A stretch of 64,000 nt of DNA, from assembly GCF_022267555.1 (NCBI RefSeq), contig NZ_CP073586.1, positions 558,001 to 622,000 of the forward strand. Direction: 5' to 3'. Numbering within the stretch: position 1 is the first letter of the stretch; each line of letters begins with the position of its first letter. Both the position numbers and the translations under genes were made by a program. Under the pieces are notes generated by a model. It was not told the origin of the DNA and ran no database searches. It saw nothing but the letters and a program-made list of their open reading frames with translations. Below are positions 1 to 64,000 of this stretch, piece by piece. The stretch comes from Proteiniphilum propionicum. GTDB taxonomy: Bacteria > Bacteroidota > Bacteroidia > Bacteroidales > Dysgonomonadaceae.

Positions 1-191
1 GTGATATCCACACTCATTATCCCTTTCCAAGCGTGTGCCACAACGTTTACTTCGGCTTCGTAGAGCGCCACGGCTATCCTTCGCACAATAATAGGCGATA
101 TATTGAACTGTTTAAGAGTTTTTTTCACCTCAGAGCTTGCCCGTCCTGCCGCGCTGAAATTTCCCCCCTCTATGTTGTAATGCATCTTCAT
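1..191 (-). CDS. Anti-sigma-type ATP-binding protein (HATPase_c), 3' end outside window
   Basis: I translated the minus strand from the ATG at 191-189; the frame stays open to base 1, so about 63 residues are visible and the C-terminus is missing. The visible part begins MKMHYNIEGG and carries the stretch RRIAVALYEAEVNVVAHA, which fits the N-box (E...N) of RsbW/SpoIIAB-like GHKL ATPases. The start codon overlaps the stop of the preceding DRTGG gene (ATGA overlap), so the two are translationally coupled. From general knowledge, small HATPase and DRTGG proteins accompany [FeFe] hydrogenase operons in anaerobic Bacteroidetes and Firmicutes; their function there is not established. The family call is fairly secure, the role is not. 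Confidence 0.8.
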   Translation of the reverse strand, partial: MKMHYNIEGGNFSAAGRASSEVKKTLKQFNISPIIVRRIAVALYEAEVNVVAHAWKGIMSVDI

Positions 192-532
192 AGGGAAACC
201 GGTTTCAACCCATTTTGATAGAGTTTCCCTGAAATCTCAAAAACTGTTGAATCTGTTGCAACAATTGATATATTATGTTCCTTTGCCAAAGCCAACATTT
301 CATCCGTAACCTGTTTGCCCCTGCCGAAAATTATGCAGGAAATATTGATGATCTCTGCAGTACGGATAGCTTGCACTGTGCACAAACCCGTAATAAGGAT
401 GGTGTTCTCCATCTGAAATCGCAATACATCACTCATCAAATCAGAAGCAAAAGCATTTGTGTAATTGTGAAGAGTGTTACAATCGAGTTGTATTGTTCCG
501 TCGATAATCTCGTTTACCCTTTGTAAATTCAT
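188..532 (-). CDS. DRTGG-domain protein, hydrogenase-associated
   Basis: A 114-residue protein that fills essentially a single DRTGG domain, a small alpha/beta fold known from phosphotransacetylase and CBS-domain proteins. Visible features are the central hydrophobic strand ITGLCTVQAIRTAEI and the segment IIFGRGKQVTDEMLALA, followed by ISIVATDSTVFEISGKLY, the usual layout of stand-alone DRTGG proteins. No catalytic motif is seen. It lies between the HydA gene upstream (separated by about 580 bp on the same strand) and the HATPase gene, whose start overlaps its stop. It is probably a regulatory or sensor partner of the hydrogenase by context; that is inference. A -7-like box lies at 641-648. 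Confidence 0.75.
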   Translation of the reverse strand: MNLQRVNEIIDGTIQLDCNTLHNYTNAFASDLMSDVLRFQMENTILITGLCTVQAIRTAEIINISCIIFGRGKQVTDEMLALAKEHNISIVATDSTVFEISGKLYQNGLKPVSL

Positions 533-640
533 TTTTTATTTCAAACAATGTACGAAAAATAGCTTTCTTTGTGTTTTTATGATGTGTTACTTTGCAACAA
601 TTTGTATCATATTGTGGTTGTTTTATCAAATATGTCTTGA

Positions 641-648
641 CAAAGGTA
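641..648 (-). promoter_or_regulatory. Candidate -7 box for the DRTGG/HATPase unit
   Basis: On the minus strand the bases read TACCTTTG, an exact match to the Bacteroidetes -7 consensus TAnnTTTG, about 109 nt upstream of the DRTGG start. I found no clear -33 TTTG at the usual distance, so this is a candidate only. Confidence 0.4.
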
Positions 649-744
649 ACATTGCAGAGCTAAAAACACCTTTTCAACAATCTGAATATTAGGTAATTAA
701 AATGTTTTTACTACTTTATACTACAAAGTAAACCATTTTTTTCA

Positions 745-761
745 AATTAAAGAAATTTTTC
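745..761. promoter_or_regulatory. 17-mer shared with the hydrogenase promoter region
   Basis: The bases AATTAAAGAAATTTTTC occur here and again, identically, at 6665-6681 upstream of the HydC gene. Here the second half-site is degenerate (CGGTAATTA). It lies about 213 nt upstream of the DRTGG start. It may be a shared operator, but low sequence complexity makes chance possible. Confidence 0.3.
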
Positions 762-979
762 GGTAATTAAATTCAATAATTTATCAAATTTTCCGTGATG
801 CCGATATAAGCAAACAACCAGGCAGCTCTCTTGAAAATCAGTCTAAACAGACAATCACACAACCATTTAATAAATGCTTAACTAATCTTTCATACTCCTC
901 CTGAGTCCTGCATAAACCACTCTGTTATTAAATGCTTAAGTCTGCTAACAAAGCCAAAATAAATTAAAAAATAATTATT

Positions 980-1090
980 TGAGTCTGCTCCAAAAAATCG
1001 GGAATATCAAAAATGGTTTTTTATAATGTATTGAATATTAATATCTGTTTTATCCGATTGTAATGAAAGAGACTTTCAGGAGGGGACTCA
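980..1090 (+). mobile_element. MITE-like element, copy 1 (111 bp)
   Basis: The element starts TGAGTCTGCTCC and ends GGAGGGGACTCA, which are inverted repeats matching at 10 of 12 positions. The same ends and similar length recur at 48399-48510, 52414-52524 and 58320-58429. Internally this copy is the most diverged, and its flanks (TATT left, TGCT right) show no target duplication, so it is probably the oldest. It has no coding capacity. Confidence 0.75.
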
Positions 1091-1116
1091 TGCTGATAAT
1101 CGGTATGTAAAACCGC

Positions 1117-2898
1117 TTAAACCGACCTTTTCACATAGTGCGTATGCAACAGATGATGCGATCTATCACTCATGGGGCACATGAGAAAATCCTCATAAAT
1201 CCTTACAATTTCGGGGTTTTCATGAGATTTACGTATCGTTTTGTGTTCATCTTCAAAATAGATTGATTCAGCACGCTTTTCCCGTATTTCGGCATTGGTC
1301 GGTATAGGCTGGCCTCCTCCGCCCAGGCAGCCTCCCGGGCAGGTCATTACCTCGATAAATGCGTAAGGTGATGTGCCATTTTTTATCTGATCGAGCAACA
1401 AAGCAGCATTTTTCAGCGTGTTGCCAACAGCAACTTTCAAAGTTGTTCCGTTCATATCTATATCGGCTTCTCTTATCCCCTGTAATCCCCGGACCGACTT
1501 GAAATCTAAACTCTTCAGGTTTCTCCCGGTATAAAGCTCATAAGCAGTCCTTAACGCTGCTTCCATAACACCACCCGTGGATCCGAACAACACTGCCGCA
1601 CCTGTCGATTCGCCCAGTGGGCTGTCGAACTCTTCATCCGGAAGCTGCGTGAATTCAATACCCGATTCACGAAACATACGAGCCAGTTCCCTTGTGGTTA
1701 GAGAATAATCTACATCAAAGAATCGTTCCTCCTCCGTAAGGCTCATTCTCTCTTTCCAGTATTGGAATGCACCATCCATTTCGGGCCTTCGGGCCTCATA
1801 TTTCTTGGCGGTGCAGGGCATAACAGAAACTACAACTATATCTCTCGGGTCGGTACCTGTTTTTTCGGCGTAATAGGTTTTGGCTACCGCACCAAACATC
1901 TGTTGTGGAGATTTACATGTAGACAAATGTTCCAGCAGCTGTGGATAAAAATGTTCAATAAACTTTATCCATCCCGGTGAACAGGATGTTATCATTGGCA
2001 AGACGCCACCGTTTCTTATGCGTTGAAGCAACTCATTACCCTCTTCAACAATGGTAAGGTCTGCCGCAAAATCGGTATCAAAGACCCTCGAAAAACCAAG
2101 ACGTCTCAACCCGGCAACCATCTGCCCCGTTACCAGGCTTCCATAAGGCATTCCCATGGCCTCCCCGATACCCACGCGTACGGCGGGTGCTGTTTGCACC
2201 AGTACCACTTTCCCCGGATCCTGCAATACAGCCCTCACGTCGCTGACATAGCTTTTTTCAGTGATAGCACCCGTAGGACATACTAATGAGCATTGGCCAC
2301 AGTTTGTACATGCTACCAAGCCTAAGCCCCGGTCAAGAAAAGTTGATATCTTTGTCTTAAGCCCTCGCCCCACAAAATCTATAACCCTCACATTCTGCAT
2401 GTTGCTGCAGACAGCCACACATCGTCCGCAAAGAATACACTTTTCCGGATCCCGCACCAACGATAAAGATGACTCGTCTTTAGCAAGGTGTTCTTTACGA
2501 GTTCGCTCAAATCGCCTTGTGTTGATTCCCAAAGTAAAGGTCAACTGCTGCAGTTCACAGTTTCCGTTTCGGCTGCAAACCAAACAATCCTGCGGATGGT
2601 TGGCCAGCAACAGTTCAACGTTCATTTTCCGAGCTTCCATAGCACGCGGGCTATCAGTCAATATCTCCATCCCTTCAGTGACTTTTGTGATACAGGAGCG
2701 CAACAAAGACTTCGCCCCTTTCACCTCAACTACGCACACGCCGCAGGAAGCGTTTTGTGATACATCTTTCAGATAACATAACGAAGGCACATGAATACCT
2801 ACAGAGCTGCATGCCTGCCATATGGTACTACCATCGGCTACCTGAACTACCTGATTATTTATTCTTACTTCCATAGTATGCTTTTTTTCTATTGACAT
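1117..2898 (-). CDS. hydA: [FeFe] hydrogenase catalytic subunit HydA (HndD type)
   Basis: Catalyses reversible proton reduction to H2 with electrons passed from HydB/HydC. Numbering from the upstream GTG/ATG at 2919: an N-terminal [2Fe-2S] domain (C48, C59, C62, C76), a His-Cys cluster motif (HPQDCLVCSRNGNC, 108-121), two [4Fe-4S] ferredoxin motifs (CILCGRCVAVC at 161 and CTNCGQCSLVC at 204), then the H-cluster domain with L1 TSCSPGW (311), L2 MPCTAKKYE (367) and L3 EVMTCPGGCLGGGGQP (523-538). L1 has Ser where many enzymes have the second Cys; from memory this form is common in the HndD group. The open frame reaches 2919, but start ATGs at 2898 (overlapping the hydB stop) or 2874 are more likely; I chose 2898. 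Cytoplasmic. Last gene of the HydC-HydB-HydA operon. Confidence 0.95.
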   Translation of the reverse strand: MSIEKKHTMEVRINNQVVQVADGSTIWQACSSVGIHVPSLCYLKDVSQNASCGVCVVEVKGAKSLLRSCITKVTEGMEILTDSPRAMEARKMNVELLLANHPQDCLVCSRNGNCELQQLTFTLGINTRRFERTRKEHLAKDESSLSLVRDPEKCILCGRCVAVCSNMQNVRVIDFVGRGLKTKISTFLDRGLGLVACTNCGQCSLVCPTGAITEKSYVSDVRAVLQDPGKVVLVQTAPAVRVGIGEAMGMPYGSLVTGQMVAGLRRLGFSRVFDTDFAADLTIVEEGNELLQRIRNGGVLPMITSCSPGWIKFIEHFYPQLLEHLSTCKSPQQMFGAVAKTYYAEKTGTDPRDIVVVSVMPCTAKKYEARRPEMDGAFQYWKERMSLTEEERFFDVDYSLTTRELARMFRESGIEFTQLPDEEFDSPLGESTGAAVLFGSTGGVMEAALRTAYELYTGRNLKSLDFKSVRGLQGIREADIDMNGTTLKVAVGNTLKNAALLLDQIKNGTSPYAFIEVMTCPGGCLGGGGQPIPTNAEIREKRAESIYFEDEHKTIRKSHENPEIVRIYEDFLMCPMSDRSHHLLHTHYVKRSV

Positions 2899-5800
2899 CT
2901 TACATCGCATCTGAGGCATCTCTCCACTTCATTACGTGCCTGTTCACCTGTAAACCCGAATGAAATCTCATTAAAATTGTTCACCCGGTCTCTTACAGAG
3001 AGCTTTCTGGCAACATTCCCGGTACACGGCCTGGGATTCACAGGCACTTTATCTCCATAGTCGAACTTGCGTGACAGAAGGTGAAATCTATCTTCGTTCA
3101 TCAACACTCTGTCTATAGCAGCAGCAGCCATCTTTGCCATACCCATTGCTTCGGCGGCAGTAGCTGGGCCGCTGACAGCATCACCGCCAGCGTATATTTT
3201 AGGTTCGGAAGTTTGAAAACTAAACCGGTTGACGTTTATTCTGCCATCATTGCCCACCTCCAAAGAGTCCGCCAAACTCTCGGAACCAACCCGTTCACCG
3301 ATTGCAAGTATAACCGAATCGCAGGGTATCTCTTCAAATATACCCGTAGCTACAGACATTCGTCTTCCTGACCGGTCGACACCTCCCGGTTTCATTCTTT
3401 CAATACGAAGTGCACACACCTGCCCTGATTGGCCGGTAATAATTTCTATAGGTGAAGAGAGAAAACAATAACCTATCTTTTCCTCTTCCGATTCCAGTAT
3501 TTCAATGGCATTTGCAGGCATATCGTTCTTTTCCCGACGGTATACAATTGTTACATCTTTACCCAGTCGCAGGAGAGAGCGGGCAGCATCTAAAGCCACG
3601 TTTCCCGCACCGATGATCACAATATGCTGCCCGGCTTGTGGAATTTCACCCATTGCCATGCTTTTCAGTATTTCGGTCCCGGCAAATACCCCCTTCGCAT
3701 TTACCCCCGGAATATTTATTTTAACATCTTTCCACGCTCCTATAGCTATAAAAACAGCGTCGAACTCTTTTTTCAACTCCTCAAGTGAGAGATTCTCTCC
3801 CAACCTCCGGTTCATTTTAAACTGAACACCCAGTTTTCTGACCACTTTTATCTCTTTTTGCAGCAGCTCTTTAGGTAAACGGTACTGCGGAATACCGTAG
3901 CGCAGTATTCCACCTGCCTCTGGCATGGCATCGTAAATAGTGACTTCATGGCCAAGTCGCACAAGATAAAATGCAGCTGTAAGACCTGCGGGGCCTGCGC
4001 CAATAATGGCAATCCTTTTCCTGGTAGATGGCAGTTTCTCTTTGGCCAGATTCCGGTATATCTCCCCCTCTTTACCTAGCTGGTATATGGTATCAGCAAG
4101 ATAGCGGTGAATCTCGCCCTGTGAAACAGGCTGATCAAGCATCTCACGGCGGCATCGCATCTGACAGTGAAAGTGACATATCCTTCCTAAGGTGCCAGGC
4201 AGTGGATTATCTCGCAGTGTAAGTTCAAAAGCATCCTCCCACCTGCCCTCTTTTATAAGTTCTATATATCCAGGAATATTCATATGTAGGGGGCAGCTGT
4301 TTTCGCAAAGCGCCATAAACAACGATTCACATGTACCTGCATGGCAACGTTTTTCCCTTATATGCTCCTCATATTCATGCCTGAAGTATTTCAAAGTGGT
4401 CATTATGGGATTTGGGGCGGTCTGCCCGAGTGCGCAAAGTGATGAATCCTTTATAACACCACCAAGCAGCTCAAGCATAGCCAAATCCGCTTCAGTGCCA
4501 TGTCCCGCCGTGATGCGGGTAAGAATGGCGAGAGCCTGAGCCAGCCCCTCCCTGCAGGGTGTACATTTTCCGCACGACTCCCCTGAATTGAATTCAAGGA
4601 AATAGCGTGCAACATCAACCATACAGTTGTCCTGATCCATCACAACCATGCCTCCCGAGCCCATTATAGCACCTATGCTGTTCAGCGATTCGTAATCTAC
4701 GGGCGTAGAAAAATATTCCAGTGGTATGCAGCCTCCTGAAGGGCCTCCTATCTGTACTGCTTTCACTCTTTTGGTGGTGCCTGTCCCTTCTCCGATACTG
4801 AATACGAACTGCTCCAGACTGGAGCCTAACGGGAGCTCCACCAATCCGGTATTCTTCACCTTGCCGACCAGCGAAAATACTTTTGTACCTGTACTTTTCT
4901 CAGTCCCGATACCTCTGAACCAATCGCTTCCTTTCTCAATTATGACCGGCACATTACACCACGTCTCCACATTGTTTATGTTGGTCGGTTTCCCATACAG
5001 ACCCTTTTCCGCAGGGTATGGAGGACGGGGCAACGGGCGTCCGGCGTTTCCTTCAATAGATGCAATCAACGCCGTCTCTTCACCGCAAACAAACGCTCCT
5101 GCGCCCTCAACGACGTCCATTCTGAAACTAAAGCCTGAATCAAGGATATTTTCACCTATCAGGCCAAGTTTCTCTGCCTGTTCAATAGCTTTTTTTAATC
5201 GTTTCACGGCGAGAGGGTATTCAGCTCTGACGTATGCAATGCCTCTATCGGCTCCCATTGCGTATGCACCAATAAGCATTCCTTCTATTAGCATGTGCGG
5301 GTCACTTTCAATTTCATTTCGGTTCATATAAGCACCCGGATCGCCTTCATCGGCATTACAGATAATATATTTACCGGCTGATTCCTGCTTTTGCATGATC
5401 GACCATTTTAACCCTGTAGGGAATCCGGCGCCCCCCCGTCCGCGAAGCTTCGATTTCACAACCTCGCTTATCACCTCTTCAGGTTCAATACCCGAGAGCA
5501 CATTGGCAAGGGCGCTATATCCTCCTACTGCAATATAGTCGAGGATCTCCTCAGGGTCGATAAACCCTGCGTGGCGCAGCACCACCTTTACCTGTCCCTT
5601 GAAAAACGGGATCTCATCCCAATGAGGCACATCTTCGTATCCTCTTCCGAATTCCACCTTTGAAGTGAGAAAATCCCATAGGTCTATTCTGCACAAAAGC
5701 TTATTCCGGCAGATCTTATCACTCTTAATGCTTTCGATGATACGTTTTATATCCTTTTCGTGTACTTTGCAGTAGGCCAGCATCGGTTTACCCGGCTTGT

Positions 5801-6023
5801 ATAGCATTACCAGCGGCTCTTGTGAACAGAAACCGAAACATCCCGTCTGTTTGAGCTTACAATCGGCACCTTCACTTTCTATCTGATTGATTAAATGACG
5901 ATAAACAGTATCGGCTCCGTTGCCTATACCGCAGGTACCCATCCCTATCAGAATCATTGGTTCGAGAGGAAGAATTCTCTCCCTGTTTTGATCTTGCAAT
6001 ATTTTTATTTCATACGGTTTCAT
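2889..6023 (-). CDS. hydB: HydB/NuoF-like hydrogenase subunit fused to a GltD-type FAD oxidoreductase
   Basis: At 1044 residues this is far longer than a typical HydB/NuoF (about 600). Order: thioredoxin-like [2Fe-2S] domain (about 1-100; C31, C55, C62, C66); NuoF core with the FMN/NADH-binding GRGGAGFPTGLKWS (195-208) and GAYMNRNEIESDPHML; SLBB region; [4Fe-4S] motif SCGKCTPCREG (C484, C487, C490, plus C530). After about residue 560 a second module follows: GltD/NfnB-like Cys-rich segment (CENSCPLHMNIPGY, CHFHCQMRCRRE), FAD-binding IAIIGAGPAGL (671), a second dinucleotide fold IVIIGAGNVALDAA, and a C-terminal RCLRCDVRCQ. The second module usually handles NADPH in glutamate synthase and Nfn. 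I infer that the complex may link H2 to both NAD(H) and NADP(H). It overlaps hydC by 14 bp and hydA by a few bp. Confidence 0.93.
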   Translation of the reverse strand: MKPYEIKILQDQNRERILPLEPMILIGMGTCGIGNGADTVYRHLINQIESEGADCKLKQTGCFGFCSQEPLVMLYKPGKPMLAYCKVHEKDIKRIIESIKSDKICRNKLLCRIDLWDFLTSKVEFGRGYEDVPHWDEIPFFKGQVKVVLRHAGFIDPEEILDYIAVGGYSALANVLSGIEPEEVISEVVKSKLRGRGGAGFPTGLKWSIMQKQESAGKYIICNADEGDPGAYMNRNEIESDPHMLIEGMLIGAYAMGADRGIAYVRAEYPLAVKRLKKAIEQAEKLGLIGENILDSGFSFRMDVVEGAGAFVCGEETALIASIEGNAGRPLPRPPYPAEKGLYGKPTNINNVETWCNVPVIIEKGSDWFRGIGTEKSTGTKVFSLVGKVKNTGLVELPLGSSLEQFVFSIGEGTGTTKRVKAVQIGGPSGGCIPLEYFSTPVDYESLNSIGAIMGSGGMVVMDQDNCMVDVARYFLEFNSGESCGKCTPCREGLAQALAILTRITAGHGTEADLAMLELLGGVIKDSSLCALGQTAPNPIMTTLKYFRHEYEEHIREKRCHAGTCESLFMALCENSCPLHMNIPGYIELIKEGRWEDAFELTLRDNPLPGTLGRICHFHCQMRCRREMLDQPVSQGEIHRYLADTIYQLGKEGEIYRNLAKEKLPSTRKRIAIIGAGPAGLTAAFYLVRLGHEVTIYDAMPEAGGILRYGIPQYRLPKELLQKEIKVVRKLGVQFKMNRRLGENLSLEELKKEFDAVFIAIGAWKDVKINIPGVNAKGVFAGTEILKSMAMGEIPQAGQHIVIIGAGNVALDAARSLLRLGKDVTIVYRREKNDMPANAIEILESEEEKIGYCFLSSPIEIITGQSGQVCALRIERMKPGGVDRSGRRMSVATGIFEEIPCDSVILAIGERVGSESLADSLEVGNDGRINVNRFSFQTSEPKIYAGGDAVSGPATAAEAMGMAKMAAAAIDRVLMNEDRFHLLSRKFDYGDKVPVNPRPCTGNVARKLSVRDRVNNFNEISFGFTGEQARNEVERCLRCDVRCQ

Positions 6024-6555
6024 ATGGCTTGCCTGTATTTGTCAGTTTTTCCCTTTTTACCCTTTTCAGGATTTTCAGCAACTTCTGAGAATTCACATTA
6101 CTGTAAATAGCCCCATCCACCTCAACAACTGGCGATTGAGCGCACTGTCCAAAGCAAGCTACAGTTTTTACCGTAAACATATTGTCGGGAGTGGTGTATT
6201 TAGAGTCAGCACCATCCACATCTCTCCTGAAACCCAAAATGGCTGCTACATCATCCAAAAGTGCTTTCGACCCTTTAGTATGACAAGCTGTACCTCTACA
6301 GACAACAACAGAGTGTTTGCCCTGAGGCTTGAGATTGAAGTAGGAGTAAAATGTGGCTACACTATATACCTGCGTATAGGGTATATTCAATTTACTTGAT
6401 ATTTCAGCCAACGTTTCACCTGGAAGAAATTTCAGTTCGTTTTTCTCTTGTATCTCTTCCAGGGCAGAAAGCAACATGCCGGGTTTTCCCCGGTATTTTT
6501 CAATGATCTCATCGAGGGCTTTTCCGGAAACAGAAGTATTGGTAAGCGTTTCCAT
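6010..6555 (-). CDS. hydC: HydC/NuoE-like [2Fe-2S] hydrogenase subunit
   Basis: A 181-residue NuoE/HndA-type thioredoxin-like ferredoxin that passes electrons between the NuoF-like subunit and HydA. An N-terminal helical region (GKPGMLLSALEEIQEKN, IPYTQVYSVATFYSYF) precedes the cluster ligands in VVVCRGTACHTKGS and VACFGQCAQSPVVEVDG, giving the family's CxxxxC...CxxxC spacing. It is the first gene of the operon; its 3' end overlaps the start of the HydB gene by 14 bp, indicating translational coupling. The ATG at 6555 sits downstream of an AT-rich region with a minus-strand -7 candidate at 6644-6651 and a palindrome at 6665-6690. Confidence 0.94.
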   Translation of the reverse strand: METLTNTSVSGKALDEIIEKYRGKPGMLLSALEEIQEKNELKFLPGETLAEISSKLNIPYTQVYSVATFYSYFNLKPQGKHSVVVCRGTACHTKGSKALLDDVAAILGFRRDVDGADSKYTTPDNMFTVKTVACFGQCAQSPVVEVDGAIYSNVNSQKLLKILKRVKREKLTNTGKPYETV

Positions 6556-6643
6556 AAGACATATTTTTAAAATGTATAAACAATGAAACAGGCAGCAATA
6601 TTGAATTGACGCTTACTGTGTTAATCCATATTGTTTCCTCCAG

Positions 6644-6651
6644 CAAATGTA
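6644..6651 (-). promoter_or_regulatory. Candidate -7 box of the hydCBA operon
   Basis: Minus strand reads TACATTTG, matching TAnnTTTG, 89 nt upstream of the hydC ATG. No convincing -33 box is visible; the palindrome 6665-6690 occupies the -33 position. Confidence 0.45.
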
Positions 6652-6664
6652 ATAAACACAATTG

Positions 6665-6690
6665 AATTAAAGAAATTTTTCTTTAATTAT
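6665..6690. promoter_or_regulatory. Palindrome upstream of hydC, possible operator
   Basis: AATTAAAGAA and its reverse complement TTCTTTAATT are separated by a short AT spacer, giving a 10-bp-arm dyad directly upstream of the -7 candidate of the hydrogenase operon. The left arm and spacer (17 bases) recur exactly at 745-761 before the DRTGG unit. Position suggests a repressor or redox-regulator site; the regulator is unknown. Confidence 0.35.
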
Positions 6691-6940
6691 TTTCTGACAA
6701 TTTCCACGAATCCCAAATAAGATATAACCACCATGAATATCTGCCGTTTCCTGCCAGCCTGAACTATGCTGCGGCGAGCATTTTTTTCGTTAAGTGATAC
6801 ACAGAATAGTAATTCGTTCGTATTATGTTGTCGCGAGAAAGAGTAGGAGATTGTACAAATATCCAAATTTTTAACAGAAACAAATTTGTGCAGATATTTA
6901 TGTAGTTGCAATAAAAGATGTGTATTAGTGAATAATTTTG

Positions 6941-6948
6941 TACTTTTG
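6941..6948 (+). promoter_or_regulatory. Candidate -7 box for lysS
   Basis: TACTTTTG matches TAnnTTTG exactly and lies 43 nt upstream of the ATG at 6991. This also argues against an upstream start at 6964, which would lie too close to the promoter. Confidence 0.45.
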
Positions 6949-6990
6949 TGAAAAATTTGGGCATTGCTGCACAAACCATTCAATCAGAAC

Positions 6991-8724
6991 ATGCAAAATT
7001 TAGAACTAAGCGAACAGGAAATCATACGCCGGCAGAGTCTGGATGAATTAAGACAGCTGGGAGTGGAACCTTATCCCGCCGCCTTGTATGATGTGAACGC
7101 CTATTCCACAGATATTAAAAATAAGTTCAGAGACGAAGACGTTCGCCGTCAGGTAAGTATCGCGGGGCGTATAATGACCCGCCGCATCATGGGTAAAGCA
7201 TCTTTCATTGAACTGATGGACTCGAAAGGTCGTATCCAGGTGTATATAACCAGAGACGATATCTGCCCGGGAGAAAACAAGGACCTATACAATACCATAT
7301 TCAAGAAACTCACCGACATAGGTGATATAGTGGGCATTACAGGATTTGTCTTCCGAACGCAGACCGGTGAGATCTCGGTACATGCTGAAACGTTCACGGT
7401 GTTATCGAAGTCTCTGAAGCCACTTCCCATTGTAAAAATGAAAGACGGTGTGGTATATGATAAGTTCTCCGATCCGGAGTTACGCTACCGTCAGAGATAT
7501 GTTGACCTGCTGGTTAACGACAATGTAAAGGAGATATTCGTGAAACGGACTCTTCTGTTCGATGCTATGCGTGAGTTTTTCAATCAGCGGGGCTATCTGG
7601 AGGTTGACACTCCCGTACTGCAAAGCATCCCCGGCGGAGCAGCTGCACGGCCATTCACTACCCATATGAATGCACTCGATATAGATCTCTATCTCAGAAT
7701 AGCCAATGAGTTGTATCTGAAAAGGCTTATCGTGGGAGGATTTGAGGGGGTGTACGAGTTCTCCAGAAACTTCCGCAACGAGGGCATGGACCGCACTCAC
7801 AATCCTGAGTTCACCGCCATGGAAATATATGTCGCCTACAAGGACTATAAGTGGATGATGGAGTTTACAGAACAAATGCTGGAGAGTGTCACCCTTAAAG
7901 TGCTGGGGACCACCAAGGTGAATGTAGGTGATGCCGAAATTGATTTTAAAGCACCATATAAGCGTGTTACAATGATAGATGCCATCAGGGAGCATACCGG
8001 GATTGATATCAGCGGGATGGACGAGAACCAGCTCCGTGATGTATGCAAAAAACTTGGTGTGGAGCAGGATAAAACAATGGGAAAAGGCAAGCTGATCGAT
8101 GAAATATTTGGCGAGAAAGCCGAAGGGAAGTATATTCAACCTACCTTCATCATCGATTATCCCATAGAGATGTCCCCTCTTTGTAAACGGCACAGGGAAA
8201 ATCCCGAGTTGACCGAACGGTTTGAGTTGATGGTCAACGGGAAAGAGCTGGCAAATGCCTATACCGAATTGAACGACCCTATTGACCAGCGTGAACGGTT
8301 TGAAGAACAACTTCGATTATCTGAAAAGGGTGATGATGAGGCAATGTTCATCGATCAGGATTTTATTCGTGCACTGGAATATGGCATGCCACCTACATCG
8401 GGAATGGGTATAGGAATGGACAGGCTCACCATGTTGCTTACCGGACAGACTGCCATCCAGGAAGTGCTTCTATTCCCTATGATGCGTCCTGAAAAGACTG
8501 TCAAGAGAGACAGCTCCTCCATATTTACTGATCTCGGCATTCCTGAAGAGTGGGTGGCTGTGGTTCAAAAAGCAGGTTACCTTCAAGCTAAAAGCCTGAA
8601 AGAGGTCAATCCCAACAAGCTACACCAGGATTTATGCGGGATGAATAAAAAGTTCAAAATGGGATTAGATAATCCAACACCCGATGAGGTGAAAAGTTGG
8701 ATAGCAAAAGCATCTGGACTTTAA
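6991..8724 (+). CDS. lysS: Lysyl-tRNA synthetase, class II
   Basis: Charges tRNA-Lys with lysine in the cytoplasm. The N-terminal OB-fold anticodon-binding domain includes [21 protein letters not shown]; class II motif 1 is in the [15 protein letters not shown] region, motif 2 is [20 protein letters not shown], and motif 3 is [14 protein letters not shown]. About 70 residues follow motif 3 (from [14 protein letters not shown]), a C-terminal extension usual in Bacteroidetes LysS. I chose the ATG at 6991 ([10 protein letters not shown]) because homologues begin near [11 protein letters not shown] and because the alternative at 6964 adds nine unconserved residues adjoining the promoter box. The product is 577 residues, normal for the family. 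gpsA follows after 28 bp. Confidence 0.97.
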
Positions 8725-8752
8725 TGCCTGACATACTGAAAAAAAATACATC

Positions 8753-9748
8753 ATGGATTCTATCGGCAAAATCTGCATCTTGGGAGGCGGTACTTGGGGA
8801 ACAGCACTAGCCAAAATTGTATTGATGAACCAAAAGCAAATGAACTGGTTCATACGCCGTGACGATCAGATTGAAGGATTTTACAAGCTGGGACATAATC
8901 CCAATTACCTGACAAATGTAAAGTTCAATCTGGCGCATATTACATTCTACTCCAATTTCGAGAAGGCTATCAAAGATTCTGATACAATCATCATTGCAAT
9001 CCCATCGCCCTACGTGAAACAATATTTTCGTAGGATATGGAACAGCACCTTCCGGGGTAAGTTTATGGTTTCGGCATTAAAAGGAATTATACCGAACGAC
9101 AATATGGTGATGAGCGAATTCCTTGCTGATAATTATAAAATTCCATTTGAAAATATAGGAGTTCTTTCTGGCCCCTGTCACGCAGAAGAGGTTGCTCTGG
9201 AACGTTTGTCGTTTCTTACTGTAGCAAGCAAGGATGAGACTAAAGCAACACTGCTCTCCGAAGCCATCTCTTCAAGGATACTGAAAGCGCGAATATCTAA
9301 TGATGTGGTCGGTATTGAGCTGGCTTCCGTACTGAAAAATATCTACGCCATTGCGGCCGGCATCTGCCAGGGACTTCTTTACGGCGATAATTTCCAGGCA
9401 GTACTTATGAGTAACTGTGCAAAGGAGATGTCGCGATTTCTCGACGGTGTTGTGCCCATTGAACGGAATATTACCGAGCAGCATTATCTGGGTGACATGC
9501 TTGTGACCGGCTACTCTCAATTCAGCCGGAACAGGACACTCGGCACAATGATAGGAAAAGGCTATTCAGTGAAAACGGCTCAGCTGGAGATGGAGATGAT
9601 AGCAGAAGGCTATTACGGGGCTAAATGTATTTATGAACTGAATGACCGCTTTAAGATTGATATGCCTATTGCCAGGACAGTTTACCAGATCCTGTACGAG
9701 AAGCTCCAGCCCCAGGCAGCCATTAAAAAACTGATCGACTATTTCTGA
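8753..9748 (+). CDS. gpsA: Glycerol-3-phosphate dehydrogenase [NAD(P)+]
   Basis: Reduces dihydroxyacetone phosphate to sn-glycerol 3-phosphate for phospholipid synthesis. The N-terminal Rossmann motif is GGGTWGTALAKI; further family signatures are IIIAIPSPYVKQYF, the VSALKGI segment, LSGPCHAEEV, and the catalytic-domain lysine region VLKNIYAIAAGICQGLLYGDN. The length of 331 residues is standard. It lies 28 bp after lysS and 137 bp before the pgi start, so lysS-gpsA probably form one transcript with pgi as a possible third member. The lysS-gpsA-pgi order is, from memory, common in Bacteroidales. Confidence 0.96.
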   Translation: MDSIGKICILGGGTWGTALAKIVLMNQKQMNWFIRRDDQIEGFYKLGHNPNYLTNVKFNLAHITFYSNFEKAIKDSDTIIIAIPSPYVKQYFRRIWNSTFRGKFMVSALKGIIPNDNMVMSEFLADNYKIPFENIGVLSGPCHAEEVALERLSFLTVASKDETKATLLSEAISSRILKARISNDVVGIELASVLKNIYAIAAGICQGLLYGDNFQAVLMSNCAKEMSRFLDGVVPIERNITEQHYLGDMLVTGYSQFSRNRTLGTMIGKGYSVKTAQLEMEMIAEGYYGAKCIYELNDRFKIDMPIARTVYQILYEKLQPQAAIKKLIDYF

Positions 9749-9885
9749 TTTTTTATTCAACAGCGTTATTGGTAGGAGTTCATCGGACAATTTCACGGGA
9801 GTTAATCGATTTAGTTCACTAACACTATAATCGTAATAACCAGAATTTGACGATACAGTTTACAATATTATTAAACAGATCTGTT

Positions 9886-11235
9886 ATGGATATTATTCAA
9901 TTAAACATTAAGCATGTGTCCAATTATCTTTCTGAAGAAGATATCCTGAAACATGCAAACCGTGCATCTGCCGCCAATCAGGCTCTTTATGACGGTTCAC
10001 GGGAAGGAAGCGATTTTCTGGGATGGGTTACTCTCCCCACCTCCATTACTGACGAGGTGTTAAAAGAGATTGAAGATACAGCTGCCGTTCTGCGCAGCCA
10101 TTGCGAAGCTGTTGTGGTAGTCGGCATAGGAGGGAGCTATTTGGGAGCCCGCGCAGTGATCGATGCTCTATCGTGCTCACTCGACTGGCTTTTGGAAAAA
10201 GAGAAGCGCAAAAGCCCGGTTATTCTATACGCGGGTAATAATATAAGTGAAGATTATCTGGCTGAGTTGATGACATGGCTTGATGATAAACAGTTCGGCA
10301 TTATAAATATTTCCAAATCGGGGACTACCACCGAACCGGCAATCGCCTTCAGGCTTCTTAAGGATCTGCTGGAGAAAAAAGCAGGAAAGGAAGAAGCTAA
10401 AAAACGTATTGTTGCAATAACTGATGCGTCCAAAGGTGCACTGCGCACATTAGCCGATACTGAAGGATATAAAACTTTTGTCATTCCCGACAATGTGGGG
10501 GGGCGTTACTCTGTGCTGACCCCTGTGGGATTGCTGCCGATAGCCGTTGCAGGGATTAATATACGGGAACTTGTTGATGGTGCCACTGATATTGAGAATG
10601 CTACGGGGCCAGCCACCTCTTTCGACTTTAATCTTCCTGCCATTTACGCGGTTATACGTAATGAACTGTACAAACGGGGCAAAAAAATTGAGATCCTGGT
10701 GAACTATCATTCTAAACTGCATTTTCTCTCCGAATGGTGGAAACAGCTTTTCGGTGAAAGTGAAGGCAAGGAGAATCTGGGTATTTTCCCAGCTGCCGTG
10801 GATTTCACTACCGACCTGCACTCAATGGGACAATGGATTCAGGAAGGTGAACGTACTATATTCGAGACTGTGATTTCTATAAAAAAACCGAATTCAAAAG
10901 TGCTGATTCCTCACGACGACATCAACCTCGACGGGCTTAACTACCTGGAAGGAAAAGGGGTGGACGAAGTGAACAAAATGGCAGAACTGGGGACCCGTAT
11001 TGCTCACGTGGACGGGGATGTTCCAAACTTGCTGATCGAGATACCCGAATTGAACGAAAAGTATATAGGACAACTTATCTACTTCTTTGAGAAAGCATGC
11101 GGCATAAGTGGTTATCTACTGGGTATCAACCCATTCAATCAGCCTGGAGTGGAAGCTTACAAAAAGAATATGTTCGCTCTGCTGGAGAAGCCGGGCTATG
11201 AAGCTGAAACCAAAGCAATAAAATCGAAACTATAA
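9886..11235 (+). CDS. pgi: Glucose-6-phosphate isomerase
   Basis: Interconverts glucose 6-phosphate and fructose 6-phosphate. Visible SIS-type motifs are [20 protein letters not shown], the phosphate-binding [16 protein letters not shown], the PGI signature [20 protein letters not shown], and a C-terminal [13 protein letters not shown] with the catalytic lysine. At 449 residues it is the short Bacillus/Bacteroides type. The open frame continues upstream to 9847, but the ATG at 9886 ([11 protein letters not shown]) matches family N-termini. A strong terminator follows at 11252-11292, closing this transcription unit. Confidence 0.96.
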
Positions 11236-11251
11236 TTCAATAACCCATTTG

Positions 11252-11292
11252 AAAACCGCCTGGCCGCATTCAAGCGGCCTCGCGGTTTTTTT
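11252..11292 (+). terminator. Rho-independent terminator after pgi
   Basis: AAAACCGC pairs with GCGGTTTT, with an inner GGCCGC/GCGGCC stem around ATTCAA, followed by a T-run. It ends just before the ATG at 11300 of the next gene. Confidence 0.9.
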
Positions 11293-11299
11293 ATTTATT

Positions 11300-12049
11300 A
11301 TGATTGAAAAAATTATAAAAGATTATCTTGAAAGCCATCATTACAGCAGGTTCGATATGAAAGCTGTAATCTTCGATATGGATGGAGTGTTATACGATTC
11401 CATGCCCGCGCACGATAAGTCGTGGCAGCAAACGATGGATGAGCTGAATCTAAGACACGAGCCTAATGAATTTTATCTTCATGAAGGAAGAATTGGGAAA
11501 TCAACCATCGACATCATTTTTCAAAGGAACCTGCAGCGTGATGCAACAGAGGAGGAAGAGAAGAGAATTTACGCCCGTAAATCGGAACTGTTCCAACAAT
11601 ATAACAGCGGGGCAACCATGACGGGAGCAAAAGAGGTGCTCGAATATGTGAAAGCTGCAGGATTGCTGCCTATTCTGGTTACAGGTTCAGGACAGCCGGC
11701 CCTGTTAGGGCGTCTGGATACTCATTTTCCCGGTATCTTCTCTCGTAAGACAATGGTCACGGCATTCGATGTAGTTAACGGGAAACCTCATCCGGAGCCA
11801 TTTCTCCTGGGACTGAAGAAAGGAGGCAACCTATCACCCAACCAGGCTATAGTCATAGAAAATGCTCCCTTAGGTATAGAAGCAGCCGTGAAAGCGGGGA
11901 TTTTTACAATCGCTGTAAATACGGGGCCTCTACCCGACTCCGTGCTGACCGACGCAGGCGCTTCACTAGTCTTCGGCTCCATGCAAAAATTGCTTCAGGA
12001 GTTCCCGGGAATTCTTAATGCTGTAAATACAATATTTAATCAGGCTTGA
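11300..12049 (+). CDS. HAD-superfamily sugar-phosphatase / beta-phosphoglucomutase-like hydrolase
   Basis: A 249-residue haloacid dehalogenase hydrolase. Motif I is VIFDMDGVLYDSMP (nucleophile Asp and general-acid Asp), motif II is the LVTGSGQ threonine region, motif III is the lysine near GKPHPEP, and motif IV is VIENAPLGIEAAVKAG. The cap region is a small helical insert (C1 type), as in phosphoglycolate phosphatase and beta-PGM relatives; the substrate cannot be read from sequence. I chose the ATG at 11300 because the upstream frame runs through the terminator hairpin; ATG 11357 (MKAVIFDMDG) is a shorter alternative, but homologues have a similar 18-residue N-terminal extension. Confidence 0.9.
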   Translation: MIEKIIKDYLESHHYSRFDMKAVIFDMDGVLYDSMPAHDKSWQQTMDELNLRHEPNEFYLHEGRIGKSTIDIIFQRNLQRDATEEEEKRIYARKSELFQQYNSGATMTGAKEVLEYVKAAGLLPILVTGSGQPALLGRLDTHFPGIFSRKTMVTAFDVVNGKPHPEPFLLGLKKGGNLSPNQAIVIENAPLGIEAAVKAGIFTIAVNTGPLPDSVLTDAGASLVFGSMQKLLQEFPGILNAVNTIFNQA

Positions 12050-12119
12050 GGAATCTATATCGATGAGTGCCTCTATAACAAGAATGTAAAATATTTAGAC
12101 TAATATCTATCATTTTATT

Positions 12120-12127
12120 TATCTTTG
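12120..12127 (+). promoter_or_regulatory. Candidate -7 box for the nadE operon
   Basis: TATCTTTG matches TAnnTTTG; a TTTAG at 12095-12099 could serve as a weak -33 element. It implies a leader of about 125 nt before the nadE start at 12260. The 12050-12259 interval holds no gene that I can support. Confidence 0.45.
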
Positions 12128-12259
12128 TTGTAATAATAGATTAACTCAATGGAAGATAAAACAGAGTGACGTGCAATATTTGTCGAAGAAGAGGATAAGG
12201 ATTAAACAACTTATGAAAAAGTAATTGTACATGCCATTCTAATTTAAATTAGTTAAATT

Positions 12260-14185
12260 ATGAATATAAATGATTTCGGATTTATAAGGGTAGCGGCCGC
12301 ATCACCAAAACTTAAAGTAGCGGACTGCGGTTACAACACAGCCGAAATAAAATCGGTGATAGAACGTGCCGGAAAGGAAAATGTGCAGATTCTCTGCTTC
12401 CCCGAACTCTGTATCACAGCCTACAGTTGTGGCGACCTCTTCTTTCAGACGGTATTGCAGCAGAAAGCACTTGAATCATTAAGCGATTTGACGCTTTTTA
12501 TGAAAGAGAGGCCGTCGCTAGTCGTCATTGTCGGGCTCCCCATGAGGATAGGGAGCATGCTTTACAATGTTGCCGCGGTATTGTCGCAAGAAGGGGTGAT
12601 AGGTATTATCCCAAAAACATTTATTCCCGACAAAAATGAATTTTACGAAAAGAGATGGTTTGCCCCGGCAGGAGATTTGCATCTTTCCTCAGTAAAAATT
12701 GATAATAAAAATATACCCCTAGCTTCTTCCGGGGTAGTTTTCAGGACTCCTTTCGCTGCTTTCGGGATAGAGATTTGCGAAGATTTATGGATGCCTGCCC
12801 CTCCCTCATCAAAATTATCTATGCAGGGGGCCGAGCTGATTTTCAATCTCTCAGCGAGCAACGAGCTGGTAGGTAAAAACAGATACCGGAAGTCGCTTGT
12901 ACTGCAACAGTCGGCCAGATGTAATGCAGCATATATATATGCCTCAGCCACCTGGGGTGAATCTACCACCGACATGGTTTTTTCAGGCGCCTGCTTCATC
13001 ACCGAAAACGGCACCATGCTGGCGGAGTCGAAACGGTTTTCTCCGGAGAGTGAACTGATTATCGCTGATATCGACATCGGGGCACTTCGGCACGACCGGA
13101 TGAAAAACAGCAACTTCGCCATGTCAAACATAGATAGTGTCACCGAGATCGACTGTAATATATCCCCTGTTTTCCCGGGCAGGATGTATCGAGTTTTCAA
13201 CCCGCATCCTTTTGTTCCCTCGGAAGAGAAGAGATATGAGAGCCTTTCAGAGGTTTTTAATATTCAAACACACGGGCTGGCGAAGCGGTTGCTTCATACG
13301 GGGATAAAAAAGGCAACCATCGGCGTTTCGGGTGGACTGGACTCAACACTCGCCTTGCTGGTTACCATCAAAACATTCGATATCCTGGGTCTGCCACGCG
13401 AGAATATTGTTGGTATCACTATGCCCGGATTCGGAACTACCGGCCGCACCTATGGCAACGCAATTGAACTGATGAGATCGACAGGTGTAACCGTAAAGGA
13501 AATCCCGGTCAAAGATGCGGTTACTCAGCATTTTCGTGATATAGGACAAGATATAGATGATCACGATGTGACATATGAAAACAGCCAGGCACGCGAACGG
13601 ACACAAATATTGATGGATTATGCGAACAAGATAGGCGGATTGGTTGTAGGAACCGGGAACATGTCGGAGCTTGCACTCGGCTGGGCAACCTATAACGGTG
13701 ATCACATGTCGATGTATGCTGTAAATGCAAGCGTACCGAAAACGCTCGTATCAACGCTTGTGGAATGGATCGTTGAAACAGGGATGGACGACCGGACAGG
13801 AAAAATCCTGCGGGACGTAATTGATACGCCATTCAGTCCCGAGCTGCTGCCGGCTGACAGTGAAGGCAAAATAGCACAGAAAACTGAACAGTTCGTGGGG
13901 CCTTATGAGCTGCATGACTTTTTCCTGCATCGCATCCTGCGTTACGGTGATTCACCCAAACGTATACTGTTTATGGCAAATCAGGCTTTTGCCACCAGTT
14001 ACAGCTCAGAAGAAATATCTAAATGGCTGAAACTGTTCTTCAAGCGCTTTTTTTCCCAGCAGTTCAAACGCTCCTGCATGCCCGACGGCCCTAAAGTGGG
14101 CTCGGTGAATCTTTCACCCAGAGGAGACTGGCGCATGCCAAGCGATGCAGAAGCAAATACCTGGCTGGAAGAACTGGAAAACTAA
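12260..14185 (+). CDS. nadE: Glutamine-dependent NAD+ synthetase
   Basis: Final step of NAD biosynthesis: amidates deamido-NAD with ammonia released from glutamine. The N-terminal nitrilase-type glutaminase domain (about 1-290) shows the catalytic triad in CFPELCITAYSCG (Glu), IPKTFIPDKNEFYEKRWF (Lys) and GIEICEDLWMP (Cys). The C-terminal synthetase domain (about 330-640) has the ATP pyrophosphatase P-loop GVSGGLDSTLALL and the conserved GTGNMSELALGWATYNGDHM. The length of 641 is typical of the two-domain form. The next gene starts 10 bp after its stop, so the two are probably co-transcribed. Confidence 0.97.
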   Translation: MNINDFGFIRVAAASPKLKVADCGYNTAEIKSVIERAGKENVQILCFPELCITAYSCGDLFFQTVLQQKALESLSDLTLFMKERPSLVVIVGLPMRIGSMLYNVAAVLSQEGVIGIIPKTFIPDKNEFYEKRWFAPAGDLHLSSVKIDNKNIPLASSGVVFRTPFAAFGIEICEDLWMPAPPSSKLSMQGAELIFNLSASNELVGKNRYRKSLVLQQSARCNAAYIYASATWGESTTDMVFSGACFITENGTMLAESKRFSPESELIIADIDIGALRHDRMKNSNFAMSNIDSVTEIDCNISPVFPGRMYRVFNPHPFVPSEEKRYESLSEVFNIQTHGLAKRLLHTGIKKATIGVSGGLDSTLALLVTIKTFDILGLPRENIVGITMPGFGTTGRTYGNAIELMRSTGVTVKEIPVKDAVTQHFRDIGQDIDDHDVTYENSQARERTQILMDYANKIGGLVVGTGNMSELALGWATYNGDHMSMYAVNASVPKTLVSTLVEWIVETGMDDRTGKILRDVIDTPFSPELLPADSEGKIAQKTEQFVGPYELHDFFLHRILRYGDSPKRILFMANQAFATSYSSEEISKWLKLFFKRFFSQQFKRSCMPDGPKVGSVNLSPRGDWRMPSDAEANTWLEELEN

Positions 14186-14195
14186 TATAATAGTA

Positions 14196-15617
14196 ATGAA
14201 AGAGTTAGCAAAGTTATTCGGAGATCATACGGGAAGATACAATCCGGAAATAGAACCTCTCCCATCATCAGGATCTAACAGAAGATACTACCGCTTAAAA
14301 CAGGGTGACGTTTCTCTAATTGGTGTTGCAGGGCAATCGAAAGAAGAGAACCGTGCGTTTATTGAATTATCGCGTCATTTTCGCAGGCAAAAGTTGAATA
14401 CTCCCGAAGTACATGCTGTTTCCAATGATGAAATGTTCTACATTCAACAGGACTTGGGCGATGATATTCTGTTCGATGCCATTAAAGGGGGGAGGCTTAC
14501 GGGTGTTTTCAGTCACGAAGAGAAGGAGCTGCTGCACAAAACAATCGCCATGCTTGCCGATTTTCAGGTCAAAGGAGCTCAGGGACTCGACTTCGATATT
14601 TGCTACCCCCTCCCAGAATTTAACCGCAGGTCGGTAATGTGGGATCTGAACTACTTCAAATATAACTTTTTGAAAACAACTGGCATGGATTTTCTGGAGG
14701 ATCTGCTGGAGAACGATTTTGAAAAGCTTGCCGATACACTTCTCAAAAACGAAACAGATACCTTTATGTATCGTGATTTCCAGTCACGAAACGTGATGCT
14801 GGTGAATGGGAATCCATACTTTATCGATTTCCAGGGTGGTCGAAAAGGTCCTGTCTATTATGATGTTGCTTCATTCCTATGGCAGGCAAAAGCCAGTTTC
14901 CCGGATGAATTAAGAGATGAGCTTATCCAAACATATATTAAATCTCTGAACAAATACTTCCCGGTGAATGAAGCCGATTTCACGAAACAGCTACGTCAGT
15001 TTGTCCTTTTCCGCACATTGCAGGTGCTTGGAGCTTACGGATTCAGAGGATATTTCGAGAAAAAGCCCCATTTTATCCAGAGTGTACCGTTCGCTCTGAA
15101 TAACCTGCGCGAACTTCTGAAAGAGGGATTTGATGAATATCCATATCTCTGTGGCATGTTGAATGAGATGGTTGACCTGAAACAGTTTGCCGATACTCAA
15201 AAACACGAACTGGAAGTGCGCATTTTCAGCTTCGCCTATAAAAAAGGGATACCGAACGATGTGTCGGGCAACGGCGGGGGATATGTGTTCGATTGCCGTG
15301 CCATTAACAACCCGGGCAAATACGAACGGTATAATAATGTAACCGGCCTTGATGAGCCTGTAATTAAATTTCTGGAAGAGGATGGTGAGATTGTAGACTT
15401 TCTAAACAATATTTACCCTATAGTGGACAGACACGTAAAGCGCTATATCGAACGGAGCTTCACCAGCCTGATGATATCCTTCGGCTGTACAGGCGGGCAA
15501 CACCGTTCGGTTTACGCAGCGCAGCATATGGCGGAGCATATTGCTAAAACGTGGGGCATAAAAGTTTCACTTGTACATCGTGAACAGAACCTGGAGCAGG
15601 AGTTCAGAAAAAGATAA
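14196..15617 (+). CDS. APH-family sugar kinase fused to RapZ C-terminal domain (AmgK-like)
   Basis: A 473-residue, two-domain protein. Residues about 20-330 form an aminoglycoside-phosphotransferase/choline kinase fold with the catalytic loop YRDFQSRNVM (192-201; His of the Brenner motif replaced by Tyr) and the Mg-binding FIDFQGG (about 210). Residues about 340-473 match the C-terminal domain of RNase adaptor RapZ: FSFAYKKGIP, VFDCRAINNPG, TGLDEPVIKFL and FGCTGGQHRSVYAAQ (430-444). The kinase part resembles AmgK, which phosphorylates MurNAc/GlcNAc at C1, and the downstream gene is MurU-like, so a cell-wall amino-sugar recycling role is likely. The RapZ C-domain in E. coli senses GlcN-6-P, so the fusion may couple sensing with recycling; that is inference. 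Start ATG 14196 lies 10 bp after the nadE stop. Confidence 0.85.
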   Translation: MKELAKLFGDHTGRYNPEIEPLPSSGSNRRYYRLKQGDVSLIGVAGQSKEENRAFIELSRHFRRQKLNTPEVHAVSNDEMFYIQQDLGDDILFDAIKGGRLTGVFSHEEKELLHKTIAMLADFQVKGAQGLDFDICYPLPEFNRRSVMWDLNYFKYNFLKTTGMDFLEDLLENDFEKLADTLLKNETDTFMYRDFQSRNVMLVNGNPYFIDFQGGRKGPVYYDVASFLWQAKASFPDELRDELIQTYIKSLNKYFPVNEADFTKQLRQFVLFRTLQVLGAYGFRGYFEKKPHFIQSVPFALNNLRELLKEGFDEYPYLCGMLNEMVDLKQFADTQKHELEVRIFSFAYKKGIPNDVSGNGGGYVFDCRAINNPGKYERYNNVTGLDEPVIKFLEEDGEIVDFLNNIYPIVDRHVKRYIERSFTSLMISFGCTGGQHRSVYAAQHMAEHIAKTWGIKVSLVHREQNLEQEFRKR

Positions 15618-15794
15618 GATGGCGTATGAGAAGTGGGGACATTATCAAGGAATCAATTAACCGTTAAGAGAACTACGAGAGCAATACGATTTATAGGGAG
15701 TTGAAATTAACCAGTATTGTTGATATATTAACACCAATCAGAACGATTTTAATATGATTAAATCACAAAATTCAAACATCAAACTTCAAAAATA

Positions 15795-16523
15795 ATGAAA
15801 GCAATGATTTTCGCTGCAGGGCTCGGAACACGGCTTAAGCCCCTGACGGACACCATGCCAAAAGCTTTGATCAGGGTCGGAGGGAAGCCACTGCTTCAGC
15901 ATGTGATCGAGAAATTAAAAGGTTCCGGTTTCGATGAGATCATCATCAACATTCACCATTTTGCTGATCAAATAATCGATTTTGTGGAATCAAATGATTA
16001 TTTTGATATCCGCATTGAATTTTCCGATGAACGTGATAGATTGCTCGATACAGGAGGAGGGGTCAAAAAAGCCTCCTGGTTTTTTGATGATCATAAGCCT
16101 TTTCTGATTCACAATGTTGACATCCTTTCCAATATAGATTTGCGAAGCCTCTACAAAATACATGAACTGAACAATTCAGAGGCCACCTTAGTGGTCAGCG
16201 ATCGCCCCACATCACGTTATCTGCTCTTTGACGACAGCTTACAACTGAAAGGGTGGCTCAATAAAACTAACGGGGAGACGAAATCTCATTTTCCAGATAT
16301 CAACCCGGATAATTACAATAAACTTGCTTTTTCGGGGATTCATATTCTTAATACCTCTATTCTCAGCTATATGCAACATTTTCCGGATAAATTCTCAATC
16401 ATAGATTTCTACCTGTCGATATGCAGTAAGGTAAGAGTGGCCGGTTACACACCTGTAAACCTTAAGATGATAGACGTGGGCAAGCCGGGCTCCCCGGAAG
16501 AGGCTGAAAGCCTATTACTGTAA
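15795..16523 (+). CDS. MurU-like sugar-1-phosphate nucleotidyltransferase
   Basis: A 242-residue NTP-transferase. The nucleotide-binding signature AAGLGTRLKPLTDTMPKAL is at the N-terminus, with KPLLQHVIEKL after it, the metal/sugar site around LIHNVDILSNIDL, and a late FSGIHILN region typical of MurU/RmlA-like enzymes. Its position after the AmgK-like kinase suggests uridylylation of MurNAc-1-P or GlcNAc-1-P to the UDP-sugar, as in the Pseudomonas AmgK-MurU salvage route. A 177-bp gap separates it from the kinase gene, so it may have its own promoter. Mannose-1-P or glucose-1-P substrates are alternatives. Confidence 0.85.
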   Translation: MKAMIFAAGLGTRLKPLTDTMPKALIRVGGKPLLQHVIEKLKGSGFDEIIINIHHFADQIIDFVESNDYFDIRIEFSDERDRLLDTGGGVKKASWFFDDHKPFLIHNVDILSNIDLRSLYKIHELNNSEATLVVSDRPTSRYLLFDDSLQLKGWLNKTNGETKSHFPDINPDNYNKLAFSGIHILNTSILSYMQHFPDKFSIIDFYLSICSKVRVAGYTPVNLKMIDVGKPGSPEEAESLLL

Positions 16524-17279
16524 TCCCAATGCTGCAATTAACTGTTTAGCACATCAAACAATGATGCGTCAATCGATTTGGATACCTGAATCAATATTGC
16601 AATGTAATTTCCAACACACTGTAAAATAATTGAGCTGTTTCTAACCAACAACCTGAACACTATATTTTATAGAGAATAACATTAAACTACCAATTCGTCG
16701 ATTGGCTTCAGACCGATTGTCTATAATATCTAATTAAGTTTTGGCTTGTATATTTTAACATTAATCCTTATCAATCATTAAAGCTGCAGCCGTTAAACAT
16801 TGTTAATTGTTGATTATATAATAAATTTATTTACTTATAATTTGCATATTAAATTATTTGTTATTTTATTTGTATGTATTTATACAATTTTTTGGTTTCA
16901 TCCAACTCTCAACACCAATTATAATAATATAAATATGACTAATTTTAACAATACTTTTCGTTAATGCGGGGGCAAATTATTCGAAAATCCGCCCTTCTCC
17001 GTCTCAACCACCACAGGACAAGACGTCTTTGGATCTTAATAGAAAAAAACGGGGAAGTTACCTCTGGGATCACAAGGATCGCCCCTATGTATGAAACGAA
17101 AAAAGTCATTAATGCAACGAAAAACAGCCAGGGAGTAAAAAGTCTTCTAAGGAAGTTTCTCAAAGGCAGAAAAACAGATTTAATCGCTCTTTGCGCGTAT
17201 CATCGGCAAAAAAATATTTCACAAAAAACGACATCATTTCAAAACTAATTAAACAGTAATAACTTAAAAAAAGAAGCAA
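16524..17279. other. Long AT-rich leader before susC of locus A
   Basis: There is no convincing gene in 756 bp. An open frame on each strand (plus 16964-17248, 94 codons; minus 16945-17163, 72 codons, with a hydrophobic N-terminal half) overlaps the same bases and looks like chance. The region should hold the promoter and leader of locus A; I could not identify a clean -33/-7 pair or a terminator for the upstream gene. Confidence 0.55.
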
Positions 17280-20200
17280 ATGGAAAGTAAAAAACGATCT
17301 CTAAAGGAGAAAAACAGATCCTTGCGATTTCTGTTTTTATCTCTCTACTTTTTCTCAGCTGTCATATCCTATGCACAGGTGACTGTGAAAGGAAAGGTTG
17401 TTGATGCGACAGGGGAAACCTTGATTGGCGTGAATGTAGTATTAAAAGATACACGTCAGGGAACCGTTACAGACATGGCCGGAGAGTTCACTATATCTGC
17501 ACCCTCATCCAACAGCACCCTTGTCTTCTCTTACGTGGGTTTTAGAGAAATAGAGGTCCCGTTGAACGGAAGAAACTATCTTTCCGTCACCATGGAACAA
17601 GACATTGAGCTGCTGGACGAAATAATTGTTGTGGGCTACGGAACACAAAAGAGAACAAGCGTAACGGGTGCAGTTTCCACTTTATCCAATACCGAGCTCA
17701 TAAAGGCTCCGGTTGTGGGGGTTACAAACGTGCTTGGTGCCAGAGTAGCCGGTGTAACCATGCTGCAACAGTCAGGACAACCTGGACAGGACGCAGCATC
17801 TCTGCTTGTAAGGGGAGAAGGCGCCACTTACATAGTGGACGGCGTGATAAGAAGCATCAATGAAATTGATCCCAATGAAATTGAGTCTATCTCGATTCTT
17901 AAGGATGCCACATCAGCCTCTGTATATGGTTTGAATGCAACCTCCGTAGTTATTGTCACAACCAAACGGGGAAAAGAAGGGAAACTGGGTATAGGATACA
18001 ACGGTTCATACGGAGTTAGTCAAAATGCCAATCAGATCAAGTGGCTCGACGGGCCGGGATATGCCTACTGGTACAACATGGCTAGGGAAATGGATGGCGA
18101 TGAGCCTGTATTTACTTCAGCTCAGGTTGAAAAAATGAAGTCCGGTATTGATGGATGGGGTAATACTAACTGGTACGATGAAGTATTCGGCATCGGGTCA
18201 ACAATGAATCACAATGTAAGTGCAACAGGAGGCACCGAGAAAGTAAGATTCTTCTCAGCTATCAGTGCATTTCAGCAAAAAGGGAATGTGGATGAATTCA
18301 ATTATACCCGTTATAACCTGAGGGCTAACATTGATGCAAAACTTACAAGCAACATCACAATGGTGATGAATGTTGCCGGACGCCTGGACGAACATAACAG
18401 ACCCAGCTATTCAGCGAACCCCAATGATTGGCACAACATTCCCCAGCAGGCTGTGCGTGCACTTCCCTATCTGCCAATGAAAATAACAGACGAAGACGGG
18501 AAGGAGTACTATACCTCCACGCGTACCGCTTCATCGCCTGTTAGCCCCATTGCAGCAATCTATGAGTCTGGATACAGCAGGCCCAGAAACACAACCATCC
18601 AAACCAACTTTTCACTCAATTATGATGCACCTTGGATGGAGGGGCTCAGCATGAAGTTTATGGGAGCATATGACAGGTTTTTTCAGTTTAACAAGACGCT
18701 CACCATACCCTTTCAGACACTGATTGGAGCACTACCAAGCACTTCAACCGAGACGATCGGCTACGTGCCGTTTGAGAATAATTCGGGAAACACCACCCTA
18801 AGTGAAAGTGCACATAGTTCCACTAATATAGTAACACAATCCAGTTTCACATACGATAAAATGTTTGACAAACACAAAATCAACCTTTTCGGTCTTGCGG
18901 AAACCCGCAGTGGCTTCGGCAATACACTGGGAGCTACTGGATACGGCCTTGACTTCCTTGAACTCGATGAGTTGAGCAAAATAACAAATACAACCGGTAA
19001 GGGAGAAGAGAAGATACCGGTTATTTCGGGAGGAAGCAGCCAGTCACGGTTGATCGGTTTTGTGGGAAGGTTAAACTATGATTACGACAATCGTTATCTG
19101 TTAGAGGCCTCTATCCGTCGTGACGGAAGTTATCTTTTCAGCGGTATGGCAGGCTCTCAATGGGTGAATCTTCCTGCTTTGTCTGCCGGATGGAGAATGA
19201 ACAACGAGGAGTGGTTTCATGCCGATTGGATAGACAATCTTAAAGTTAGGGGCGGTATTGGAAAAACAGCCACATCTGCCGTTAGTGCGTTTCAGTATCT
19301 CAACCTAATGACACTTGCCTCAAATTCACTTATACTGGGCAATCAGAGGCAGAGCATGATCTACTCAGGAACATTAGGCAATCCCTACCTAACCTGGGCA
19401 AAAGCGATCACCTACAACATAGGTACGGAATTTATGGCGTGGAAGGGACTACTTGGAGCAGAACTGGATGTATTCTACAAATATCAGTATGATCTGCTTG
19501 GCGGTGTGGGTGGCTCTTACCCTCCGTCAATGGGTGGATATTTTTTCAGTACAGACAACGTAAATAAGATCGATTACAGAGGTTTTGATTTTACCATATC
19601 TCATAACAACAAAATCGGAGATTTCAGGTATGGTGTTAAGTGGATTGGCACTCTGGCATATCGCAGATGGCTCTATTATGCCGGGGATTCTGAGAACACG
19701 CCCGATTACCGTAAATTAACGGGCAAAGAGGTGGGATCTCAACTCGGATTCATTGCTGAAGGATTATTCCAGTCGCAGGAAGAGATAGACAACTCGCCCA
19801 CGATTGTAGGGTCAAAAGTTCTCCCCGGTTATATCAAGTATAAGGATAGAAATGGAGATGGCAAAATCTCATACGCACAGGATATGGGTTATGTCGGAAA
19901 GAGTCCCTATTCCAAATTCCAAACCTCACTCAACCTCAACGGAGAATGGAAAGGATTTGACTTCGACATCCTACTGCAATCGGGTCTCGGACGTACAGTA
20001 GCCCTGACGGGGGTATATACTTCAATTGGATCCGAAGGAATTATGGATAATACAGCCTTCACAAAGCTCTTCTACCACGGAGGAAACTCTCCTCAGTTCC
20101 TTCCTGAAAACTCATGGAGACCGGACAAGCAGAAAGCCGAATTTCCACGTCTCTCGCTGGTAACAGTAAGTACAAACAATGCATACTCTTCAACTTTCTG

Positions 20201-20435
20201 GTACAGAAATGGAAACTATCTCCGCTTAAAATCATTCCAGCTGGGATATACTATACCAAACTCAATCACCAGAAAAGCCGGAGTCGACAGGATCAGGCTG
20301 TTTATAGAAGGGTCCAATATACTCACATTCAGCGTATTGACCAAGTATAACATCGATCCAGAACAGCCAGGAGTTAACAATGGGTACTATCCACAGCAGA
20401 AAACCCTCTCTTTCGGGCTTAATTTCTCATTATAA
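17280..20435 (+). CDS. SusC/RagA-family TonB-dependent receptor, locus A
   Basis: Outer-membrane importer of oligosaccharides, 1051 residues. After a basic N-terminus and signal peptide (ending near VISYAQ), a carboxypeptidase-regulatory-like domain (VKGKVVDATGETLIGVNVVLKD) is followed by the TonB-box region EIIVVGYGTQKR, the plug (VTGAVSTLSNTELIKAP; SASVYGLNATSVVIVTTKRG) and a beta-barrel ending in the aromatic-rich QKTLSFGLNFSL. There is no STN domain, so it is not an ECF-sigma transducer. The plug segment LLVRGEGATYIVDGV is several residues shorter than the same place in the locus B paralogue (LLIRGVSTLGDAAPMIIVDD). susD follows 20 bp downstream. It is the first gene of the locus. Confidence 0.96.
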   Translation: MESKKRSLKEKNRSLRFLFLSLYFFSAVISYAQVTVKGKVVDATGETLIGVNVVLKDTRQGTVTDMAGEFTISAPSSNSTLVFSYVGFREIEVPLNGRNYLSVTMEQDIELLDEIIVVGYGTQKRTSVTGAVSTLSNTELIKAPVVGVTNVLGARVAGVTMLQQSGQPGQDAASLLVRGEGATYIVDGVIRSINEIDPNEIESISILKDATSASVYGLNATSVVIVTTKRGKEGKLGIGYNGSYGVSQNANQIKWLDGPGYAYWYNMAREMDGDEPVFTSAQVEKMKSGIDGWGNTNWYDEVFGIGSTMNHNVSATGGTEKVRFFSAISAFQQKGNVDEFNYTRYNLRANIDAKLTSNITMVMNVAGRLDEHNRPSYSANPNDWHNIPQQAVRALPYLPMKITDEDGKEYYTSTRTASSPVSPIAAIYESGYSRPRNTTIQTNFSLNYDAPWMEGLSMKFMGAYDRFFQFNKTLTIPFQTLIGALPSTSTETIGYVPFENNSGNTTLSESAHSSTNIVTQSSFTYDKMFDKHKINLFGLAETRSGFGNTLGATGYGLDFLELDELSKITNTTGKGEEKIPVISGGSSQSRLIGFVGRLNYDYDNRYLLEASIRRDGSYLFSGMAGSQWVNLPALSAGWRMNNEEWFHADWIDNLKVRGGIGKTATSAVSAFQYLNLMTLASNSLILGNQRQSMIYSGTLGNPYLTWAKAITYNIGTEFMAWKGLLGAELDVFYKYQYDLLGGVGGSYPPSMGGYFFSTDNVNKIDYRGFDFTISHNNKIGDFRYGVKWIGTLAYRRWLYYAGDSENTPDYRKLTGKEVGSQLGFIAEGLFQSQEEIDNSPTIVGSKVLPGYIKYKDRNGDGKISYAQDMGYVGKSPYSKFQTSLNLNGEWKGFDFDILLQSGLGRTVALTGVYTSIGSEGIMDNTAFTKLFYHGGNSPQFLPENSWRPDKQKAEFPRLSLVTVSTNNAYSSTFWYRNGNYLRLKSFQLGYTIPNSITRKAGVDRIRLFIEGSNILTFSVLTKYNIDPEQPGVNNGYYPQQKTLSFGLNFSL

Positions 20436-20455
20436 TCACTTTTAATCGACTGAAA

Positions 20456-22072
20456 ATGAAAAAAATATTTAGGGAACTTCTATATATGGGCACAGCTGTC
20501 ATTATATTAAGCAGCTGTTCGGAATGGCTAGACCTGACTCCAACGGATCAACTCACCGACAAAGTGGTATGGGAGAAAGAGTCTAGTGTTGACCTCTATG
20601 TGAACGGCTTCTATACTTATCTGAACCAGTATGGGCAGTTTGGTACAGCACAAGCTGCGGGGAACCTTACAGAAAGCTTAACCAGTACATTCAAGTATGG
20701 TTCTTATGCACTTGGACACAAAGCGGGACATGCTAACAATTATGTTTTTAATCCTTCAACAGTCACACCAGCCAGCTGTTTTTACAGCAATTGGGATGAT
20801 GCCTACAACAAGATAAGGAGAATGAATGAGTTCCTCCATTCTATGAGACAATACGGTAACTTCTCTGAAGAGATCAACAAAAGATGGGAGGCACAGGTGC
20901 TTTTCTTCCGGGCATTTATCTACTTTCAGCTTGCTAAAAGGCACGATGGAGTAATTCTTTATACTTCTATTGAGGAAATGCAAAAGGACAAGGCACGCAG
21001 TTCAAATGAAGATACTTGGGATTTAATTGAATCGGATCTCGATTTTGCGATAGCGAACCTACCTGAATCATTGACTGGCTCCAATCAGGGGAGACTCACC
21101 AAATTCGCAGCACTGGCATTCAAATCCAGGGCTATGCTTTATGCAAAACGATGGCAATCTGCTTACGATGCAGCTGATGCGGTTGTGAAATCAAACAAGT
21201 TCGGTCTGGTGGATGATTATGCCCAATCATGGAAAGGGAGCAATGAGGAATCGATCCTTGAGTTCAGATATGACGAACTGGGACCTAACCATACATTCGA
21301 CAAAGACTATGTGCCTCTGAGCGACGGTTACGAGTTTGGCGGGCTAGGCACTCCTACACAGGAGATGGTGGAAAGCTATGAGAAAGCAGACGGCACCAAA
21401 ATGAGCTGGACTGCTTACTATACAAAGAATGCGACCCGGCCTCCCTACGAAGAACTTGAGCCCCGTTTTAAAGCAACTATAATCTATCCGGGAAGTACAT
21501 GGAAAGGCAATGTAATGCAGAACTCGGTAAACGGCACCAATGGTACCTTTATGGCATACAGGGCACAGCCTTATACATATGGCCATACTACTACCGGCTA
21601 CTTCTTGAGAAAGCTGATGGATGAGAATTTGATCGACGTGAAGGGCAAGCCCAGCAAACAGACATGGGTGGAGATTCGTTATTCAGAGGTGCTTCTGAAT
21701 TTAGCCGAAGCAGCCTTCAGACTTAATAAGATAAATGAAGCCAGAAGTGCAATGAATGAAGTCCGCGAAAGAGTTAATCTGCCTGCAAAAAACTCTTCAG
21801 GCAATGAATGGTTCAATGACTACAGAAACGAAAGAAAAGTAGAACTGGCTTATGAAGGACATCTATTCTGGGATATGAGAAGATGGGAACTGGCACATAT
21901 AGAATATAACAACTATCGTTGCCACGGCTTTAAAATAACAGGTGACAATTATGAATACATTGATGTGGATTATCAGGACAGAAAGTTCTCCGCGAAAAAC
22001 TATATACTCCCTATCCCTGACGAAGAGTTGGCAAACAATTCATTGATTGAGCAATACGACAGTTGGAAATAA
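20456..22072 (+). CDS. SusD/RagB-family glycan-binding lipoprotein, locus A
   Basis: A surface lipoprotein that caps the SusC barrel and captures glycan. Signal peptide II ends at ILSSC, followed by SEWLDLTPTDQLTDKVVW, the usual SusD start. TPR-like helices with VLFFRAFIYFQLAKRHDGVIL and AALAFKSRAMLYAKRW are typical, as is the C-terminal WVEIRYSEVLLNLAEAAFR ... ERKVELAYEGHLFWDMRRW. 538 residues, normal for the family. It is placed 20 bp after susC and 16 bp before the DUF5018-like gene, all clearly one operon. Confidence 0.96.
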   Translation: MKKIFRELLYMGTAVIILSSCSEWLDLTPTDQLTDKVVWEKESSVDLYVNGFYTYLNQYGQFGTAQAAGNLTESLTSTFKYGSYALGHKAGHANNYVFNPSTVTPASCFYSNWDDAYNKIRRMNEFLHSMRQYGNFSEEINKRWEAQVLFFRAFIYFQLAKRHDGVILYTSIEEMQKDKARSSNEDTWDLIESDLDFAIANLPESLTGSNQGRLTKFAALAFKSRAMLYAKRWQSAYDAADAVVKSNKFGLVDDYAQSWKGSNEESILEFRYDELGPNHTFDKDYVPLSDGYEFGGLGTPTQEMVESYEKADGTKMSWTAYYTKNATRPPYEELEPRFKATIIYPGSTWKGNVMQNSVNGTNGTFMAYRAQPYTYGHTTTGYFLRKLMDENLIDVKGKPSKQTWVEIRYSEVLLNLAEAAFRLNKINEARSAMNEVRERVNLPAKNSSGNEWFNDYRNERKVELAYEGHLFWDMRRWELAHIEYNNYRCHGFKITGDNYEYIDVDYQDRKFSAKNYILPIPDEELANNSLIEQYDSWK

Positions 22073-22088
22073 TTAAATTAATAATCGT

Positions 22089-23759
22089 ATGAAGAAATAT
22101 ATATATACAACCCTTACGTTACTCTGTTCAGCATTTTTCTTGCTGAACGGATGCCAGCAGGTAGAAGACCTGACACCTTCTGTGTCGCGCTATGGAATTA
22201 ACAGTCTGAATGCATCCTTTTATGGTGACGAAAGTTCTGAAAACAGCTTCACAAGCGAAATAAATTACGAGACCGGCGTTATTACAATTGTATTTCCGTA
22301 CAACTACCCCAGAACATCCGAGAATGTACTTACAACGGATGACCTGAAAAAGGTGAGAGTGACGGCAAACCTGGATGATAATGTAACTATCTCCCCATCC
22401 CTTCTTTATATGGATCTGACTAAAGAAAACTTTATTACGGTTACCGACCAGTCAAAAACAAAAAAAGATTATAAGATTGTAGCAGAGATCCGTAAAAGCG
22501 CCGAGGCTAAGATTACCGACTTCAACCTCGATGCACTAGGCATTTCTGGCATTATCGATGAGCTAAACAAGACTATTTCCCTCATCTCTATTGAACCGAT
22601 CGGCGAGGTATTGGCTAAGCTAAGCATTTCTCACGGCGCAACCATCAGCCCTGATCCCAGAACAACTGCTCTGAACTATGACAACGAAGTAACTCTTACC
22701 GTTACTGCACAGAATGGGTCGGACAAAGCGATCTATACCATTCGAAAAGATGTTCCAAACAAAGTGGAACTGGGTATGCGCAACGGCAGTGACAAGGTAC
22801 TCTGGTCAAAGAAACTGCAGACCGATCTGGGTATTTCAGCGCTGAATGTAACAACCAGTCTTGCCGTTACGAAAGATTATGTTATTGTGAATACAAGAAA
22901 TGAACCTGGCATGATACTGGATCGCAAGACGGGTACGAAGGTAGGCACAATGCCCAATATGCAATCCATTATCGGAGGCCTTACCAACTTCTTTGCCACA
23001 GCAGATGACGGAAACAATATCCTGATATGCAATCTTGCGCCAAATGCAGGCACCTACAAGGTGTGGAGAATCAACGGTGTGAACGGTACTCCCGAGCTCT
23101 ACATTGACTGGGCTGCGAGCGGAAGCACTGCCATTGGGCGAAAACTCTCAATAAAAGGGAGTCTCGACGGGGATGCAATCATCACTGCAGCAATTATGGG
23201 TGACGCCAAATCATTTGCCCGCTGGCAGGTTAAAGGAGGAGTGCTTCAGTCGCAGATACCCGAGATAGTAGCTATACCCGAAATAGGAGGAGCCTGGTGG
23301 AACAACGCCGACGTTGTAGCTACCAACCCTTCAGACCCCATAGGTGACTATTTTGTTTCTTACTATGCATTACCTAGAAGATTCGCATGGATAGACGGTA
23401 AAACCAACACTTTCAGGGCGCTCGGACCAGAGATAAGCGGAAACTGGGTACAAAATGCAGCCGACTACACCGTGTTCAACGGAAATCCTTATGCTGCAAG
23501 CAACTCGGTAAACTCTTTCACCTGGGGTAGTGACGACAAGATCTATCTGTTTGATGCAAGTTCAACCACCACATTCACCGAACCCATTTGGACCTCTCCA
23601 ATCGGCACATACGGCGGTAAAGACAACGGAGGACAAAATGGAAACGGCACCGGAGATGTAATTTTGAAAGCTTCAACCGACGGATATTACATGTATCTCT
23701 ACTTCATGTTCACCAACGGATGTGTAGTATGTGTACAATATGATTGTATTGACATGTAA
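22089..23759 (+). CDS. DUF5018-like surface lipoprotein in the SusE/F position, locus A
   Basis: A 556-residue lipoprotein; signal II cleavage is expected at FLLNGC. The N-terminal half contains two Ig-like repeats in which a hydrophobic/Thr-rich strand is followed by phrases such as TVTDQSKTKKDYKIVAEIRK and TVTAQNGSDKAIYTIRKD, the pattern of DUF5018 proteins. The C-terminal half looks like a beta-propeller-type WD/kelch-like fold (repeated strand-turn segments, ILDRKTGTKVG, KIYLFDASSTTTF). No catalytic motif is apparent; location suggests glycan binding at the cell surface. A paralogue of the same design is at 38694-40133 in locus B. The family name is from memory of the domain's appearance. 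Confidence 0.8.
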   Translation: MKKYIYTTLTLLCSAFFLLNGCQQVEDLTPSVSRYGINSLNASFYGDESSENSFTSEINYETGVITIVFPYNYPRTSENVLTTDDLKKVRVTANLDDNVTISPSLLYMDLTKENFITVTDQSKTKKDYKIVAEIRKSAEAKITDFNLDALGISGIIDELNKTISLISIEPIGEVLAKLSISHGATISPDPRTTALNYDNEVTLTVTAQNGSDKAIYTIRKDVPNKVELGMRNGSDKVLWSKKLQTDLGISALNVTTSLAVTKDYVIVNTRNEPGMILDRKTGTKVGTMPNMQSIIGGLTNFFATADDGNNILICNLAPNAGTYKVWRINGVNGTPELYIDWAASGSTAIGRKLSIKGSLDGDAIITAAIMGDAKSFARWQVKGGVLQSQIPEIVAIPEIGGAWWNNADVVATNPSDPIGDYFVSYYALPRRFAWIDGKTNTFRALGPEISGNWVQNAADYTVFNGNPYAASNSVNSFTWGSDDKIYLFDASSTTTFTEPIWTSPIGTYGGKDNGGQNGNGTGDVILKASTDGYYMYLYFMFTNGCVVCVQYDCIDM

Positions 23760-23787
23760 GATAAGGTTCAGATAAACCGTATAATTG

Positions 23788-23877
23788 AGTTGTCTGAATT
23801 TTGAGCCTGATTAAAAAGAAAATTTGTGTTACCTTTGGTACCAGTTTTATTTTAGTCACCGCAAAATTCAGACAACT
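23788..23877. repeat. 90-bp inverted-repeat element with perfect 16-bp arms
   Basis: AGTTGTCTGAATTTTG (23788-23803) is exactly reverse-complementary to 23862-23877, and similarity continues imperfectly inward for about 20 bp. It is followed by a T-run. It sits between the DUF5018-like gene and the first GHL10 gene and contains a TACCTTTG -7-like box at 23830-23837. It could be a large transcript hairpin or a MITE remnant; no flanking target duplication is seen. Confidence 0.7.
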
Positions 23878-23956
23878 TTTTCCAACAACCCCAGTCATAT
23901 GATCAGCAACCCGGTGGGGGCTAGCTGCAAGATATCAAATAAACATTTCATTAATT

Positions 23957-25354
23957 ATGAGAATACTAAAATTACCCGCATACAGATTCTTTATAGCTAT
24001 CATCCTTGCCCCGCTGCTGCTCCTTTCCGCAGCCTGTGGACGAGATGAAGCTCCAGATACGGATTATGAATTTCCCGATCCACCCAAAAACAATATAAAT
24101 AAGCCCCGTTATATATGGATAGATGCAGCAGCCAACTTCCGTGACTTTGCCAATAGCAGGGAGAATATTGTTCGTGATTTAAAACTGGCCAAAGATGCCG
24201 GTTTTACGGATATTGTCGTGGACATCCGTCCAACATCGGGCGATATACTTTATAAATCGTCCGTTCAGGGTGCGGCACAGGTACAATGGCTGGGGGCATG
24301 GGTGAACGGTGTGTATTCAAAAGTAGAACGAACCGCAACCTGGGACTATCTGCAGGCATTCATCGATGAAGGGCATAAGCTGAACTTAAAGGTTCACGCA
24401 GGATTCAATACAATGGCGGGGGGGCACAGCAGCGGGTTAGGCAGCCAGGGGCTCCTCTACAGAGATTCGTCAAAGAAAGATTGGGCAACCTCCGAAAATC
24501 TCTCCACCGGCATCACAAATACTATGGATGCAGGAGGAGGAACAAAATTCTTCAATCCGGCAAATGATGATGTACAGAATTATTTATGTGATCTGCTTAA
24601 AGACCTTGCCAAATATAATCTGGATGGCATCATCCTCGACAGGGGAAGATTCGACGGAGTACAGTCCGATTTCTCCGATCTCACCAGAAAAAAGTTTGAG
24701 GCATATCTGGGAAATGTAAAGCTGGCAAATTTCCCTGGCGATATTCTCCCTCCCGGGACAACTATGCAACAAGTCATCGCCATGAGCACCTATCCCCCCT
24801 ACTTCACCAAATGGCTCGAATTCAGAGCGAAGGTAATCTATGACTTTATGTCTAAAGCACGCGGTACTGTAAAATCAGTGAATCCGGATATGAAGTTTGG
24901 CATCTATGTCGGGGGGTGGTATTCTACTTACTATGAGGTTGGCGTCAACTGGGCCAGTCCGAAATACAACCCAAGCCTGACCTACAAGTGGGCTACCCCT
25001 CAATATATGAATTACGGGTGTGCCGGATTGATGGACCAGATCCTAATAGGCGCCTATGCCTCTCCACTAAGAGTATATGGATCTTCTGAATGGACGATGC
25101 AGGGTTTTTCGAAGCTGGCAAAGGACAAAATTAAAGATAGCTGCCCCATGGTTGCCGCCGGTCCCGATGTAGGCAACTGGGACAGCAACAATCAGGCGAC
25201 CCAGGAGCAGGAAAACCAAGCAATTGTCAACTCCGTAAAAGCCTGTATGGATGAATGCGACGGTTATTTCCTGTTTGATATGATTCATTTAAAAATGGCC
25301 AATCAGTGGCAATACGCAAAAGAGGGTATAAATAAAGCCATAGGCAGTAAATAA
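23957..25354 (+). CDS. GHL10 (DUF187) glycoside-hydrolase-like lipoprotein 1
   Basis: A 465-residue lipoprotein (lipobox LLLLSAAC near residue 27). The body is a glycosyl-hydrolase-like 10 TIM barrel: YIWIDAAANFRDFA, GFTDIVVDIRPTSGDILY, LKVHAGFNTMAGGH, the DLLKDLAKYNLDGIILDRGRF strand, and FGIYVGGWYSTYYEVGVNW. The Asp/Arg in LDGIILDRGRFDG are at the position expected for active-site residues in this clan. Activity is not known to me; GHL10 members are suspected glycosidases. A tandem paralogue follows 67 bp downstream, and a C-terminal remnant of a third copy is at 40197-40388. Confidence 0.87.
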   Translation: MRILKLPAYRFFIAIILAPLLLLSAACGRDEAPDTDYEFPDPPKNNINKPRYIWIDAAANFRDFANSRENIVRDLKLAKDAGFTDIVVDIRPTSGDILYKSSVQGAAQVQWLGAWVNGVYSKVERTATWDYLQAFIDEGHKLNLKVHAGFNTMAGGHSSGLGSQGLLYRDSSKKDWATSENLSTGITNTMDAGGGTKFFNPANDDVQNYLCDLLKDLAKYNLDGIILDRGRFDGVQSDFSDLTRKKFEAYLGNVKLANFPGDILPPGTTMQQVIAMSTYPPYFTKWLEFRAKVIYDFMSKARGTVKSVNPDMKFGIYVGGWYSTYYEVGVNWASPKYNPSLTYKWATPQYMNYGCAGLMDQILIGAYASPLRVYGSSEWTMQGFSKLAKDKIKDSCPMVAAGPDVGNWDSNNQATQEQENQAIVNSVKACMDECDGYFLFDMIHLKMANQWQYAKEGINKAIGSK

Positions 25355-25421
25355 ACCATCTATTACCGAAATGCGGACAGAGGTCATCGTAATATTAAAG
25401 ATATCAATATACTATAAAAAA

Positions 25422-26759
25422 ATGAACAGCATATTTAAGATATTTCTAACCCTTTTGATCACAACTTTTTTTTTATGTTGCAACACAGACAAGAAATCCC
25501 AACCGGCAGATATTTTACCGAAACTCATTTGGATTGATGCAACAGCTAATATTGAGCGATTCAATAACAAAGACACTATTGACTATTATCTGGAAAAAGT
25601 AAAAGGACTAGGTTTTACAGATATTGTGGTTGATGTTCGGCCCATTTCGGGACACGTACTTTATGACAGCCAATATGCCCCGAAGCTCACGGAATGGAAA
25701 GGAAAAGAGATCCATTACGATTTTGATTACCTGGAATACTACATTGAGAAAGCTCACAGCCTCGGGCTGAAGGTGCAGGCATCTCTCAACACCTTTGTGG
25801 CAGGCCACAACTATATGGATTCCGGCCCGATCTATGAGGAAGGGAAATCAGAATGGGCATCTATTATTTACACACCGGATGAAGAGGTGAAGCTGATCCC
25901 TATAACAGAGGAGAAAAACAAATATTCAGCCATGGTAAATCCTGTGAATGAGGAATTTCAAAGCTATATCCTGAATATCTTCAGAGAGATCGTGGAAAAA
26001 TACCCGGAACTGGACGGTATCATTCTCGACAGGGTGCGATACGACGGCTTCACCGCAGATTTTTCGGAATTGTCACGTAAGAAATTTGAAAACTATCTGG
26101 GAAAAAACATGGATCGCTTCCCCGACGATATCTACCGATGGAAGAAAAACGAAAACGGCGGGCTCTACCCCGAACGCGGCAAGTATTTCCTGCAATGGAT
26201 CGAATGGCGTACATCTGTCATCTATGACTTCATGTCAAAAGCCAGGAAGGTCATCAAATCCGCCAATCCAAATATCTCTTTCGGGACCTATACAGGCGCC
26301 TGGTACCCCTCTTACTTTGAAGTGGGAGTTAACTTTGCAAGCAGGAATTACGATCCTTCGGCCGATTACGACTGGGCCACTCCCGCCTACAAGAACTACG
26401 GTTACGCCGAACTGCTGGATCTGTTTACCGTAGGCAACTACTACACTACCATTACCATTGAAGATTACCTGAAAGAAAACCCCGAAATCAAAAACGAGAC
26501 TGATATGTGGGCACAACATGGAACATGGTACTGCGTGGAAGGATCGAACCAGCACCTGAAATCAATCCTCGATGGGAATAAGTTTTATGGAGGGATTCTG
26601 GCAGACCAGTTCTACGATAATCCCGAAGGACTCGCTGCATCAATCAGGATGAACCTGGAAACTTCTGACGGATTAATGATCTTCGATATCGTGCATATCA
26701 TTGAAAATGATATGTGGAAATATGTAGAAAAAGGGATGCGTGAAGTAGGTGCAATATAA
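25422..26759 (+). CDS. GHL10 (DUF187) glycoside-hydrolase-like lipoprotein 2
   Basis: 445 residues from ATG 25422 (MNSIFKIFLTLLITTFFLCC), chosen because it gives a proper lipoprotein signal; the frame is open from 25371 but those residues are not signal-like. Domain landmarks match the upstream paralogue: LIWIDATANIERF, GFTDIVVDVRPISGHVLY, LKVQASLNTFVAGHN, ELDGIILDRVRYDGFTADF, SFGTYTGAWYPSYFEVGVNF, and the C-terminal DGLMIFDIVHIIENDMWKY. It and the first GHL10 clearly arose by tandem duplication, diverging mainly in loops. Function as for that gene. The stop is followed directly by a decayed phosphoesterase gene. Confidence 0.87.
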   Translation: MNSIFKIFLTLLITTFFLCCNTDKKSQPADILPKLIWIDATANIERFNNKDTIDYYLEKVKGLGFTDIVVDVRPISGHVLYDSQYAPKLTEWKGKEIHYDFDYLEYYIEKAHSLGLKVQASLNTFVAGHNYMDSGPIYEEGKSEWASIIYTPDEEVKLIPITEEKNKYSAMVNPVNEEFQSYILNIFREIVEKYPELDGIILDRVRYDGFTADFSELSRKKFENYLGKNMDRFPDDIYRWKKNENGGLYPERGKYFLQWIEWRTSVIYDFMSKARKVIKSANPNISFGTYTGAWYPSYFEVGVNFASRNYDPSADYDWATPAYKNYGYAELLDLFTVGNYYTTITIEDYLKENPEIKNETDMWAQHGTWYCVEGSNQHLKSILDGNKFYGGILADQFYDNPEGLAASIRMNLETSDGLMIFDIVHIIENDMWKYVEKGMREVGAI

Positions 26760-26798
26760 GCCCGAAATAGATTAAATCGCTTTAAAAATTGGAAGTAT

Positions 26799-27271
26799 GC
26801 TCAGGAAGAGGAGATGAATGTACCACAGTTTTTCAAACGGATTGAGAAAGATAAAAAATAGAGAGATGATTTTTCTGAAGAAAAATCCGCACAATGACGA
26901 GAAGCACCTTATTCTGGTTCATTCAGATCCGCAATTCCACAAAGAAGAAAACTTCCAGAACTACGCTAAAGTGATTGAGGATATTGCACAACTAAAAAAA
27001 TTACCCCGACAGGGACATTCTGGGTGTCGATTTCGGGGATCTGGTGGGAGACAAACCGGAACTCTATCCTCTTTATATTGAACATCTGAACCGTACGGGA
27101 ATACCTTTTTACCGAATGCCGGGCAACCATGAACTGCAGTTTGGGGGACGTACCCCGGAAACCATCAGTGTGCAAACAATAAATATCTCCGTCCTGCTCG
27201 ACATGCTAAAGCCTTATAACACCCATCCGCTAACGGTACATATGCATTACACGAATTCACTATACTTATGA
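26799..27271 (+). pseudogene. Decayed calcineurin-like phosphoesterase (paralogue of 40395-41867)
   Basis: Three reading-frame pieces line up with the intact phosphoesterase of locus B. The first, YAQEEEMNVPQFFKRIEKD (26799-26855), matches GYLTQDSLGIPQFYQRIN. After a frameshift near 26853-26860, KKNPHNDEKHLILVHSDPQF matches KNPKNDHRHTLLVHSDPQF. After a second shift in the A7 run at 26994-27000, DRDILGVDFGDLVGDKPELY and GIPFYRMPGNHE match the metal-site region. Then about 85 residues are missing (GGRTPETIS joins VQTINISVL), and the frame ends at YNTHPLTVHMHYTNSLYL, without the C-terminal domain. Two frameshifts, an internal deletion and 3' truncation make this a true pseudogene. Confidence 0.88.
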
Positions 27272-27616
27272 TGATTATTTTTAACTATATATTGCAATAT
27301 CTAAGAAAATATCAAAAATAAATAATGTTAATTAGTCGGCACTTAATAAATTATTTTATTTTTATGTTTGCATATCAGCTTTTTTTATCTTTATTTTGTG
27401 GATTATTCTAAATCATTTTTGATTATTAATATTTTTTGCTCGCTCCGCGTTACTATAAGAGACAATCAAAAATGAGTATATTTAACATACTAAAGAAACG
27501 TGAAAGGGTGCTTTCCTTGTTTACGAAGGATCGCATAAGTGCTGGAAAACGATGGAAATCATCAATGAGAAAATACGAAAGACCCAACTGATAATTTTTT
27601 TAACAAAAAGTATCCT
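27272..27616. other. Intergenic region with a 39-codon reading frame
   Basis: AT-rich interval after the decayed phosphoesterase. TATGTTTG at 27363-27370 matches the -7 consensus and could serve the downstream oxidoreductase gene. A short frame at 27472-27591 (MSIFNILKKRERVLSLF...) has no recognisable family and may be a remnant. Nothing else is seen. Confidence 0.45.
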
Positions 27617-29135
27617 ATGACAATCTATTCACGAAGAAAATTTTTAAAAACAGCTGCGGCAGGCGCCGCCGGGCTGACTATCGTACCTAACAGCATATTA
27701 GGTAAATCATTCGGGCATATGGCTCCCAGCGACAAGCTCAACATCGCGGGCGTTGGCGTTGGCGGGATGGGACGCCGCAACCTGGCCAACATGAAGACGG
27801 AGAACATCGTTGCCCTTTGCGACGTGGACTGGAAATATGCCGCAAAGACATTCGGCGATTATCCCAAGGCCAGGCAGTTTAAAGACTGGCGGGAGATGTT
27901 CGACAAAATGGGTAACACCATAGATGCAATCATGGTGGCAACGCCCGATCACACACACGCGGGAGTGGCTGCTCACGCCATCACTTCAGGGAAACACACC
28001 TACGTGCAAAAACCGCTGACACACAGCGTGTATGAATCCAGGCTGCTTACCAGGCTGGCAAAAAAGCACAAGGTTGCCACCCAGATGGGTAACCAGGGCA
28101 ACTCGTTCGACTGGTGCCGGCAAGTGGCAGAGTGGGTCGAGTCGGGCGTCATTGGCGACGTCTACGAGGCTCACTGCTGGACAGACCGCCCAATATGGCC
28201 GCAAGGGCTGGCCGAACCAAAGGGGGGTGTTCCCGTTCCTGCGACCCTCGACTGGGATTTGTTCATCGGGCCGGCCGCAAAACGGCCTTACGACCCGGCA
28301 TACACGCCATGGAACTGGCGCGGTTTCTGGGATTTCGGTACAGGCGCCCTGGGTGATATGGCCTGTCACATCATGGACCCGCTATACTGGGCATTGGATT
28401 TGAAGTATCCAGTTAGCGTTGAGGCCAGCTCAACACTCTCAAACCTTTATTCACCGCCACAGGCTCAAAAAAGTCACTTATAAGTTCCCGGCACGGCCAC
28501 CTAAGGGAAAAGTAGAAATGCCCGAATTAACTGTTTACTGGTACGATGGCGGGTTGGTTCCCGACCGTCCGGAAGAATTGAAAGATGGCGAAATGATGGG
28601 GGATGAAAACGGAGGTATCATCTTAGTGGGAACAAAGGGGAAAATAATGACAGGATGTTACGGTATGAATCCGACGCTCCTGCCCACATCCCTGATGGCA
28701 GACTTTAAACAGCCCGAGCCCACTATTCCCAGGGTCAAGGGGGGAAACGGAAATATTTGGGCTACCGATGCCCACGAACAGGACTGGATAAGGGCATGCA
28801 AGGAGCCCGCCAATAGCAGGAGGGAGTCTTCGTCCAACTTCCAGTTCTCGGGACCTTTCAACGAGATGGTAGTGATGGGTGTCCTGGCAACCAGGCTCTC
28901 CGGATTACACGGGTTGCACCGGGAATTAAAGTGGGACGGTGAAAATATGAAGTTCACAAACATTTCCCCTACGGACAAGATAAAGATTGTAACGGTGGAT
29001 GAGTACGCGGTGATAGACGGGGATCCGAAGTTCGACCGCCGGTTTGCCGAATTCAACGCCCTGGAGATGGCAAACGAGTGGATAAGGCATACATACCAAA
29101 ACGGCTTCACGCTGCCACTGATGCCTGAAATTTAA
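27617..29135 (+). pseudogene. Gfo/Idh/MocA-family oxidoreductase interrupted by a +1 frameshift
   Basis: Two overlapping frames encode one protein. Frame 1 (27617-28505 region, stop after [12 protein letters not shown]) has a Tat-like signal ([20 protein letters not shown]) and the NAD-binding fold ([48 protein letters not shown]). Frame 2 (from 28473 to 29135) continues [31 protein letters not shown] and ends GFTLPLMPEI. Removing one A from the A6 run at 28467-28472 restores a continuous ~505-residue reading frame (CAA AAA GTC), the normal length of secreted Bacteroidetes members. The rest of the sequence is well conserved, so this is either a very recent mutation, a sequencing error or a slippage site. 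Likely sugar dehydrogenase or glycoside-processing enzyme; substrate unknown. A terminator follows. Confidence 0.85.
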
Positions 29136-29155
29136 ATCCGGACCAATTCAAGGGG

Positions 29156-29184
29156 AGGGGGCTGAAAACCCGGCCCCCTGTTTT
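29156..29184 (+). terminator. Terminator after the Gfo/Idh/MocA gene
   Basis: AGGGGGC (29156-29162) pairs with GCCCCCT (29173-29179), followed by TGTTTTAC. The stem is very GC-rich, the T-tract short. Confidence 0.7.
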
Positions 29185-29293
29185 ACTTTGAAAATAAAAA
29201 TAATCGTATGAAACGGGCATGTGAATCGTTTCCACTCAAGAACATGATAACATGCGAGCTACATACATCATAAAAGAAAAATAAAATAATCAC

Positions 29294-30157
29294 ATGAAAA
29301 TCAATAGACTACTGTTTCTTCTTTTCACTTGCGGGCTGCTGGCCTGCACCGGTTCAATGAAAACAAAAGCGCAACCCGAAACAAAAGCCGAAAAACAGGG
29401 ATGGAAACTATCAATGCAATCCTATACCTTTCATCTGTTTTCGGTAACGGAATCACTCGACAAGACGAAAGAACTGGGATTGCATTATATTGAGATCTAT
29501 CCCGGGCAAAAGATGGGAGAGGGCTTCGGGGACGCCGTTTTCGGTTATAACCTGACAACCGTTGAGCAAAACCGGCTGAAAGAGCTGGCAAAGGAGAAAG
29601 GGGTGAAAATTGTATCTTCGGGGGTATGGACACCCGCACGCGACGAATGGGAAAAGGTGTTCGAGTTCGCAAAAGGCATGGAGATGGAGTTTATCAGTGC
29701 CGAGCCGGCGCGTGAGGACTGGGATATAGTGGAGAGCCTGGCAAAAAAGCAGGGGATAAAGGTAGCCTGCCACAACCATCCAAACGAGGCTTCATACTGG
29801 AAGCCGGAAATACTGCTGGAGTACATCGGGCAAAGGGATGGATTGCTGGGATCGAGCGCCGATGTTGGCCACTTCAAGCGAATGGGGATTGAGCCGGTAC
29901 CTGCTTTACGGGAACTGCAGGGGAGGCTTGTTGCCATGCATTTCAAAGATATAGCCCCACAAGGTGCAGAGGGCACGCTTGAAGATGTTGTCTGGGGAAC
30001 CGGAATCCTGAACGTGAAAGCAATGATGGAGGAGCTCAAACGACAAAATTTCATGGGATACTTCACCATAGAGTACGAGGCTAACTGGGAAAATAACCTG
30101 CCCGAGATAAAAGAATCGATTGATTATTTTAATGAAATAGCCGAAGAGATATTATAA
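29294..30157 (+). CDS. Sugar phosphate isomerase/epimerase-family lipoprotein
   Basis: A 287-residue xylose-isomerase-like TIM barrel with a lipoprotein signal (LLFTCGLLAC, then TGSMKTKAQPE). Barrel landmarks are LSMQSYTFHLF, TKELGLHYIEIYPG, KGVKIVSSGVWTP, MEFISAEPAREDW, IKVACHNHPNEASYW (metal-site His), GSSADVGHFKRMG, LVAMHFKDIAP and GYFTIEYEANWENN (metal-site Glu). These conserved His/Asp/Glu positions fit the AP-endonuclease-2/IolE-type fold. Such exported proteins frequently sit beside Gfo/Idh/MocA genes, as here, and are thought to act on oxidised or keto-sugars (3-keto-glycoside processing); this is inference. 158 bp separate it from the frameshifted oxidoreductase. Confidence 0.87.
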   Translation: MKINRLLFLLFTCGLLACTGSMKTKAQPETKAEKQGWKLSMQSYTFHLFSVTESLDKTKELGLHYIEIYPGQKMGEGFGDAVFGYNLTTVEQNRLKELAKEKGVKIVSSGVWTPARDEWEKVFEFAKGMEMEFISAEPAREDWDIVESLAKKQGIKVACHNHPNEASYWKPEILLEYIGQRDGLLGSSADVGHFKRMGIEPVPALRELQGRLVAMHFKDIAPQGAEGTLEDVVWGTGILNVKAMMEELKRQNFMGYFTIEYEANWENNLPEIKESIDYFNEIAEEIL

Positions 30158-30394
30158 ATTTAAGTTTCGCAAGATTTTATGTTTAGCACTAACTCTCGAC
30201 TCCCGCTGCTTTTGCGACCCATCTGCCGCTTGCTTGCCAAAAGAAAAGAACTTGCTTCGCTTCAAACAGCTTTTCTTTTAACGCCAGTCTACGCGGGATG
30301 TGTCCCCGCAAAGCAGCTGAATATCTCGTTGTCAGTGCACAAGACCTAATAACTGATGCTTGCGAAAGTTGAATTATAAGGTATTTGCTAAACA
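30157..30394. repeat. Structured block bounded by inverted repeats
   Basis: AATTTAAGTTTCGCAAG (30157-30173) is inverted at 30359-30375 with two mismatches, and TGTTTAGCA (30180-30188) is inverted exactly at 30386-30394. Inside are AAAAGAAAAG paired with CTTTTCTTTT (about 30239-30279) and GCGGG/CCCGC around ATGTGT. Base composition is higher in GC than the flanks. The minus strand is open for 68 codons but looks like a spurious frame from a dispersed intergenic repeat, or a structured RNA. Confidence 0.5.
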
Positions 30395-31002
30395 ATATTA
30401 CCGATTGTGGTAGTTGTTAAAATAAAACGGCACAGCCATTATCTGTTTTTCGAGATTTCCAGAATATACTCTTAAAATAGATAACAAGGCTATTTTTATT
30501 ATATGATATGCAGATGATCACCGTTTCAATGTAATCCAACCGAACAAAAAGGTGAAAAAAATCCCGTAAAAAAAACGAAATAAAGAAAATGGGAAAACTT
30601 CTATTAAAAAAGAGTTAACAATGAGAATAAAAGAGATATATTCCAGATTCTGGTTCCCCGAATTCGTTGTACAAAACCAGCTTGCCAGCGTAGAAGCAGC
30701 AATGCTGATTGACCAAATTTTAAATCCGTTTGAGAAAGAAGTAGATATAAAGGGAAACTACATAAACTAAAACCGGATTATTGACCTGAACTGTTGGATT
30801 CTATCAACAAATAAAGGAAATACTAAACATAAAATAATATCCAAAAGTTAAAGCATATCTATTACTAATATTGATACCTACAAGCCTCTTATTTTATTAA
30901 TTTATTTCTTATCAAGTACTAGGTTAATTAAATATTTTTTATTTCCTTTGTATTGATATTAAAATATGTATTATTCCATAATGGATATCATTACACTCTT
31001 CA
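30158..31002. other. Intergenic region with inverted repeats and a small reading frame
   Basis: 845 bp with no secure gene. The first ~240 bp carry a structured, GC-richer repeat-like block (see separate entry). A 49-codon frame at 30621-30770 (MRIKEIYSRFWFPEF...) has no known family; it could be a remnant. The last ~150 bp are AT-rich, with TTCCTTTG at 30943-30950 as a near-match to the -7 box before the epimerase gene. Confidence 0.5.
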
Positions 31003-32247
31003 ATGAATATTAATAAAAACAAAATGATTGATTTTAACACCCTTTCTATTCAATACAGGGATGAATTACTTGAAAATGTGATTCCTTTCTGGCTTAACCA
31101 CTCCCAGGACAAGGACTATGGCGGATATTTCTCGTGCCTGGACCGGCAGGGAAACGTATATGATACCGATAAGTTCATATGGCTGCAGGGGCGACAGGTA
31201 TGGATGTTCTCAATGCTATACAACAGTGTGGAAAAACGAAGGGAGTGGCTTGATTGCGCCATTCAGGGCGGAGAGTTCTTGAGAAAATTCGGTCACGACG
31301 GCAACCTGAACTGGTATTTCTCCCTCACCCGTGAAGGGAAACCCATCATTGAACCATATAACATTTTCTCTTACACCTTTGCTGCAATGGCTTTCGGGCA
31401 ACTGAGCAAGGCAACGGGAAACGAAGAGTATGCAGAGATCGCAAAAAAAACATTCGATATAATACTTTCAAAAAGAAGCAATCCAAAAGGGAAATGGAAC
31501 AAAGCATTTCCCGGAACGCGAAACTTGAAATCGTTCTCACTGCCGATGATACTCTGCAACCTTTCACTCGAGATTGAGCACCTGTTAGACAATGAGTTCC
31601 TGAAAAAAACCATAGATGAGTGCATTCACGAGGTGATGGAGGTGTTTTTACGACACGAACTGGACGGTTTGATCGTGGAAAATGTCAACGAGGATGGATC
31701 ACTTTCCGATACTTTCGACGGGCGACTGATGAACCCGGGACATGCCATCGAGGCTATGTGGTTTATCATGGACCTGGGTAAAAGGATGAACAGACCGGAA
31801 CTTATCGAAAAAGCAGTTGAGACAACCCTTAAAACAGTCGAATACGGATGGGATAAAGAACATGGGGGTATATTCTATTTTATGGACCGTAAAGGATTTC
31901 CTACACAGCAGCTGGAGTGGGATCAGAAACTGTGGTGGGTACATGTGGAGACTTTGATTTCTCTGCTGAAGGGATACCAACTGACCGGTTCGGGAGAGTG
32001 CCTTGACTGGTTCGCCAAGGTACACGATTACACATGGAGCCACTTTAAGGATCCACGGTCCCCGGAATGGTGGGGATACCTGAACAGACAGGGAGAGGTG
32101 CTGCTGGACCTGAAAGGCGGAAAATGGAAAGGGTGTTTCCACGTCCCAAGAGGACTGTACCAATGCTGGAAAATAATGGAAAGCATCAATACCTCAAGAA
32201 TAAACAACTCGTTTGATTTTGCCCGGAATGTTCTGGATAACCGATAA
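31003..32247 (+). CDS. N-acylglucosamine 2-epimerase (AGE) family protein
   Basis: 414 residues, an (alpha/alpha)6 barrel of the AGE/RnBP family; these interconvert GlcNAc and ManNAc or epimerise other sugars at C2. Signatures are HSQDKDYGGYFSCLDRQGNVYDTDKFIWLQGRQVWMFSMLY (N-terminal barrel, compressed here), GRLMNPGHAIEAMWF (catalytic His), DKEHGGIFYFMDRKG, and KLWWVHVETLISLL with its conserved His. The C-terminal WGYLNRQGEVLLDLKGGKWKGCFHVPRGL matches well. The start is the ATG at 31003; ATG 31024 (MIDFNTL) is equally possible. In this window the sialate operon at 52729-58184 lacks its own NanE, so this gene could supply the ManNAc to GlcNAc step, though it could also act on glycan-derived sugars from the surrounding loci. 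Confidence 0.88.
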   Translation: MNINKNKMIDFNTLSIQYRDELLENVIPFWLNHSQDKDYGGYFSCLDRQGNVYDTDKFIWLQGRQVWMFSMLYNSVEKRREWLDCAIQGGEFLRKFGHDGNLNWYFSLTREGKPIIEPYNIFSYTFAAMAFGQLSKATGNEEYAEIAKKTFDIILSKRSNPKGKWNKAFPGTRNLKSFSLPMILCNLSLEIEHLLDNEFLKKTIDECIHEVMEVFLRHELDGLIVENVNEDGSLSDTFDGRLMNPGHAIEAMWFIMDLGKRMNRPELIEKAVETTLKTVEYGWDKEHGGIFYFMDRKGFPTQQLEWDQKLWWVHVETLISLLKGYQLTGSGECLDWFAKVHDYTWSHFKDPRSPEWWGYLNRQGEVLLDLKGGKWKGCFHVPRGLYQCWKIMESINTSRINNSFDFARNVLDNR

Positions 32248-32264
32248 AAAAATATTATTAAGCG

Positions 32265-33374
32265 ATGACAAAAATTAAGGGAATATCTACTGCCTCAATG
32301 CTGCTGGTTATGGCTCTATCAACCCTGGCAGTATGTTCGAGCGGGGACAGAATCAGCCACGAAGAAGAACTGATCTTTAAAGAAAAACGTCCTCCTCTTG
32401 AGTTAACGCATTATAACGAAGTTCCGAAGCATCTTGTCCTAATTTACGACGGCGGTGTGCACCGTAGTATCCGGTGGGACTCGGAGCATTTTGCACCCTA
32501 TGTCTCCTCCGAGGTAAACGGAGAGGCAAACTGGCTATTCGACGGCTTTTTATTTCTGGAAATTAAGGACGGACAGGGACGGGGTTTTGCTTCCGGTTAT
32601 GAAAAGCTGCCTGCAAGAAAAATTGAATGGGAAAATCTCCTTCACAATTATTTCAGAGATGGCAATGCTATTCATGCATTGAATAAACAGATCGGAAGTA
32701 TACGAAAAGAAGGCAGCAACGAGGAATTCACAAAAAGAAAAGTTGTGTTAAGCCTACCCGAGCCTATCCCCGGACAAGTTGACTGGGGCATGCTGGATGG
32801 ACGTTCTCTCCTTTTTTCAAATAAAAAGGACAGGCTGGATGCATGTAAATGGTATATCAACTATGCCGAGAAGCTTTTTCAAAATGCAAATTTTGAGAAT
32901 GTAGAGCTTGTCGGATTCTACTGGCTGGCAGAGGAAGCCACAAACAGCAGAGATCTTGCTAGGGATGTGGCAAGCTATATCTACAGCAAGAAATATGATT
33001 TTTATTGGATACCCTACTTCAACTCCGACGGATATTCAGAGTGGAAAAATCTGGGTTTCAATGTAGTATATTATCAGCCCAACTATTTCTTCAACGAAAA
33101 TACGCCATACGAAAGACTGCAGGAAGCCTGCAACAGAGCTCAAAAATTCCAAATGAACCTGGAGGTCGAATTCGATGATAGAGCACTGAAGAACAACAAA
33201 GACTGGGGTTATCGCCTGAGGGATTATTTGGATGTTTTTGAACGGAACGGTGCTTTCGACTCGTTAAAAGTTGCTTACTATCAGGGAGGCGATGCCTTTT
33301 ACCGGCTATCACAATCAAAAGAGCAGAGCGATATGGAACTACATAAAAGGCTTGTTAAAATCATAACAAAATAA
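32265..33374 (+). CDS. DUF4855-domain exported protein
   Basis: 369 residues with an N-terminal signal (MLLVMALSTLAVC; lipobox weak, Val at -1). The body shows HLVLIYDGGVHRSIRWDSEHF, LFDGFLFLEIKDG, VDWGMLDGRSLLFSN, LVGFYWLAEEA, FYWIPYFNSDGY and NVVYYQPNYFF, characteristic of DUF4855, a TIM-barrel-like family often found in Bacteroidetes carbohydrate loci. Acidic residues in FYWLAEEA and LEVEFDDRAL could be catalytic, but the family has no activity that I know of. It begins 17 bp after the AGE epimerase and is presumably co-transcribed with it. Confidence 0.83.
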   Translation: MTKIKGISTASMLLVMALSTLAVCSSGDRISHEEELIFKEKRPPLELTHYNEVPKHLVLIYDGGVHRSIRWDSEHFAPYVSSEVNGEANWLFDGFLFLEIKDGQGRGFASGYEKLPARKIEWENLLHNYFRDGNAIHALNKQIGSIRKEGSNEEFTKRKVVLSLPEPIPGQVDWGMLDGRSLLFSNKKDRLDACKWYINYAEKLFQNANFENVELVGFYWLAEEATNSRDLARDVASYIYSKKYDFYWIPYFNSDGYSEWKNLGFNVVYYQPNYFFNENTPYERLQEACNRAQKFQMNLEVEFDDRALKNNKDWGYRLRDYLDVFERNGAFDSLKVAYYQGGDAFYRLSQSKEQSDMELHKRLVKIITK

Positions 33375-33862
33375 TAAAAAAACACAGAGATGAATCCTAC
33401 AAGAGAAAAGAAATATTTGAAAAAAATATTTCCATCGCCTCGACTGGATCGGCCAACAACTACAAAAATTATCGGATAAAACCCTTTAACTTTTAAAAAG
33501 GGATATCATGTAACCAAAGAAAAAGTATCGGAAACAACTGGATTACAGGAAAGGTATAACGAGCATTTTCAATAACAACTACAGTGAAAGACTAAACATT
33601 ATGACAAAACAACATTTTCACTATCTCTTTTACCTCATATTTATGCGTTTTGTAACAGAACAAAGCGTGGCCAAACATCTTTCAATACAAAAAGTGCTGG
33701 GTAAAGACAGTACTGGCACCAAAAAAAGGAGACACAACCGGGAAAAGAATGCAGTTATACCATAGCAATCTCAAGAATGAAAAATTTATAATAAAAGACA
33801 ACAAATTCAGGATAATTATCATACAAAAAGAAAAACAAATTGATTGTTAAATTAAAAACAAG
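33375..33862. other. Intergenic leader before susC of locus B
   Basis: 488 bp without a secure gene. Short frames of gene-like composition occur (33391-33477 region; 33601-33765, 54 codons, MTKQHFHYLFYLIFM...), but none matches a family I know; they may be scraps of eroded genes. No hairpin terminator or clear promoter boxes were found. Confidence 0.45.
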
Positions 33863-36800
33863 ATGAATTTTATGAAAAGGATGAAAAAATTACTTCTTCA
33901 GAAGAAATGTAAAAAAACGTTATCCGTTTTGAGCTTATTCATACTTCTGATCTGCAGTACGAACACGTACGCGCAAAATATAGTCAGAGGTACCGTGGAA
34001 GATTCAAAAGGCGAGAGCCTGATTGGTGTGAACGTAATGGTTAAAGGTACCCGTCAAGGTACGGTTACTGACGGAAAGGGTGAATTTCAACTTACAGTTA
34101 ATGATTCAAAGGCAGTAGTTGAATTTTCTTATGTTGGATTCAAAACCCAGGAAGTTCCTCTTAACGGCAGAAACTTTCTGAATATAAAACTACTGGAAGA
34201 TACAGAGCTTCTGGAAGAGGTTGTTGTGGTTGGTTATGGAACACAAAAAAAGATGCATGTAACTGGTTCTTTAGCGCAAGTAGAAGCCAAGGATATTATA
34301 AGTGCACCATCCGGTAACCTGACAAACGCTTTAGTCGGAAAACTCCCGGGGTTAGTAGCGACACAGAAGTCAGGACAACCCGGATCTGACGGTTCCAGGT
34401 TGCTTATCCGCGGTGTCTCGACCTTGGGTGATGCTGCCCCTATGATCATTGTGGACGACGTGCAACGTTCATTTACCAATCTAGATCCGAACGAAATTGA
34501 AAGCATTACTATTTTGAAAGATGCTTCTGCCGCAGCAGTATATGGAATGCAGGGAGCAGGAGGAGTGATTTTAGTAAAAACGAAAAGAGGAAGCCTGCAA
34601 AAACCGCAAATTACTTATACCGGAAAAGTTTCATATAACCAGAACACTAATTATCCTAAATTTTTAAATGGTCCCGACTTCATTAAATACTATAATAAAG
34701 CGAGGGAAATGGACGGATTGGAGCCGCTCTTTTCCGAAGAGGTATATAATAAAGTATTGAATGGAGATCCTGAAGGCAAATACGCAAATACCAATTGGTT
34801 TGACGAATTAATGAAAGACGGCGCCTCTTCAACTCATCATAATATTTCTGTGAACGGAGGTAACGAAACAGCAAAATACTTCATCTCACTGGGATATTTC
34901 GATCAGGGAGGTATTGTAGATAAGTTTGCATTTAAGCGATATAACCTGCGTTCAAATATTGATGTGAACTTAAATAATAATTTCAAATTAGGGCTTGACC
35001 TGGGTGCTAGACAGGAAGATCGGAAATCAGGCTATTATTCGGTATCGAATCAGTCTTGGAATAACCCCATCAACCTGGCGCAACGCATGATGCCTATTAC
35101 TCCAACAGAATACGGCGGCCTGCCTGTGGCGGCCAACATTGATGAATCGGCAAAATTCAATCCCATGGCGTTTAACAGCCTGACCGGATACAGTAATTCC
35201 ATAATGAACATACTGATATCTTCACTCACTTTATCGTGGGATGTGCCTTTTATAAATGGGCTAACTGTAAAACTTAAAACCTCTTACGACAAAGATTATA
35301 CCACAGCTAAATCGTGGAGGGAACAATTCCTTATGAACAGCTACAATGCAAAGACAGAAGAATATGAAATCGTGGAGTCCAATCATGGTGAACCTAAAGA
35401 GTCTGTCCTGAGAAATAGTAGTTCACAAGCTCAACGACTTACAGTACAACCATCCATCAGCTATAATAAGACTTTCGACAAACACAACATTTCAGCATTA
35501 CTCTTATATGAGCAATCATCTTACGAATCTGAAAATTTAGCGGCAACCGTTCAGGGGTTTGACCTGAAAACATTACATGAACTTAATTTTGGGAAAGATA
35601 TATTAAACGGCAAAAAAGGAGATGCTATAGGCGGGGGAAGTTATAAATTTAACCGCGCCGGTTACGTGGGGCGCATAAACTATAACTATGACAACAAATA
35701 TTTAGCGGAATTAGTTGCCCGTTACGATGGGTCTGTACGTTTCCCATCTGAAAATAGATGGGGTTTCTTTCCCGCCGCTTCTTTCGGTTGGAGAATATCT
35801 GAAGAACCGTTTTTCGCAAGGTATAAGGATAAAATCGAGAACTTTAAACTGAGGGCATCAACCGGGCTGTTGGGTAACGACCGTATTGGCGACTTCCAAT
35901 ACCTGAACTTAATGAACCCAAATCCTCCCACTCTTTATATTGGAGACAAAGAATATATCTCTATATATACAGCAGGTAACGTAAACAGAGAAATCACCTG
36001 GGAAAAAACTGCTACTTACAATGTTGGATTTGATTTCATGCTGAGCCGTGGCATATTCGGGATGGAATTTGACTGCTTTTACAAATTAACCAATGATATT
36101 TTGATTCCAAGTTTGGGCACCTATCCCTGGTCGTTGGGAGGAAACCACCCCAGCACCATTAACGGCGGGAAAGTGAGTAACAAAGGTTTTGAGGTAGTAC
36201 TAACCCATCAAAACAAAGTGGCCGATTTTCAATACAATGTAAGAGGAAATATTGGCTGGTCGCGAAATAAAGTTTTAAGGATGAATGAAAGTCCCAATGT
36301 CCCAGATTATCAAAAACGTACCGGGCGCAAAATGGGAGAAAAAATGGGCTTCATTACCGATGGATTGTATCAGTCCGATGAAGCAATCATCGATAGCCCT
36401 ACTTTGGCTCATTTAAGCAAAGATCAAATCCGTCCCGGAGATATTCGCTATGTAGATTTAAATAAAGATGGCAAAATAGACAAAGCGCAAGATTACACAT
36501 TCATAGGAAATAGCAACCTGCCGGAATTGTTTTACGGACTAAGCCTGGGTGCTACATGGAGAAACTTCGACTTATCTGTTTTCTTCCAGGGAGCTGCCAT
36601 TACCGATGTATTCCTTAGCGGTGTGTATGGAAATGGGCATGTGGACGCCACAATTTTTACACGCCCTTTCCATGGAAACGGAAACTCACCATACTTCCTG
36701 ATTGAAAACAGCTGGACGCCAGAAAATACGAATTCTGAATTTACCCGGTTGTCAACTATAGCAGCCGAAAAAGGTAACTGCAACGGATGGGCATCAGATT

Positions 36801-37039
36801 GGTGGATACGCGACGGCAGTTATTTGAGATTGAAGAACGCTCAGTTGGCATATAATTTAAAAAATGACTTCATCCGCAATATAGGTATTAATAATATCCG
36901 CTTTATGCTGACCGGAGGGAATCTATTTACATGGTCAAAATTAACAAAATACAATATAGACCCTGAGACACCTGAGATTACAAACGGATATTATCCGCAA
37001 CAACGAACTTATGAGTTTGGTATTAATCTAACTTTTTAA
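33863..37039 (+). CDS. SusC/RagA-family TonB-dependent receptor, locus B
   Basis: 1058 residues. Signal peptide (LSLFILLICSTNTYAQN), carboxypeptidase-regulatory-like domain (VRGTVEDSKGESLIGVNVMVKG), TonB-box region EVVVVGYGTQKKM, plug with LLIRGVSTLGDAAPMIIVDD and ASAAAVYGMQGAGGVILVKTKRG, and the barrel ending QQRTYEFGINLTF. It is similar throughout to the locus A receptor, sharing phrases such as LIGVNV, the VTD.G/GEF region and WMEGLSMKF-type barrel strands, but is clearly diverged. The start ATG at 33863 is followed by a second ATG (33875); either may be used. There is no STN domain. It is the first gene of locus B, followed by susD after 11 bp. Confidence 0.96.
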   Translation: MNFMKRMKKLLLQKKCKKTLSVLSLFILLICSTNTYAQNIVRGTVEDSKGESLIGVNVMVKGTRQGTVTDGKGEFQLTVNDSKAVVEFSYVGFKTQEVPLNGRNFLNIKLLEDTELLEEVVVVGYGTQKKMHVTGSLAQVEAKDIISAPSGNLTNALVGKLPGLVATQKSGQPGSDGSRLLIRGVSTLGDAAPMIIVDDVQRSFTNLDPNEIESITILKDASAAAVYGMQGAGGVILVKTKRGSLQKPQITYTGKVSYNQNTNYPKFLNGPDFIKYYNKAREMDGLEPLFSEEVYNKVLNGDPEGKYANTNWFDELMKDGASSTHHNISVNGGNETAKYFISLGYFDQGGIVDKFAFKRYNLRSNIDVNLNNNFKLGLDLGARQEDRKSGYYSVSNQSWNNPINLAQRMMPITPTEYGGLPVAANIDESAKFNPMAFNSLTGYSNSIMNILISSLTLSWDVPFINGLTVKLKTSYDKDYTTAKSWREQFLMNSYNAKTEEYEIVESNHGEPKESVLRNSSSQAQRLTVQPSISYNKTFDKHNISALLLYEQSSYESENLAATVQGFDLKTLHELNFGKDILNGKKGDAIGGGSYKFNRAGYVGRINYNYDNKYLAELVARYDGSVRFPSENRWGFFPAASFGWRISEEPFFARYKDKIENFKLRASTGLLGNDRIGDFQYLNLMNPNPPTLYIGDKEYISIYTAGNVNREITWEKTATYNVGFDFMLSRGIFGMEFDCFYKLTNDILIPSLGTYPWSLGGNHPSTINGGKVSNKGFEVVLTHQNKVADFQYNVRGNIGWSRNKVLRMNESPNVPDYQKRTGRKMGEKMGFITDGLYQSDEAIIDSPTLAHLSKDQIRPGDIRYVDLNKDGKIDKAQDYTFIGNSNLPELFYGLSLGATWRNFDLSVFFQGAAITDVFLSGVYGNGHVDATIFTRPFHGNGNSPYFLIENSWTPENTNSEFTRLSTIAAEKGNCNGWASDWWIRDGSYLRLKNAQLAYNLKNDFIRNIGINNIRFMLTGGNLFTWSKLTKYNIDPETPEITNGYYPQQRTYEFGINLTF

Positions 37040-37050
37040 CGAATAAGAAA

Positions 37051-38688
37051 ATGAAAAAAGTAAAAGCTATAACAGGAATTATTTCCGCCGTTTTTATATT
37101 AATCGGATGCTCTGACTTCTTAGATCCGGAGCCTCGTGCTAAATATAGTGAAATGGATGCCTGGAAGTCTGTAGAAAACACCTATTTATATATTAATGGT
37201 TTTTATAAACCCATTTATGAATATGGCCCGTATGGTCAAAAATATGCGGATGTGAGCCTTCATGACGGATTCTCCGATATCCTTCGCTACAGCACAAATG
37301 TAATGGGGGGAAATGGAGGCGATGTAAACAAAGTGGTCTATTCCGGCAATATCAGCCCCTCGGGTAATATTTTAAGCGATTATCAATATGAATATAACCG
37401 TATTCGTCGCATCAATGAATTCCTGTACGGATTGGAGACATATGCAAAATATGATAAAGATGTGGTGAAGCTGATGCAGGCTCAAGCCCGTTTTTTCAGG
37501 GCTTATCTTCACTTCATGCTTGTCAGGAACCACGGGAGCATCGTCATCCGTGACTATATCGACGGGCCCAATGAGGCACTCAAGGCAAGAAGCCCGGAGA
37601 ATGAATGTTGGGATTTTATTGAAAAAGATTTGGATTTTGCCGCCGAAAATCTGCCCGATGAATGGGACAAAAACAATTTCGGGCGCCTGACCAAAGGAGC
37701 CGTATATGGGTTCAAGTCAAGAGCAATGCTCTATGCCAAACGATGGGATAAAGCTGCAGAAGCAGCTCAAAAAGTAGTTGACAAAGAAGGGACACTCTAT
37801 GGCCTGCTTCCCGATTATGCCGATGTCTTCAAACAAACCGACCTGTGTAAAGAAACAGTATTGGGATACAGGTTCCACGGACAACTCACCCATTCGATAT
37901 TATTTGATAAGCTTTATAGCCCAAAAGGCGATTTTCCACCTAAAAATACTGATGTGAAATGTCTGGCGGTACCCACGCAAGAAATGGTGGATTCTTATTA
38001 TATGGCAGACGGCAGTAAGTTCGACTGGGAGAACCCTGAACATAAAGCCGATCCTTACAAGAACAGGGAAGCGCGTTTCTATGCTTCAATTTTATACAAC
38101 GGAGCTCCATGGAAAGGACGCACCATTGAAACTTTTGTAGGAGGTACAGACGGATTCAAAGAATTTGGAATAGACAATCATCCGAATACAACGACTACAG
38201 GGTATTATATTCGTAAGATGATAAACGAAAAGAGCGACAATATGGCACAAAAAGGCATAACTGCCTGGTCGGAAGTCAGGTATGCCGAAGTATTGCTCAA
38301 TCAGGCCGAAGCGTTAAATGAAGCCGGAAAATCCGTTGAAGCGCTGGTTCCGTTGAATAAAGTGCGTCAAAGAGCTAAACTACCTAATGTAACCGAAACC
38401 AACCAGGCAAACCTTCGACAAATAATCAGAGAAGAACGTAAGATAGAGTTGGCATTCGAAGGACAACGCTATTGGGACTTGAGACGCTGGAGAATTGCAC
38501 TTGAAGTATTAGGGAAAAAACGGATGCACGGTATGAAAATCACCAAAAATGCAGACGACACATTCAACTATGAGATAGTAGATTGCGATGGAAAAGATCG
38601 TTTTTTCGAGGAACGGTATTATCAATTTCCCATTCCATTGAATGAAATTCAGAACAACCCACTGTGTACACAAATTGATAAATGGTAA
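37051..38688 (+). CDS. SusD/RagB-family glycan-binding lipoprotein, locus B
   Basis: 545 residues with lipobox FILIGC followed by SDFLDPEPRAKYSEMDAW. Typical SusD helices (QARFFRAYLHFMLVRNHGSIVI, VYGFKSRAMLYAKRWDKAAEAAQ) and C-terminal signature WSEVRYAEVLLNQAEALNEAG ... ERKIELAFEGQRYWDLRRW. Homologous to the locus A SusD over its length. It begins 11 bp after susC and its 3' end lies at the start of the DUF5018-like gene, so translation is coupled. Confidence 0.96.
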   Translation: MKKVKAITGIISAVFILIGCSDFLDPEPRAKYSEMDAWKSVENTYLYINGFYKPIYEYGPYGQKYADVSLHDGFSDILRYSTNVMGGNGGDVNKVVYSGNISPSGNILSDYQYEYNRIRRINEFLYGLETYAKYDKDVVKLMQAQARFFRAYLHFMLVRNHGSIVIRDYIDGPNEALKARSPENECWDFIEKDLDFAAENLPDEWDKNNFGRLTKGAVYGFKSRAMLYAKRWDKAAEAAQKVVDKEGTLYGLLPDYADVFKQTDLCKETVLGYRFHGQLTHSILFDKLYSPKGDFPPKNTDVKCLAVPTQEMVDSYYMADGSKFDWENPEHKADPYKNREARFYASILYNGAPWKGRTIETFVGGTDGFKEFGIDNHPNTTTTGYYIRKMINEKSDNMAQKGITAWSEVRYAEVLLNQAEALNEAGKSVEALVPLNKVRQRAKLPNVTETNQANLRQIIREERKIELAFEGQRYWDLRRWRIALEVLGKKRMHGMKITKNADDTFNYEIVDCDGKDRFFEERYYQFPIPLNEIQNNPLCTQIDKW

Positions 38689-38693
38689 TTAAA

Positions 38694-40133
38694 ATGAAAA
38701 ATACAATGAAGAATTTATATAAAATAGCGGGGATTTTAGGGTTACTCCTGATGTTCTCATGTGAAAGCGCAGATGTACTTGTCCCAACGCCCGGAAACGA
38801 AGTGACCGGCATCCGTATCATGTTGCCCGATGGCTCCAATACCGACTTCGCGGTTACCCCCGATGAAAATAATATCATTAAACTGGAGGTAGACGGAAGT
38901 TTGAAAACAGATCTTGCCAAAATACGCATGTCGGTAAGCATCCCCAACAACGCGACAGTTGAGTCATCAGTACCGCTTGGAGAATATATGGATTTCTCCA
39001 AACCGGTAAGTTTTGACGTAATCGGAGCTGATGGGGCAAAGCAAACCTACACGGTTCAATTGAGAGTGGTTCCCACAGCAATTGACGTGAAAGAGTTATG
39101 GAAGAAAACAGCAGCGGAGCTCAATTTCGTATCAAACAACAACGGGGCAATTGCTTTCAGCGGCAATTATCTGGTAGTCCATGAACGGACCAAATTCGAT
39201 TATTACAACCTCCAAGATGGTACCAAAGCAGGCACTCTGTCATTCGAAGGTATCGATTGGAACACACTCACCCGTACGGTACCGTTATATATGGCCGGCG
39301 ATGATGCAGGCAATATCGTCGCTTCTAATTTCTATATGACTCGCTGGATGCCCGCAGGCGGCACCAACACCATTCATATGTTCTGGTGGGAAGGCGTTAC
39401 GGCAAAGCCCAAATTATTATTCTCTTATGATGTGGATATCGATAAACCCGGGAATATTGACGTAGGGAGGAAAATATATGTCAGGGGAGATATCTCCAAA
39501 CATGCGTTCCTGTATATGGGAGTCTCCTTTCAAAACATGTTTTTACGCTGGGAAATTCAAAACGGGCAGGTTGTTTCCGAACAACCCGATAAAATTGAAT
39601 ATGATCCGGGATACCAGATGGGAATGCAACCCACCATCGTTCCCGTAGAATTCGGTAAAAACGCCAATTACTTTATTCCCAGATACGATAACGGAATAGG
39701 GAAAGTAGCGATTACCTATATGGACGGCACAACCAATAAGCCGATATATGCCTCTGAGCATCATATACAAAATGTCTTTCACCAATGGCTCACTAATGAA
39801 GATAGCGGGGTTGGCCATTCATTCGATTATGTAAACATGAATGGGGCAAAATATATCTTTCTTATCGAACAAGATTATTATTATTGGATGAGAGAGATCT
39901 TTCAGGTAAGGCCCATGATGAAAGACCCCTCTTCTGTTAAGAGCATTGTGAATCTGATTCATACCAGAAAGTGGAACGATTGGCTTTACTTTCCGTTGGA
40001 TAGTTCATACGGAAAGAACGGAAATGTGACTGGTGACGTGACGATACGTGTGGCTCCTGATGGAAATTCATGTACGGTAGCCTTCTTATGCACCAACTCC
40101 GGAGTGATCGTTTGGAATGTTAATCTAGAATAA
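38694..40133 (+). CDS. DUF5018-like surface lipoprotein in the SusE/F position, locus B
   Basis: About 479 residues; lipobox GLLLMFSC. One N-terminal Ig-like module (KIRMSVSIPNNATVESSV ... KQTYTVQLRVVP) precedes a propeller-like region with the same plan as the locus A protein (TKFDYYNLQDGTKAGTLS, WMPAGGTNTIHMFWWEG, VTGDVTIRVAPDG). It is one Ig module shorter than its paralogue. The frame opens at 38682, overlapping the susD stop; ATG 38694 is the first that avoids it, and ATG 38706 is also possible. Role presumed glycan binding. Confidence 0.78.
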   Translation: MKNTMKNLYKIAGILGLLLMFSCESADVLVPTPGNEVTGIRIMLPDGSNTDFAVTPDENNIIKLEVDGSLKTDLAKIRMSVSIPNNATVESSVPLGEYMDFSKPVSFDVIGADGAKQTYTVQLRVVPTAIDVKELWKKTAAELNFVSNNNGAIAFSGNYLVVHERTKFDYYNLQDGTKAGTLSFEGIDWNTLTRTVPLYMAGDDAGNIVASNFYMTRWMPAGGTNTIHMFWWEGVTAKPKLLFSYDVDIDKPGNIDVGRKIYVRGDISKHAFLYMGVSFQNMFLRWEIQNGQVVSEQPDKIEYDPGYQMGMQPTIVPVEFGKNANYFIPRYDNGIGKVAITYMDGTTNKPIYASEHHIQNVFHQWLTNEDSGVGHSFDYVNMNGAKYIFLIEQDYYYWMREIFQVRPMMKDPSSVKSIVNLIHTRKWNDWLYFPLDSSYGKNGNVTGDVTIRVAPDGNSCTVAFLCTNSGVIVWNVNLE

Positions 40134-40147
40134 ATTGGTTTCACATT

Positions 40148-40190
40148 ACTGGAAGAGGAAACATTATGCTCCTCTTCCGGTATTTTTTCT
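40148..40190 (+). terminator. Terminator after the locus B DUF5018-like gene
   Basis: ACTGGAAGAGGA (40148-40159) pairs with TCCTCTTCCGGT (one G-U), then ATTTTTTCT. It separates the SusCD-DUF5018 unit from the enzyme genes, giving partial or complete termination. Confidence 0.85.
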
Positions 40191-40196
40191 CGATGA

Positions 40197-40388
40197 AAAA
40201 GATTATGGAAGCCTTTACGGGTGTTGAATTTCGAAAACAAACCGCAAGATGCGGAAGAGGCGGTTTATATCTGTTTGACAAAAGGAGACGGACTGATGTT
40301 CTTCGATATGATTTATCTGATCATGTATGACCAGAGGGGTGCCATTAAAAAAGGAATCGACAAGGCACTATCCAAAGATAAAAATTAA
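40197..40388 (+). pseudogene. C-terminal remnant of a GHL10 gene
   Basis: A short frame without a start reads ...LRVLNFENKPQDAEEAVYI, then LTKGDGLMFFDMIYLIMYDQ and KKGIDKALSKDKN before the stop at 40386-40388. It aligns with the C-termini of the GHL10 proteins of locus A (DGLMIFDIVHIIENDMWKY...KGMREVGAI; DGYFLFDMIHLKMANQWQY...KEGINKAIGSK). The rest of the gene is gone, and the terminator of the preceding gene directly abuts it. Its stop lies 6 bp before the phosphoesterase ATG, the spacing expected if a full GHL10 gene once preceded it. Confidence 0.85.
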
Positions 40389-40394
40389 AAATAC

Positions 40395-41867
40395 ATGCAA
40401 AAAAAATCTTTAAATTCAATATTGTTTGCCGCCTTACTTTGCGTATGCCTTCCAACACGTACAGAAGCACAAACGTCTTACCCGGTAAAAGGGAAGGTAA
40501 CCTGTGGGGAAAAAGGAGTAGCTAACGTGGTGGTTACAGACGGGCAAACCTGCGTACTGACCGATAAAGATGGATTGTTCTCTATGCCCTCACCCGATAG
40601 GAATGCTGAATTTGTATACATTACTACTCCGTCGGGGTATCTTACGCAAGATAGTTTAGGAATACCTCAATTTTATCAAAGGATCAACAGTGAAAAAAGT
40701 CAAACTTTTCATTTCACAATAAAGAAAAACCCCAAAAACGACCATCGTCATACCCTTCTGGTTCATTCTGACCCGCAATTCTTCAAAGAGGAAAACTTCG
40801 CATCATATACGAAGATTGTGGAGGATTGCAAACAGACAATAAACTCTAATAAGCAACACGATGTGTTCGGTATCGACTGCGGCGACCTTGTGGGCGACAG
40901 GCCTCAACTCTACTCCCGCTATATTGGGGAACTGAACAAAACTGGTATACCTTTTTATCGTGTATTGGGTAACCACGATGAGAATTATGGCGGTCGTTCC
41001 GATGAAACATCTACCCATACCTATAACAGCGTTTTCGGTCCCGCTTACTATTCTTTCAATCGCGGGAAAGTACATTATATAGTCCTTGATAATGTTTTTT
41101 ACATTGGACGCGACTATTTCTACATTGGTTACATTACCGAAAAAATGTTCCAATGGTTGGAGCAGGATCTATCCCATGTACCCAAAGGTTCTACCGTTTT
41201 CGTTGCCATGCATATTCCCGCACAACTTTCCGAAACGCCACAACCGTTCTCGTACTCCAACGAAAACATGGGCGGACAAACCATAAACGCTTCCGCTTTA
41301 TTTAAAATCCTCGAACCGTATAACGCGCACATTCTTACCGGACACATGCACTACAATAAAAACATTATCCATGCGCCCAATCTCTACGAACACAACACTG
41401 CCGCTATTTGCGGCACATGGTGGCAAGGCGATTATTGCTTGGACGGAACACCTCTCGGATACGGAGTATATGAAATAAACGGCGACAACGTACAATGGTA
41501 CTTTAAAAGCGCCGGTCATCCGCAAGAGTATCAAATGCGCGCTTACGCCGTAGGAGAAAACACCAATTTTCCCGGCGATGTAACCGTAAACGTCTGGAAT
41601 TGGGATAAAAACTGGAAAATAGAATGGACGGAAAACGGTCAAAACAGGGGCGAAATGACCCGATTCCAAGGCATTGACCCCGAAGTGGTAAAAATGTGTG
41701 CCGATAAAGACAAATTGGAATTCAAATGGATTTCGCCCATCATAAACGAACATATGTTCAGAGCCACTCCTGCGTCGAAAGGTTCAACAATAGAAATTAT
41801 CGTTACAGACGCATTTGGGAAGAAATACAAAACAACCCTAAAATCCAACAATCCTAAAAATAAATGA
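40395..41867 (+). CDS. Exported calcineurin-like metallophosphoesterase with N- and C-terminal accessory domains
   Basis: 490 residues with a signal peptide (LFAALLCVCLPTRTEAQ). An N-terminal MetallophosN-type beta domain (PVKGKVTCGEKGVANVVVTDG) precedes the metallophosphatase core: LLVHSDPQFFKEE, GIDCGDLVGDR, VLGNHDENYGG, VAMHIP and TGHMHYNKN are the metal-binding blocks. A C-terminal MetallophosC-type domain (about 335-490) ends the protein. The first block has DPQ where many calcineurin-type enzymes have DxH; this variant is usual for this exported Bacteroidetes subgroup as I recall. It probably hydrolyses phosphomono- or diesters in the periplasm or at the surface. The stop overlaps the start of the next gene (ATGA). 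A decayed paralogue lies at 26799-27271. Confidence 0.9.
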   Translation: MQKKSLNSILFAALLCVCLPTRTEAQTSYPVKGKVTCGEKGVANVVVTDGQTCVLTDKDGLFSMPSPDRNAEFVYITTPSGYLTQDSLGIPQFYQRINSEKSQTFHFTIKKNPKNDHRHTLLVHSDPQFFKEENFASYTKIVEDCKQTINSNKQHDVFGIDCGDLVGDRPQLYSRYIGELNKTGIPFYRVLGNHDENYGGRSDETSTHTYNSVFGPAYYSFNRGKVHYIVLDNVFYIGRDYFYIGYITEKMFQWLEQDLSHVPKGSTVFVAMHIPAQLSETPQPFSYSNENMGGQTINASALFKILEPYNAHILTGHMHYNKNIIHAPNLYEHNTAAICGTWWQGDYCLDGTPLGYGVYEINGDNVQWYFKSAGHPQEYQMRAYAVGENTNFPGDVTVNVWNWDKNWKIEWTENGQNRGEMTRFQGIDPEVVKMCADKDKLEFKWISPIINEHMFRATPASKGSTIEIIVTDAFGKKYKTTLKSNNPKNK

Positions 41868-43165
41868 ATAAAAAAACAACTCTCTTTTTCCTGGTTTTAT
41901 CGGGCTTTTTAACCGTAATTTACGGACAAAAAAAAGGAGAACATCCAAAAATTGATGTGCGGTCAAATCTCGAAGAAGGGATCTACAAAAAACAAGACAG
42001 CGTATTTTTTCTGATCACTCTCTCCAATATTTCAGAAAACGACAAATTGTTCTATGAGATTGGACCCGAAAAAATGCCTCCCCGTATAAAAGGCTCTTTA
42101 CCTTCAATTCCAGGAACGTATAAAATATATGGAGATACGGAAATAACCTCTGGTTTTCTAAGATGTAAAGTTATTCTTTCGTCGGAAGGTGAAAAAACAT
42201 ACCAAACAGCAACAGCAGCGATAGAACCGGATCGTATTAAATCGACCACCCCTCGTCCTGCCGATTTTGACAAATTCTGGCAAACAAAAATAAAAGAAGT
42301 ATTAACGAAACCGCTCAACAGTGAACTGGCACTTATTCCGGAATACTCAAATGATTCAATAGATGTATTTCAGGTAAAATATCAGATAAGTAAAAAAGAT
42401 GGTCATTTTTACGGTGTCCTATGTCTGCCCAAAAAGAATGAAAAACTTCCTGCACTAATCAGATTTCCAGGTGCAGGGGTATATCCATCAAGACCCGAAA
42501 TGGAAATGGCGCAACAGGGAATTATTACTTTAAGCGTTTATATCCACGATTATCCGGTTACTTTAGAAGAAAATTTCTATAACGAACTGAGTAAATCTGC
42601 CTTAAAAGAATATCAATATATTGGAATCGAAAATCGCAATGATTTTTATTACAATCGGGTAATTGCCGGATGTGTTAAAGCCGTGGAATTCATCTATTCT
42701 CTTCCGGAGTTTGATAAGGAAAGGCTTGCCGTTTGGGGTTCCAGCCAGGGTGGCGCACTCTCTATCATCACCGCTTCGCTGGAACGTAGAGTGAAACGAT
42801 TAGCAGCCTTCTGCCCGGGAATGTGTGATTTTACAGGGTATCTCCATGGAAGACCAGGGGCTTGGCCCGATTTTTATAATAGCAGCGCCAATATAGGGAA
42901 ACTCCAAAAAGAAAAAGTATATAAAAACGTATTACCTTATTATGACGTAGTTAATTTCGCCGAGAAAGTGAAAGTTCCCGGATTTTACTCATGGGGATTC
43001 AATGATCAAACTACTCCCCCTACTGCAATCTATGCTGCATATAACGGAATTAAAGCTCCCAAGGAAGTTTTTACAATCCCCCAAGGAGAACATAAAATAT
43101 ATCCTGAACAAATCGAAAAATTGAATAAATGGATTTTATCGTATTTTAATTTAGTTCATGAATAA
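41864..43165 (+). CDS. Acetyl(xylan) esterase-like alpha/beta hydrolase (AXE1 type)
   Basis: 433 residues with a signal peptide (FFLVLSGFLTVIYGQ). Residues about 25-115 form an Ig-like domain; the catalytic alpha/beta hydrolase follows. TTPRPADFDKFWQ is a hallmark of CE7/AXE1-like esterases. The nucleophile Ser is in VWGSSQGGALSII, the Asp in WGFNDQTTPPT, and the His in IPQGEHKIYP. The substrate is probably O-acetylated sugar; the polysaccharide is not identifiable. It overlaps the phosphoesterase stop by 4 bp (ATGA), so the two are translated together. Confidence 0.85.
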   Translation: MNKKTTLFFLVLSGFLTVIYGQKKGEHPKIDVRSNLEEGIYKKQDSVFFLITLSNISENDKLFYEIGPEKMPPRIKGSLPSIPGTYKIYGDTEITSGFLRCKVILSSEGEKTYQTATAAIEPDRIKSTTPRPADFDKFWQTKIKEVLTKPLNSELALIPEYSNDSIDVFQVKYQISKKDGHFYGVLCLPKKNEKLPALIRFPGAGVYPSRPEMEMAQQGIITLSVYIHDYPVTLEENFYNELSKSALKEYQYIGIENRNDFYYNRVIAGCVKAVEFIYSLPEFDKERLAVWGSSQGGALSIITASLERRVKRLAAFCPGMCDFTGYLHGRPGAWPDFYNSSANIGKLQKEKVYKNVLPYYDVVNFAEKVKVPGFYSWGFNDQTTPPTAIYAAYNGIKAPKEVFTIPQGEHKIYPEQIEKLNKWILSYFNLVHE

Positions 43166-43283
43166 GAAATAGTTCTAATCTTGTTCTAATCATGTAATTA
43201 TATTAAGTAATAATTGTTATGTTTAATCCATATTAATAGGAATAGCCGTTTGAAAATCATTAAAAAATGAGATCAACAAGGAT

Positions 43284-44330
43284 ATGAGTACAAGAAGACA
43301 ATTTTTAAAATCGTTAGGAACAACATTTGCTTTGGGATGTTTGTCGTCAGAATTACAGGCAACAATTTTAAGACATCCTTCTATAAAAGCCATTGAAGGT
43401 TCGTGGTTTGAGTTTCAACACCACAGCCTGATAGAAGGCAAATATTGGAATCCTGCTTTAGCCGCATTTACAGCAGAACAATGGGATAAAAAAATAAAAG
43501 AAATCGCCGACACCGGAATCCGGTATCTGGTGCTGTTGAATACGGCTATACGCGACAAAACGTTTTATCCTTCAAAACTTCTGCCTAAACACCAACTGGA
43601 ATGTGAAGATCCGTTGGAAACGGTCCTTTCGGCTGCGGATAAATACAATATTAAGTTTTTCGTGAGTAACGGGTTCTATGGCGATTGGACTAAATCGGCT
43701 TTTCTTATGCAGGATAAGCAAGTGGAAAAACTCCGGTTACAAGCCATGAACGAAATTGCTGAAAAATACTCCCACCACAAAAGTTTCTACGGTTGGTATT
43801 ATCCTAACGAAACAGGCATTAGAGGACATTACGATGATTTTTTTATCAACTATGTGAATGTTTCTTCACAAGAAGCGGTCAAGTTAATTCCCCACGCAAA
43901 AACACTTATTGCGCCATACGGAACACGAAATGTAACTCCCGATGAAAAATATGTACGCCAACTAGAACAACTCAATGTAGACTATATTGCCTATCAGGAT
44001 GAAATAGGAGTGGAAAAAACAAACGTAGAAGAAAGCGCCGCCTTTTTCGAAAACTTACATAACCTCCATAAAAAAGCAGCCAGATCGAAACTGTGGGCAG
44101 ATGTAGAAGTGTTCAGATTTGAAGGAAAAGTATATCAAAGTGCTTTACTTCCTGCTCCGGCAAAAAGAGTTATTGAACAAGTGAAAGCCATATCGCCGTA
44201 TGTAGAGAAAATATTCATCTATCAGTACATCGGGTTGATGAATAAAGCGGAAAGTCCTGTTTTCGCTGGAGTTCCCGAATCTGTTTCCTTATATGAAGGT
44301 TTGATGAAAAACCATTTTTTGAAAAAATAA
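43284..44330 (+). CDS. Tat-type exported DUF4434-like glycosidase-fold protein 1
   Basis: 348 residues starting STRRQFLKSLGTTFALGC, a Tat-like signal. The barrel shows FTAEQWDKKIKEIADTGIRYLVLLNTA, IKFFVSNGFYGDW, HKSFYGWYYPNETGI (candidate catalytic Glu), KTLIAPYGTRN and VDYIAYQDEIGVEK (second Glu candidate). This (alpha/beta)8 pattern resembles DUF4434/GH-clan-A-like proteins; a paralogue with the same landmarks is at 49806-50915. The 118-bp gap upstream probably carries a promoter. Substrate unknown. Confidence 0.75.
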   Translation: MSTRRQFLKSLGTTFALGCLSSELQATILRHPSIKAIEGSWFEFQHHSLIEGKYWNPALAAFTAEQWDKKIKEIADTGIRYLVLLNTAIRDKTFYPSKLLPKHQLECEDPLETVLSAADKYNIKFFVSNGFYGDWTKSAFLMQDKQVEKLRLQAMNEIAEKYSHHKSFYGWYYPNETGIRGHYDDFFINYVNVSSQEAVKLIPHAKTLIAPYGTRNVTPDEKYVRQLEQLNVDYIAYQDEIGVEKTNVEESAAFFENLHNLHKKAARSKLWADVEVFRFEGKVYQSALLPAPAKRVIEQVKAISPYVEKIFIYQYIGLMNKAESPVFAGVPESVSLYEGLMKNHFLKK

Positions 44331-44355
44331 AATATAATTTTAATAAATACAGAAA

Positions 44356-45597
44356 ATGAGACATATATTTTTTCGCATTGCCATTCTCTCTTTGCTGTTG
44401 CTTAACTGTTCAGACAAAAACAAAGAAAACGAATTTGACTTCAGGTACATTACCAAACTTGAGGTACTTTCACACAAAGCTCTTGATGTAAAAATTGACA
44501 ACTTCAGGAAAACGATAGACTTGCTGTTTGAAAGTGGGCAAGACTTTTCGCAAGTGGAGATAAGACTGACGTTAGCGAATAATGTTGAGATGGTCGCTCC
44601 TCAAACGGCAACCGCCATATACGATCTAACCAATAAAACTGAAATCTCAGTTAAAAGAAACGGAGAAGTTACAACTTTCATTGTTAATCTGCGTTATAAA
44701 TCAATTCCTTTTGTAATTTCTTCTAACAATTGGGAAAAAAAAGATAATTTTGGCAACCTTCCGGAATATCTGTCCATATATAAATATAAAAAAGATATTT
44801 CCGGAAAATTGGTACAGGCATACATCGCTGTAGCTGATGTGAGCGAAGGAAAAGCAAAATTTAAAATCCTGGGGGAAAAAAAAGGGTATCATACCCCTAC
44901 ACAGTTCTATGAAGCTAACTCTTTTCCCAAAGTGGTTCTTAACGGCGGATTTTTCTGGTCGGGAACTTCATTGGGACTGATCATAAAGAACGGGGAGACA
45001 GTGTCGAAAATAGAAACGGTTACAACAAGGAAATATAACGGGGTAGACACAAATTATTATCCCACCACAGGTGCATTCGGGATGGAGAGCGATGGTACAT
45101 TCACTTCTCAGTGGGTATATCATTCGAATAACATTTTATATGCCTATCCTTCTCCTTCTCCCAATAAATCAGGTGAAAAGCCTATGCCCATACCTTCAGC
45201 AATTTTTCCTGAAGGTGCTGTGAAATGGCAACCTAAAGAAGCCATTAGTGCCGGCCCCCTATTAATAAAAGAGGGAGAGTACAAGAATTTATGGGAAAAC
45301 GAACTGTTCGATGAGGCGAGTGGTGTAGGTCCCAATTACAATCATCCCCGCTCGGCAGTCGGATATCACCCGAACGGATACGTTGTACTCTTCGTATGCG
45401 AAGGACGAAATAAAACGCCTAATACACCGGGCATGACATTAAAGAATGTAGCAGATATTTTATTGGAATTAGGCTGTACAGAGGCAATCAATCTGGATGG
45501 CGGAGGCTCATCATGCATGTTAATAAATGGGAAGGAAACAATAATTCCCAGCGATGGTAAACAACGGACCATTACAAATATGGTAGCAATATATTGA
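44356..45597 (+). CDS. Phosphodiester glycosidase (NAGPA/DUF2233) lipoprotein
   Basis: 413 residues; lipobox LSLLLLNC. A short N-terminal Ig-like part (about 30-115, DUF5018-like VKRNGEVTTFIVNLRYK) precedes the NAGPA catalytic domain with FPKVVLNGGFFW, GLIIKNGETVSKIETV, HPRSAVGYHPNGYVVLFVCEG, LADILLELGC-type helix (NVADILLELGCTEAINLDGGGSSCMLING) and TNMVAIY at the end. The mammalian enzyme removes GlcNAc from GlcNAc-1-phospho-6-mannose; bacterial relatives of this family cleave phosphodiester-linked sugars or related bonds. Together with the nearby phosphoesterase this makes a phosphodiester-containing glycan a plausible substrate. Starts 25 bp after the DUF4434 gene. Confidence 0.88.
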   Translation: MRHIFFRIAILSLLLLNCSDKNKENEFDFRYITKLEVLSHKALDVKIDNFRKTIDLLFESGQDFSQVEIRLTLANNVEMVAPQTATAIYDLTNKTEISVKRNGEVTTFIVNLRYKSIPFVISSNNWEKKDNFGNLPEYLSIYKYKKDISGKLVQAYIAVADVSEGKAKFKILGEKKGYHTPTQFYEANSFPKVVLNGGFFWSGTSLGLIIKNGETVSKIETVTTRKYNGVDTNYYPTTGAFGMESDGTFTSQWVYHSNNILYAYPSPSPNKSGEKPMPIPSAIFPEGAVKWQPKEAISAGPLLIKEGEYKNLWENELFDEASGVGPNYNHPRSAVGYHPNGYVVLFVCEGRNKTPNTPGMTLKNVADILLELGCTEAINLDGGGSSCMLINGKETIIPSDGKQRTITNMVAIY

Positions 45598-45642
45598 TAT
45601 AGACATTTCAGAATTAAAAAACAATAAATAAAGAGAATTAAG

Positions 45643-47355
45643 ATGGATAGAAGAAGTTTTATTACGTACGCTACTTTATTGGGAGGTTCTGCAGCATTAA
45701 AGGGTAATAATACTTTTATACCCTCCAAGAAACATATAAAAAAGTCCATTAATTCCAGATCACGTGAACTACACGCAGATGTCATCATCCTGGGTGGAGG
45801 AATGGGGGGGTGTGCTGCCGCTCTTGCCTGTTGCCGCAATGGACTGAGTGTGATCATGACCGAAGAGACCGACTGGATTGGTGGGCAAGTGTCCCAGCAG
45901 GGAGTCCCTCCCGACGAACACCAGTGGATCGAGACCCACGGCGCACCGCAATCGTATCGAGAGTTCAGAAATAAGGTACGCAACTACTACCGTCAGAATT
46001 ATCCGCTTACGGAAGCGGCCCGCGGCCGGGTAAATCTCAATCCGGGTGATGGGAGCGTATCCAGGATATGTCATGAGCCAAGAGTTGCCGTGTCCGTCTT
46101 GACAGATATGCTTTCGCCGTTTCTTAGTACCGGAAAATTGCGGATTCTCCTTAACCATAAGGTATGGAGCAGCGAAGTCTACGGTGACCAGGTAATAAGT
46201 GTAGCAGTAAAGAGCATGGAAAAAGGTGACCGGACTATATTAACGGGTGATTCTTTCGTTGATGCAACTGAATGTGGAGATCTGCTCCCATTGACAAATA
46301 CGGAATATATTACAGGTACAGAATCGAAACATGACACTAAAGAACTGCATGCACCCGAAAAGGCTGATCCGATGAACAACCAGGCATTTACCGTCTGCTT
46401 TGCAATGGATTATCAACCCGGAAGAGACAATGTACAGGATCCTCCAAAGGAGTATGATTTCTGGAGAAAATATGTTCCTGAATTGACTCCTCCCTGGTCG
46501 GGAAGGTTGCTCGATTTATCCTACTCTAATCCACGTACGCTGCAACCTCAGAAAGTGGGCTTCGACCCATCGGGGAAAAACCCGGAAGGTCTCTTCAACT
46601 TATGGAACTACCGTCGCATCATAAACCGACAAAACTTTGTTGAAGGCACATATGATGGAGATATCACCATTGTCAACTGGCCACAAAACGATTTTCTTTT
46701 GGGTAACCTGCTGGATGTGCCGGAAAAAACATTCAAAGAAAATGTTGAAAAGGCAAAACAGTTGAGCCACGCACTCTTCTACTGGTTGCAAACCGAGGTG
46801 CCCAGACCCGATGGCGGTAAAGGATGGCACGGCCTAAGGCTGCGAGGGGATATCATGGGCACCCATGACGGGATGGCAAAATATCCCTACATCCGGGAAT
46901 CAAGACGCATCCGTGCCGAATTCACAGTTCTGGAAGAACACGTGGGAGCCGAAAACAGACGTTTGGTTGCCGGCGATATTAAAGGGATGCGTTCCGCAGA
47001 ATTTTTCGACAGTGTGGGCATCGGTTTTTATGCCATCGACCTGCATCCCTCTACAGGTGGCATCAATTATATCGACATTCCGTCGCTTCCTTTCCAAATA
47101 CCACTCGGCGCACTGCTACCCATACGTATGAACAACCTGCTCCCGGCCAACAAAAACATCGGCACCACTCATATCACCAACGGCTGTTACCGGTTGCACC
47201 CTGTGGAGTGGAGCATTGGAGAAGCGGTAGGCCAACTGATTGCTTTCGCAAAAAAGAAGGAGGTGCCTTTCAGAGCTGTAAGGGAACAGCGGGAGCTTTT
47301 GACGGATTTTCAACAAATGTTACATAAGCAGGGTGTGGAAACTGAATGGCCTTGA
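45643..47355 (+). CDS. Tat-type exported FAD-dependent oxidoreductase
   Basis: 570 residues with MDRRSFITYATLLGG, a Tat-like leader. FAD-binding motif ADVIILGGGMGGCAAALACCRNGLSVIMTEETDWIGGQVSQQG (read in parts) begins near residue 45. Other FAD_oxidored-family features are YREFRNKVRNYYRQ, SFVDATECGDLLPL, WNYRRIINRQNF, and the C-terminal NKNIGTTHITNGCYRLHPVEWSIGEAVGQL that closes the FAD site. The family is common in Bacteroidetes and Verrucomicrobia carbohydrate loci; reactions are largely unknown, probably sugar or polyol oxidation. Its end overlaps the open frame of the next gene, whose real start lies 45 bp downstream. Confidence 0.85.
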   Translation: MDRRSFITYATLLGGSAALKGNNTFIPSKKHIKKSINSRSRELHADVIILGGGMGGCAAALACCRNGLSVIMTEETDWIGGQVSQQGVPPDEHQWIETHGAPQSYREFRNKVRNYYRQNYPLTEAARGRVNLNPGDGSVSRICHEPRVAVSVLTDMLSPFLSTGKLRILLNHKVWSSEVYGDQVISVAVKSMEKGDRTILTGDSFVDATECGDLLPLTNTEYITGTESKHDTKELHAPEKADPMNNQAFTVCFAMDYQPGRDNVQDPPKEYDFWRKYVPELTPPWSGRLLDLSYSNPRTLQPQKVGFDPSGKNPEGLFNLWNYRRIINRQNFVEGTYDGDITIVNWPQNDFLLGNLLDVPEKTFKENVEKAKQLSHALFYWLQTEVPRPDGGKGWHGLRLRGDIMGTHDGMAKYPYIRESRRIRAEFTVLEEHVGAENRRLVAGDIKGMRSAEFFDSVGIGFYAIDLHPSTGGINYIDIPSLPFQIPLGALLPIRMNNLLPANKNIGTTHITNGCYRLHPVEWSIGEAVGQLIAFAKKKEVPFRAVREQRELLTDFQQMLHKQGVETEWP

Positions 47356-47399
47356 CCCGTAAGGCAGCTTTTATAAACATTATTAACAACATACAGGAG

Positions 47400-48296
47400 A
47401 TGAAAAAAACAAGCCATTTAATATTGATTCTGATTTTAGGACTAATCGCAATGAACATGAATGCAGAAGGTATGAAAAACAAAGAGAAAAGAGTAATTGT
47501 AATCTGTGCCCATCCCGATGATGCAGAATTGACAACGGGCGGTACCGGCATCCTTTTATCACGCTCAGGATATAAAGTTAAACTTGTCTCTCTTACAAAT
47601 GGCAATAAGGGACATCATGAAGGCACGAAAAACGAGATAGCTATCCGCAGATACAATGAAACTCAGGAAGTAAAGAAGCGAATGAACTGTGAATACGAGA
47701 TACTCAATAATGAAGATGGGGAACTGGAAGCAAATTTAAAAAACCGCATGGAGGTGATACGACTGATACGGGAGTGGAAAGCCGACATTGTGATCACTCA
47801 TCCTTCGTATGACTATCATCCTGATCACCGGAACACCTCTTTACTGGTACAAGATGCCGCATTTTTGGTTAATGTCCCTAAAATATTACCAGAAGTCCCG
47901 GCATTAACCGAGAGTCCTTTATTTCTTTATACGAGAGGGCGTTATGCTGATCGTCAAAAGCCCAACCCCGATATCGTAGTAGATATCACACCGGTGGTAA
48001 GAGAGAAAGCATATATCATTGATGCTCATGCATCCCAAATATATGAATGGTTGCCCTGGATTAACCGGAGCAACAAGATCATTCCAGACACACAAGAAGA
48101 GAAAATTGAATATATCCTGAAAGAATATGTGCTGAAGCGGGGAGAGATAAAGGAAAAAGACAGACCTGTTGTTGAAAAATGGTATGGGAGCAAGGCAAAA
48201 GAAGTAAAAACAATCGAAGCATTTGAAATCTGCGAATTTGGCCGTAGTGTCGACGATCGGGAGATCAGGGAATTATTCCCAATGTTTCCCAAATAA
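47400..48296 (+). CDS. PIG-L-family N-acetylglucosamine deacetylase-like protein
   Basis: 298 residues from ATG 47400 (MKKTSHLILILILGLIAMNMNAEG, a signal peptide). An AGGAG Shine-Dalgarno at 47395-47399 abuts this ATG, unusually strong here, although tight; it supports 47400 over the open frame from 47346. Zn-site motifs are VICAHPDDAELTTGG and THPSYDYHPDHRNTS, with FLYTRGRYADRQKPNPDIVVDI later. PIG-L enzymes N-deacetylate GlcNAc in GlcNAc-PI, mycothiol and bacillithiol precursors, or other GlcNAc conjugates. Exported here, it likely works on glycan fragments from locus B. Followed by a 411-bp intergenic region with a MITE-like copy. Confidence 0.9.
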   Translation: MKKTSHLILILILGLIAMNMNAEGMKNKEKRVIVICAHPDDAELTTGGTGILLSRSGYKVKLVSLTNGNKGHHEGTKNEIAIRRYNETQEVKKRMNCEYEILNNEDGELEANLKNRMEVIRLIREWKADIVITHPSYDYHPDHRNTSLLVQDAAFLVNVPKILPEVPALTESPLFLYTRGRYADRQKPNPDIVVDITPVVREKAYIIDAHASQIYEWLPWINRSNKIIPDTQEEKIEYILKEYVLKRGEIKEKDRPVVEKWYGSKAKEVKTIEAFEICEFGRSVDDREIRELFPMFPK

Positions 48297-48398
48297 CAAA
48301 GGTTTTGTTAAATTTGACTTAATAGCCGTATAGCCTGATAATTATTCCGTTCTTTTAATCAGTCAGGTGCGAGAAGTCCGTTTAAAACAGTTGATTAT

Positions 48399-48510
48399 TG
48401 AGTCTGCTCCGAAAACCCCAAAACCCGATTTCAGAAGGTCACAACTCGCTGGAAATCGATAGCATTCTTTGTTGGATTTTCAGCAAAAAAGACTTATCGG
48501 AGGGGACTCA
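48399..48510 (+). mobile_element. MITE-like element, copy 2 (112 bp)
   Basis: Ends are TGAGTCTGCTCC and GGAGGGGACTCA. The flanking bases are TTAT on the left (48395-48398) and TTAT on the right (48511-48514), a perfect 4-bp target duplication. The internal part includes GAAAACCCCAAAACCCGATTT, CAACTCGCTGGAAATC and AAAAAAGACTTAT, shared with copies 3 and 4. Confidence 0.85.
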
Positions 48511-48573
48511 TTATTGAAATAGAAGAAGAAATATAAAAACAATATTCGCAACTTGATAAAAATAAGCAAAAAA

Positions 48574-48654
48574 AAGAGCAATAAGCTTTCAAGAAGATCG
48601 TTTTTTAAATCGTCAGGCATAACCACACATGAGGAAGGAATCCGGCACAATTAA
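48574..48654 (+). pseudogene. Vestige of a Tat-signal gene start
   Basis: The frame KSNKLSRRSFFKSSGI resembles the MNKLSRRSFLKSSG-type Tat leader of Bacteroidetes exported enzymes, but has no ATG in frame nearby and stops after HEEGIRHN. It lies 54 bp before the SGNH hydrolase gene. It may be chance. Confidence 0.35.
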
Positions 48655-48707
48655 AGAACGGGCCAAAAAATCCATCTGACAATAATGTAAATAATAAAAA
48701 TAACCAG

Positions 48708-49787
48708 ATGACAAAAGTAAATTTGTTTTTAGCATGTATCCTCTATTTAGTCACATCGCAAATACATGCGCAAACGGTATATTATGAGGCAGATCAGTTT
48801 CAGCTTATAGGAAAAATATCGGAAGAAACCGAGACACGATACGAACGACTCCCGGCCTACCTTAAAGAGAGGTGCCGCGCTCCGTTATGGAATTTGGGAA
48901 AAAACAGTTCCGGCCTAGCGTTACGTTTCAGGACAAACAGCAGTGCCATCTCTACGAGATGGGAAGTGGCGGGAGATAACCATATGAACCATATGACCGA
49001 TACAGGTATCAAGGGGATCGATCTCTATGCTTGGGAAAAAAATCACTGGCAACCTGTGAAAGCAGGCCTTCCTACAGGGAAGACAAACGAACGGGTCATT
49101 ATCTCGAATATGACGGCGCAGGAACGGGAATATATAATGTTTCTTCCTCTTTATGACGGAATTATTTCTCTCTCAATAGGCATAGACTCCACCGCCTATA
49201 TTAAAAATCCGGCACTGCCCTACCCCGACACAACTCATCCCATTCTGGTTTACGGAACCAGCATCACTCAGGGAGGATGTGCTTCAAGGCCGGGAATGTC
49301 GTATACCAACATCCTTACCCGCAAATTAAACAGGGAGGTGATTAACTTGGGATTCAGCGGAAACGGTCAGCTCGATTATGAGATTGCTGAATTAATGGCA
49401 ACTCGCCGGGATGCATCGATGTTTATACTAGACTTTATTCCCAATGTGAACGCTAAACAGCTGACTGAAAAAACAATGACTTTTTTCAACATATTGCGTA
49501 AAACCAATCCAAACACCCCGATCCTTTTCGTTGAAACAATCATTTTTCCTCATTCATTTTACGATAGAAAGACCTATGAAACAATCACGGAAAAGAACAG
49601 ACTGTTAAAAGAAGAATACGAAAAGATTAAACGCAGTGGAGATAAAAACATATACTACCTGACAGGTGATGACCTGATAGGTAATAATGGCGAAGCAACC
49701 GTTGATGGTGTACATCTTACCGATACAGGCTTCGCACGAATGGCAGAAAAACTTTTTGGAGCAATATACTGTATAGAAAACAAATAA
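48708..49787 (+). CDS. Exported two-domain SGNH/GDSL hydrolase
   Basis: 359 residues with a signal peptide (LFLACILYLVTSQIHAQ). The N-terminal jelly-roll domain (about 20-175, with LRFRTNSSAISTRWEV, GIDLYAWEKNHW, IMFLPLYDGIISLSIGI) is the SGNH_hydro N-terminal module, and the catalytic domain has VYGTSITQGGCASRPGMSY (nucleophile Ser), LGFSGNGQLDYEIAELM (Asn block) and DGVHLTDTGFARMAEKL (Asp/His). Probably an O-deacetylase for acetylated sugars. Its stop is 18 bp before the next gene, and the genes from here to the sugar porter look like one transcript. Confidence 0.88.
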   Translation: MTKVNLFLACILYLVTSQIHAQTVYYEADQFQLIGKISEETETRYERLPAYLKERCRAPLWNLGKNSSGLALRFRTNSSAISTRWEVAGDNHMNHMTDTGIKGIDLYAWEKNHWQPVKAGLPTGKTNERVIISNMTAQEREYIMFLPLYDGIISLSIGIDSTAYIKNPALPYPDTTHPILVYGTSITQGGCASRPGMSYTNILTRKLNREVINLGFSGNGQLDYEIAELMATRRDASMFILDFIPNVNAKQLTEKTMTFFNILRKTNPNTPILFVETIIFPHSFYDRKTYETITEKNRLLKEEYEKIKRSGDKNIYYLTGDDLIGNNGEATVDGVHLTDTGFARMAEKLFGAIYCIENK

Positions 49788-49805
49788 CATATAATACAGA
49801 CAACT

Positions 49806-50915
49806 ATGCTGAACAACAGAAGAGATTTTATTAAAAAAGCAGCTCTTGCCAGCGCATCAGCAGCTGCTATTCCATTGTTGCCGAGTTGTAGCAACAGCAA
49901 AAAAAATATTATGCAGGATAATGGTTCAAATATATATAAGGACAGTGAACTGAAAAGCGAACTTATTGTCCCGAGAAACAACGGAATCAAAATTACAGGT
50001 ACGTTTTTAGATGAAATTTCTCATGATATTCCTCACCAGAACTGGGGTGAAGCGGAATGGGATCTTGATTTCCAACACATGAAGGCAATAGGTATTGATA
50101 CGGTAATCATGATTCGTTCGGGTTACAAGAAATTCATTACTTACCCTTCACAATATCTGCTTGGCAAAGGATGTTATATGCCTTCTGTTGACCTGCTGGA
50201 TATGTATTTGAGACTCGCAGAGAAGTATGATATGAAATTTTACTTTGGATTGTATGATTCTGGCCATTACTGGGCTACTGGCGACATGTCGCACGAGATA
50301 GAAGACAACAAATACGTAATTGATGAGGTGTGGGAAAATTATGGCGAAAAATTTAAGAGTTTTGGGGGCTGGTATGTGAGTGGGGAGATAAGCCGCGCCA
50401 CCAAGGGAGCTATCGGAGCATTTTATGCAATGGGTAAGCAGTGTAAAGATGTATCTGGCGGATTACCCACATTTATTTCACCTTGGATAGATGGGAAAAA
50501 AGCTGTGGCAGCAAGCGGAATTTCCCTATCCAAAAACGAAGCCGTATCCGTTCAGCAGCACGAAAAGGAATGGGATGAGATTTTCGCGGGAATCCACGAA
50601 GTAGTTGATGCTGTTGCATTCCAGGATGGACATATCGATTATGATGAACTGGATGCTTTTTTCACTGTGAACAAGAAGCTGGCCGATAAATATGGTATGA
50701 AATGTTGGACAAATGCCGAGACTTTCGACCGCGATATGCCCATCAAGTTCCTGCCTATAAAATTCGATAAATTGCGCATGAAGCTGGAGGCAGCTCAACG
50801 TTGCGGATACGACAAGGCCATTACCTTTGAGTTCTCTCACTTCATGAGTCCACAGTCTGCCTACACTCAGGCGGGTAACTTATACTGCAGATATAAAGAA
50901 TACTTTAACTTGTAG
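49806..50915 (+). CDS. Tat-type exported DUF4434 protein 2
   Basis: 369 residues; leader NNRRDFIKKAALASASAAAIPLLPSC combines a Tat-type twin Arg with a possible lipobox. The DUF4434 barrel has KITGTFLDEISHDIPHQNWG, EWDLDFQHMKAIGIDTVIMIRSG, KFYFGLYDSGHYW, FGGWYVSGEISRATKG (conserved Glu, likely catalytic), PTFISPWIDGKK, DAVAFQDGHIDYDEL and CWTNAETFDRDMPIKFLP. These match a GH-clan-A-like architecture with Glu at strands 4 and 7, but the activity is unassigned. A shorter paralogue is at 43284-44330. The sugar porter follows after 5 bp. Confidence 0.85.
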   Translation: MLNNRRDFIKKAALASASAAAIPLLPSCSNSKKNIMQDNGSNIYKDSELKSELIVPRNNGIKITGTFLDEISHDIPHQNWGEAEWDLDFQHMKAIGIDTVIMIRSGYKKFITYPSQYLLGKGCYMPSVDLLDMYLRLAEKYDMKFYFGLYDSGHYWATGDMSHEIEDNKYVIDEVWENYGEKFKSFGGWYVSGEISRATKGAIGAFYAMGKQCKDVSGGLPTFISPWIDGKKAVAASGISLSKNEAVSVQQHEKEWDEIFAGIHEVVDAVAFQDGHIDYDELDAFFTVNKKLADKYGMKCWTNAETFDRDMPIKFLPIKFDKLRMKLEAAQRCGYDKAITFEFSHFMSPQSAYTQAGNLYCRYKEYFNL

Positions 50916-50920
50916 ACAAG

Positions 50921-52342
50921 ATGAACAAGGTAAATAATTTAGGCTATGTGACGTTTCTGTCCGTTGTTGCTGCATTGGGTGGTTTTTTATTCGGTTACGA
51001 TACGGCTGTAATATCCGGAACCGTTTCGCAGGTTTCCAGTCAGTTTTCGCTTACAACTCTGCAAAGTGGCTGGTATGTAGGCTGTGCTCTGGTTGGGTCG
51101 ATTACAGGTGTACTCTTCGCCGGGACATTAAGTGACCGTTTGGGACGCAAAAAAACAATGCTGATTTCAGCTATACTTTTTACTGTTTCTGCAGCAGGAT
51201 GTGCTGTCTCTGCCAATCTTGATCAGCTAGTTATTTATCGTATGATTGGCGGGGTAGGTATTGGTATTGTATCCGTAGTATGCCCTCTGTATATCTCGGA
51301 AGTTTCACCCGCATCGCACCGGGGACGTATGGTATCGCTCTACCAGCTTGCCGTTACAGTCGGGTTTCTTGGAGCTTATCTGATGAATTACTTTTTACTT
51401 GACCTGTCTGTAAATTTCTCCTCAAGCAACCCCCTTTTACTCAAAATATTTGGAACAGAAGTATGGCGAGGTATGCTGGGAGCTGAAACATTACCTGCCC
51501 TACTGTTCTTTATCATCATTTTCTTTATTCCGGAAAGCCCCCGATGGCTGATTGTAAAAGAACAGGAAAGCCGGGCATCCTCTATTTTTGCAAAAATATA
51601 TAATGACTCATCTGTTATTTCGTTTCAGATAAACGAAACAAAGTCGATGCTGCAGTCGGAAGAAAAATCTGAATGGAAATTGCTTTTAAGCCCGGGTATC
51701 TTCCGTGCAGTAATTATAGGAGCCGCTATTGCTATCTTGGGGCAATTTATGGGAGTAAATGCCGTATTGTACTACGGACCGTCAATTTTCGAAGCCAGCG
51801 GGCTCTCCAGCGGAGATTCCCTGTTCTACCAGTCGCTTATTGGTCTGGTAAATATGGGCACCACCATATTGGCACTTTTAATCATAGACAGGATAGGCAG
51901 GAAAAAGCTGGTCTATATTGGTGTATCTGGTATGATTGTTTCTCTTTTGCTTATCGGAACCTACTTTTTAATGGGAGACACATGGAATCTATCAAGCATT
52001 TTCCTGTTAGTATGTTTTCTAATGTACATATTTTTCACAGCCGGATCCATTAGTGCTGTTATTTTCGTTTTTCTGTCGGAAATGTATCCTACCCGCATCC
52101 GTGGTACCGCCATGTCTATAGCGGGACTATCTCTCTGGATAGGCACCTATCTCATCGGGCAACTTACACCGTGGATGCTTGAGACCCTTACTCCCGCCGG
52201 AACCTTCTTCCTGTTCGGTATCATGTGTATCCCTTATATGTTGATCGTATGGAAGCTTATGCCGGAAACAGCCGGTAAATCACTGGAGGAGATCGAACGA
52301 TTCTGGATGAAAGGTAAAAACTCAAGCAGCTCATCTTTATAA
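50921..52342 (+). CDS. Sugar porter-family MFS transporter
   Basis: 473 residues with about 12 hydrophobic segments, inner membrane. Sugar-porter signatures are GGFLFGYDTAVISGTVSQV, DRLGRKKTM, YRMIGGVGIGIVSVVCPLYISEVSPASHRG, PESPRWLIVKE, QFMGVNAVLYYGPSIFEASG, DRIGRKKLVYIG and PETAGKSLEEIERFW. These place it with proton/sugar symporters such as XylE. It follows the DUF4434 gene by 5 bp and probably imports the monosaccharide released by locus B enzymes; the substrate is not readable from sequence. Confidence 0.94.
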   Translation: MNKVNNLGYVTFLSVVAALGGFLFGYDTAVISGTVSQVSSQFSLTTLQSGWYVGCALVGSITGVLFAGTLSDRLGRKKTMLISAILFTVSAAGCAVSANLDQLVIYRMIGGVGIGIVSVVCPLYISEVSPASHRGRMVSLYQLAVTVGFLGAYLMNYFLLDLSVNFSSSNPLLLKIFGTEVWRGMLGAETLPALLFFIIIFFIPESPRWLIVKEQESRASSIFAKIYNDSSVISFQINETKSMLQSEEKSEWKLLLSPGIFRAVIIGAAIAILGQFMGVNAVLYYGPSIFEASGLSSGDSLFYQSLIGLVNMGTTILALLIIDRIGRKKLVYIGVSGMIVSLLLIGTYFLMGDTWNLSSIFLLVCFLMYIFFTAGSISAVIFVFLSEMYPTRIRGTAMSIAGLSLWIGTYLIGQLTPWMLETLTPAGTFFLFGIMCIPYMLIVWKLMPETAGKSLEEIERFWMKGKNSSSSSL

Positions 52343-52413
52343 CACTCTTCTTGAAAGACATGTGCCCGAAGAGATTAATACATCTAATTTTCTGCTATTT
52401 TCGCATCGAGAAA

Positions 52414-52524
52414 TGAGTCTCCTCCAATAAGTCTTTTTTCTTGAAAATTTCACAAGATGATCATTGATTTTCAATAAGTTGCAAACCGATAAAATTGGGT
52501 TTTAAGGTTTTCGGAGAGGACTCA
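52414..52524 (-). mobile_element. MITE-like element, copy 3 (111 bp, inverted)
   Basis: Read on the minus strand it starts TGAGTCCTCTCCGAAAACC and ends TTATTGGAGGAGACTCA, in line with copies 2 and 4. Flanks are GAAA (52410-52413) and GAAA (52525-52528), a perfect 4-bp target duplication. Confidence 0.85.
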
Positions 52525-52652
52525 GAAATTAAATTAGAAAATTATGTTGTCAATTAGTCGGCCTTTAAAAAGTATTCAATCATCTATATTACAGCAAATA
52601 GTAGATACATCTATTGGTTTATTTTGCAAGTTTTCGTAATTAAACACTCCTA

Positions 52653-52695
52653 TTCAAGAGCATTGAACATTTTTAGTTCATGCTCTTGAATTTTT
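52653..52695 (+). terminator. Hairpin with T-run just before the sialate operon
   Basis: TTCAAGAGCAT-T-GAAC pairs with GTTC-ATGCTCTTGAA around ATTTTTA (52653-52690), and TTTTT follows. It would terminate transcripts from the sugar porter unit. Because it also ends 9 bp before the nanS -7 box, it might instead or additionally act as an operator. Confidence 0.75.
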
Positions 52696-52698
52696 AAT

Positions 52699-52706
52699 TA
52701 TTTTTG
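52699..52706 (+). promoter_or_regulatory. Candidate -7 box of the sialate operon
   Basis: TATTTTTG matches TAnnTTTG and lies 22 nt upstream of the ATG at 52729. The palindrome 52653-52690 covers the -33 position. Confidence 0.5.
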
Positions 52707-52728
52707 CAATTATCCTATCAACAACAAT

Positions 52729-55700
52729 ATGAAGAATGTAAATTTTTTTATACTCTTTTTCCTGATTTTTGGAATACGGATTTTTGCAGGCCCAGTCAAA
52801 GTAGCCTGTGTGGGGAACTCAGTGACATTTGGTGTGGGAATTGAGAACCAGGATGAAAAGTATCCGGCTCAACTACAAGCGATGCTGGGTAAAGAATATG
52901 AAGTAAAAAACTTTGGACACAGCGGCGCTTCATTGTTAAAGAACGGATTCAGGCCATATTGGATATTACCCGAGTTTGAAGAAGCGATTTCATATAAACC
53001 GGATATCGTTATCATTCATCTCGGGCTTAATGATACTGATCCGAGAAGCTGGCCAAAATTTCGCGATGAGTTCGTAAGAGATTATTCCAGCCTGATTGAT
53101 ACCTTTAAAACAATAAACCCCGGGGCAGAGGTGAAAATTTGCAGGTTAACACCCATCTTCACCGGGCACAAACGATTCAAGTCGAGTACCAGGGACTGGT
53201 TCTGGCAGGTACAGGATGCTCTTGAAACTGTTGCTGAGATCAATAATGTAGCACTTATTGACCTTCATACGCCGCTATACCGCCGTCCCGACCTACTGCC
53301 TGATGCAGTACATCCAACCGGTGAGGGTGCCGGTATTATTGCAAGAACAGTTTATGGTGCAATTACCCAAGAGTATGGCGGACTAAGGTTAGCTCCTCCA
53401 TTCTCAAGCGGAATGGTGTTGCAACGTAAGCAACCAATCGTATTCTGGGGGACTGCCAATGGCGGGAGTGAGGTCGCGGTAAAATTCAACACATATAAAA
53501 AATCAGCCGTGACTGGCGCTGACGGAAAATGGGAGATTGAATTTCCAGCTTTGGAAGCAGGAGGTCCATATACGGCGGTTATAGAGAACGGAATATCAAA
53601 AATAATATTAAAAGATATACTTATCGGCGATGTGTGGCTTTGTTCCGGTCAATCAAACATGGAGTTCATTTTAAGTAAAGCAGCCACAGCATCTGAAGAT
53701 ATTCCTGGTGCCAACTTCCCGAAAATACGTCTGCTCAATATGCAACCTGTTGCCTATACCAATAATGAGGCATGGGAAGAGGAGACTCTGGAAAAAATTA
53801 ACCGGTTACAATATTTTACTATGGGTGAATGGCAGCGATGTACACCGGAGACAGCCGGAAATTTCTCTGCTGTGGCATACCATTTTGGGAAAAAAATCCA
53901 TCAGGAAACAGGTGTCCCGATGGGACTTATACTGAATGCTACAGGTGGCTCACCTGCTGAAGCATGGATAGACCGGCTAACACTTGAACGCCATCCCCGT
54001 TTGGTTGATATGTTTCAAAACTGGAACAATAACGATTATATAAACAGTTGGTGCCGGGAAAGAGCAACAAAGAACATAGAGTTATCCAAAAACAGCCTGC
54101 AGCGACATCCTTACCATCCAGCCTACCTTTACGAAGCCGGCATTTCAGAAATCACAAAATTAAATATAACCGGAGTTATCTGGTACCAGGGAGAATCGAA
54201 CGAGCATAATGTGGAACTGCATGAAGTGATCTTCCCCACTCTCGTGAAAAGCTGGAGAAAGGCTTGGGATAGGGAGTTCCCTTTTTATTTCGTACAACTT
54301 TCCAGTACGGCAACCGGTAGAGAAACCTGGGGGCACCTTAGAGACAGTCAGCGCAGATTATCAGCCCTTGTCCCAAAAACCGGCATGGCTGTCTCTTCAG
54401 ATCTGGGCGACAGTACCGACGTACATCCGCGTCAGAAAAAACAGATCGGGGAACGCCTTGCACGATGGGCTCTAAATCGAACATACGAGATAACGGATAT
54501 TGTTCCATCCGGTCCGTTGTTTCGCGATCTCTTTTTCGATGGAGGAGAGGGCTGGCTCTTTTTCGAATATGCCGAAGGATTGCACACCTCTGACGGGGAG
54601 CCTCTTCGCTCGTTCGAGCTGGCTGAGTATCCGGGATTGTTTTATCCGGCAACTGCAGAGGTTATTGGGAATGTTGTCAGAGTTAGTTCAAAAATGGTGA
54701 GAAATCCCAAATACGTACGTTACGGATGGAGCTCCTTTTCCGATGGAAACCTTGTGAATGGTGAAGAATTACCAGCTTCAACCTTTTCAAATGAAAATTT
54801 AGCTGTAACCTTTGCCGAAATGATACCGTCACGCACAGAACACAACAATACAAATAACGATATGAAAATAACCTGGACAAAACTAACTACAAAAGGGTTG
54901 AATAATAACCTGGCAAAGGGGTTATCAGCTACATACGCTGCACTAATAGACAACAAGCTAGTGGTTGCCGGCGGGGCCAACTTCCCCGGAAAACCCGGAT
55001 TTGAAGGCGGTTCGAAAGCATTTTACAATGAAATTATGCTGTACGATTCAACAAAAAATAAGTGGAAGCTTATAGGACACTTGCCCCATTCATCGGCTTA
55101 CGGTGTATCCGTCCCCGTTTCGGACGGTGCATTGTGGATTGGCGGAAGCACCGCTTCGCAATCACTGAAGAGCGTTTATAGAATTTCCTTATCAGGGACT
55201 GGCACTATTGATCTGAAGCCGTTCCCGGGATTACCTGCCACCATGGATAACTTTGCCGGGTGCTCTATTGGAGACAAAGTCTTTATTGGGGGAGGAAACG
55301 TGAACGGGAAACCGTCAAATACTTTTTATTTCATGGATGCGAAGACCGATTCGGGATGGACGGTTTTACCCGATTATCCGGGCCTGCCCCGCGTTCAGCC
55401 TGTGATGGCAGCCGTTGAAGAAGAGGGGAAACCTTACGTCTACCTGTTCGGTGGTTTCTTTGGCGGGGATACCGAAAATAAACCGGCAATGGCAACCGAT
55501 GTGCTTTGCTATGATGTCACAGCCGGGAAATGGGGAAAGGCTGGAGAGCAGATCGATCCGGGGACCGGAAAGCCATTTTCTCTCGGAGGTGCTGCAGCAA
55601 TGCCGGTTGACAACAGGTATATACTTTGTTTGGGAGGCGTGAATCACGATCTATTTCTCTATGCCTTAGCTTCTCAACACAGCATAGCAATCAAAGCAGA

Positions 55701-55965
55701 CTTAACAGCTGACGAGCGTAAACAGCAAAATTTTGAATTCTCGAAAAATTATATGACTCAACCCATAGAATACTACAAATTCAATCAGGAATGTCGTATA
55801 TTTGACACGTTTACCGGTAAATGGAAGACAATTGACGTTACACCCAACACTGCCCGTGCGGGGGCAACACTCGTTTTCAGCGGAAAAGAGCTATACGCCG
55901 TACAAGGTGAACTGAAACCGGGCGTTCGTACACCAGTTACGATTAAAGGAGAGATTGACATATGA
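52729..55965 (+). CDS. SGNH / sialate O-acetylesterase (NanS) / NanM-type mutarotase fusion
   Basis: 1078 residues, signal peptide 1-20. Module 1 (about 21-215) is an SGNH hydrolase: VACVGNSVTFG (Ser31), IIHLGLNDTD (Asn101 block), DAVHPTGEG (Asp192/His195). Module 2 (about 220-700) is a sialate O-acetylesterase: DVWLCSGQSNMEFILSKA (Ser309), LILNATGGSPAEAWI, GVIWYQGESNEHN, DVHPRQKKQIGERLA. Module 3 (about 712-1078) is a kelch-type beta-propeller like NanM (cyclically permuted mutarotase): LVVAGGANFPGKPG, LWIGGSTASQ, VFIGGGNVNGKPSN, YLFGGFFGGD, ILCLGGVNHDLF, LYAVQGELKPG. An ATG and MKITWTKL at residue 712 look like the old start of a separate NanM gene. Predicted job: remove O-acetyl groups from sialic acid and speed anomer interconversion before uptake. 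The stop overlaps the MFS start (ATGA). Confidence 0.9.
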   Translation: MKNVNFFILFFLIFGIRIFAGPVKVACVGNSVTFGVGIENQDEKYPAQLQAMLGKEYEVKNFGHSGASLLKNGFRPYWILPEFEEAISYKPDIVIIHLGLNDTDPRSWPKFRDEFVRDYSSLIDTFKTINPGAEVKICRLTPIFTGHKRFKSSTRDWFWQVQDALETVAEINNVALIDLHTPLYRRPDLLPDAVHPTGEGAGIIARTVYGAITQEYGGLRLAPPFSSGMVLQRKQPIVFWGTANGGSEVAVKFNTYKKSAVTGADGKWEIEFPALEAGGPYTAVIENGISKIILKDILIGDVWLCSGQSNMEFILSKAATASEDIPGANFPKIRLLNMQPVAYTNNEAWEEETLEKINRLQYFTMGEWQRCTPETAGNFSAVAYHFGKKIHQETGVPMGLILNATGGSPAEAWIDRLTLERHPRLVDMFQNWNNNDYINSWCRERATKNIELSKNSLQRHPYHPAYLYEAGISEITKLNITGVIWYQGESNEHNVELHEVIFPTLVKSWRKAWDREFPFYFVQLSSTATGRETWGHLRDSQRRLSALVPKTGMAVSSDLGDSTDVHPRQKKQIGERLARWALNRTYEITDIVPSGPLFRDLFFDGGEGWLFFEYAEGLHTSDGEPLRSFELAEYPGLFYPATAEVIGNVVRVSSKMVRNPKYVRYGWSSFSDGNLVNGEELPASTFSNENLAVTFAEMIPSRTEHNNTNNDMKITWTKLTTKGLNNNLAKGLSATYAALIDNKLVVAGGANFPGKPGFEGGSKAFYNEIMLYDSTKNKWKLIGHLPHSSAYGVSVPVSDGALWIGGSTASQSLKSVYRISLSGTGTIDLKPFPGLPATMDNFAGCSIGDKVFIGGGNVNGKPSNTFYFMDAKTDSGWTVLPDYPGLPRVQPVMAAVEEEGKPYVYLFGGFFGGDTENKPAMATDVLCYDVTAGKWGKAGEQIDPGTGKPFSLGGAAAMPVDNRYILCLGGVNHDLFLYALASQHSIAIKADLTADERKQQNFEFSKNYMTQPIEYYKFNQECRIFDTFTGKWKTIDVTPNTARAGATLVFSGKELYAVQGELKPGVRTPVTIKGEIDI

Positions 55966-57236
55966 AGAACAGTAAAGCCTATCCGTGGATATTAGTCGGT
56001 TTGCTTTGGTTTGTAGCGCTGCTGAACTATCTCGACCGCCAAATGCTTTCCACCATGCAATCATCCATGCAGATGGATATTAAAGAGTTAGCTATAGCAG
56101 AAAACTTCGGCAGAATAATGGGGATATTCCTGCTTATTTACGGTTTGATGAGTCCGGTAGCCGGAATAATTGCCGACCGTATAAACCGCAAATGGCTGAT
56201 TGTAGGGAGCTTGTTTGTGTGGTCAGCAGTAACGTACGGATTAGGCTACGCGCAAACTTTTCAGCAGGTGTATTGGCTCCGTGCGCTGATGGGCGTCAGC
56301 GAAGCGCTTTACCTGCCCACGGGATTGGCGATGATTGCCGATTTCCACTCGTCGAAGACAAGGTCGCTGGCAATCGGCATTCACATGTCGGGATTATATG
56401 CCGGGCAGGCGCTCGGCGGATTCGGTGCAACCATCGCGGCAAACTATTCATGGCACACGGTTTTCCATTGGTTCGGAATTGCCGGGATTGTATATGCCAT
56501 GCTGCTTATTTTCCTGCTGCACGACAAAGAGGGACACGCGGGCACCAAGACAGCCAGGCTGAATGTGGATCCCCAAAAGGCAAGCATTAATAAAACGTCT
56601 GTTTTAAGCTCATTTGGGATTATCCTGGGCACTGTCTCTTTCTGGATAATGCTTTTCTACTTTATGGCTCCGAGTTTTCCCGGCTGGGCAACAAAAAACT
56701 GGCTCCCCACACTGTTTTCCGAAAACCTGGGAATTGAAATGGCTAAAGCCGGGCCCATGGCTACCATTTCCATCGCCATAGCCTCGTTTATCGGCGTGCT
56801 TATCGGAGGACCGCTATCCGACCGTTGGGTTCAGAAAAATATCCGCGGCCGCATATACACCAGTGTCATCGGACTCACACTAACCATCCCTTCTCTCATA
56901 CTGCTGGGGTATGGACACACATATGCCGGACTGATTGGAGCAGCAATGCTTTTTGGCATTGGATACGGCATGTTCGACACAAACAATATGCCGATACTCT
57001 GCCAGATTATTCCTCAGAAATACCGTGCCACTGCTTATGGAATTATGAACATGATGGGTGTATTCGCGGGTTATGCCGTTACGCTGATACTGGGAAGCTC
57101 TACAGACGCGGGTAATCTGGGTGCCGACTTCAGCAAGTTATCTATTGTGGTGCTGGCAGCCATAATTTTGATGATACTTTTTGTGAAGCCGAAGCATGAG
57201 CTCACCTATCTGCACGATAAAGAAAAAACAGATTAA
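55962..57236 (+). CDS. nanT: NanT-like MFS transporter (sialate uptake)
   Basis: 424 residues with 12 hydrophobic segments. Markers of the anion:cation symporter/NanT-like MFS group are PWILVGLLWFVALLNYLDRQMLSTM, ADRINRKWLIVGSL, LMGVSEALYLPTGLAMIADFHSS, RSLAIGIHMSGLYAGQALGG and LSDRWVQKNIRGRIY. It belongs to a different branch from the sugar porter at 50921. The ATGA overlap with the NanS-NanM gene and the NanA gene 25 bp downstream make sialic acid the likely substrate, as in Tannerella/Bacteroides nan operons (from memory). Hexuronates are the alternative for this branch. Confidence 0.88.
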   Translation: MKNSKAYPWILVGLLWFVALLNYLDRQMLSTMQSSMQMDIKELAIAENFGRIMGIFLLIYGLMSPVAGIIADRINRKWLIVGSLFVWSAVTYGLGYAQTFQQVYWLRALMGVSEALYLPTGLAMIADFHSSKTRSLAIGIHMSGLYAGQALGGFGATIAANYSWHTVFHWFGIAGIVYAMLLIFLLHDKEGHAGTKTARLNVDPQKASINKTSVLSSFGIILGTVSFWIMLFYFMAPSFPGWATKNWLPTLFSENLGIEMAKAGPMATISIAIASFIGVLIGGPLSDRWVQKNIRGRIYTSVIGLTLTIPSLILLGYGHTYAGLIGAAMLFGIGYGMFDTNNMPILCQIIPQKYRATAYGIMNMMGVFAGYAVTLILGSSTDAGNLGADFSKLSIVVLAAIILMILFVKPKHELTYLHDKEKTD

Positions 57237-57260
57237 TAATTTAAAACAAAAACGGGAATT

Positions 57261-58184
57261 ATGAAATTTGAAAAAATCAAAGGTTTAGTTGTAGCGCCAT
57301 TCACTCCATTCGACAGAAAGGGTGAAGTAGATTTAGGACCGATAGCTGACTATGCAACCATGTTGCAAAAGAATGGTTTGATAGGGGTGTTCATAAACGG
57401 GTCATCAGGCGAAGGCTATATGCTGACAGTGGAAGAACGGTTGAAACTGGCCGAAAAATGGATGTCTGTAGCACCTGACGGATTCAAAGTTATTGTGCAC
57501 GTTGGAGCCACCTGCATAAAGGATAGCTACAGGATGGCACAACATGCGCAGGATATCGGGGCTTTCGGCGTTGGAGCCATGGCTTCCCCATTCCCGAAAG
57601 CGGGAAGGGTGGAAGAACTGGTGCAATATTGTGAAGAGATTGCAACAGGTGCACCCAACCTGCCATTTTACTTCTATCACATCCCGGCATTGAATGGTGT
57701 TTATCTTCCCATGCTGCCCTTTCTGAAAAAGGCTGAAGGACGCATTCCAAATCTGGCCGGCATTAAATATACCTTTGAGAGCCTTTATGAATACAACCAG
57801 TGTATGTTATATGAAAATGGGAAGTTTGATATGCTCCACGGGCAGGACGAGACCATACTTTCGGCGTTAGTAATGGGAGGTGCGCAAGGCGGCATCAGTG
57901 GGACTGGAAGTTATATTGGAAGTTCACTTGTTGGGGTGATCAACGAATACAACAAAGGTAATATCGAAAAAGCACGAGATCATCAGAATTTTGCACAGGA
58001 GGTTATAAATGTAATTGCACGGTACAGAGGAAATATTGTGGCCGGTAAACGAATCATGAAGCTGATTGGGCTGGACCTGGGCATCAACCGCACACCATTT
58101 CAGAATGTGACAGCCGAAGAGGAAACGATTATTAAAAAAGAGCTGGAATCGATAGTTTTTTTTAACAGGTGTAATAAATTTTAG
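57261..58184 (+). CDS. nanA: N-acetylneuraminate lyase
   Basis: Cleaves sialic acid to pyruvate and ManNAc in the cytoplasm. 307-residue DapA/NanA TIM barrel: KGLVVAPFTPFDRKGEVD, the pyruvate-carboxylate site NGSSGEGYMLTVEER, catalytic Tyr in LPFYFYHIPALNGVYLPM, Schiff-base Lys in LAGIKYTFESLYEY, and GAQGGISGTGSYIGSSL. The FYFYHIP and GIKYT forms favour sialate lyase over dihydrodipicolinate synthase, and the operon supports this. The preceding NanT gene is 25 bp upstream. No epimerase (NanE) is in this operon; the AGE-family protein at 31003 is the nearest candidate. Confidence 0.93.
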   Translation: MKFEKIKGLVVAPFTPFDRKGEVDLGPIADYATMLQKNGLIGVFINGSSGEGYMLTVEERLKLAEKWMSVAPDGFKVIVHVGATCIKDSYRMAQHAQDIGAFGVGAMASPFPKAGRVEELVQYCEEIATGAPNLPFYFYHIPALNGVYLPMLPFLKKAEGRIPNLAGIKYTFESLYEYNQCMLYENGKFDMLHGQDETILSALVMGGAQGGISGTGSYIGSSLVGVINEYNKGNIEKARDHQNFAQEVINVIARYRGNIVAGKRIMKLIGLDLGINRTPFQNVTAEEETIIKKELESIVFFNRCNKF

Positions 58185-58554
58185 GCAAGTTTCAAGTATA
58201 CCCGTTATGCAGGATGTAATTTAAAATTAGTTGCATTTTCACTTGTTTTGAGATATAACAGGCATTAAAAGCAATTGCCTTGCAATTTCCGGTCCAGGCA
58301 GATTTTAAAAAATAAGAATTGAGTTTGCTCCGAAAATCCCCAAATCCGGTTTTAATAGTTTTCAACTCGCTGAATATCAATGTGGTTTTGGAATATTTTC
58401 ATTAGAAAAGAGTTATAATAGGGGACTCAGAATTAGTAGGAGGCAAATGAAAATAACGGTTATGGTGAGCAGAAAATTATTTCAATTATTTTAAAATCAA
58501 AATCCATTTTTGCAAGCAGAGAGAAAAGCTTGTAAAAATTTTACAAAAATCCGT
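58185..58554. other. Intergenic region with MITE-like copy 4
   Basis: Apart from the element at 58320-58429 I see no gene or clear terminator. An AT-rich segment (58430-58554) leads to the BACON/M60 gene. Confidence 0.6.
58320..58429 (+). mobile_element. MITE-like element, copy 4 (110 bp)
   Basis: Starts TGAGTTTGCTCCGAAAATCC and ends AATAGGGGACTCA. Flanks are GAAT (58316-58319) and GAAT (58430-58433), a perfect 4-bp target duplication. It shares the internal CAACTCGCTGAATATCAAT stretch with copy 2. Confidence 0.85.
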
Positions 58555-61355
58555 ATGAGAACAATCAACCTGTTTTTGTATTTTATCTCATCATTGTTTG
58601 TAGTAATTTGCTCATGCAATTCACCAGATGAAATTATTGAAGAACCAAGACTTGAGATCAAAGAGTTGACCCAGAATTTCGAGACAAAATCTGAGAGCCG
58701 CTCAATTGAAGTTGTTACAAATATCTCGGGTTGGAGTGCAAAGTCGTCGGAACCACTTTGGTGTGCAGCTTCCAAAAGCTCAATAAATAATAATGTGCTT
58801 ATTATAAGTGTTAAAGAAAACAGGGGAACAGCCTCCAGGGAATGCGCAGTAACTGTAACCGGCGATAAGCTTGAGAGGGTTGTCACAGTGAAGCAACTTG
58901 GCAATTCGCCGGCACTGGCTTTATCGCCCGATTCGCTGTACTTGCCTTACAAATCATCAACCCGAAACATAACCGTAACAAGTAACGTGGAAAAGATAGA
59001 TATTGAGATTCAACCACAGGAGGTTAGTTGGGTGACATGTACTATAAACAGCGAAACAGCCAGAATCTATAATGTCAGCATAACGGAAAACAAGTCTCCG
59101 GCTGAAAGAACGGCAATGGTCATATTTAAGTCGGCAGATCCTATAGAACAAACCCTTGCTAGAGACACATTGCTTGTAACCCAAAAGCCGGCCCAGGGAT
59201 CTGTAAGTGAAGTGGATGTGGCGAAAGATATAAAAATTATACCTTCCTCGGGTAAAGCCAACCAATATCAGCCTGGACAGAATATTGAAAACACCTATGA
59301 TGGTGTCTTCGGAGGATCACCTTATCACTCTCCGTGGCTTGGAAAAACTTTTTTTCCGGTAATACTCGAATACTATTTCGACAATAAGCCCGACATAATT
59401 GATTACTTTATTTACCACACACGTTCCGGAAATGGCAACTTCGGGAGACTAAAACTATATGTAGCAACGCAAGATCAACAGGAATACCGTTTATATGGCG
59501 ACTATGATTTCAAAGAAACCAGCAGCCCCTCAAAAATCACCTTTCCAGACGGATTGAAAAAACCCACAAAAATCAAATTTGAAGTCCTATCGGGATTGGG
59601 CGGTTATGCCAGTTGCGACGAGATGGAATTCTTTAAAATAAACACCGACAATCCATTATCGGGAAAATTGCTCACTGTTTTTACTGATATTTCGTGCTCC
59701 GCACTTAAAACGGGAGTAACAGACGCGCGGAAATAAACGCACTGCCTCTATTTTTCGGAAGCATTGCTACAAGCATGAAAAAGGAGACATATCCTCGTGA
59801 TTTCCGAATAGCTAATTATCAACCGTATAGCATAACAGAGGAGTGGGCAGAAAAACTAATCATAAACAAGCGTGGGGTACTGGATAATTGTACTGGAATT
59901 TATGGCGAAGCAAACGAAGAAATAATAGTTTTAGTCGGAAAAACAAATGGTAACCAAATTCAACTTCGTTGTATTGGCGACGGAAATTTCAATGGCGACA
60001 ATTACATGCTGAACGAAGGAATAAACAAAATCAGGCTACGTAATCGAGGATTGTTCTATATTATGTACAACGTGAGCAATATTCAATCGCCAATGGCTAA
60101 GCCAATTACCGTGCGCTTCCCGATGCAGTGCGGCAAGGTGAACGGATATTGGGACATAAATATACATAAAACCGACGAAAAATATAAAGAACTGCTGGCT
60201 GCCGCAACTTACCCCTATTTCGATGTAAAAGGTAATCATATGATGCTGAAATTTGTAACCGATAACGGATTTCGCAAATATGTTCCCAACAAAATCATTG
60301 CTACTGTTAATTTCTGGGACGAGATGGTGACATGGCAACAAAGCCTGATGGGCTGGGAAGGAATTTATCCCGAACAAATGAACAACAGGATGTATGCACG
60401 TTCCACACCAACAGGTTATATGTCGGCACAGGATTATCAGACAAATTTTGGAGAAGGTGCACTATATAAAATTCTAAATCCGGCAGTAATGCTTCAAAAC
60501 GAAGACGACCCGTGGGGGCCGGCACACGAAATAGGTCACATGAACCAGGGAGCAATAAACTGGGCAGGGAATACCGAAACATCAAACAACCTCTTTTCAA
60601 ATCTCATTCACCACAAAATGACCTCTTTCCCGACACGTGGCGAAACAATGGAACAAAACAATAAGGCACTCGTACTGGAGAAGCGTGTTTTCACAAACGT
60701 AGGTACTTACAGTGGTGAAGATATTGGACACGCTTCGTTGCGAATGAACTGGCAGCTATACTGCTATTTCCATTGGTTAGAAAATGATGTGCAATTTTTC
60801 CCGAAACTCTTCTCTATATCACGCGAATCAGGCCGACGCCCCATAGCTAACAATCCCGGATGGTCGCAACTAAACTATGTGCGTAATGCATGTGATGCAG
60901 CCAAGCTCGACTTAACCGATTTCTTCGGTTTCTGGGGATTTTTCCGTCCTGTCGATATAATAATAAATCAGTATTACGAGGCTCATCTTAAAGTCACACA
61001 GGAGATGGTGAATGAAACTATCACATATGTGAAATCTAAAAATTACCCCAAACCAAAACAGGTAATCCAATATATTGAAGATCGCGACGGAGCAAATTAC
61101 GGAGATGTGGGCAAACTTAACAAACAGTACAAAAACAACACCAAAATCACAAAATCTGTTTCTTATTCTAAAACAGGTAATGCCATTACCATAAGCAATG
61201 GTGATGAAGCAGTTGGTTTTGAAGTGAAGGAGGGAGATGAATTGAAATTTTTCAGCAACAAGTATTCCTTCACCCTCCCAGCCGATTTATGGAATATCAA
61301 CTGCAAAGTATATGCTGTACAGGCTGATGGTGTTAGAAAGCTGTTGAGCCCTTGA
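58555..61355 (+). pseudogene. BACON/discoidin/M60 mucin-type metallopeptidase split by a +2 frameshift
   Basis: Part 1 (58555-59736) is a lipoprotein start (lipobox near VVICSC) with two BACON-like Ig repeats (ITGWS-type NISGWSAKSSEPLW, EVSWVTCTI; VTVTGDKLERVVTVKQLG) and a discoidin-like region (SPWLGKTFFPVILEYYF, KPTKIKFEVLSGLGGYASC). Part 2 (from 59727; first ATG 59775) is an M60/enhancin peptidase with the zinc motif HEIGH (H251, E252, H255 counted from ATG 59775) and downstream Glu268 in AGNTETSNN. Removing the extra GC at 59725-59726 (CGCGCG run) joins DA to EINALPLFFGSIATS and yields one ~930-residue protein, the usual layout of M60 mucin peptidases. Otherwise intact, so very recent mutation, phase variation or sequencing error. 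Predicted to cleave O-glycosylated mucin-type proteins, releasing sialylated glycans. Confidence 0.85.
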
Positions 61356-61474
61356 TGATAGACTAATAATAACTCAACCCTTTTATTGCTGGTGTTTCAA
61401 TAAATGGAATCCTCACGGTTATGAAGTAGAGTGATAATACGATTTACCACGGTAAAAAGAAGAAGGCCAAAAAA

Positions 61475-61520
61475 ATCCCGCTGATATTAAAGCGAAACAG
61501 CATTTTAATATCAACGGGAT
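61475..61520 (-). terminator. Terminator of the GH2 gene
   Basis: ATCCCG(C)TGATATTAAA pairs with TTTAATATCA(A)CGGGAT; on the minus strand the stem is followed by TTTTTTT (61468-61474). It can also stop plus-strand transcripts from the M60 gene, which has no terminator of its own. Confidence 0.85.
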
Positions 61521-61564
61521 AAAATTTTATAACGGTTTAGAATATTCTAAACGGGCAGGGGAAT

Positions 61565-64000
61565 CTATTTTCCTTCAAATTCTTGTTGTTGCCGTTCTAC
61601 CTCTTTCAGCTTATATTGCCTCAGTTCGGTTTCCAGCTCCGTCACTTTCCGTGAAAGATCTTCTGTGTCATTGTTTTTATCAACGTTCACTACACTTAAC
61701 GAAACGCTTGCTGAAGCCCTGCCCTCTTCGCTGTATATCATACGATCTTTCGCTGGAACTGTTTCAAATATCAACTCTCCCGCTGCAGGCGTGTGGACAC
61801 CTTCATCAATAACCGATGCCCTGACCTTTATTAATCCCGGTTTCAAAGTAGACCGGATAAGCACCGGGGCTGTTCCCCATTCCACTTTGCGCGGATTGGC
61901 CTCACTTTCAGGGCCGCCCAATATTTCTCCTTCGCCCTCAACCTCAAAACGGATTGATGAATTGTTCAACCTTTTCACATTACCCTCTGCATCGGTAACC
62001 GAAGCGACCACAGTCACAAAATCTGAACCGTTTGCTTCAGGAGCGACACCCTTGTTTTCAAGAGTAAGCACTATTTTAGCGGGCCGAAGAGCTGGTTTCT
62101 TCAAATACCGCGCAACCACTTTTCCATTGATCAACCCTTCAGCAATCATGTTGGCATCAGCCGCATTATTCTTTCGGTACAGTTCCTTCATATCCATAAA
62201 ATCGAACACATCTTTGAACACCACCACCGGATGCGGCATTTTCATCCCCAAATCTGCAGGTTTCTGAACCAATGTGTCTTTTCCCAAGACAATCAATCGG
62301 ACCTCATCGCAGTTTGTAAAAACGGTTACATCTTTTTCTGAAAAAGGAGTCATCTCATGAGCAATATATACCATCGGGAGATTTTTATCACTGACATCAC
62401 GCTGGCTTGCGAACAGGTAATACGAATACTTTGGTTGTCGGAAAACATCAGCTATACCTCCGTAAAACGGATCGGGATGATAACCCCGCTGGTGATCGAA
62501 CGAATGCCATAAAGCTCCTCCAACATGCTGGCGGGGTGCTTGATATAATGCTTCCCAACAGGTATACAAATAATCAGGATTGGAATAATGCTTTACCTGC
62601 ACTAACTGAGCATGCTCGCCCCAGCCGCGACTCACCCGGCTCGGGGAATTGTGAGAATTCCAGTTGTCTACGCAGTCGCCCCACTCACGGTTGAAGAAAC
62701 AGCGATCCTCCTTTTCGTAATCGAGTGACATCTTTTTAACATTTTCAGGCGTATTGTCGTACTTGTAATCCCAAAAGCCATACTGAAAAGGATGCGAATA
62801 TATCACATCGAAATTCTCCTGCCCCCTGGCTTCCCAGTCGCACACTGTAAAAACTCCCTGCCCGGGGCATTCTTCATGTACAATATTGTGCACAATCCGG
62901 GCAAAATCGACTGGGTACCATGTTTCATTAAGAATAGGTTCCCACATCAGTACACAAGGGTGATTCCGGTCGCGGCGGACCATGTTTCGTATATCTTCGT
63001 AAATTCGTTCGGCAAAGATCGGTTTATCGTTCCAGAACTGCCAGCCTGGCGTGGCCACAATATAAAAGAGCCCGAGTGCATCGCATGCATCCATAAATGC
63101 AGGATCGACAGGGTAATGAGCTGCGCGTACAATATCACAGCCTGCCTCTTTCAGTATGCATGCATCGAGCCACTGCCCCAGGTTGGGGAGCGCATTACCC
63201 ACATAGGCATGATCCTGGTGACGGTTTGCCCCTACCAGCTTGCCCTGATAGGGTTCGTTGTTAAGGTAGAATCCATCTTTTCCCCTGAAATCAATTATCC
63301 TGACCCCCACTTTTGTTGCAACGCCGTCTAAAGACTGCTTCTTTTTATTCAGGACCAGCACTTCAAGCTTGTAGAGATATGGATCATCCGGTGTCCATAA
63401 CTTTGCTCCTTTTATCTTGATCTCCCTGCTGATGGTTGCCGAAGAGCCAGCACCAATTTCCAACGGAACGGAAGAGCGTGAAACAACCTCCCCCTCGGCA
63501 CTCTTAAGAACCAGCTGAACAAGTACGTTTTCATCTATCTTAGCCTCATTCCGTATATCAGCTTGTACATTAATAACAGCTTCATTATCCGAGATAGAAG
63601 AAGTACGGGCAAAGAGCCCTCCACCAGCTACCTTGCGCGCGCGATTAGCATCACTCACGTAGATATGGTTGGTGGCAATAAGCCAGACATCGCGGTAAAT
63701 TCCACCGAAGTACGAGAAATCGAGTACATCCTGAGCTTTGCCAGGAGGATAATCCGGATCGTTGCTGTTGTCTGCCCAAACGGCCAGAACATGTTTTTCA
63801 CCGGCTTTCACTTTTCCTGTAAGCTCGACCGAGAACGGCAGGTAACCTCCAAAATGTTCCCCAAGTAGCTCGCCATCGAGCCATACCTTGCATTTACCCA
63901 TCACGGCTTCGAAATAGAGGTTCAGAACTTTACCTTCAATTGACGGGTCTATGGTGAAATGTTTCCGGTACCAGGCTTCTCCCTGGTAGTTATTACAACC
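61565..64000 (-). CDS. Glycoside hydrolase family 2 (beta-galactosidase-like), 5' end outside window
   Basis: At least 811 residues; the frame is open to the right edge, so the true start lies outside (translation of the last 96 bases continues NYQGEAWYRKHFTIDP into the GH2 fold, making the GTG/ATG near 63904 only an internal codon). Order: sugar-binding domain (CKVWLDGELLGEHFGGYLPF), Ig-like domain, then TIM barrel: ANRHQDHAYVGNALP, DIVRAAHYPVDPAFMDACD, acid/base Glu in WEPILNETWYP, nucleophile Glu candidate in FNREWGDCVDNW, GGALWHSFDHQRGYHPDPF. C-terminal domain DUF4982-like/Ig (LTLENKGVAPEANGSDFVTVVA). It ends with a ~35-residue charged coiled coil (LSRKVTELETELRQYKLKEVERQQQEF). Target probably galactoside ends of glycans. 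Confidence 0.9.
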   Translation of the reverse strand, partial: GCNNYQGEAWYRKHFTIDPSIEGKVLNLYFEAVMGKCKVWLDGELLGEHFGGYLPFSVELTGKVKAGEKHVLAVWADNSNDPDYPPGKAQDVLDFSYFGGIYRDVWLIATNHIYVSDANRARKVAGGGLFARTSSISDNEAVINVQADIRNEAKIDENVLVQLVLKSAEGEVVSRSSVPLEIGAGSSATISREIKIKGAKLWTPDDPYLYKLEVLVLNKKKQSLDGVATKVGVRIIDFRGKDGFYLNNEPYQGKLVGANRHQDHAYVGNALPNLGQWLDACILKEAGCDIVRAAHYPVDPAFMDACDALGLFYIVATPGWQFWNDKPIFAERIYEDIRNMVRRDRNHPCVLMWEPILNETWYPVDFARIVHNIVHEECPGQGVFTVCDWEARGQENFDVIYSHPFQYGFWDYKYDNTPENVKKMSLDYEKEDRCFFNREWGDCVDNWNSHNSPSRVSRGWGEHAQLVQVKHYSNPDYLYTCWEALYQAPRQHVGGALWHSFDHQRGYHPDPFYGGIADVFRQPKYSYYLFASQRDVSDKNLPMVYIAHEMTPFSEKDVTVFTNCDEVRLIVLGKDTLVQKPADLGMKMPHPVVVFKDVFDFMDMKELYRKNNAADANMIAEGLINGKVVARYLKKPALRPAKIVLTLENKGVAPEANGSDFVTVVASVTDAEGNVKRLNNSSIRFEVEGEGEILGGPESEANPRKVEWGTAPVLIRSTLKPGLIKVRASVIDEGVHTPAAGELIFETVPAKDRMIYSEEGRASASVSLSVVNVDKNNDTEDLSRKVTELETELRQYKLKEVERQQQEFEGK

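Follow-up and report, generated by a model that had tools for sequence, protein, structure and literature searches.

Four copies of an approximately 110-bp sequence lie between genes within the 64-kb window (the whole stretch of DNA analysed here), which raises the question of whether they are mobile elements and, if so, which transposase moves them, or whether they are RNA or regulatory structures fixed beside genes. A sequence-only reading had placed them at 980–1090, 48399–48510, 52414–52524 (inverted) and 58320–58429, and all four were recovered at these positions, aligned from end to end and bounded by the inverted ends it had described, TGAGTC..CTCC on the left and GGAG..GACTCA on the right. 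The features are as follows.

980–1090, plus strand: MITE copy from a subfamily that is old and diverged, with intact ends and without target duplication; model score 60.9 bits
48399–48510, plus strand: MITE copy of the TGCTCC-AACCCC type; 6-bp duplication ATTATT
52414–52524, minus strand: MITE copy of the CCTCTCC type; 6-bp duplication ATTTCT (minus strand)
58320–58429, plus strand: MITE copy of the AATCCCCAAATCC type with altered right inner end (TAATAGGGG); 6-bp duplication AGAATT
48394–48399, no strand: left ATTATT duplication of copy 48399 in the 6-bp reading; the final T coincides with base 1 of the element as first drawn
48510–48515, no strand: right ATTATT duplication of copy 48399 in the 6-bp reading; the opening A coincides with the element's final base as first drawn

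Genomically, the family is far larger than the four copies first reported, amounting to many dozens on the single 3,906,720-bp (3.91 Mb) contig of this Bacteroidales genome. When as many as 3 mismatches were allowed, the 17-mer of the left end matched 68 + 60 places versus 2 + 1 for a reversed control, and the right-end 24-mer matched 22 + 23 versus none, counts so far above the reversed controls that the family is not due to chance. A sequence-only model built from 28 copies (alignment A2) returned 106 rows, and removal of 15 of these (11 opposite-strand repeats and four ends of IS-A, the candidate partner described below) left 91 places, including at least two ends of a further insertion sequence, IS-D, and four members of a 101-bp family. 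Near full length were 58 of the 91; the other 33 were dropped from the duplication counts, since the model did not reach their ends. Structurally, 27 of the 28 A2 copies measured 108–113 bp (the remaining one, L024, being 100 bp), with terminal inverted repeats of nine end pairs in which 98.8% of cells were paired. Clustering of the 58 copies at 75% identity gave clusters of 20, 16, 4, 4 and 2 plus 12 singletons, with mean identities of 0.93 (n = 20, including window copy 52414), 0.84 (n = 16, including 48399 and 58320), 0.76 (a loose cluster of four, including 980) and 0.96 (the four of the 101-bp family). Several bursts of spread probably underlie this family.

Perfect 4-bp duplications at the exact element boundary were present in 38 of the 58 near-full-length copies, where about 0.9 were expected (mean 0.88, maximum 6 over 2,000 shuffles of the flanks), and the genome-wide occurrence of such repeats that the sequence-only reading had proposed as a check is thereby borne out. 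Among the 20 copies without one, three showed 5 bp, one showed 6 bp and 16 showed none. Copies in other genomes behaved alike, with 4-bp duplications in 22 of 30 (mean 0.63, maximum 4 in shuffles), a test that took 30 of 44 model rows; leaving out L191, a copy that lies in own-genome DNA (see below), the count was 21 of 29. The repeats TTAT, GAAA and GAAT noted earlier at three window copies are all there, and only copy 980 has no direct repeat at its boundary (ATTT before, TGCT behind).

The length of these repeats, though, fits 6 bp better than the 4 bp first proposed. Beyond the 38 own-genome repeats, the preceding base was A in all 38 and the following base T in 33, and farther out a symmetric T (25/38) and A (31/38) described a target of the form TNNA-NNNN-TNNA. 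As the outermost bases of the element are themselves T and A, a 4-bp duplication with a target preference and a 6-bp duplication are indistinguishable at A-NNNN-T sites, and it is the exceptions that decide. We therefore turned to 112 elements, comprising the 58 own-genome MITEs, 29 from other genomes (L191 being kept out), three further 101-bp copies and 22 insertion sequences, of which 75 carried a 4-bp repeat, the repeat extending to a full 6 bp in 65. A left terminal base other than T occurred in five of the 75, all five at T-less targets and each matching the target base (Fisher P = 1.5e-5), and on the right side three of four A-less targets carried the matching non-A terminal base (P = 0.002). 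Since these exceptions match the target, the terminal T and A belong for the most part to the target, which makes the repeat 6 bp long and leaves GAGTC...GACTC as the element proper. Full 6-bp repeats flanked 32/58 own-genome and 17/29 other-genome MITEs and, among insertion sequences, IS-A (3/4, the flanking repeat of the fourth copy reading as 7 bp), IS-C (8/9, with the right end of copies L077 and L084 moved by one base), IS-D (1/3), IS-E (0/1) and those from named records (3/5); IS-A and IS-C showed the same target form. Ten of the 75 duplicated elements did not fit a pure 6-bp model, five keeping T and one keeping A against a differing target base and four having a non-A right base at an A-target, with later mutation being a possible source. 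The preferred reading is therefore a 6-bp duplication, in most cases A-NNNN-T, on either side of GAGTC...GACTC.

Evolutionarily, the family is limited to the genus and patchily distributed. It occurred in 11 of the 25 genus genomes searched (our own included; 39 were available) and was absent from all 16 genomes of other genera of the order in a model search with stricter filters. Copy numbers per genus genome ranged from 0 to 72, the richest relatives having 25, 7, 6 and 3. A re-search of nine genomes found no copy in G043 or G053 and one in G052 (L191), which is embedded in 2,105 bp that our genome matches exactly; an insertion shared with G052 was rejected, and this DNA was taken to come from the same strain or a contaminant. 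Occupied loci in our genome could be matched to empty sites, the comparison suggested by the earlier reading, at three insertions: copy 48399 is missing from G043, where the flanks run on through a single GATTATTG, a clean empty site, and the flanks of copies 189978 and 684838 align through a single target in G053 and G043, respectively. The latter two were the clear junction matches among 20 predicted empty sites (of 39 made) searched in four genomes, site 269842 giving a weak match and the remaining searched sites one flank or no match. Within the window, the 344-bp interval that holds copy 980 is 11 bp in G014, which is an absence and not a clean empty site, and the matching loci of four relatives (L160–L163) lacked any match to the model at E ≤ 0.1. 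In the case of 52414 and 58320, the compared relatives match the neighbouring genes and not both element flanks. With 0 to 72 copies per genus genome, the element is not tied to orthologous loci.

A transposase gene flanked by similar ends, for which the sequence-only reading had suggested searching, is also present in the genome. Four end pairs 1,889–1,890 bp apart bound IS-A, whose copies are 99.9–100% identical; one has an uninterrupted 568-aa transposase ORF, and in the other three the ORF is split by one-base length differences in A runs. The ends of MITE cluster 3 agree with those of IS-A at 21 and 18 of 24 positions, compared to 18 and 19 for IS-D and 13 and 16 for IS-C, so that IS-A fits best overall and the IS-D right end fits slightly better. 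The best NCBIfam match of the IS-A transposase was IS1182 (NF033551, E = 1e-29; next family, 45 bits), and at 103.8 bits versus a curated cut-off of 270 we call IS-A IS1182-like and do not file it as a member of IS1182. The protein also contains a DUF772 domain (PF05598, 37.3 bits versus a cut-off of 23.1). It is an unspecific domain, carried also by an IS5-type transposase in L012. In a scan of named genomes, seven loci held IS-A relatives, one of them 99% alike in a record assigned to Paludibacter sp. and the others in records of Porphyromonadaceae, Bacteroidales, Parabacteroides and Proteiniphilum (two); a 568-aa ORF was present in L178 and L179, which belong to the same assembly, and both ends were found only in L178. 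Within the 64-kb window, no kin of the IS-A transposase was found at E ≤ 0.001, and the earlier statement that the window holds no autonomous transposase stands as far as that kin is concerned.

Other lineages resemble this pair of MITE and insertion sequence. The transposase query also found IS-C (~1,840 bp, nine copies retrieved), as well as IS-D and IS-E, which occur as shortened copies with the transposase only in part. A second MITE of ~101 bp, with seven copies by exact pattern and a 4-bp repeat in three of the seven, resembles IS-C at its ends (at most 20 and 18 of 24 positions). Beyond their ends, MITE interiors showed no consistent similarity to the insertion sequences found here; the highest interior z, 6.7 for copy 77700 against the IS-C left end on the opposite strand, was absent in six other copies tried. 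Descent of the MITE from IS-A by simple deletion was considered and, with no consistent interior match, is not supported.

With duplications, a flanked transposase, empty sites and variable loci all supporting the mobile-element reading, we consider it very probable that the element is a ~110-bp MITE whose ends are recognised by the IS-A transposase or by close, now shortened kin, and which inserts with a 6-bp A-NNNN-T duplication. Mechanistically, we posit that the DDE-type transposase of IS-A, or such kin, would recognise the MITE ends and insert the element mostly at A-NNNN-T through a 6-bp staggered cut, and that fill-in after the cut would leave 6-bp direct repeats around GAGTC...GACTC. 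Both the action of the IS-A transposase on the MITE in trans and the bases it would bind are inferred, and the intergenic placement of the copies probably reflects selection.

Which member of the group supplies the transposase is the point at which a competing account deserves most attention. The mobiliser could be another insertion sequence of the same group, for example of the IS-D lineage, in which case the family would be mostly a trace of past activity; the biggest cluster, whose 20 MITE copies have a mean identity of 0.93, is indeed closer to IS-D (20 and 18 of 24) than to IS-A (18 and 17), and IS-D was found in our genome only in the shortened form described above. Yet the left end of cluster 3 is closest to IS-A (21/24 versus 18 for IS-D), IS-A has an uninterrupted copy, and since IS-A and IS-C share the same target form, one transposase may serve several clusters. 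We hold an IS-D-type mobiliser to be possible but unlikely. A different proposal starts from gene context, namely that a once-mobile element was recruited by the host as a cassette that regulates glycan-use genes from upstream. Copies 48399, 52414 and 58320 lie 81–205 bp upstream of an ORF start among genes at 47–60 kb for PIG-L, GDSL esterase, DUF4434, sugar-transporter, NanM/esterase, DHDPS-family and BACON proteins, but they also lie 72–136 bp behind a stop, which weakens the earlier description of three copies next to operon starts; the stop of an [FeFe]-hydrogenase gene precedes copy 980 by 27 bp. No window copy (0/4) overlaps a selected ORF of at least 70 aa, in agreement with the earlier observation that the copies carry no gene and sit between genes, and genome-wide the same holds for 50 of 58, the ORFs being chosen mechanically and the counts given without genome background; the other eight include three copies spanned entirely by ORFs of 93, 101 and 121 aa and five that touch one. 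By the same counting, the 50 ORF-free copies divide among tandem (29), convergent (12) and divergent (9) ORF pairs, which speaks against a cassette, as does the absence of copy 48399 from a relative with the same flanks. TAnnTTTG is the −7 promoter motif of Bacteroidetes, and its occurrence in 1 and 2 of the 58 copies, versus 3.0 and 4.3 in shuffles, is no enrichment, for which reason a promoter role of the MITE was rejected. Recruitment as a cassette is, on this evidence, very unlikely.

The third possibility, a structural RNA or regulatory element (riboswitch, attenuator or REP/ERIC-like hairpin) fixed beside genes, draws on RNA folding: in the consensus direction three of the four window copies fold better than shuffles (z of −3.0, −4.1 and −3.2, the fourth being +1.1), compared to −2.8, −1.5, −1.1 and −0.7 on the opposite strand. 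An internal stem was paired in 88% of cells across the 28 A2 copies, with a covariation score reached by 0/500 shuffles and a change from C-G to U-A across subfamilies; with relatives added (alignment A3, which includes four opposite-strand rows, some duplicate loci and L191) the score still exceeded 500/500 shuffles, but pairing fell to 73%, and the inverted ends would fold in any case. At the stem's principal covarying pair, the change runs along subfamily lines and may have arisen just once, and in A3 a competing short hairpin is 87% paired, its score being reached by 4/500 shuffles and exceeded by one slid version; neither stem nor hairpin is claimed here as a structured RNA. The absence of matches from the 16 other-genus genomes, a search of the window that returned no Rfam family at gathering score, the occurrence of copies in both orientations and among every kind of gene pair, and above all the target duplications and empty sites contradict a fixed RNA, which we regard as hardly credible. 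A mobile MITE remains by far the better account of the copies.

Internally, a TTGA-NNN-TCAA block is prominent across 28 diverged representatives, the 101-bp family included, and was not found convincingly in the insertion sequences. MITE families with different ends, each similar to its own IS lineage, share this block, followed by an ATTTTC-type partner. It is conceivable, if rather improbable, that the MITEs form a non-autonomous lineage of long standing, in which a functional core is retained and the ends are re-fitted to successive transposases. Were the block under selection, the MITEs would be more than deletion remnants, and the core could be a hairpin or protein-binding site that aids their own transposition or copy control.

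More broadly, these data add to a little-studied group a large MITE family that still coexists with its candidate autonomous partner, and the parallel MITE and IS lineages with similar ends offer a test system for how MITEs track transposase change. The copies upstream of genes also illustrate how MITEs can be mistaken for regulatory repeats. In the literature covered by our search, which took in only a minority of subscription journals, we found no mention of this family, nor anything combining MITEs with Proteiniphilum or MITEs with IS1182 and Bacteroidetes. New here are the family, its IS1182-like partner, the 6-bp A-NNNN-T target and the paired MITE and IS lineages, the MITE as a kind of element being well known.

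Among known systems, the nearest are the MITEs of Porphyromonas gingivalis (MITE239, MITE464/PgRS, MITE700 and BrickBuilt), whose ends match full-length insertion sequences of the same genome (PMC4596501). They are alike in belonging to the Bacteroidales, in their IS-matching ends and, for BrickBuilt, in being intergenic (PMC4596501), and differ in having IS5-family ISPg partners, GAGAC.. or ACGTCA.. ends and, in BrickBuilt, a minisatellite, whereas our family has an IS1182-like partner, GAGTC ends and 6-bp repeats. A Cardinium MITE with an IS982-family parent is a further precedent, differing in IS family and in its host-restricted endosymbiotic host. IS-A itself resembles IS1182-family elements (IS1182, IS1272) in its size near 1.9 kb and its best profile match. 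IS1272, however, is reported to lack target duplications and to replace inverted-repeat targets (PMC5678879), in contrast to the 6-bp duplications frequent in our elements, which indicate for IS1182-like elements a 6-bp A-NNNN-T duplication unlike the inverted-repeat replacement of IS1272. Finally, a study of archaeal MITEs reports that only the borders, generally <20 nt, resemble the autonomous partner (PMC3852290); our family is alike in sharing short ends alone with its insertion sequence, and the hosts and IS families differ.

The ends of a second MITE family, of ~101 bp, resemble those of IS-C, the 1,840-bp insertion sequence (IS), and an internal TTGA-NNN-TCAA block is common to this family and the first, with its ~110-bp, gene-less elements. 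Its copies lie on the P. propionicum chromosome (G000:C1) as follows.

422331, ~101-bp MITE copy
633478, ~101-bp MITE copy
642178, ~101-bp MITE copy
920942, ~101-bp MITE copy
2292921, ~101-bp MITE copy
2350266, ~101-bp MITE copy
3276625, ~101-bp MITE copy

Since the flanks of the copies at 633478 and 642178 are identical, one of the two is probably the product of a larger duplication. In the relative G010, two MITE copies stand in the same orientation with an 11-bp gap between them (L221:277-510, contig C29). The locus L191 in the draft genome of another relative, G052 (contig C86), carries 2,105 bp identical to our genome, which probably represents contamination or the same strain.

Within the window, one gene run is made up as follows, and we infer from it what looks like a region for sialic-acid or amino-sugar use.

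47346-59736, genes for PIG-L, GDSL, DUF4434, a sugar transporter, a NanM-like/esterase protein, a DHDPS-family protein and BACON

Upstream of the gene at 52729, a stretch of ~87 bp (52552-52639) has matches of 80-85% at other places in G014, G015, G023 and G024, all relatives, and 52533-52571 is similar to 27311-27349 in the window; this may be one more repeat, or else a leader in common.

Near one copy of IS-A, the 1,890-bp IS1182-like candidate partner, an ORF on the minus strand (L012:4151-5668) encodes a 505-aa IS5-family transposase, with an NF033578 match above cut-off. Shortened IS copies, with lengths measured between the ends, retain the transposase only in parts and may represent a stage intermediate between an IS and a MITE:

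L073, shortened IS, 1,321 bp
L074, shortened IS, 808 bp
L075, shortened IS, 808 bp
L076, shortened IS, 1,144 bp
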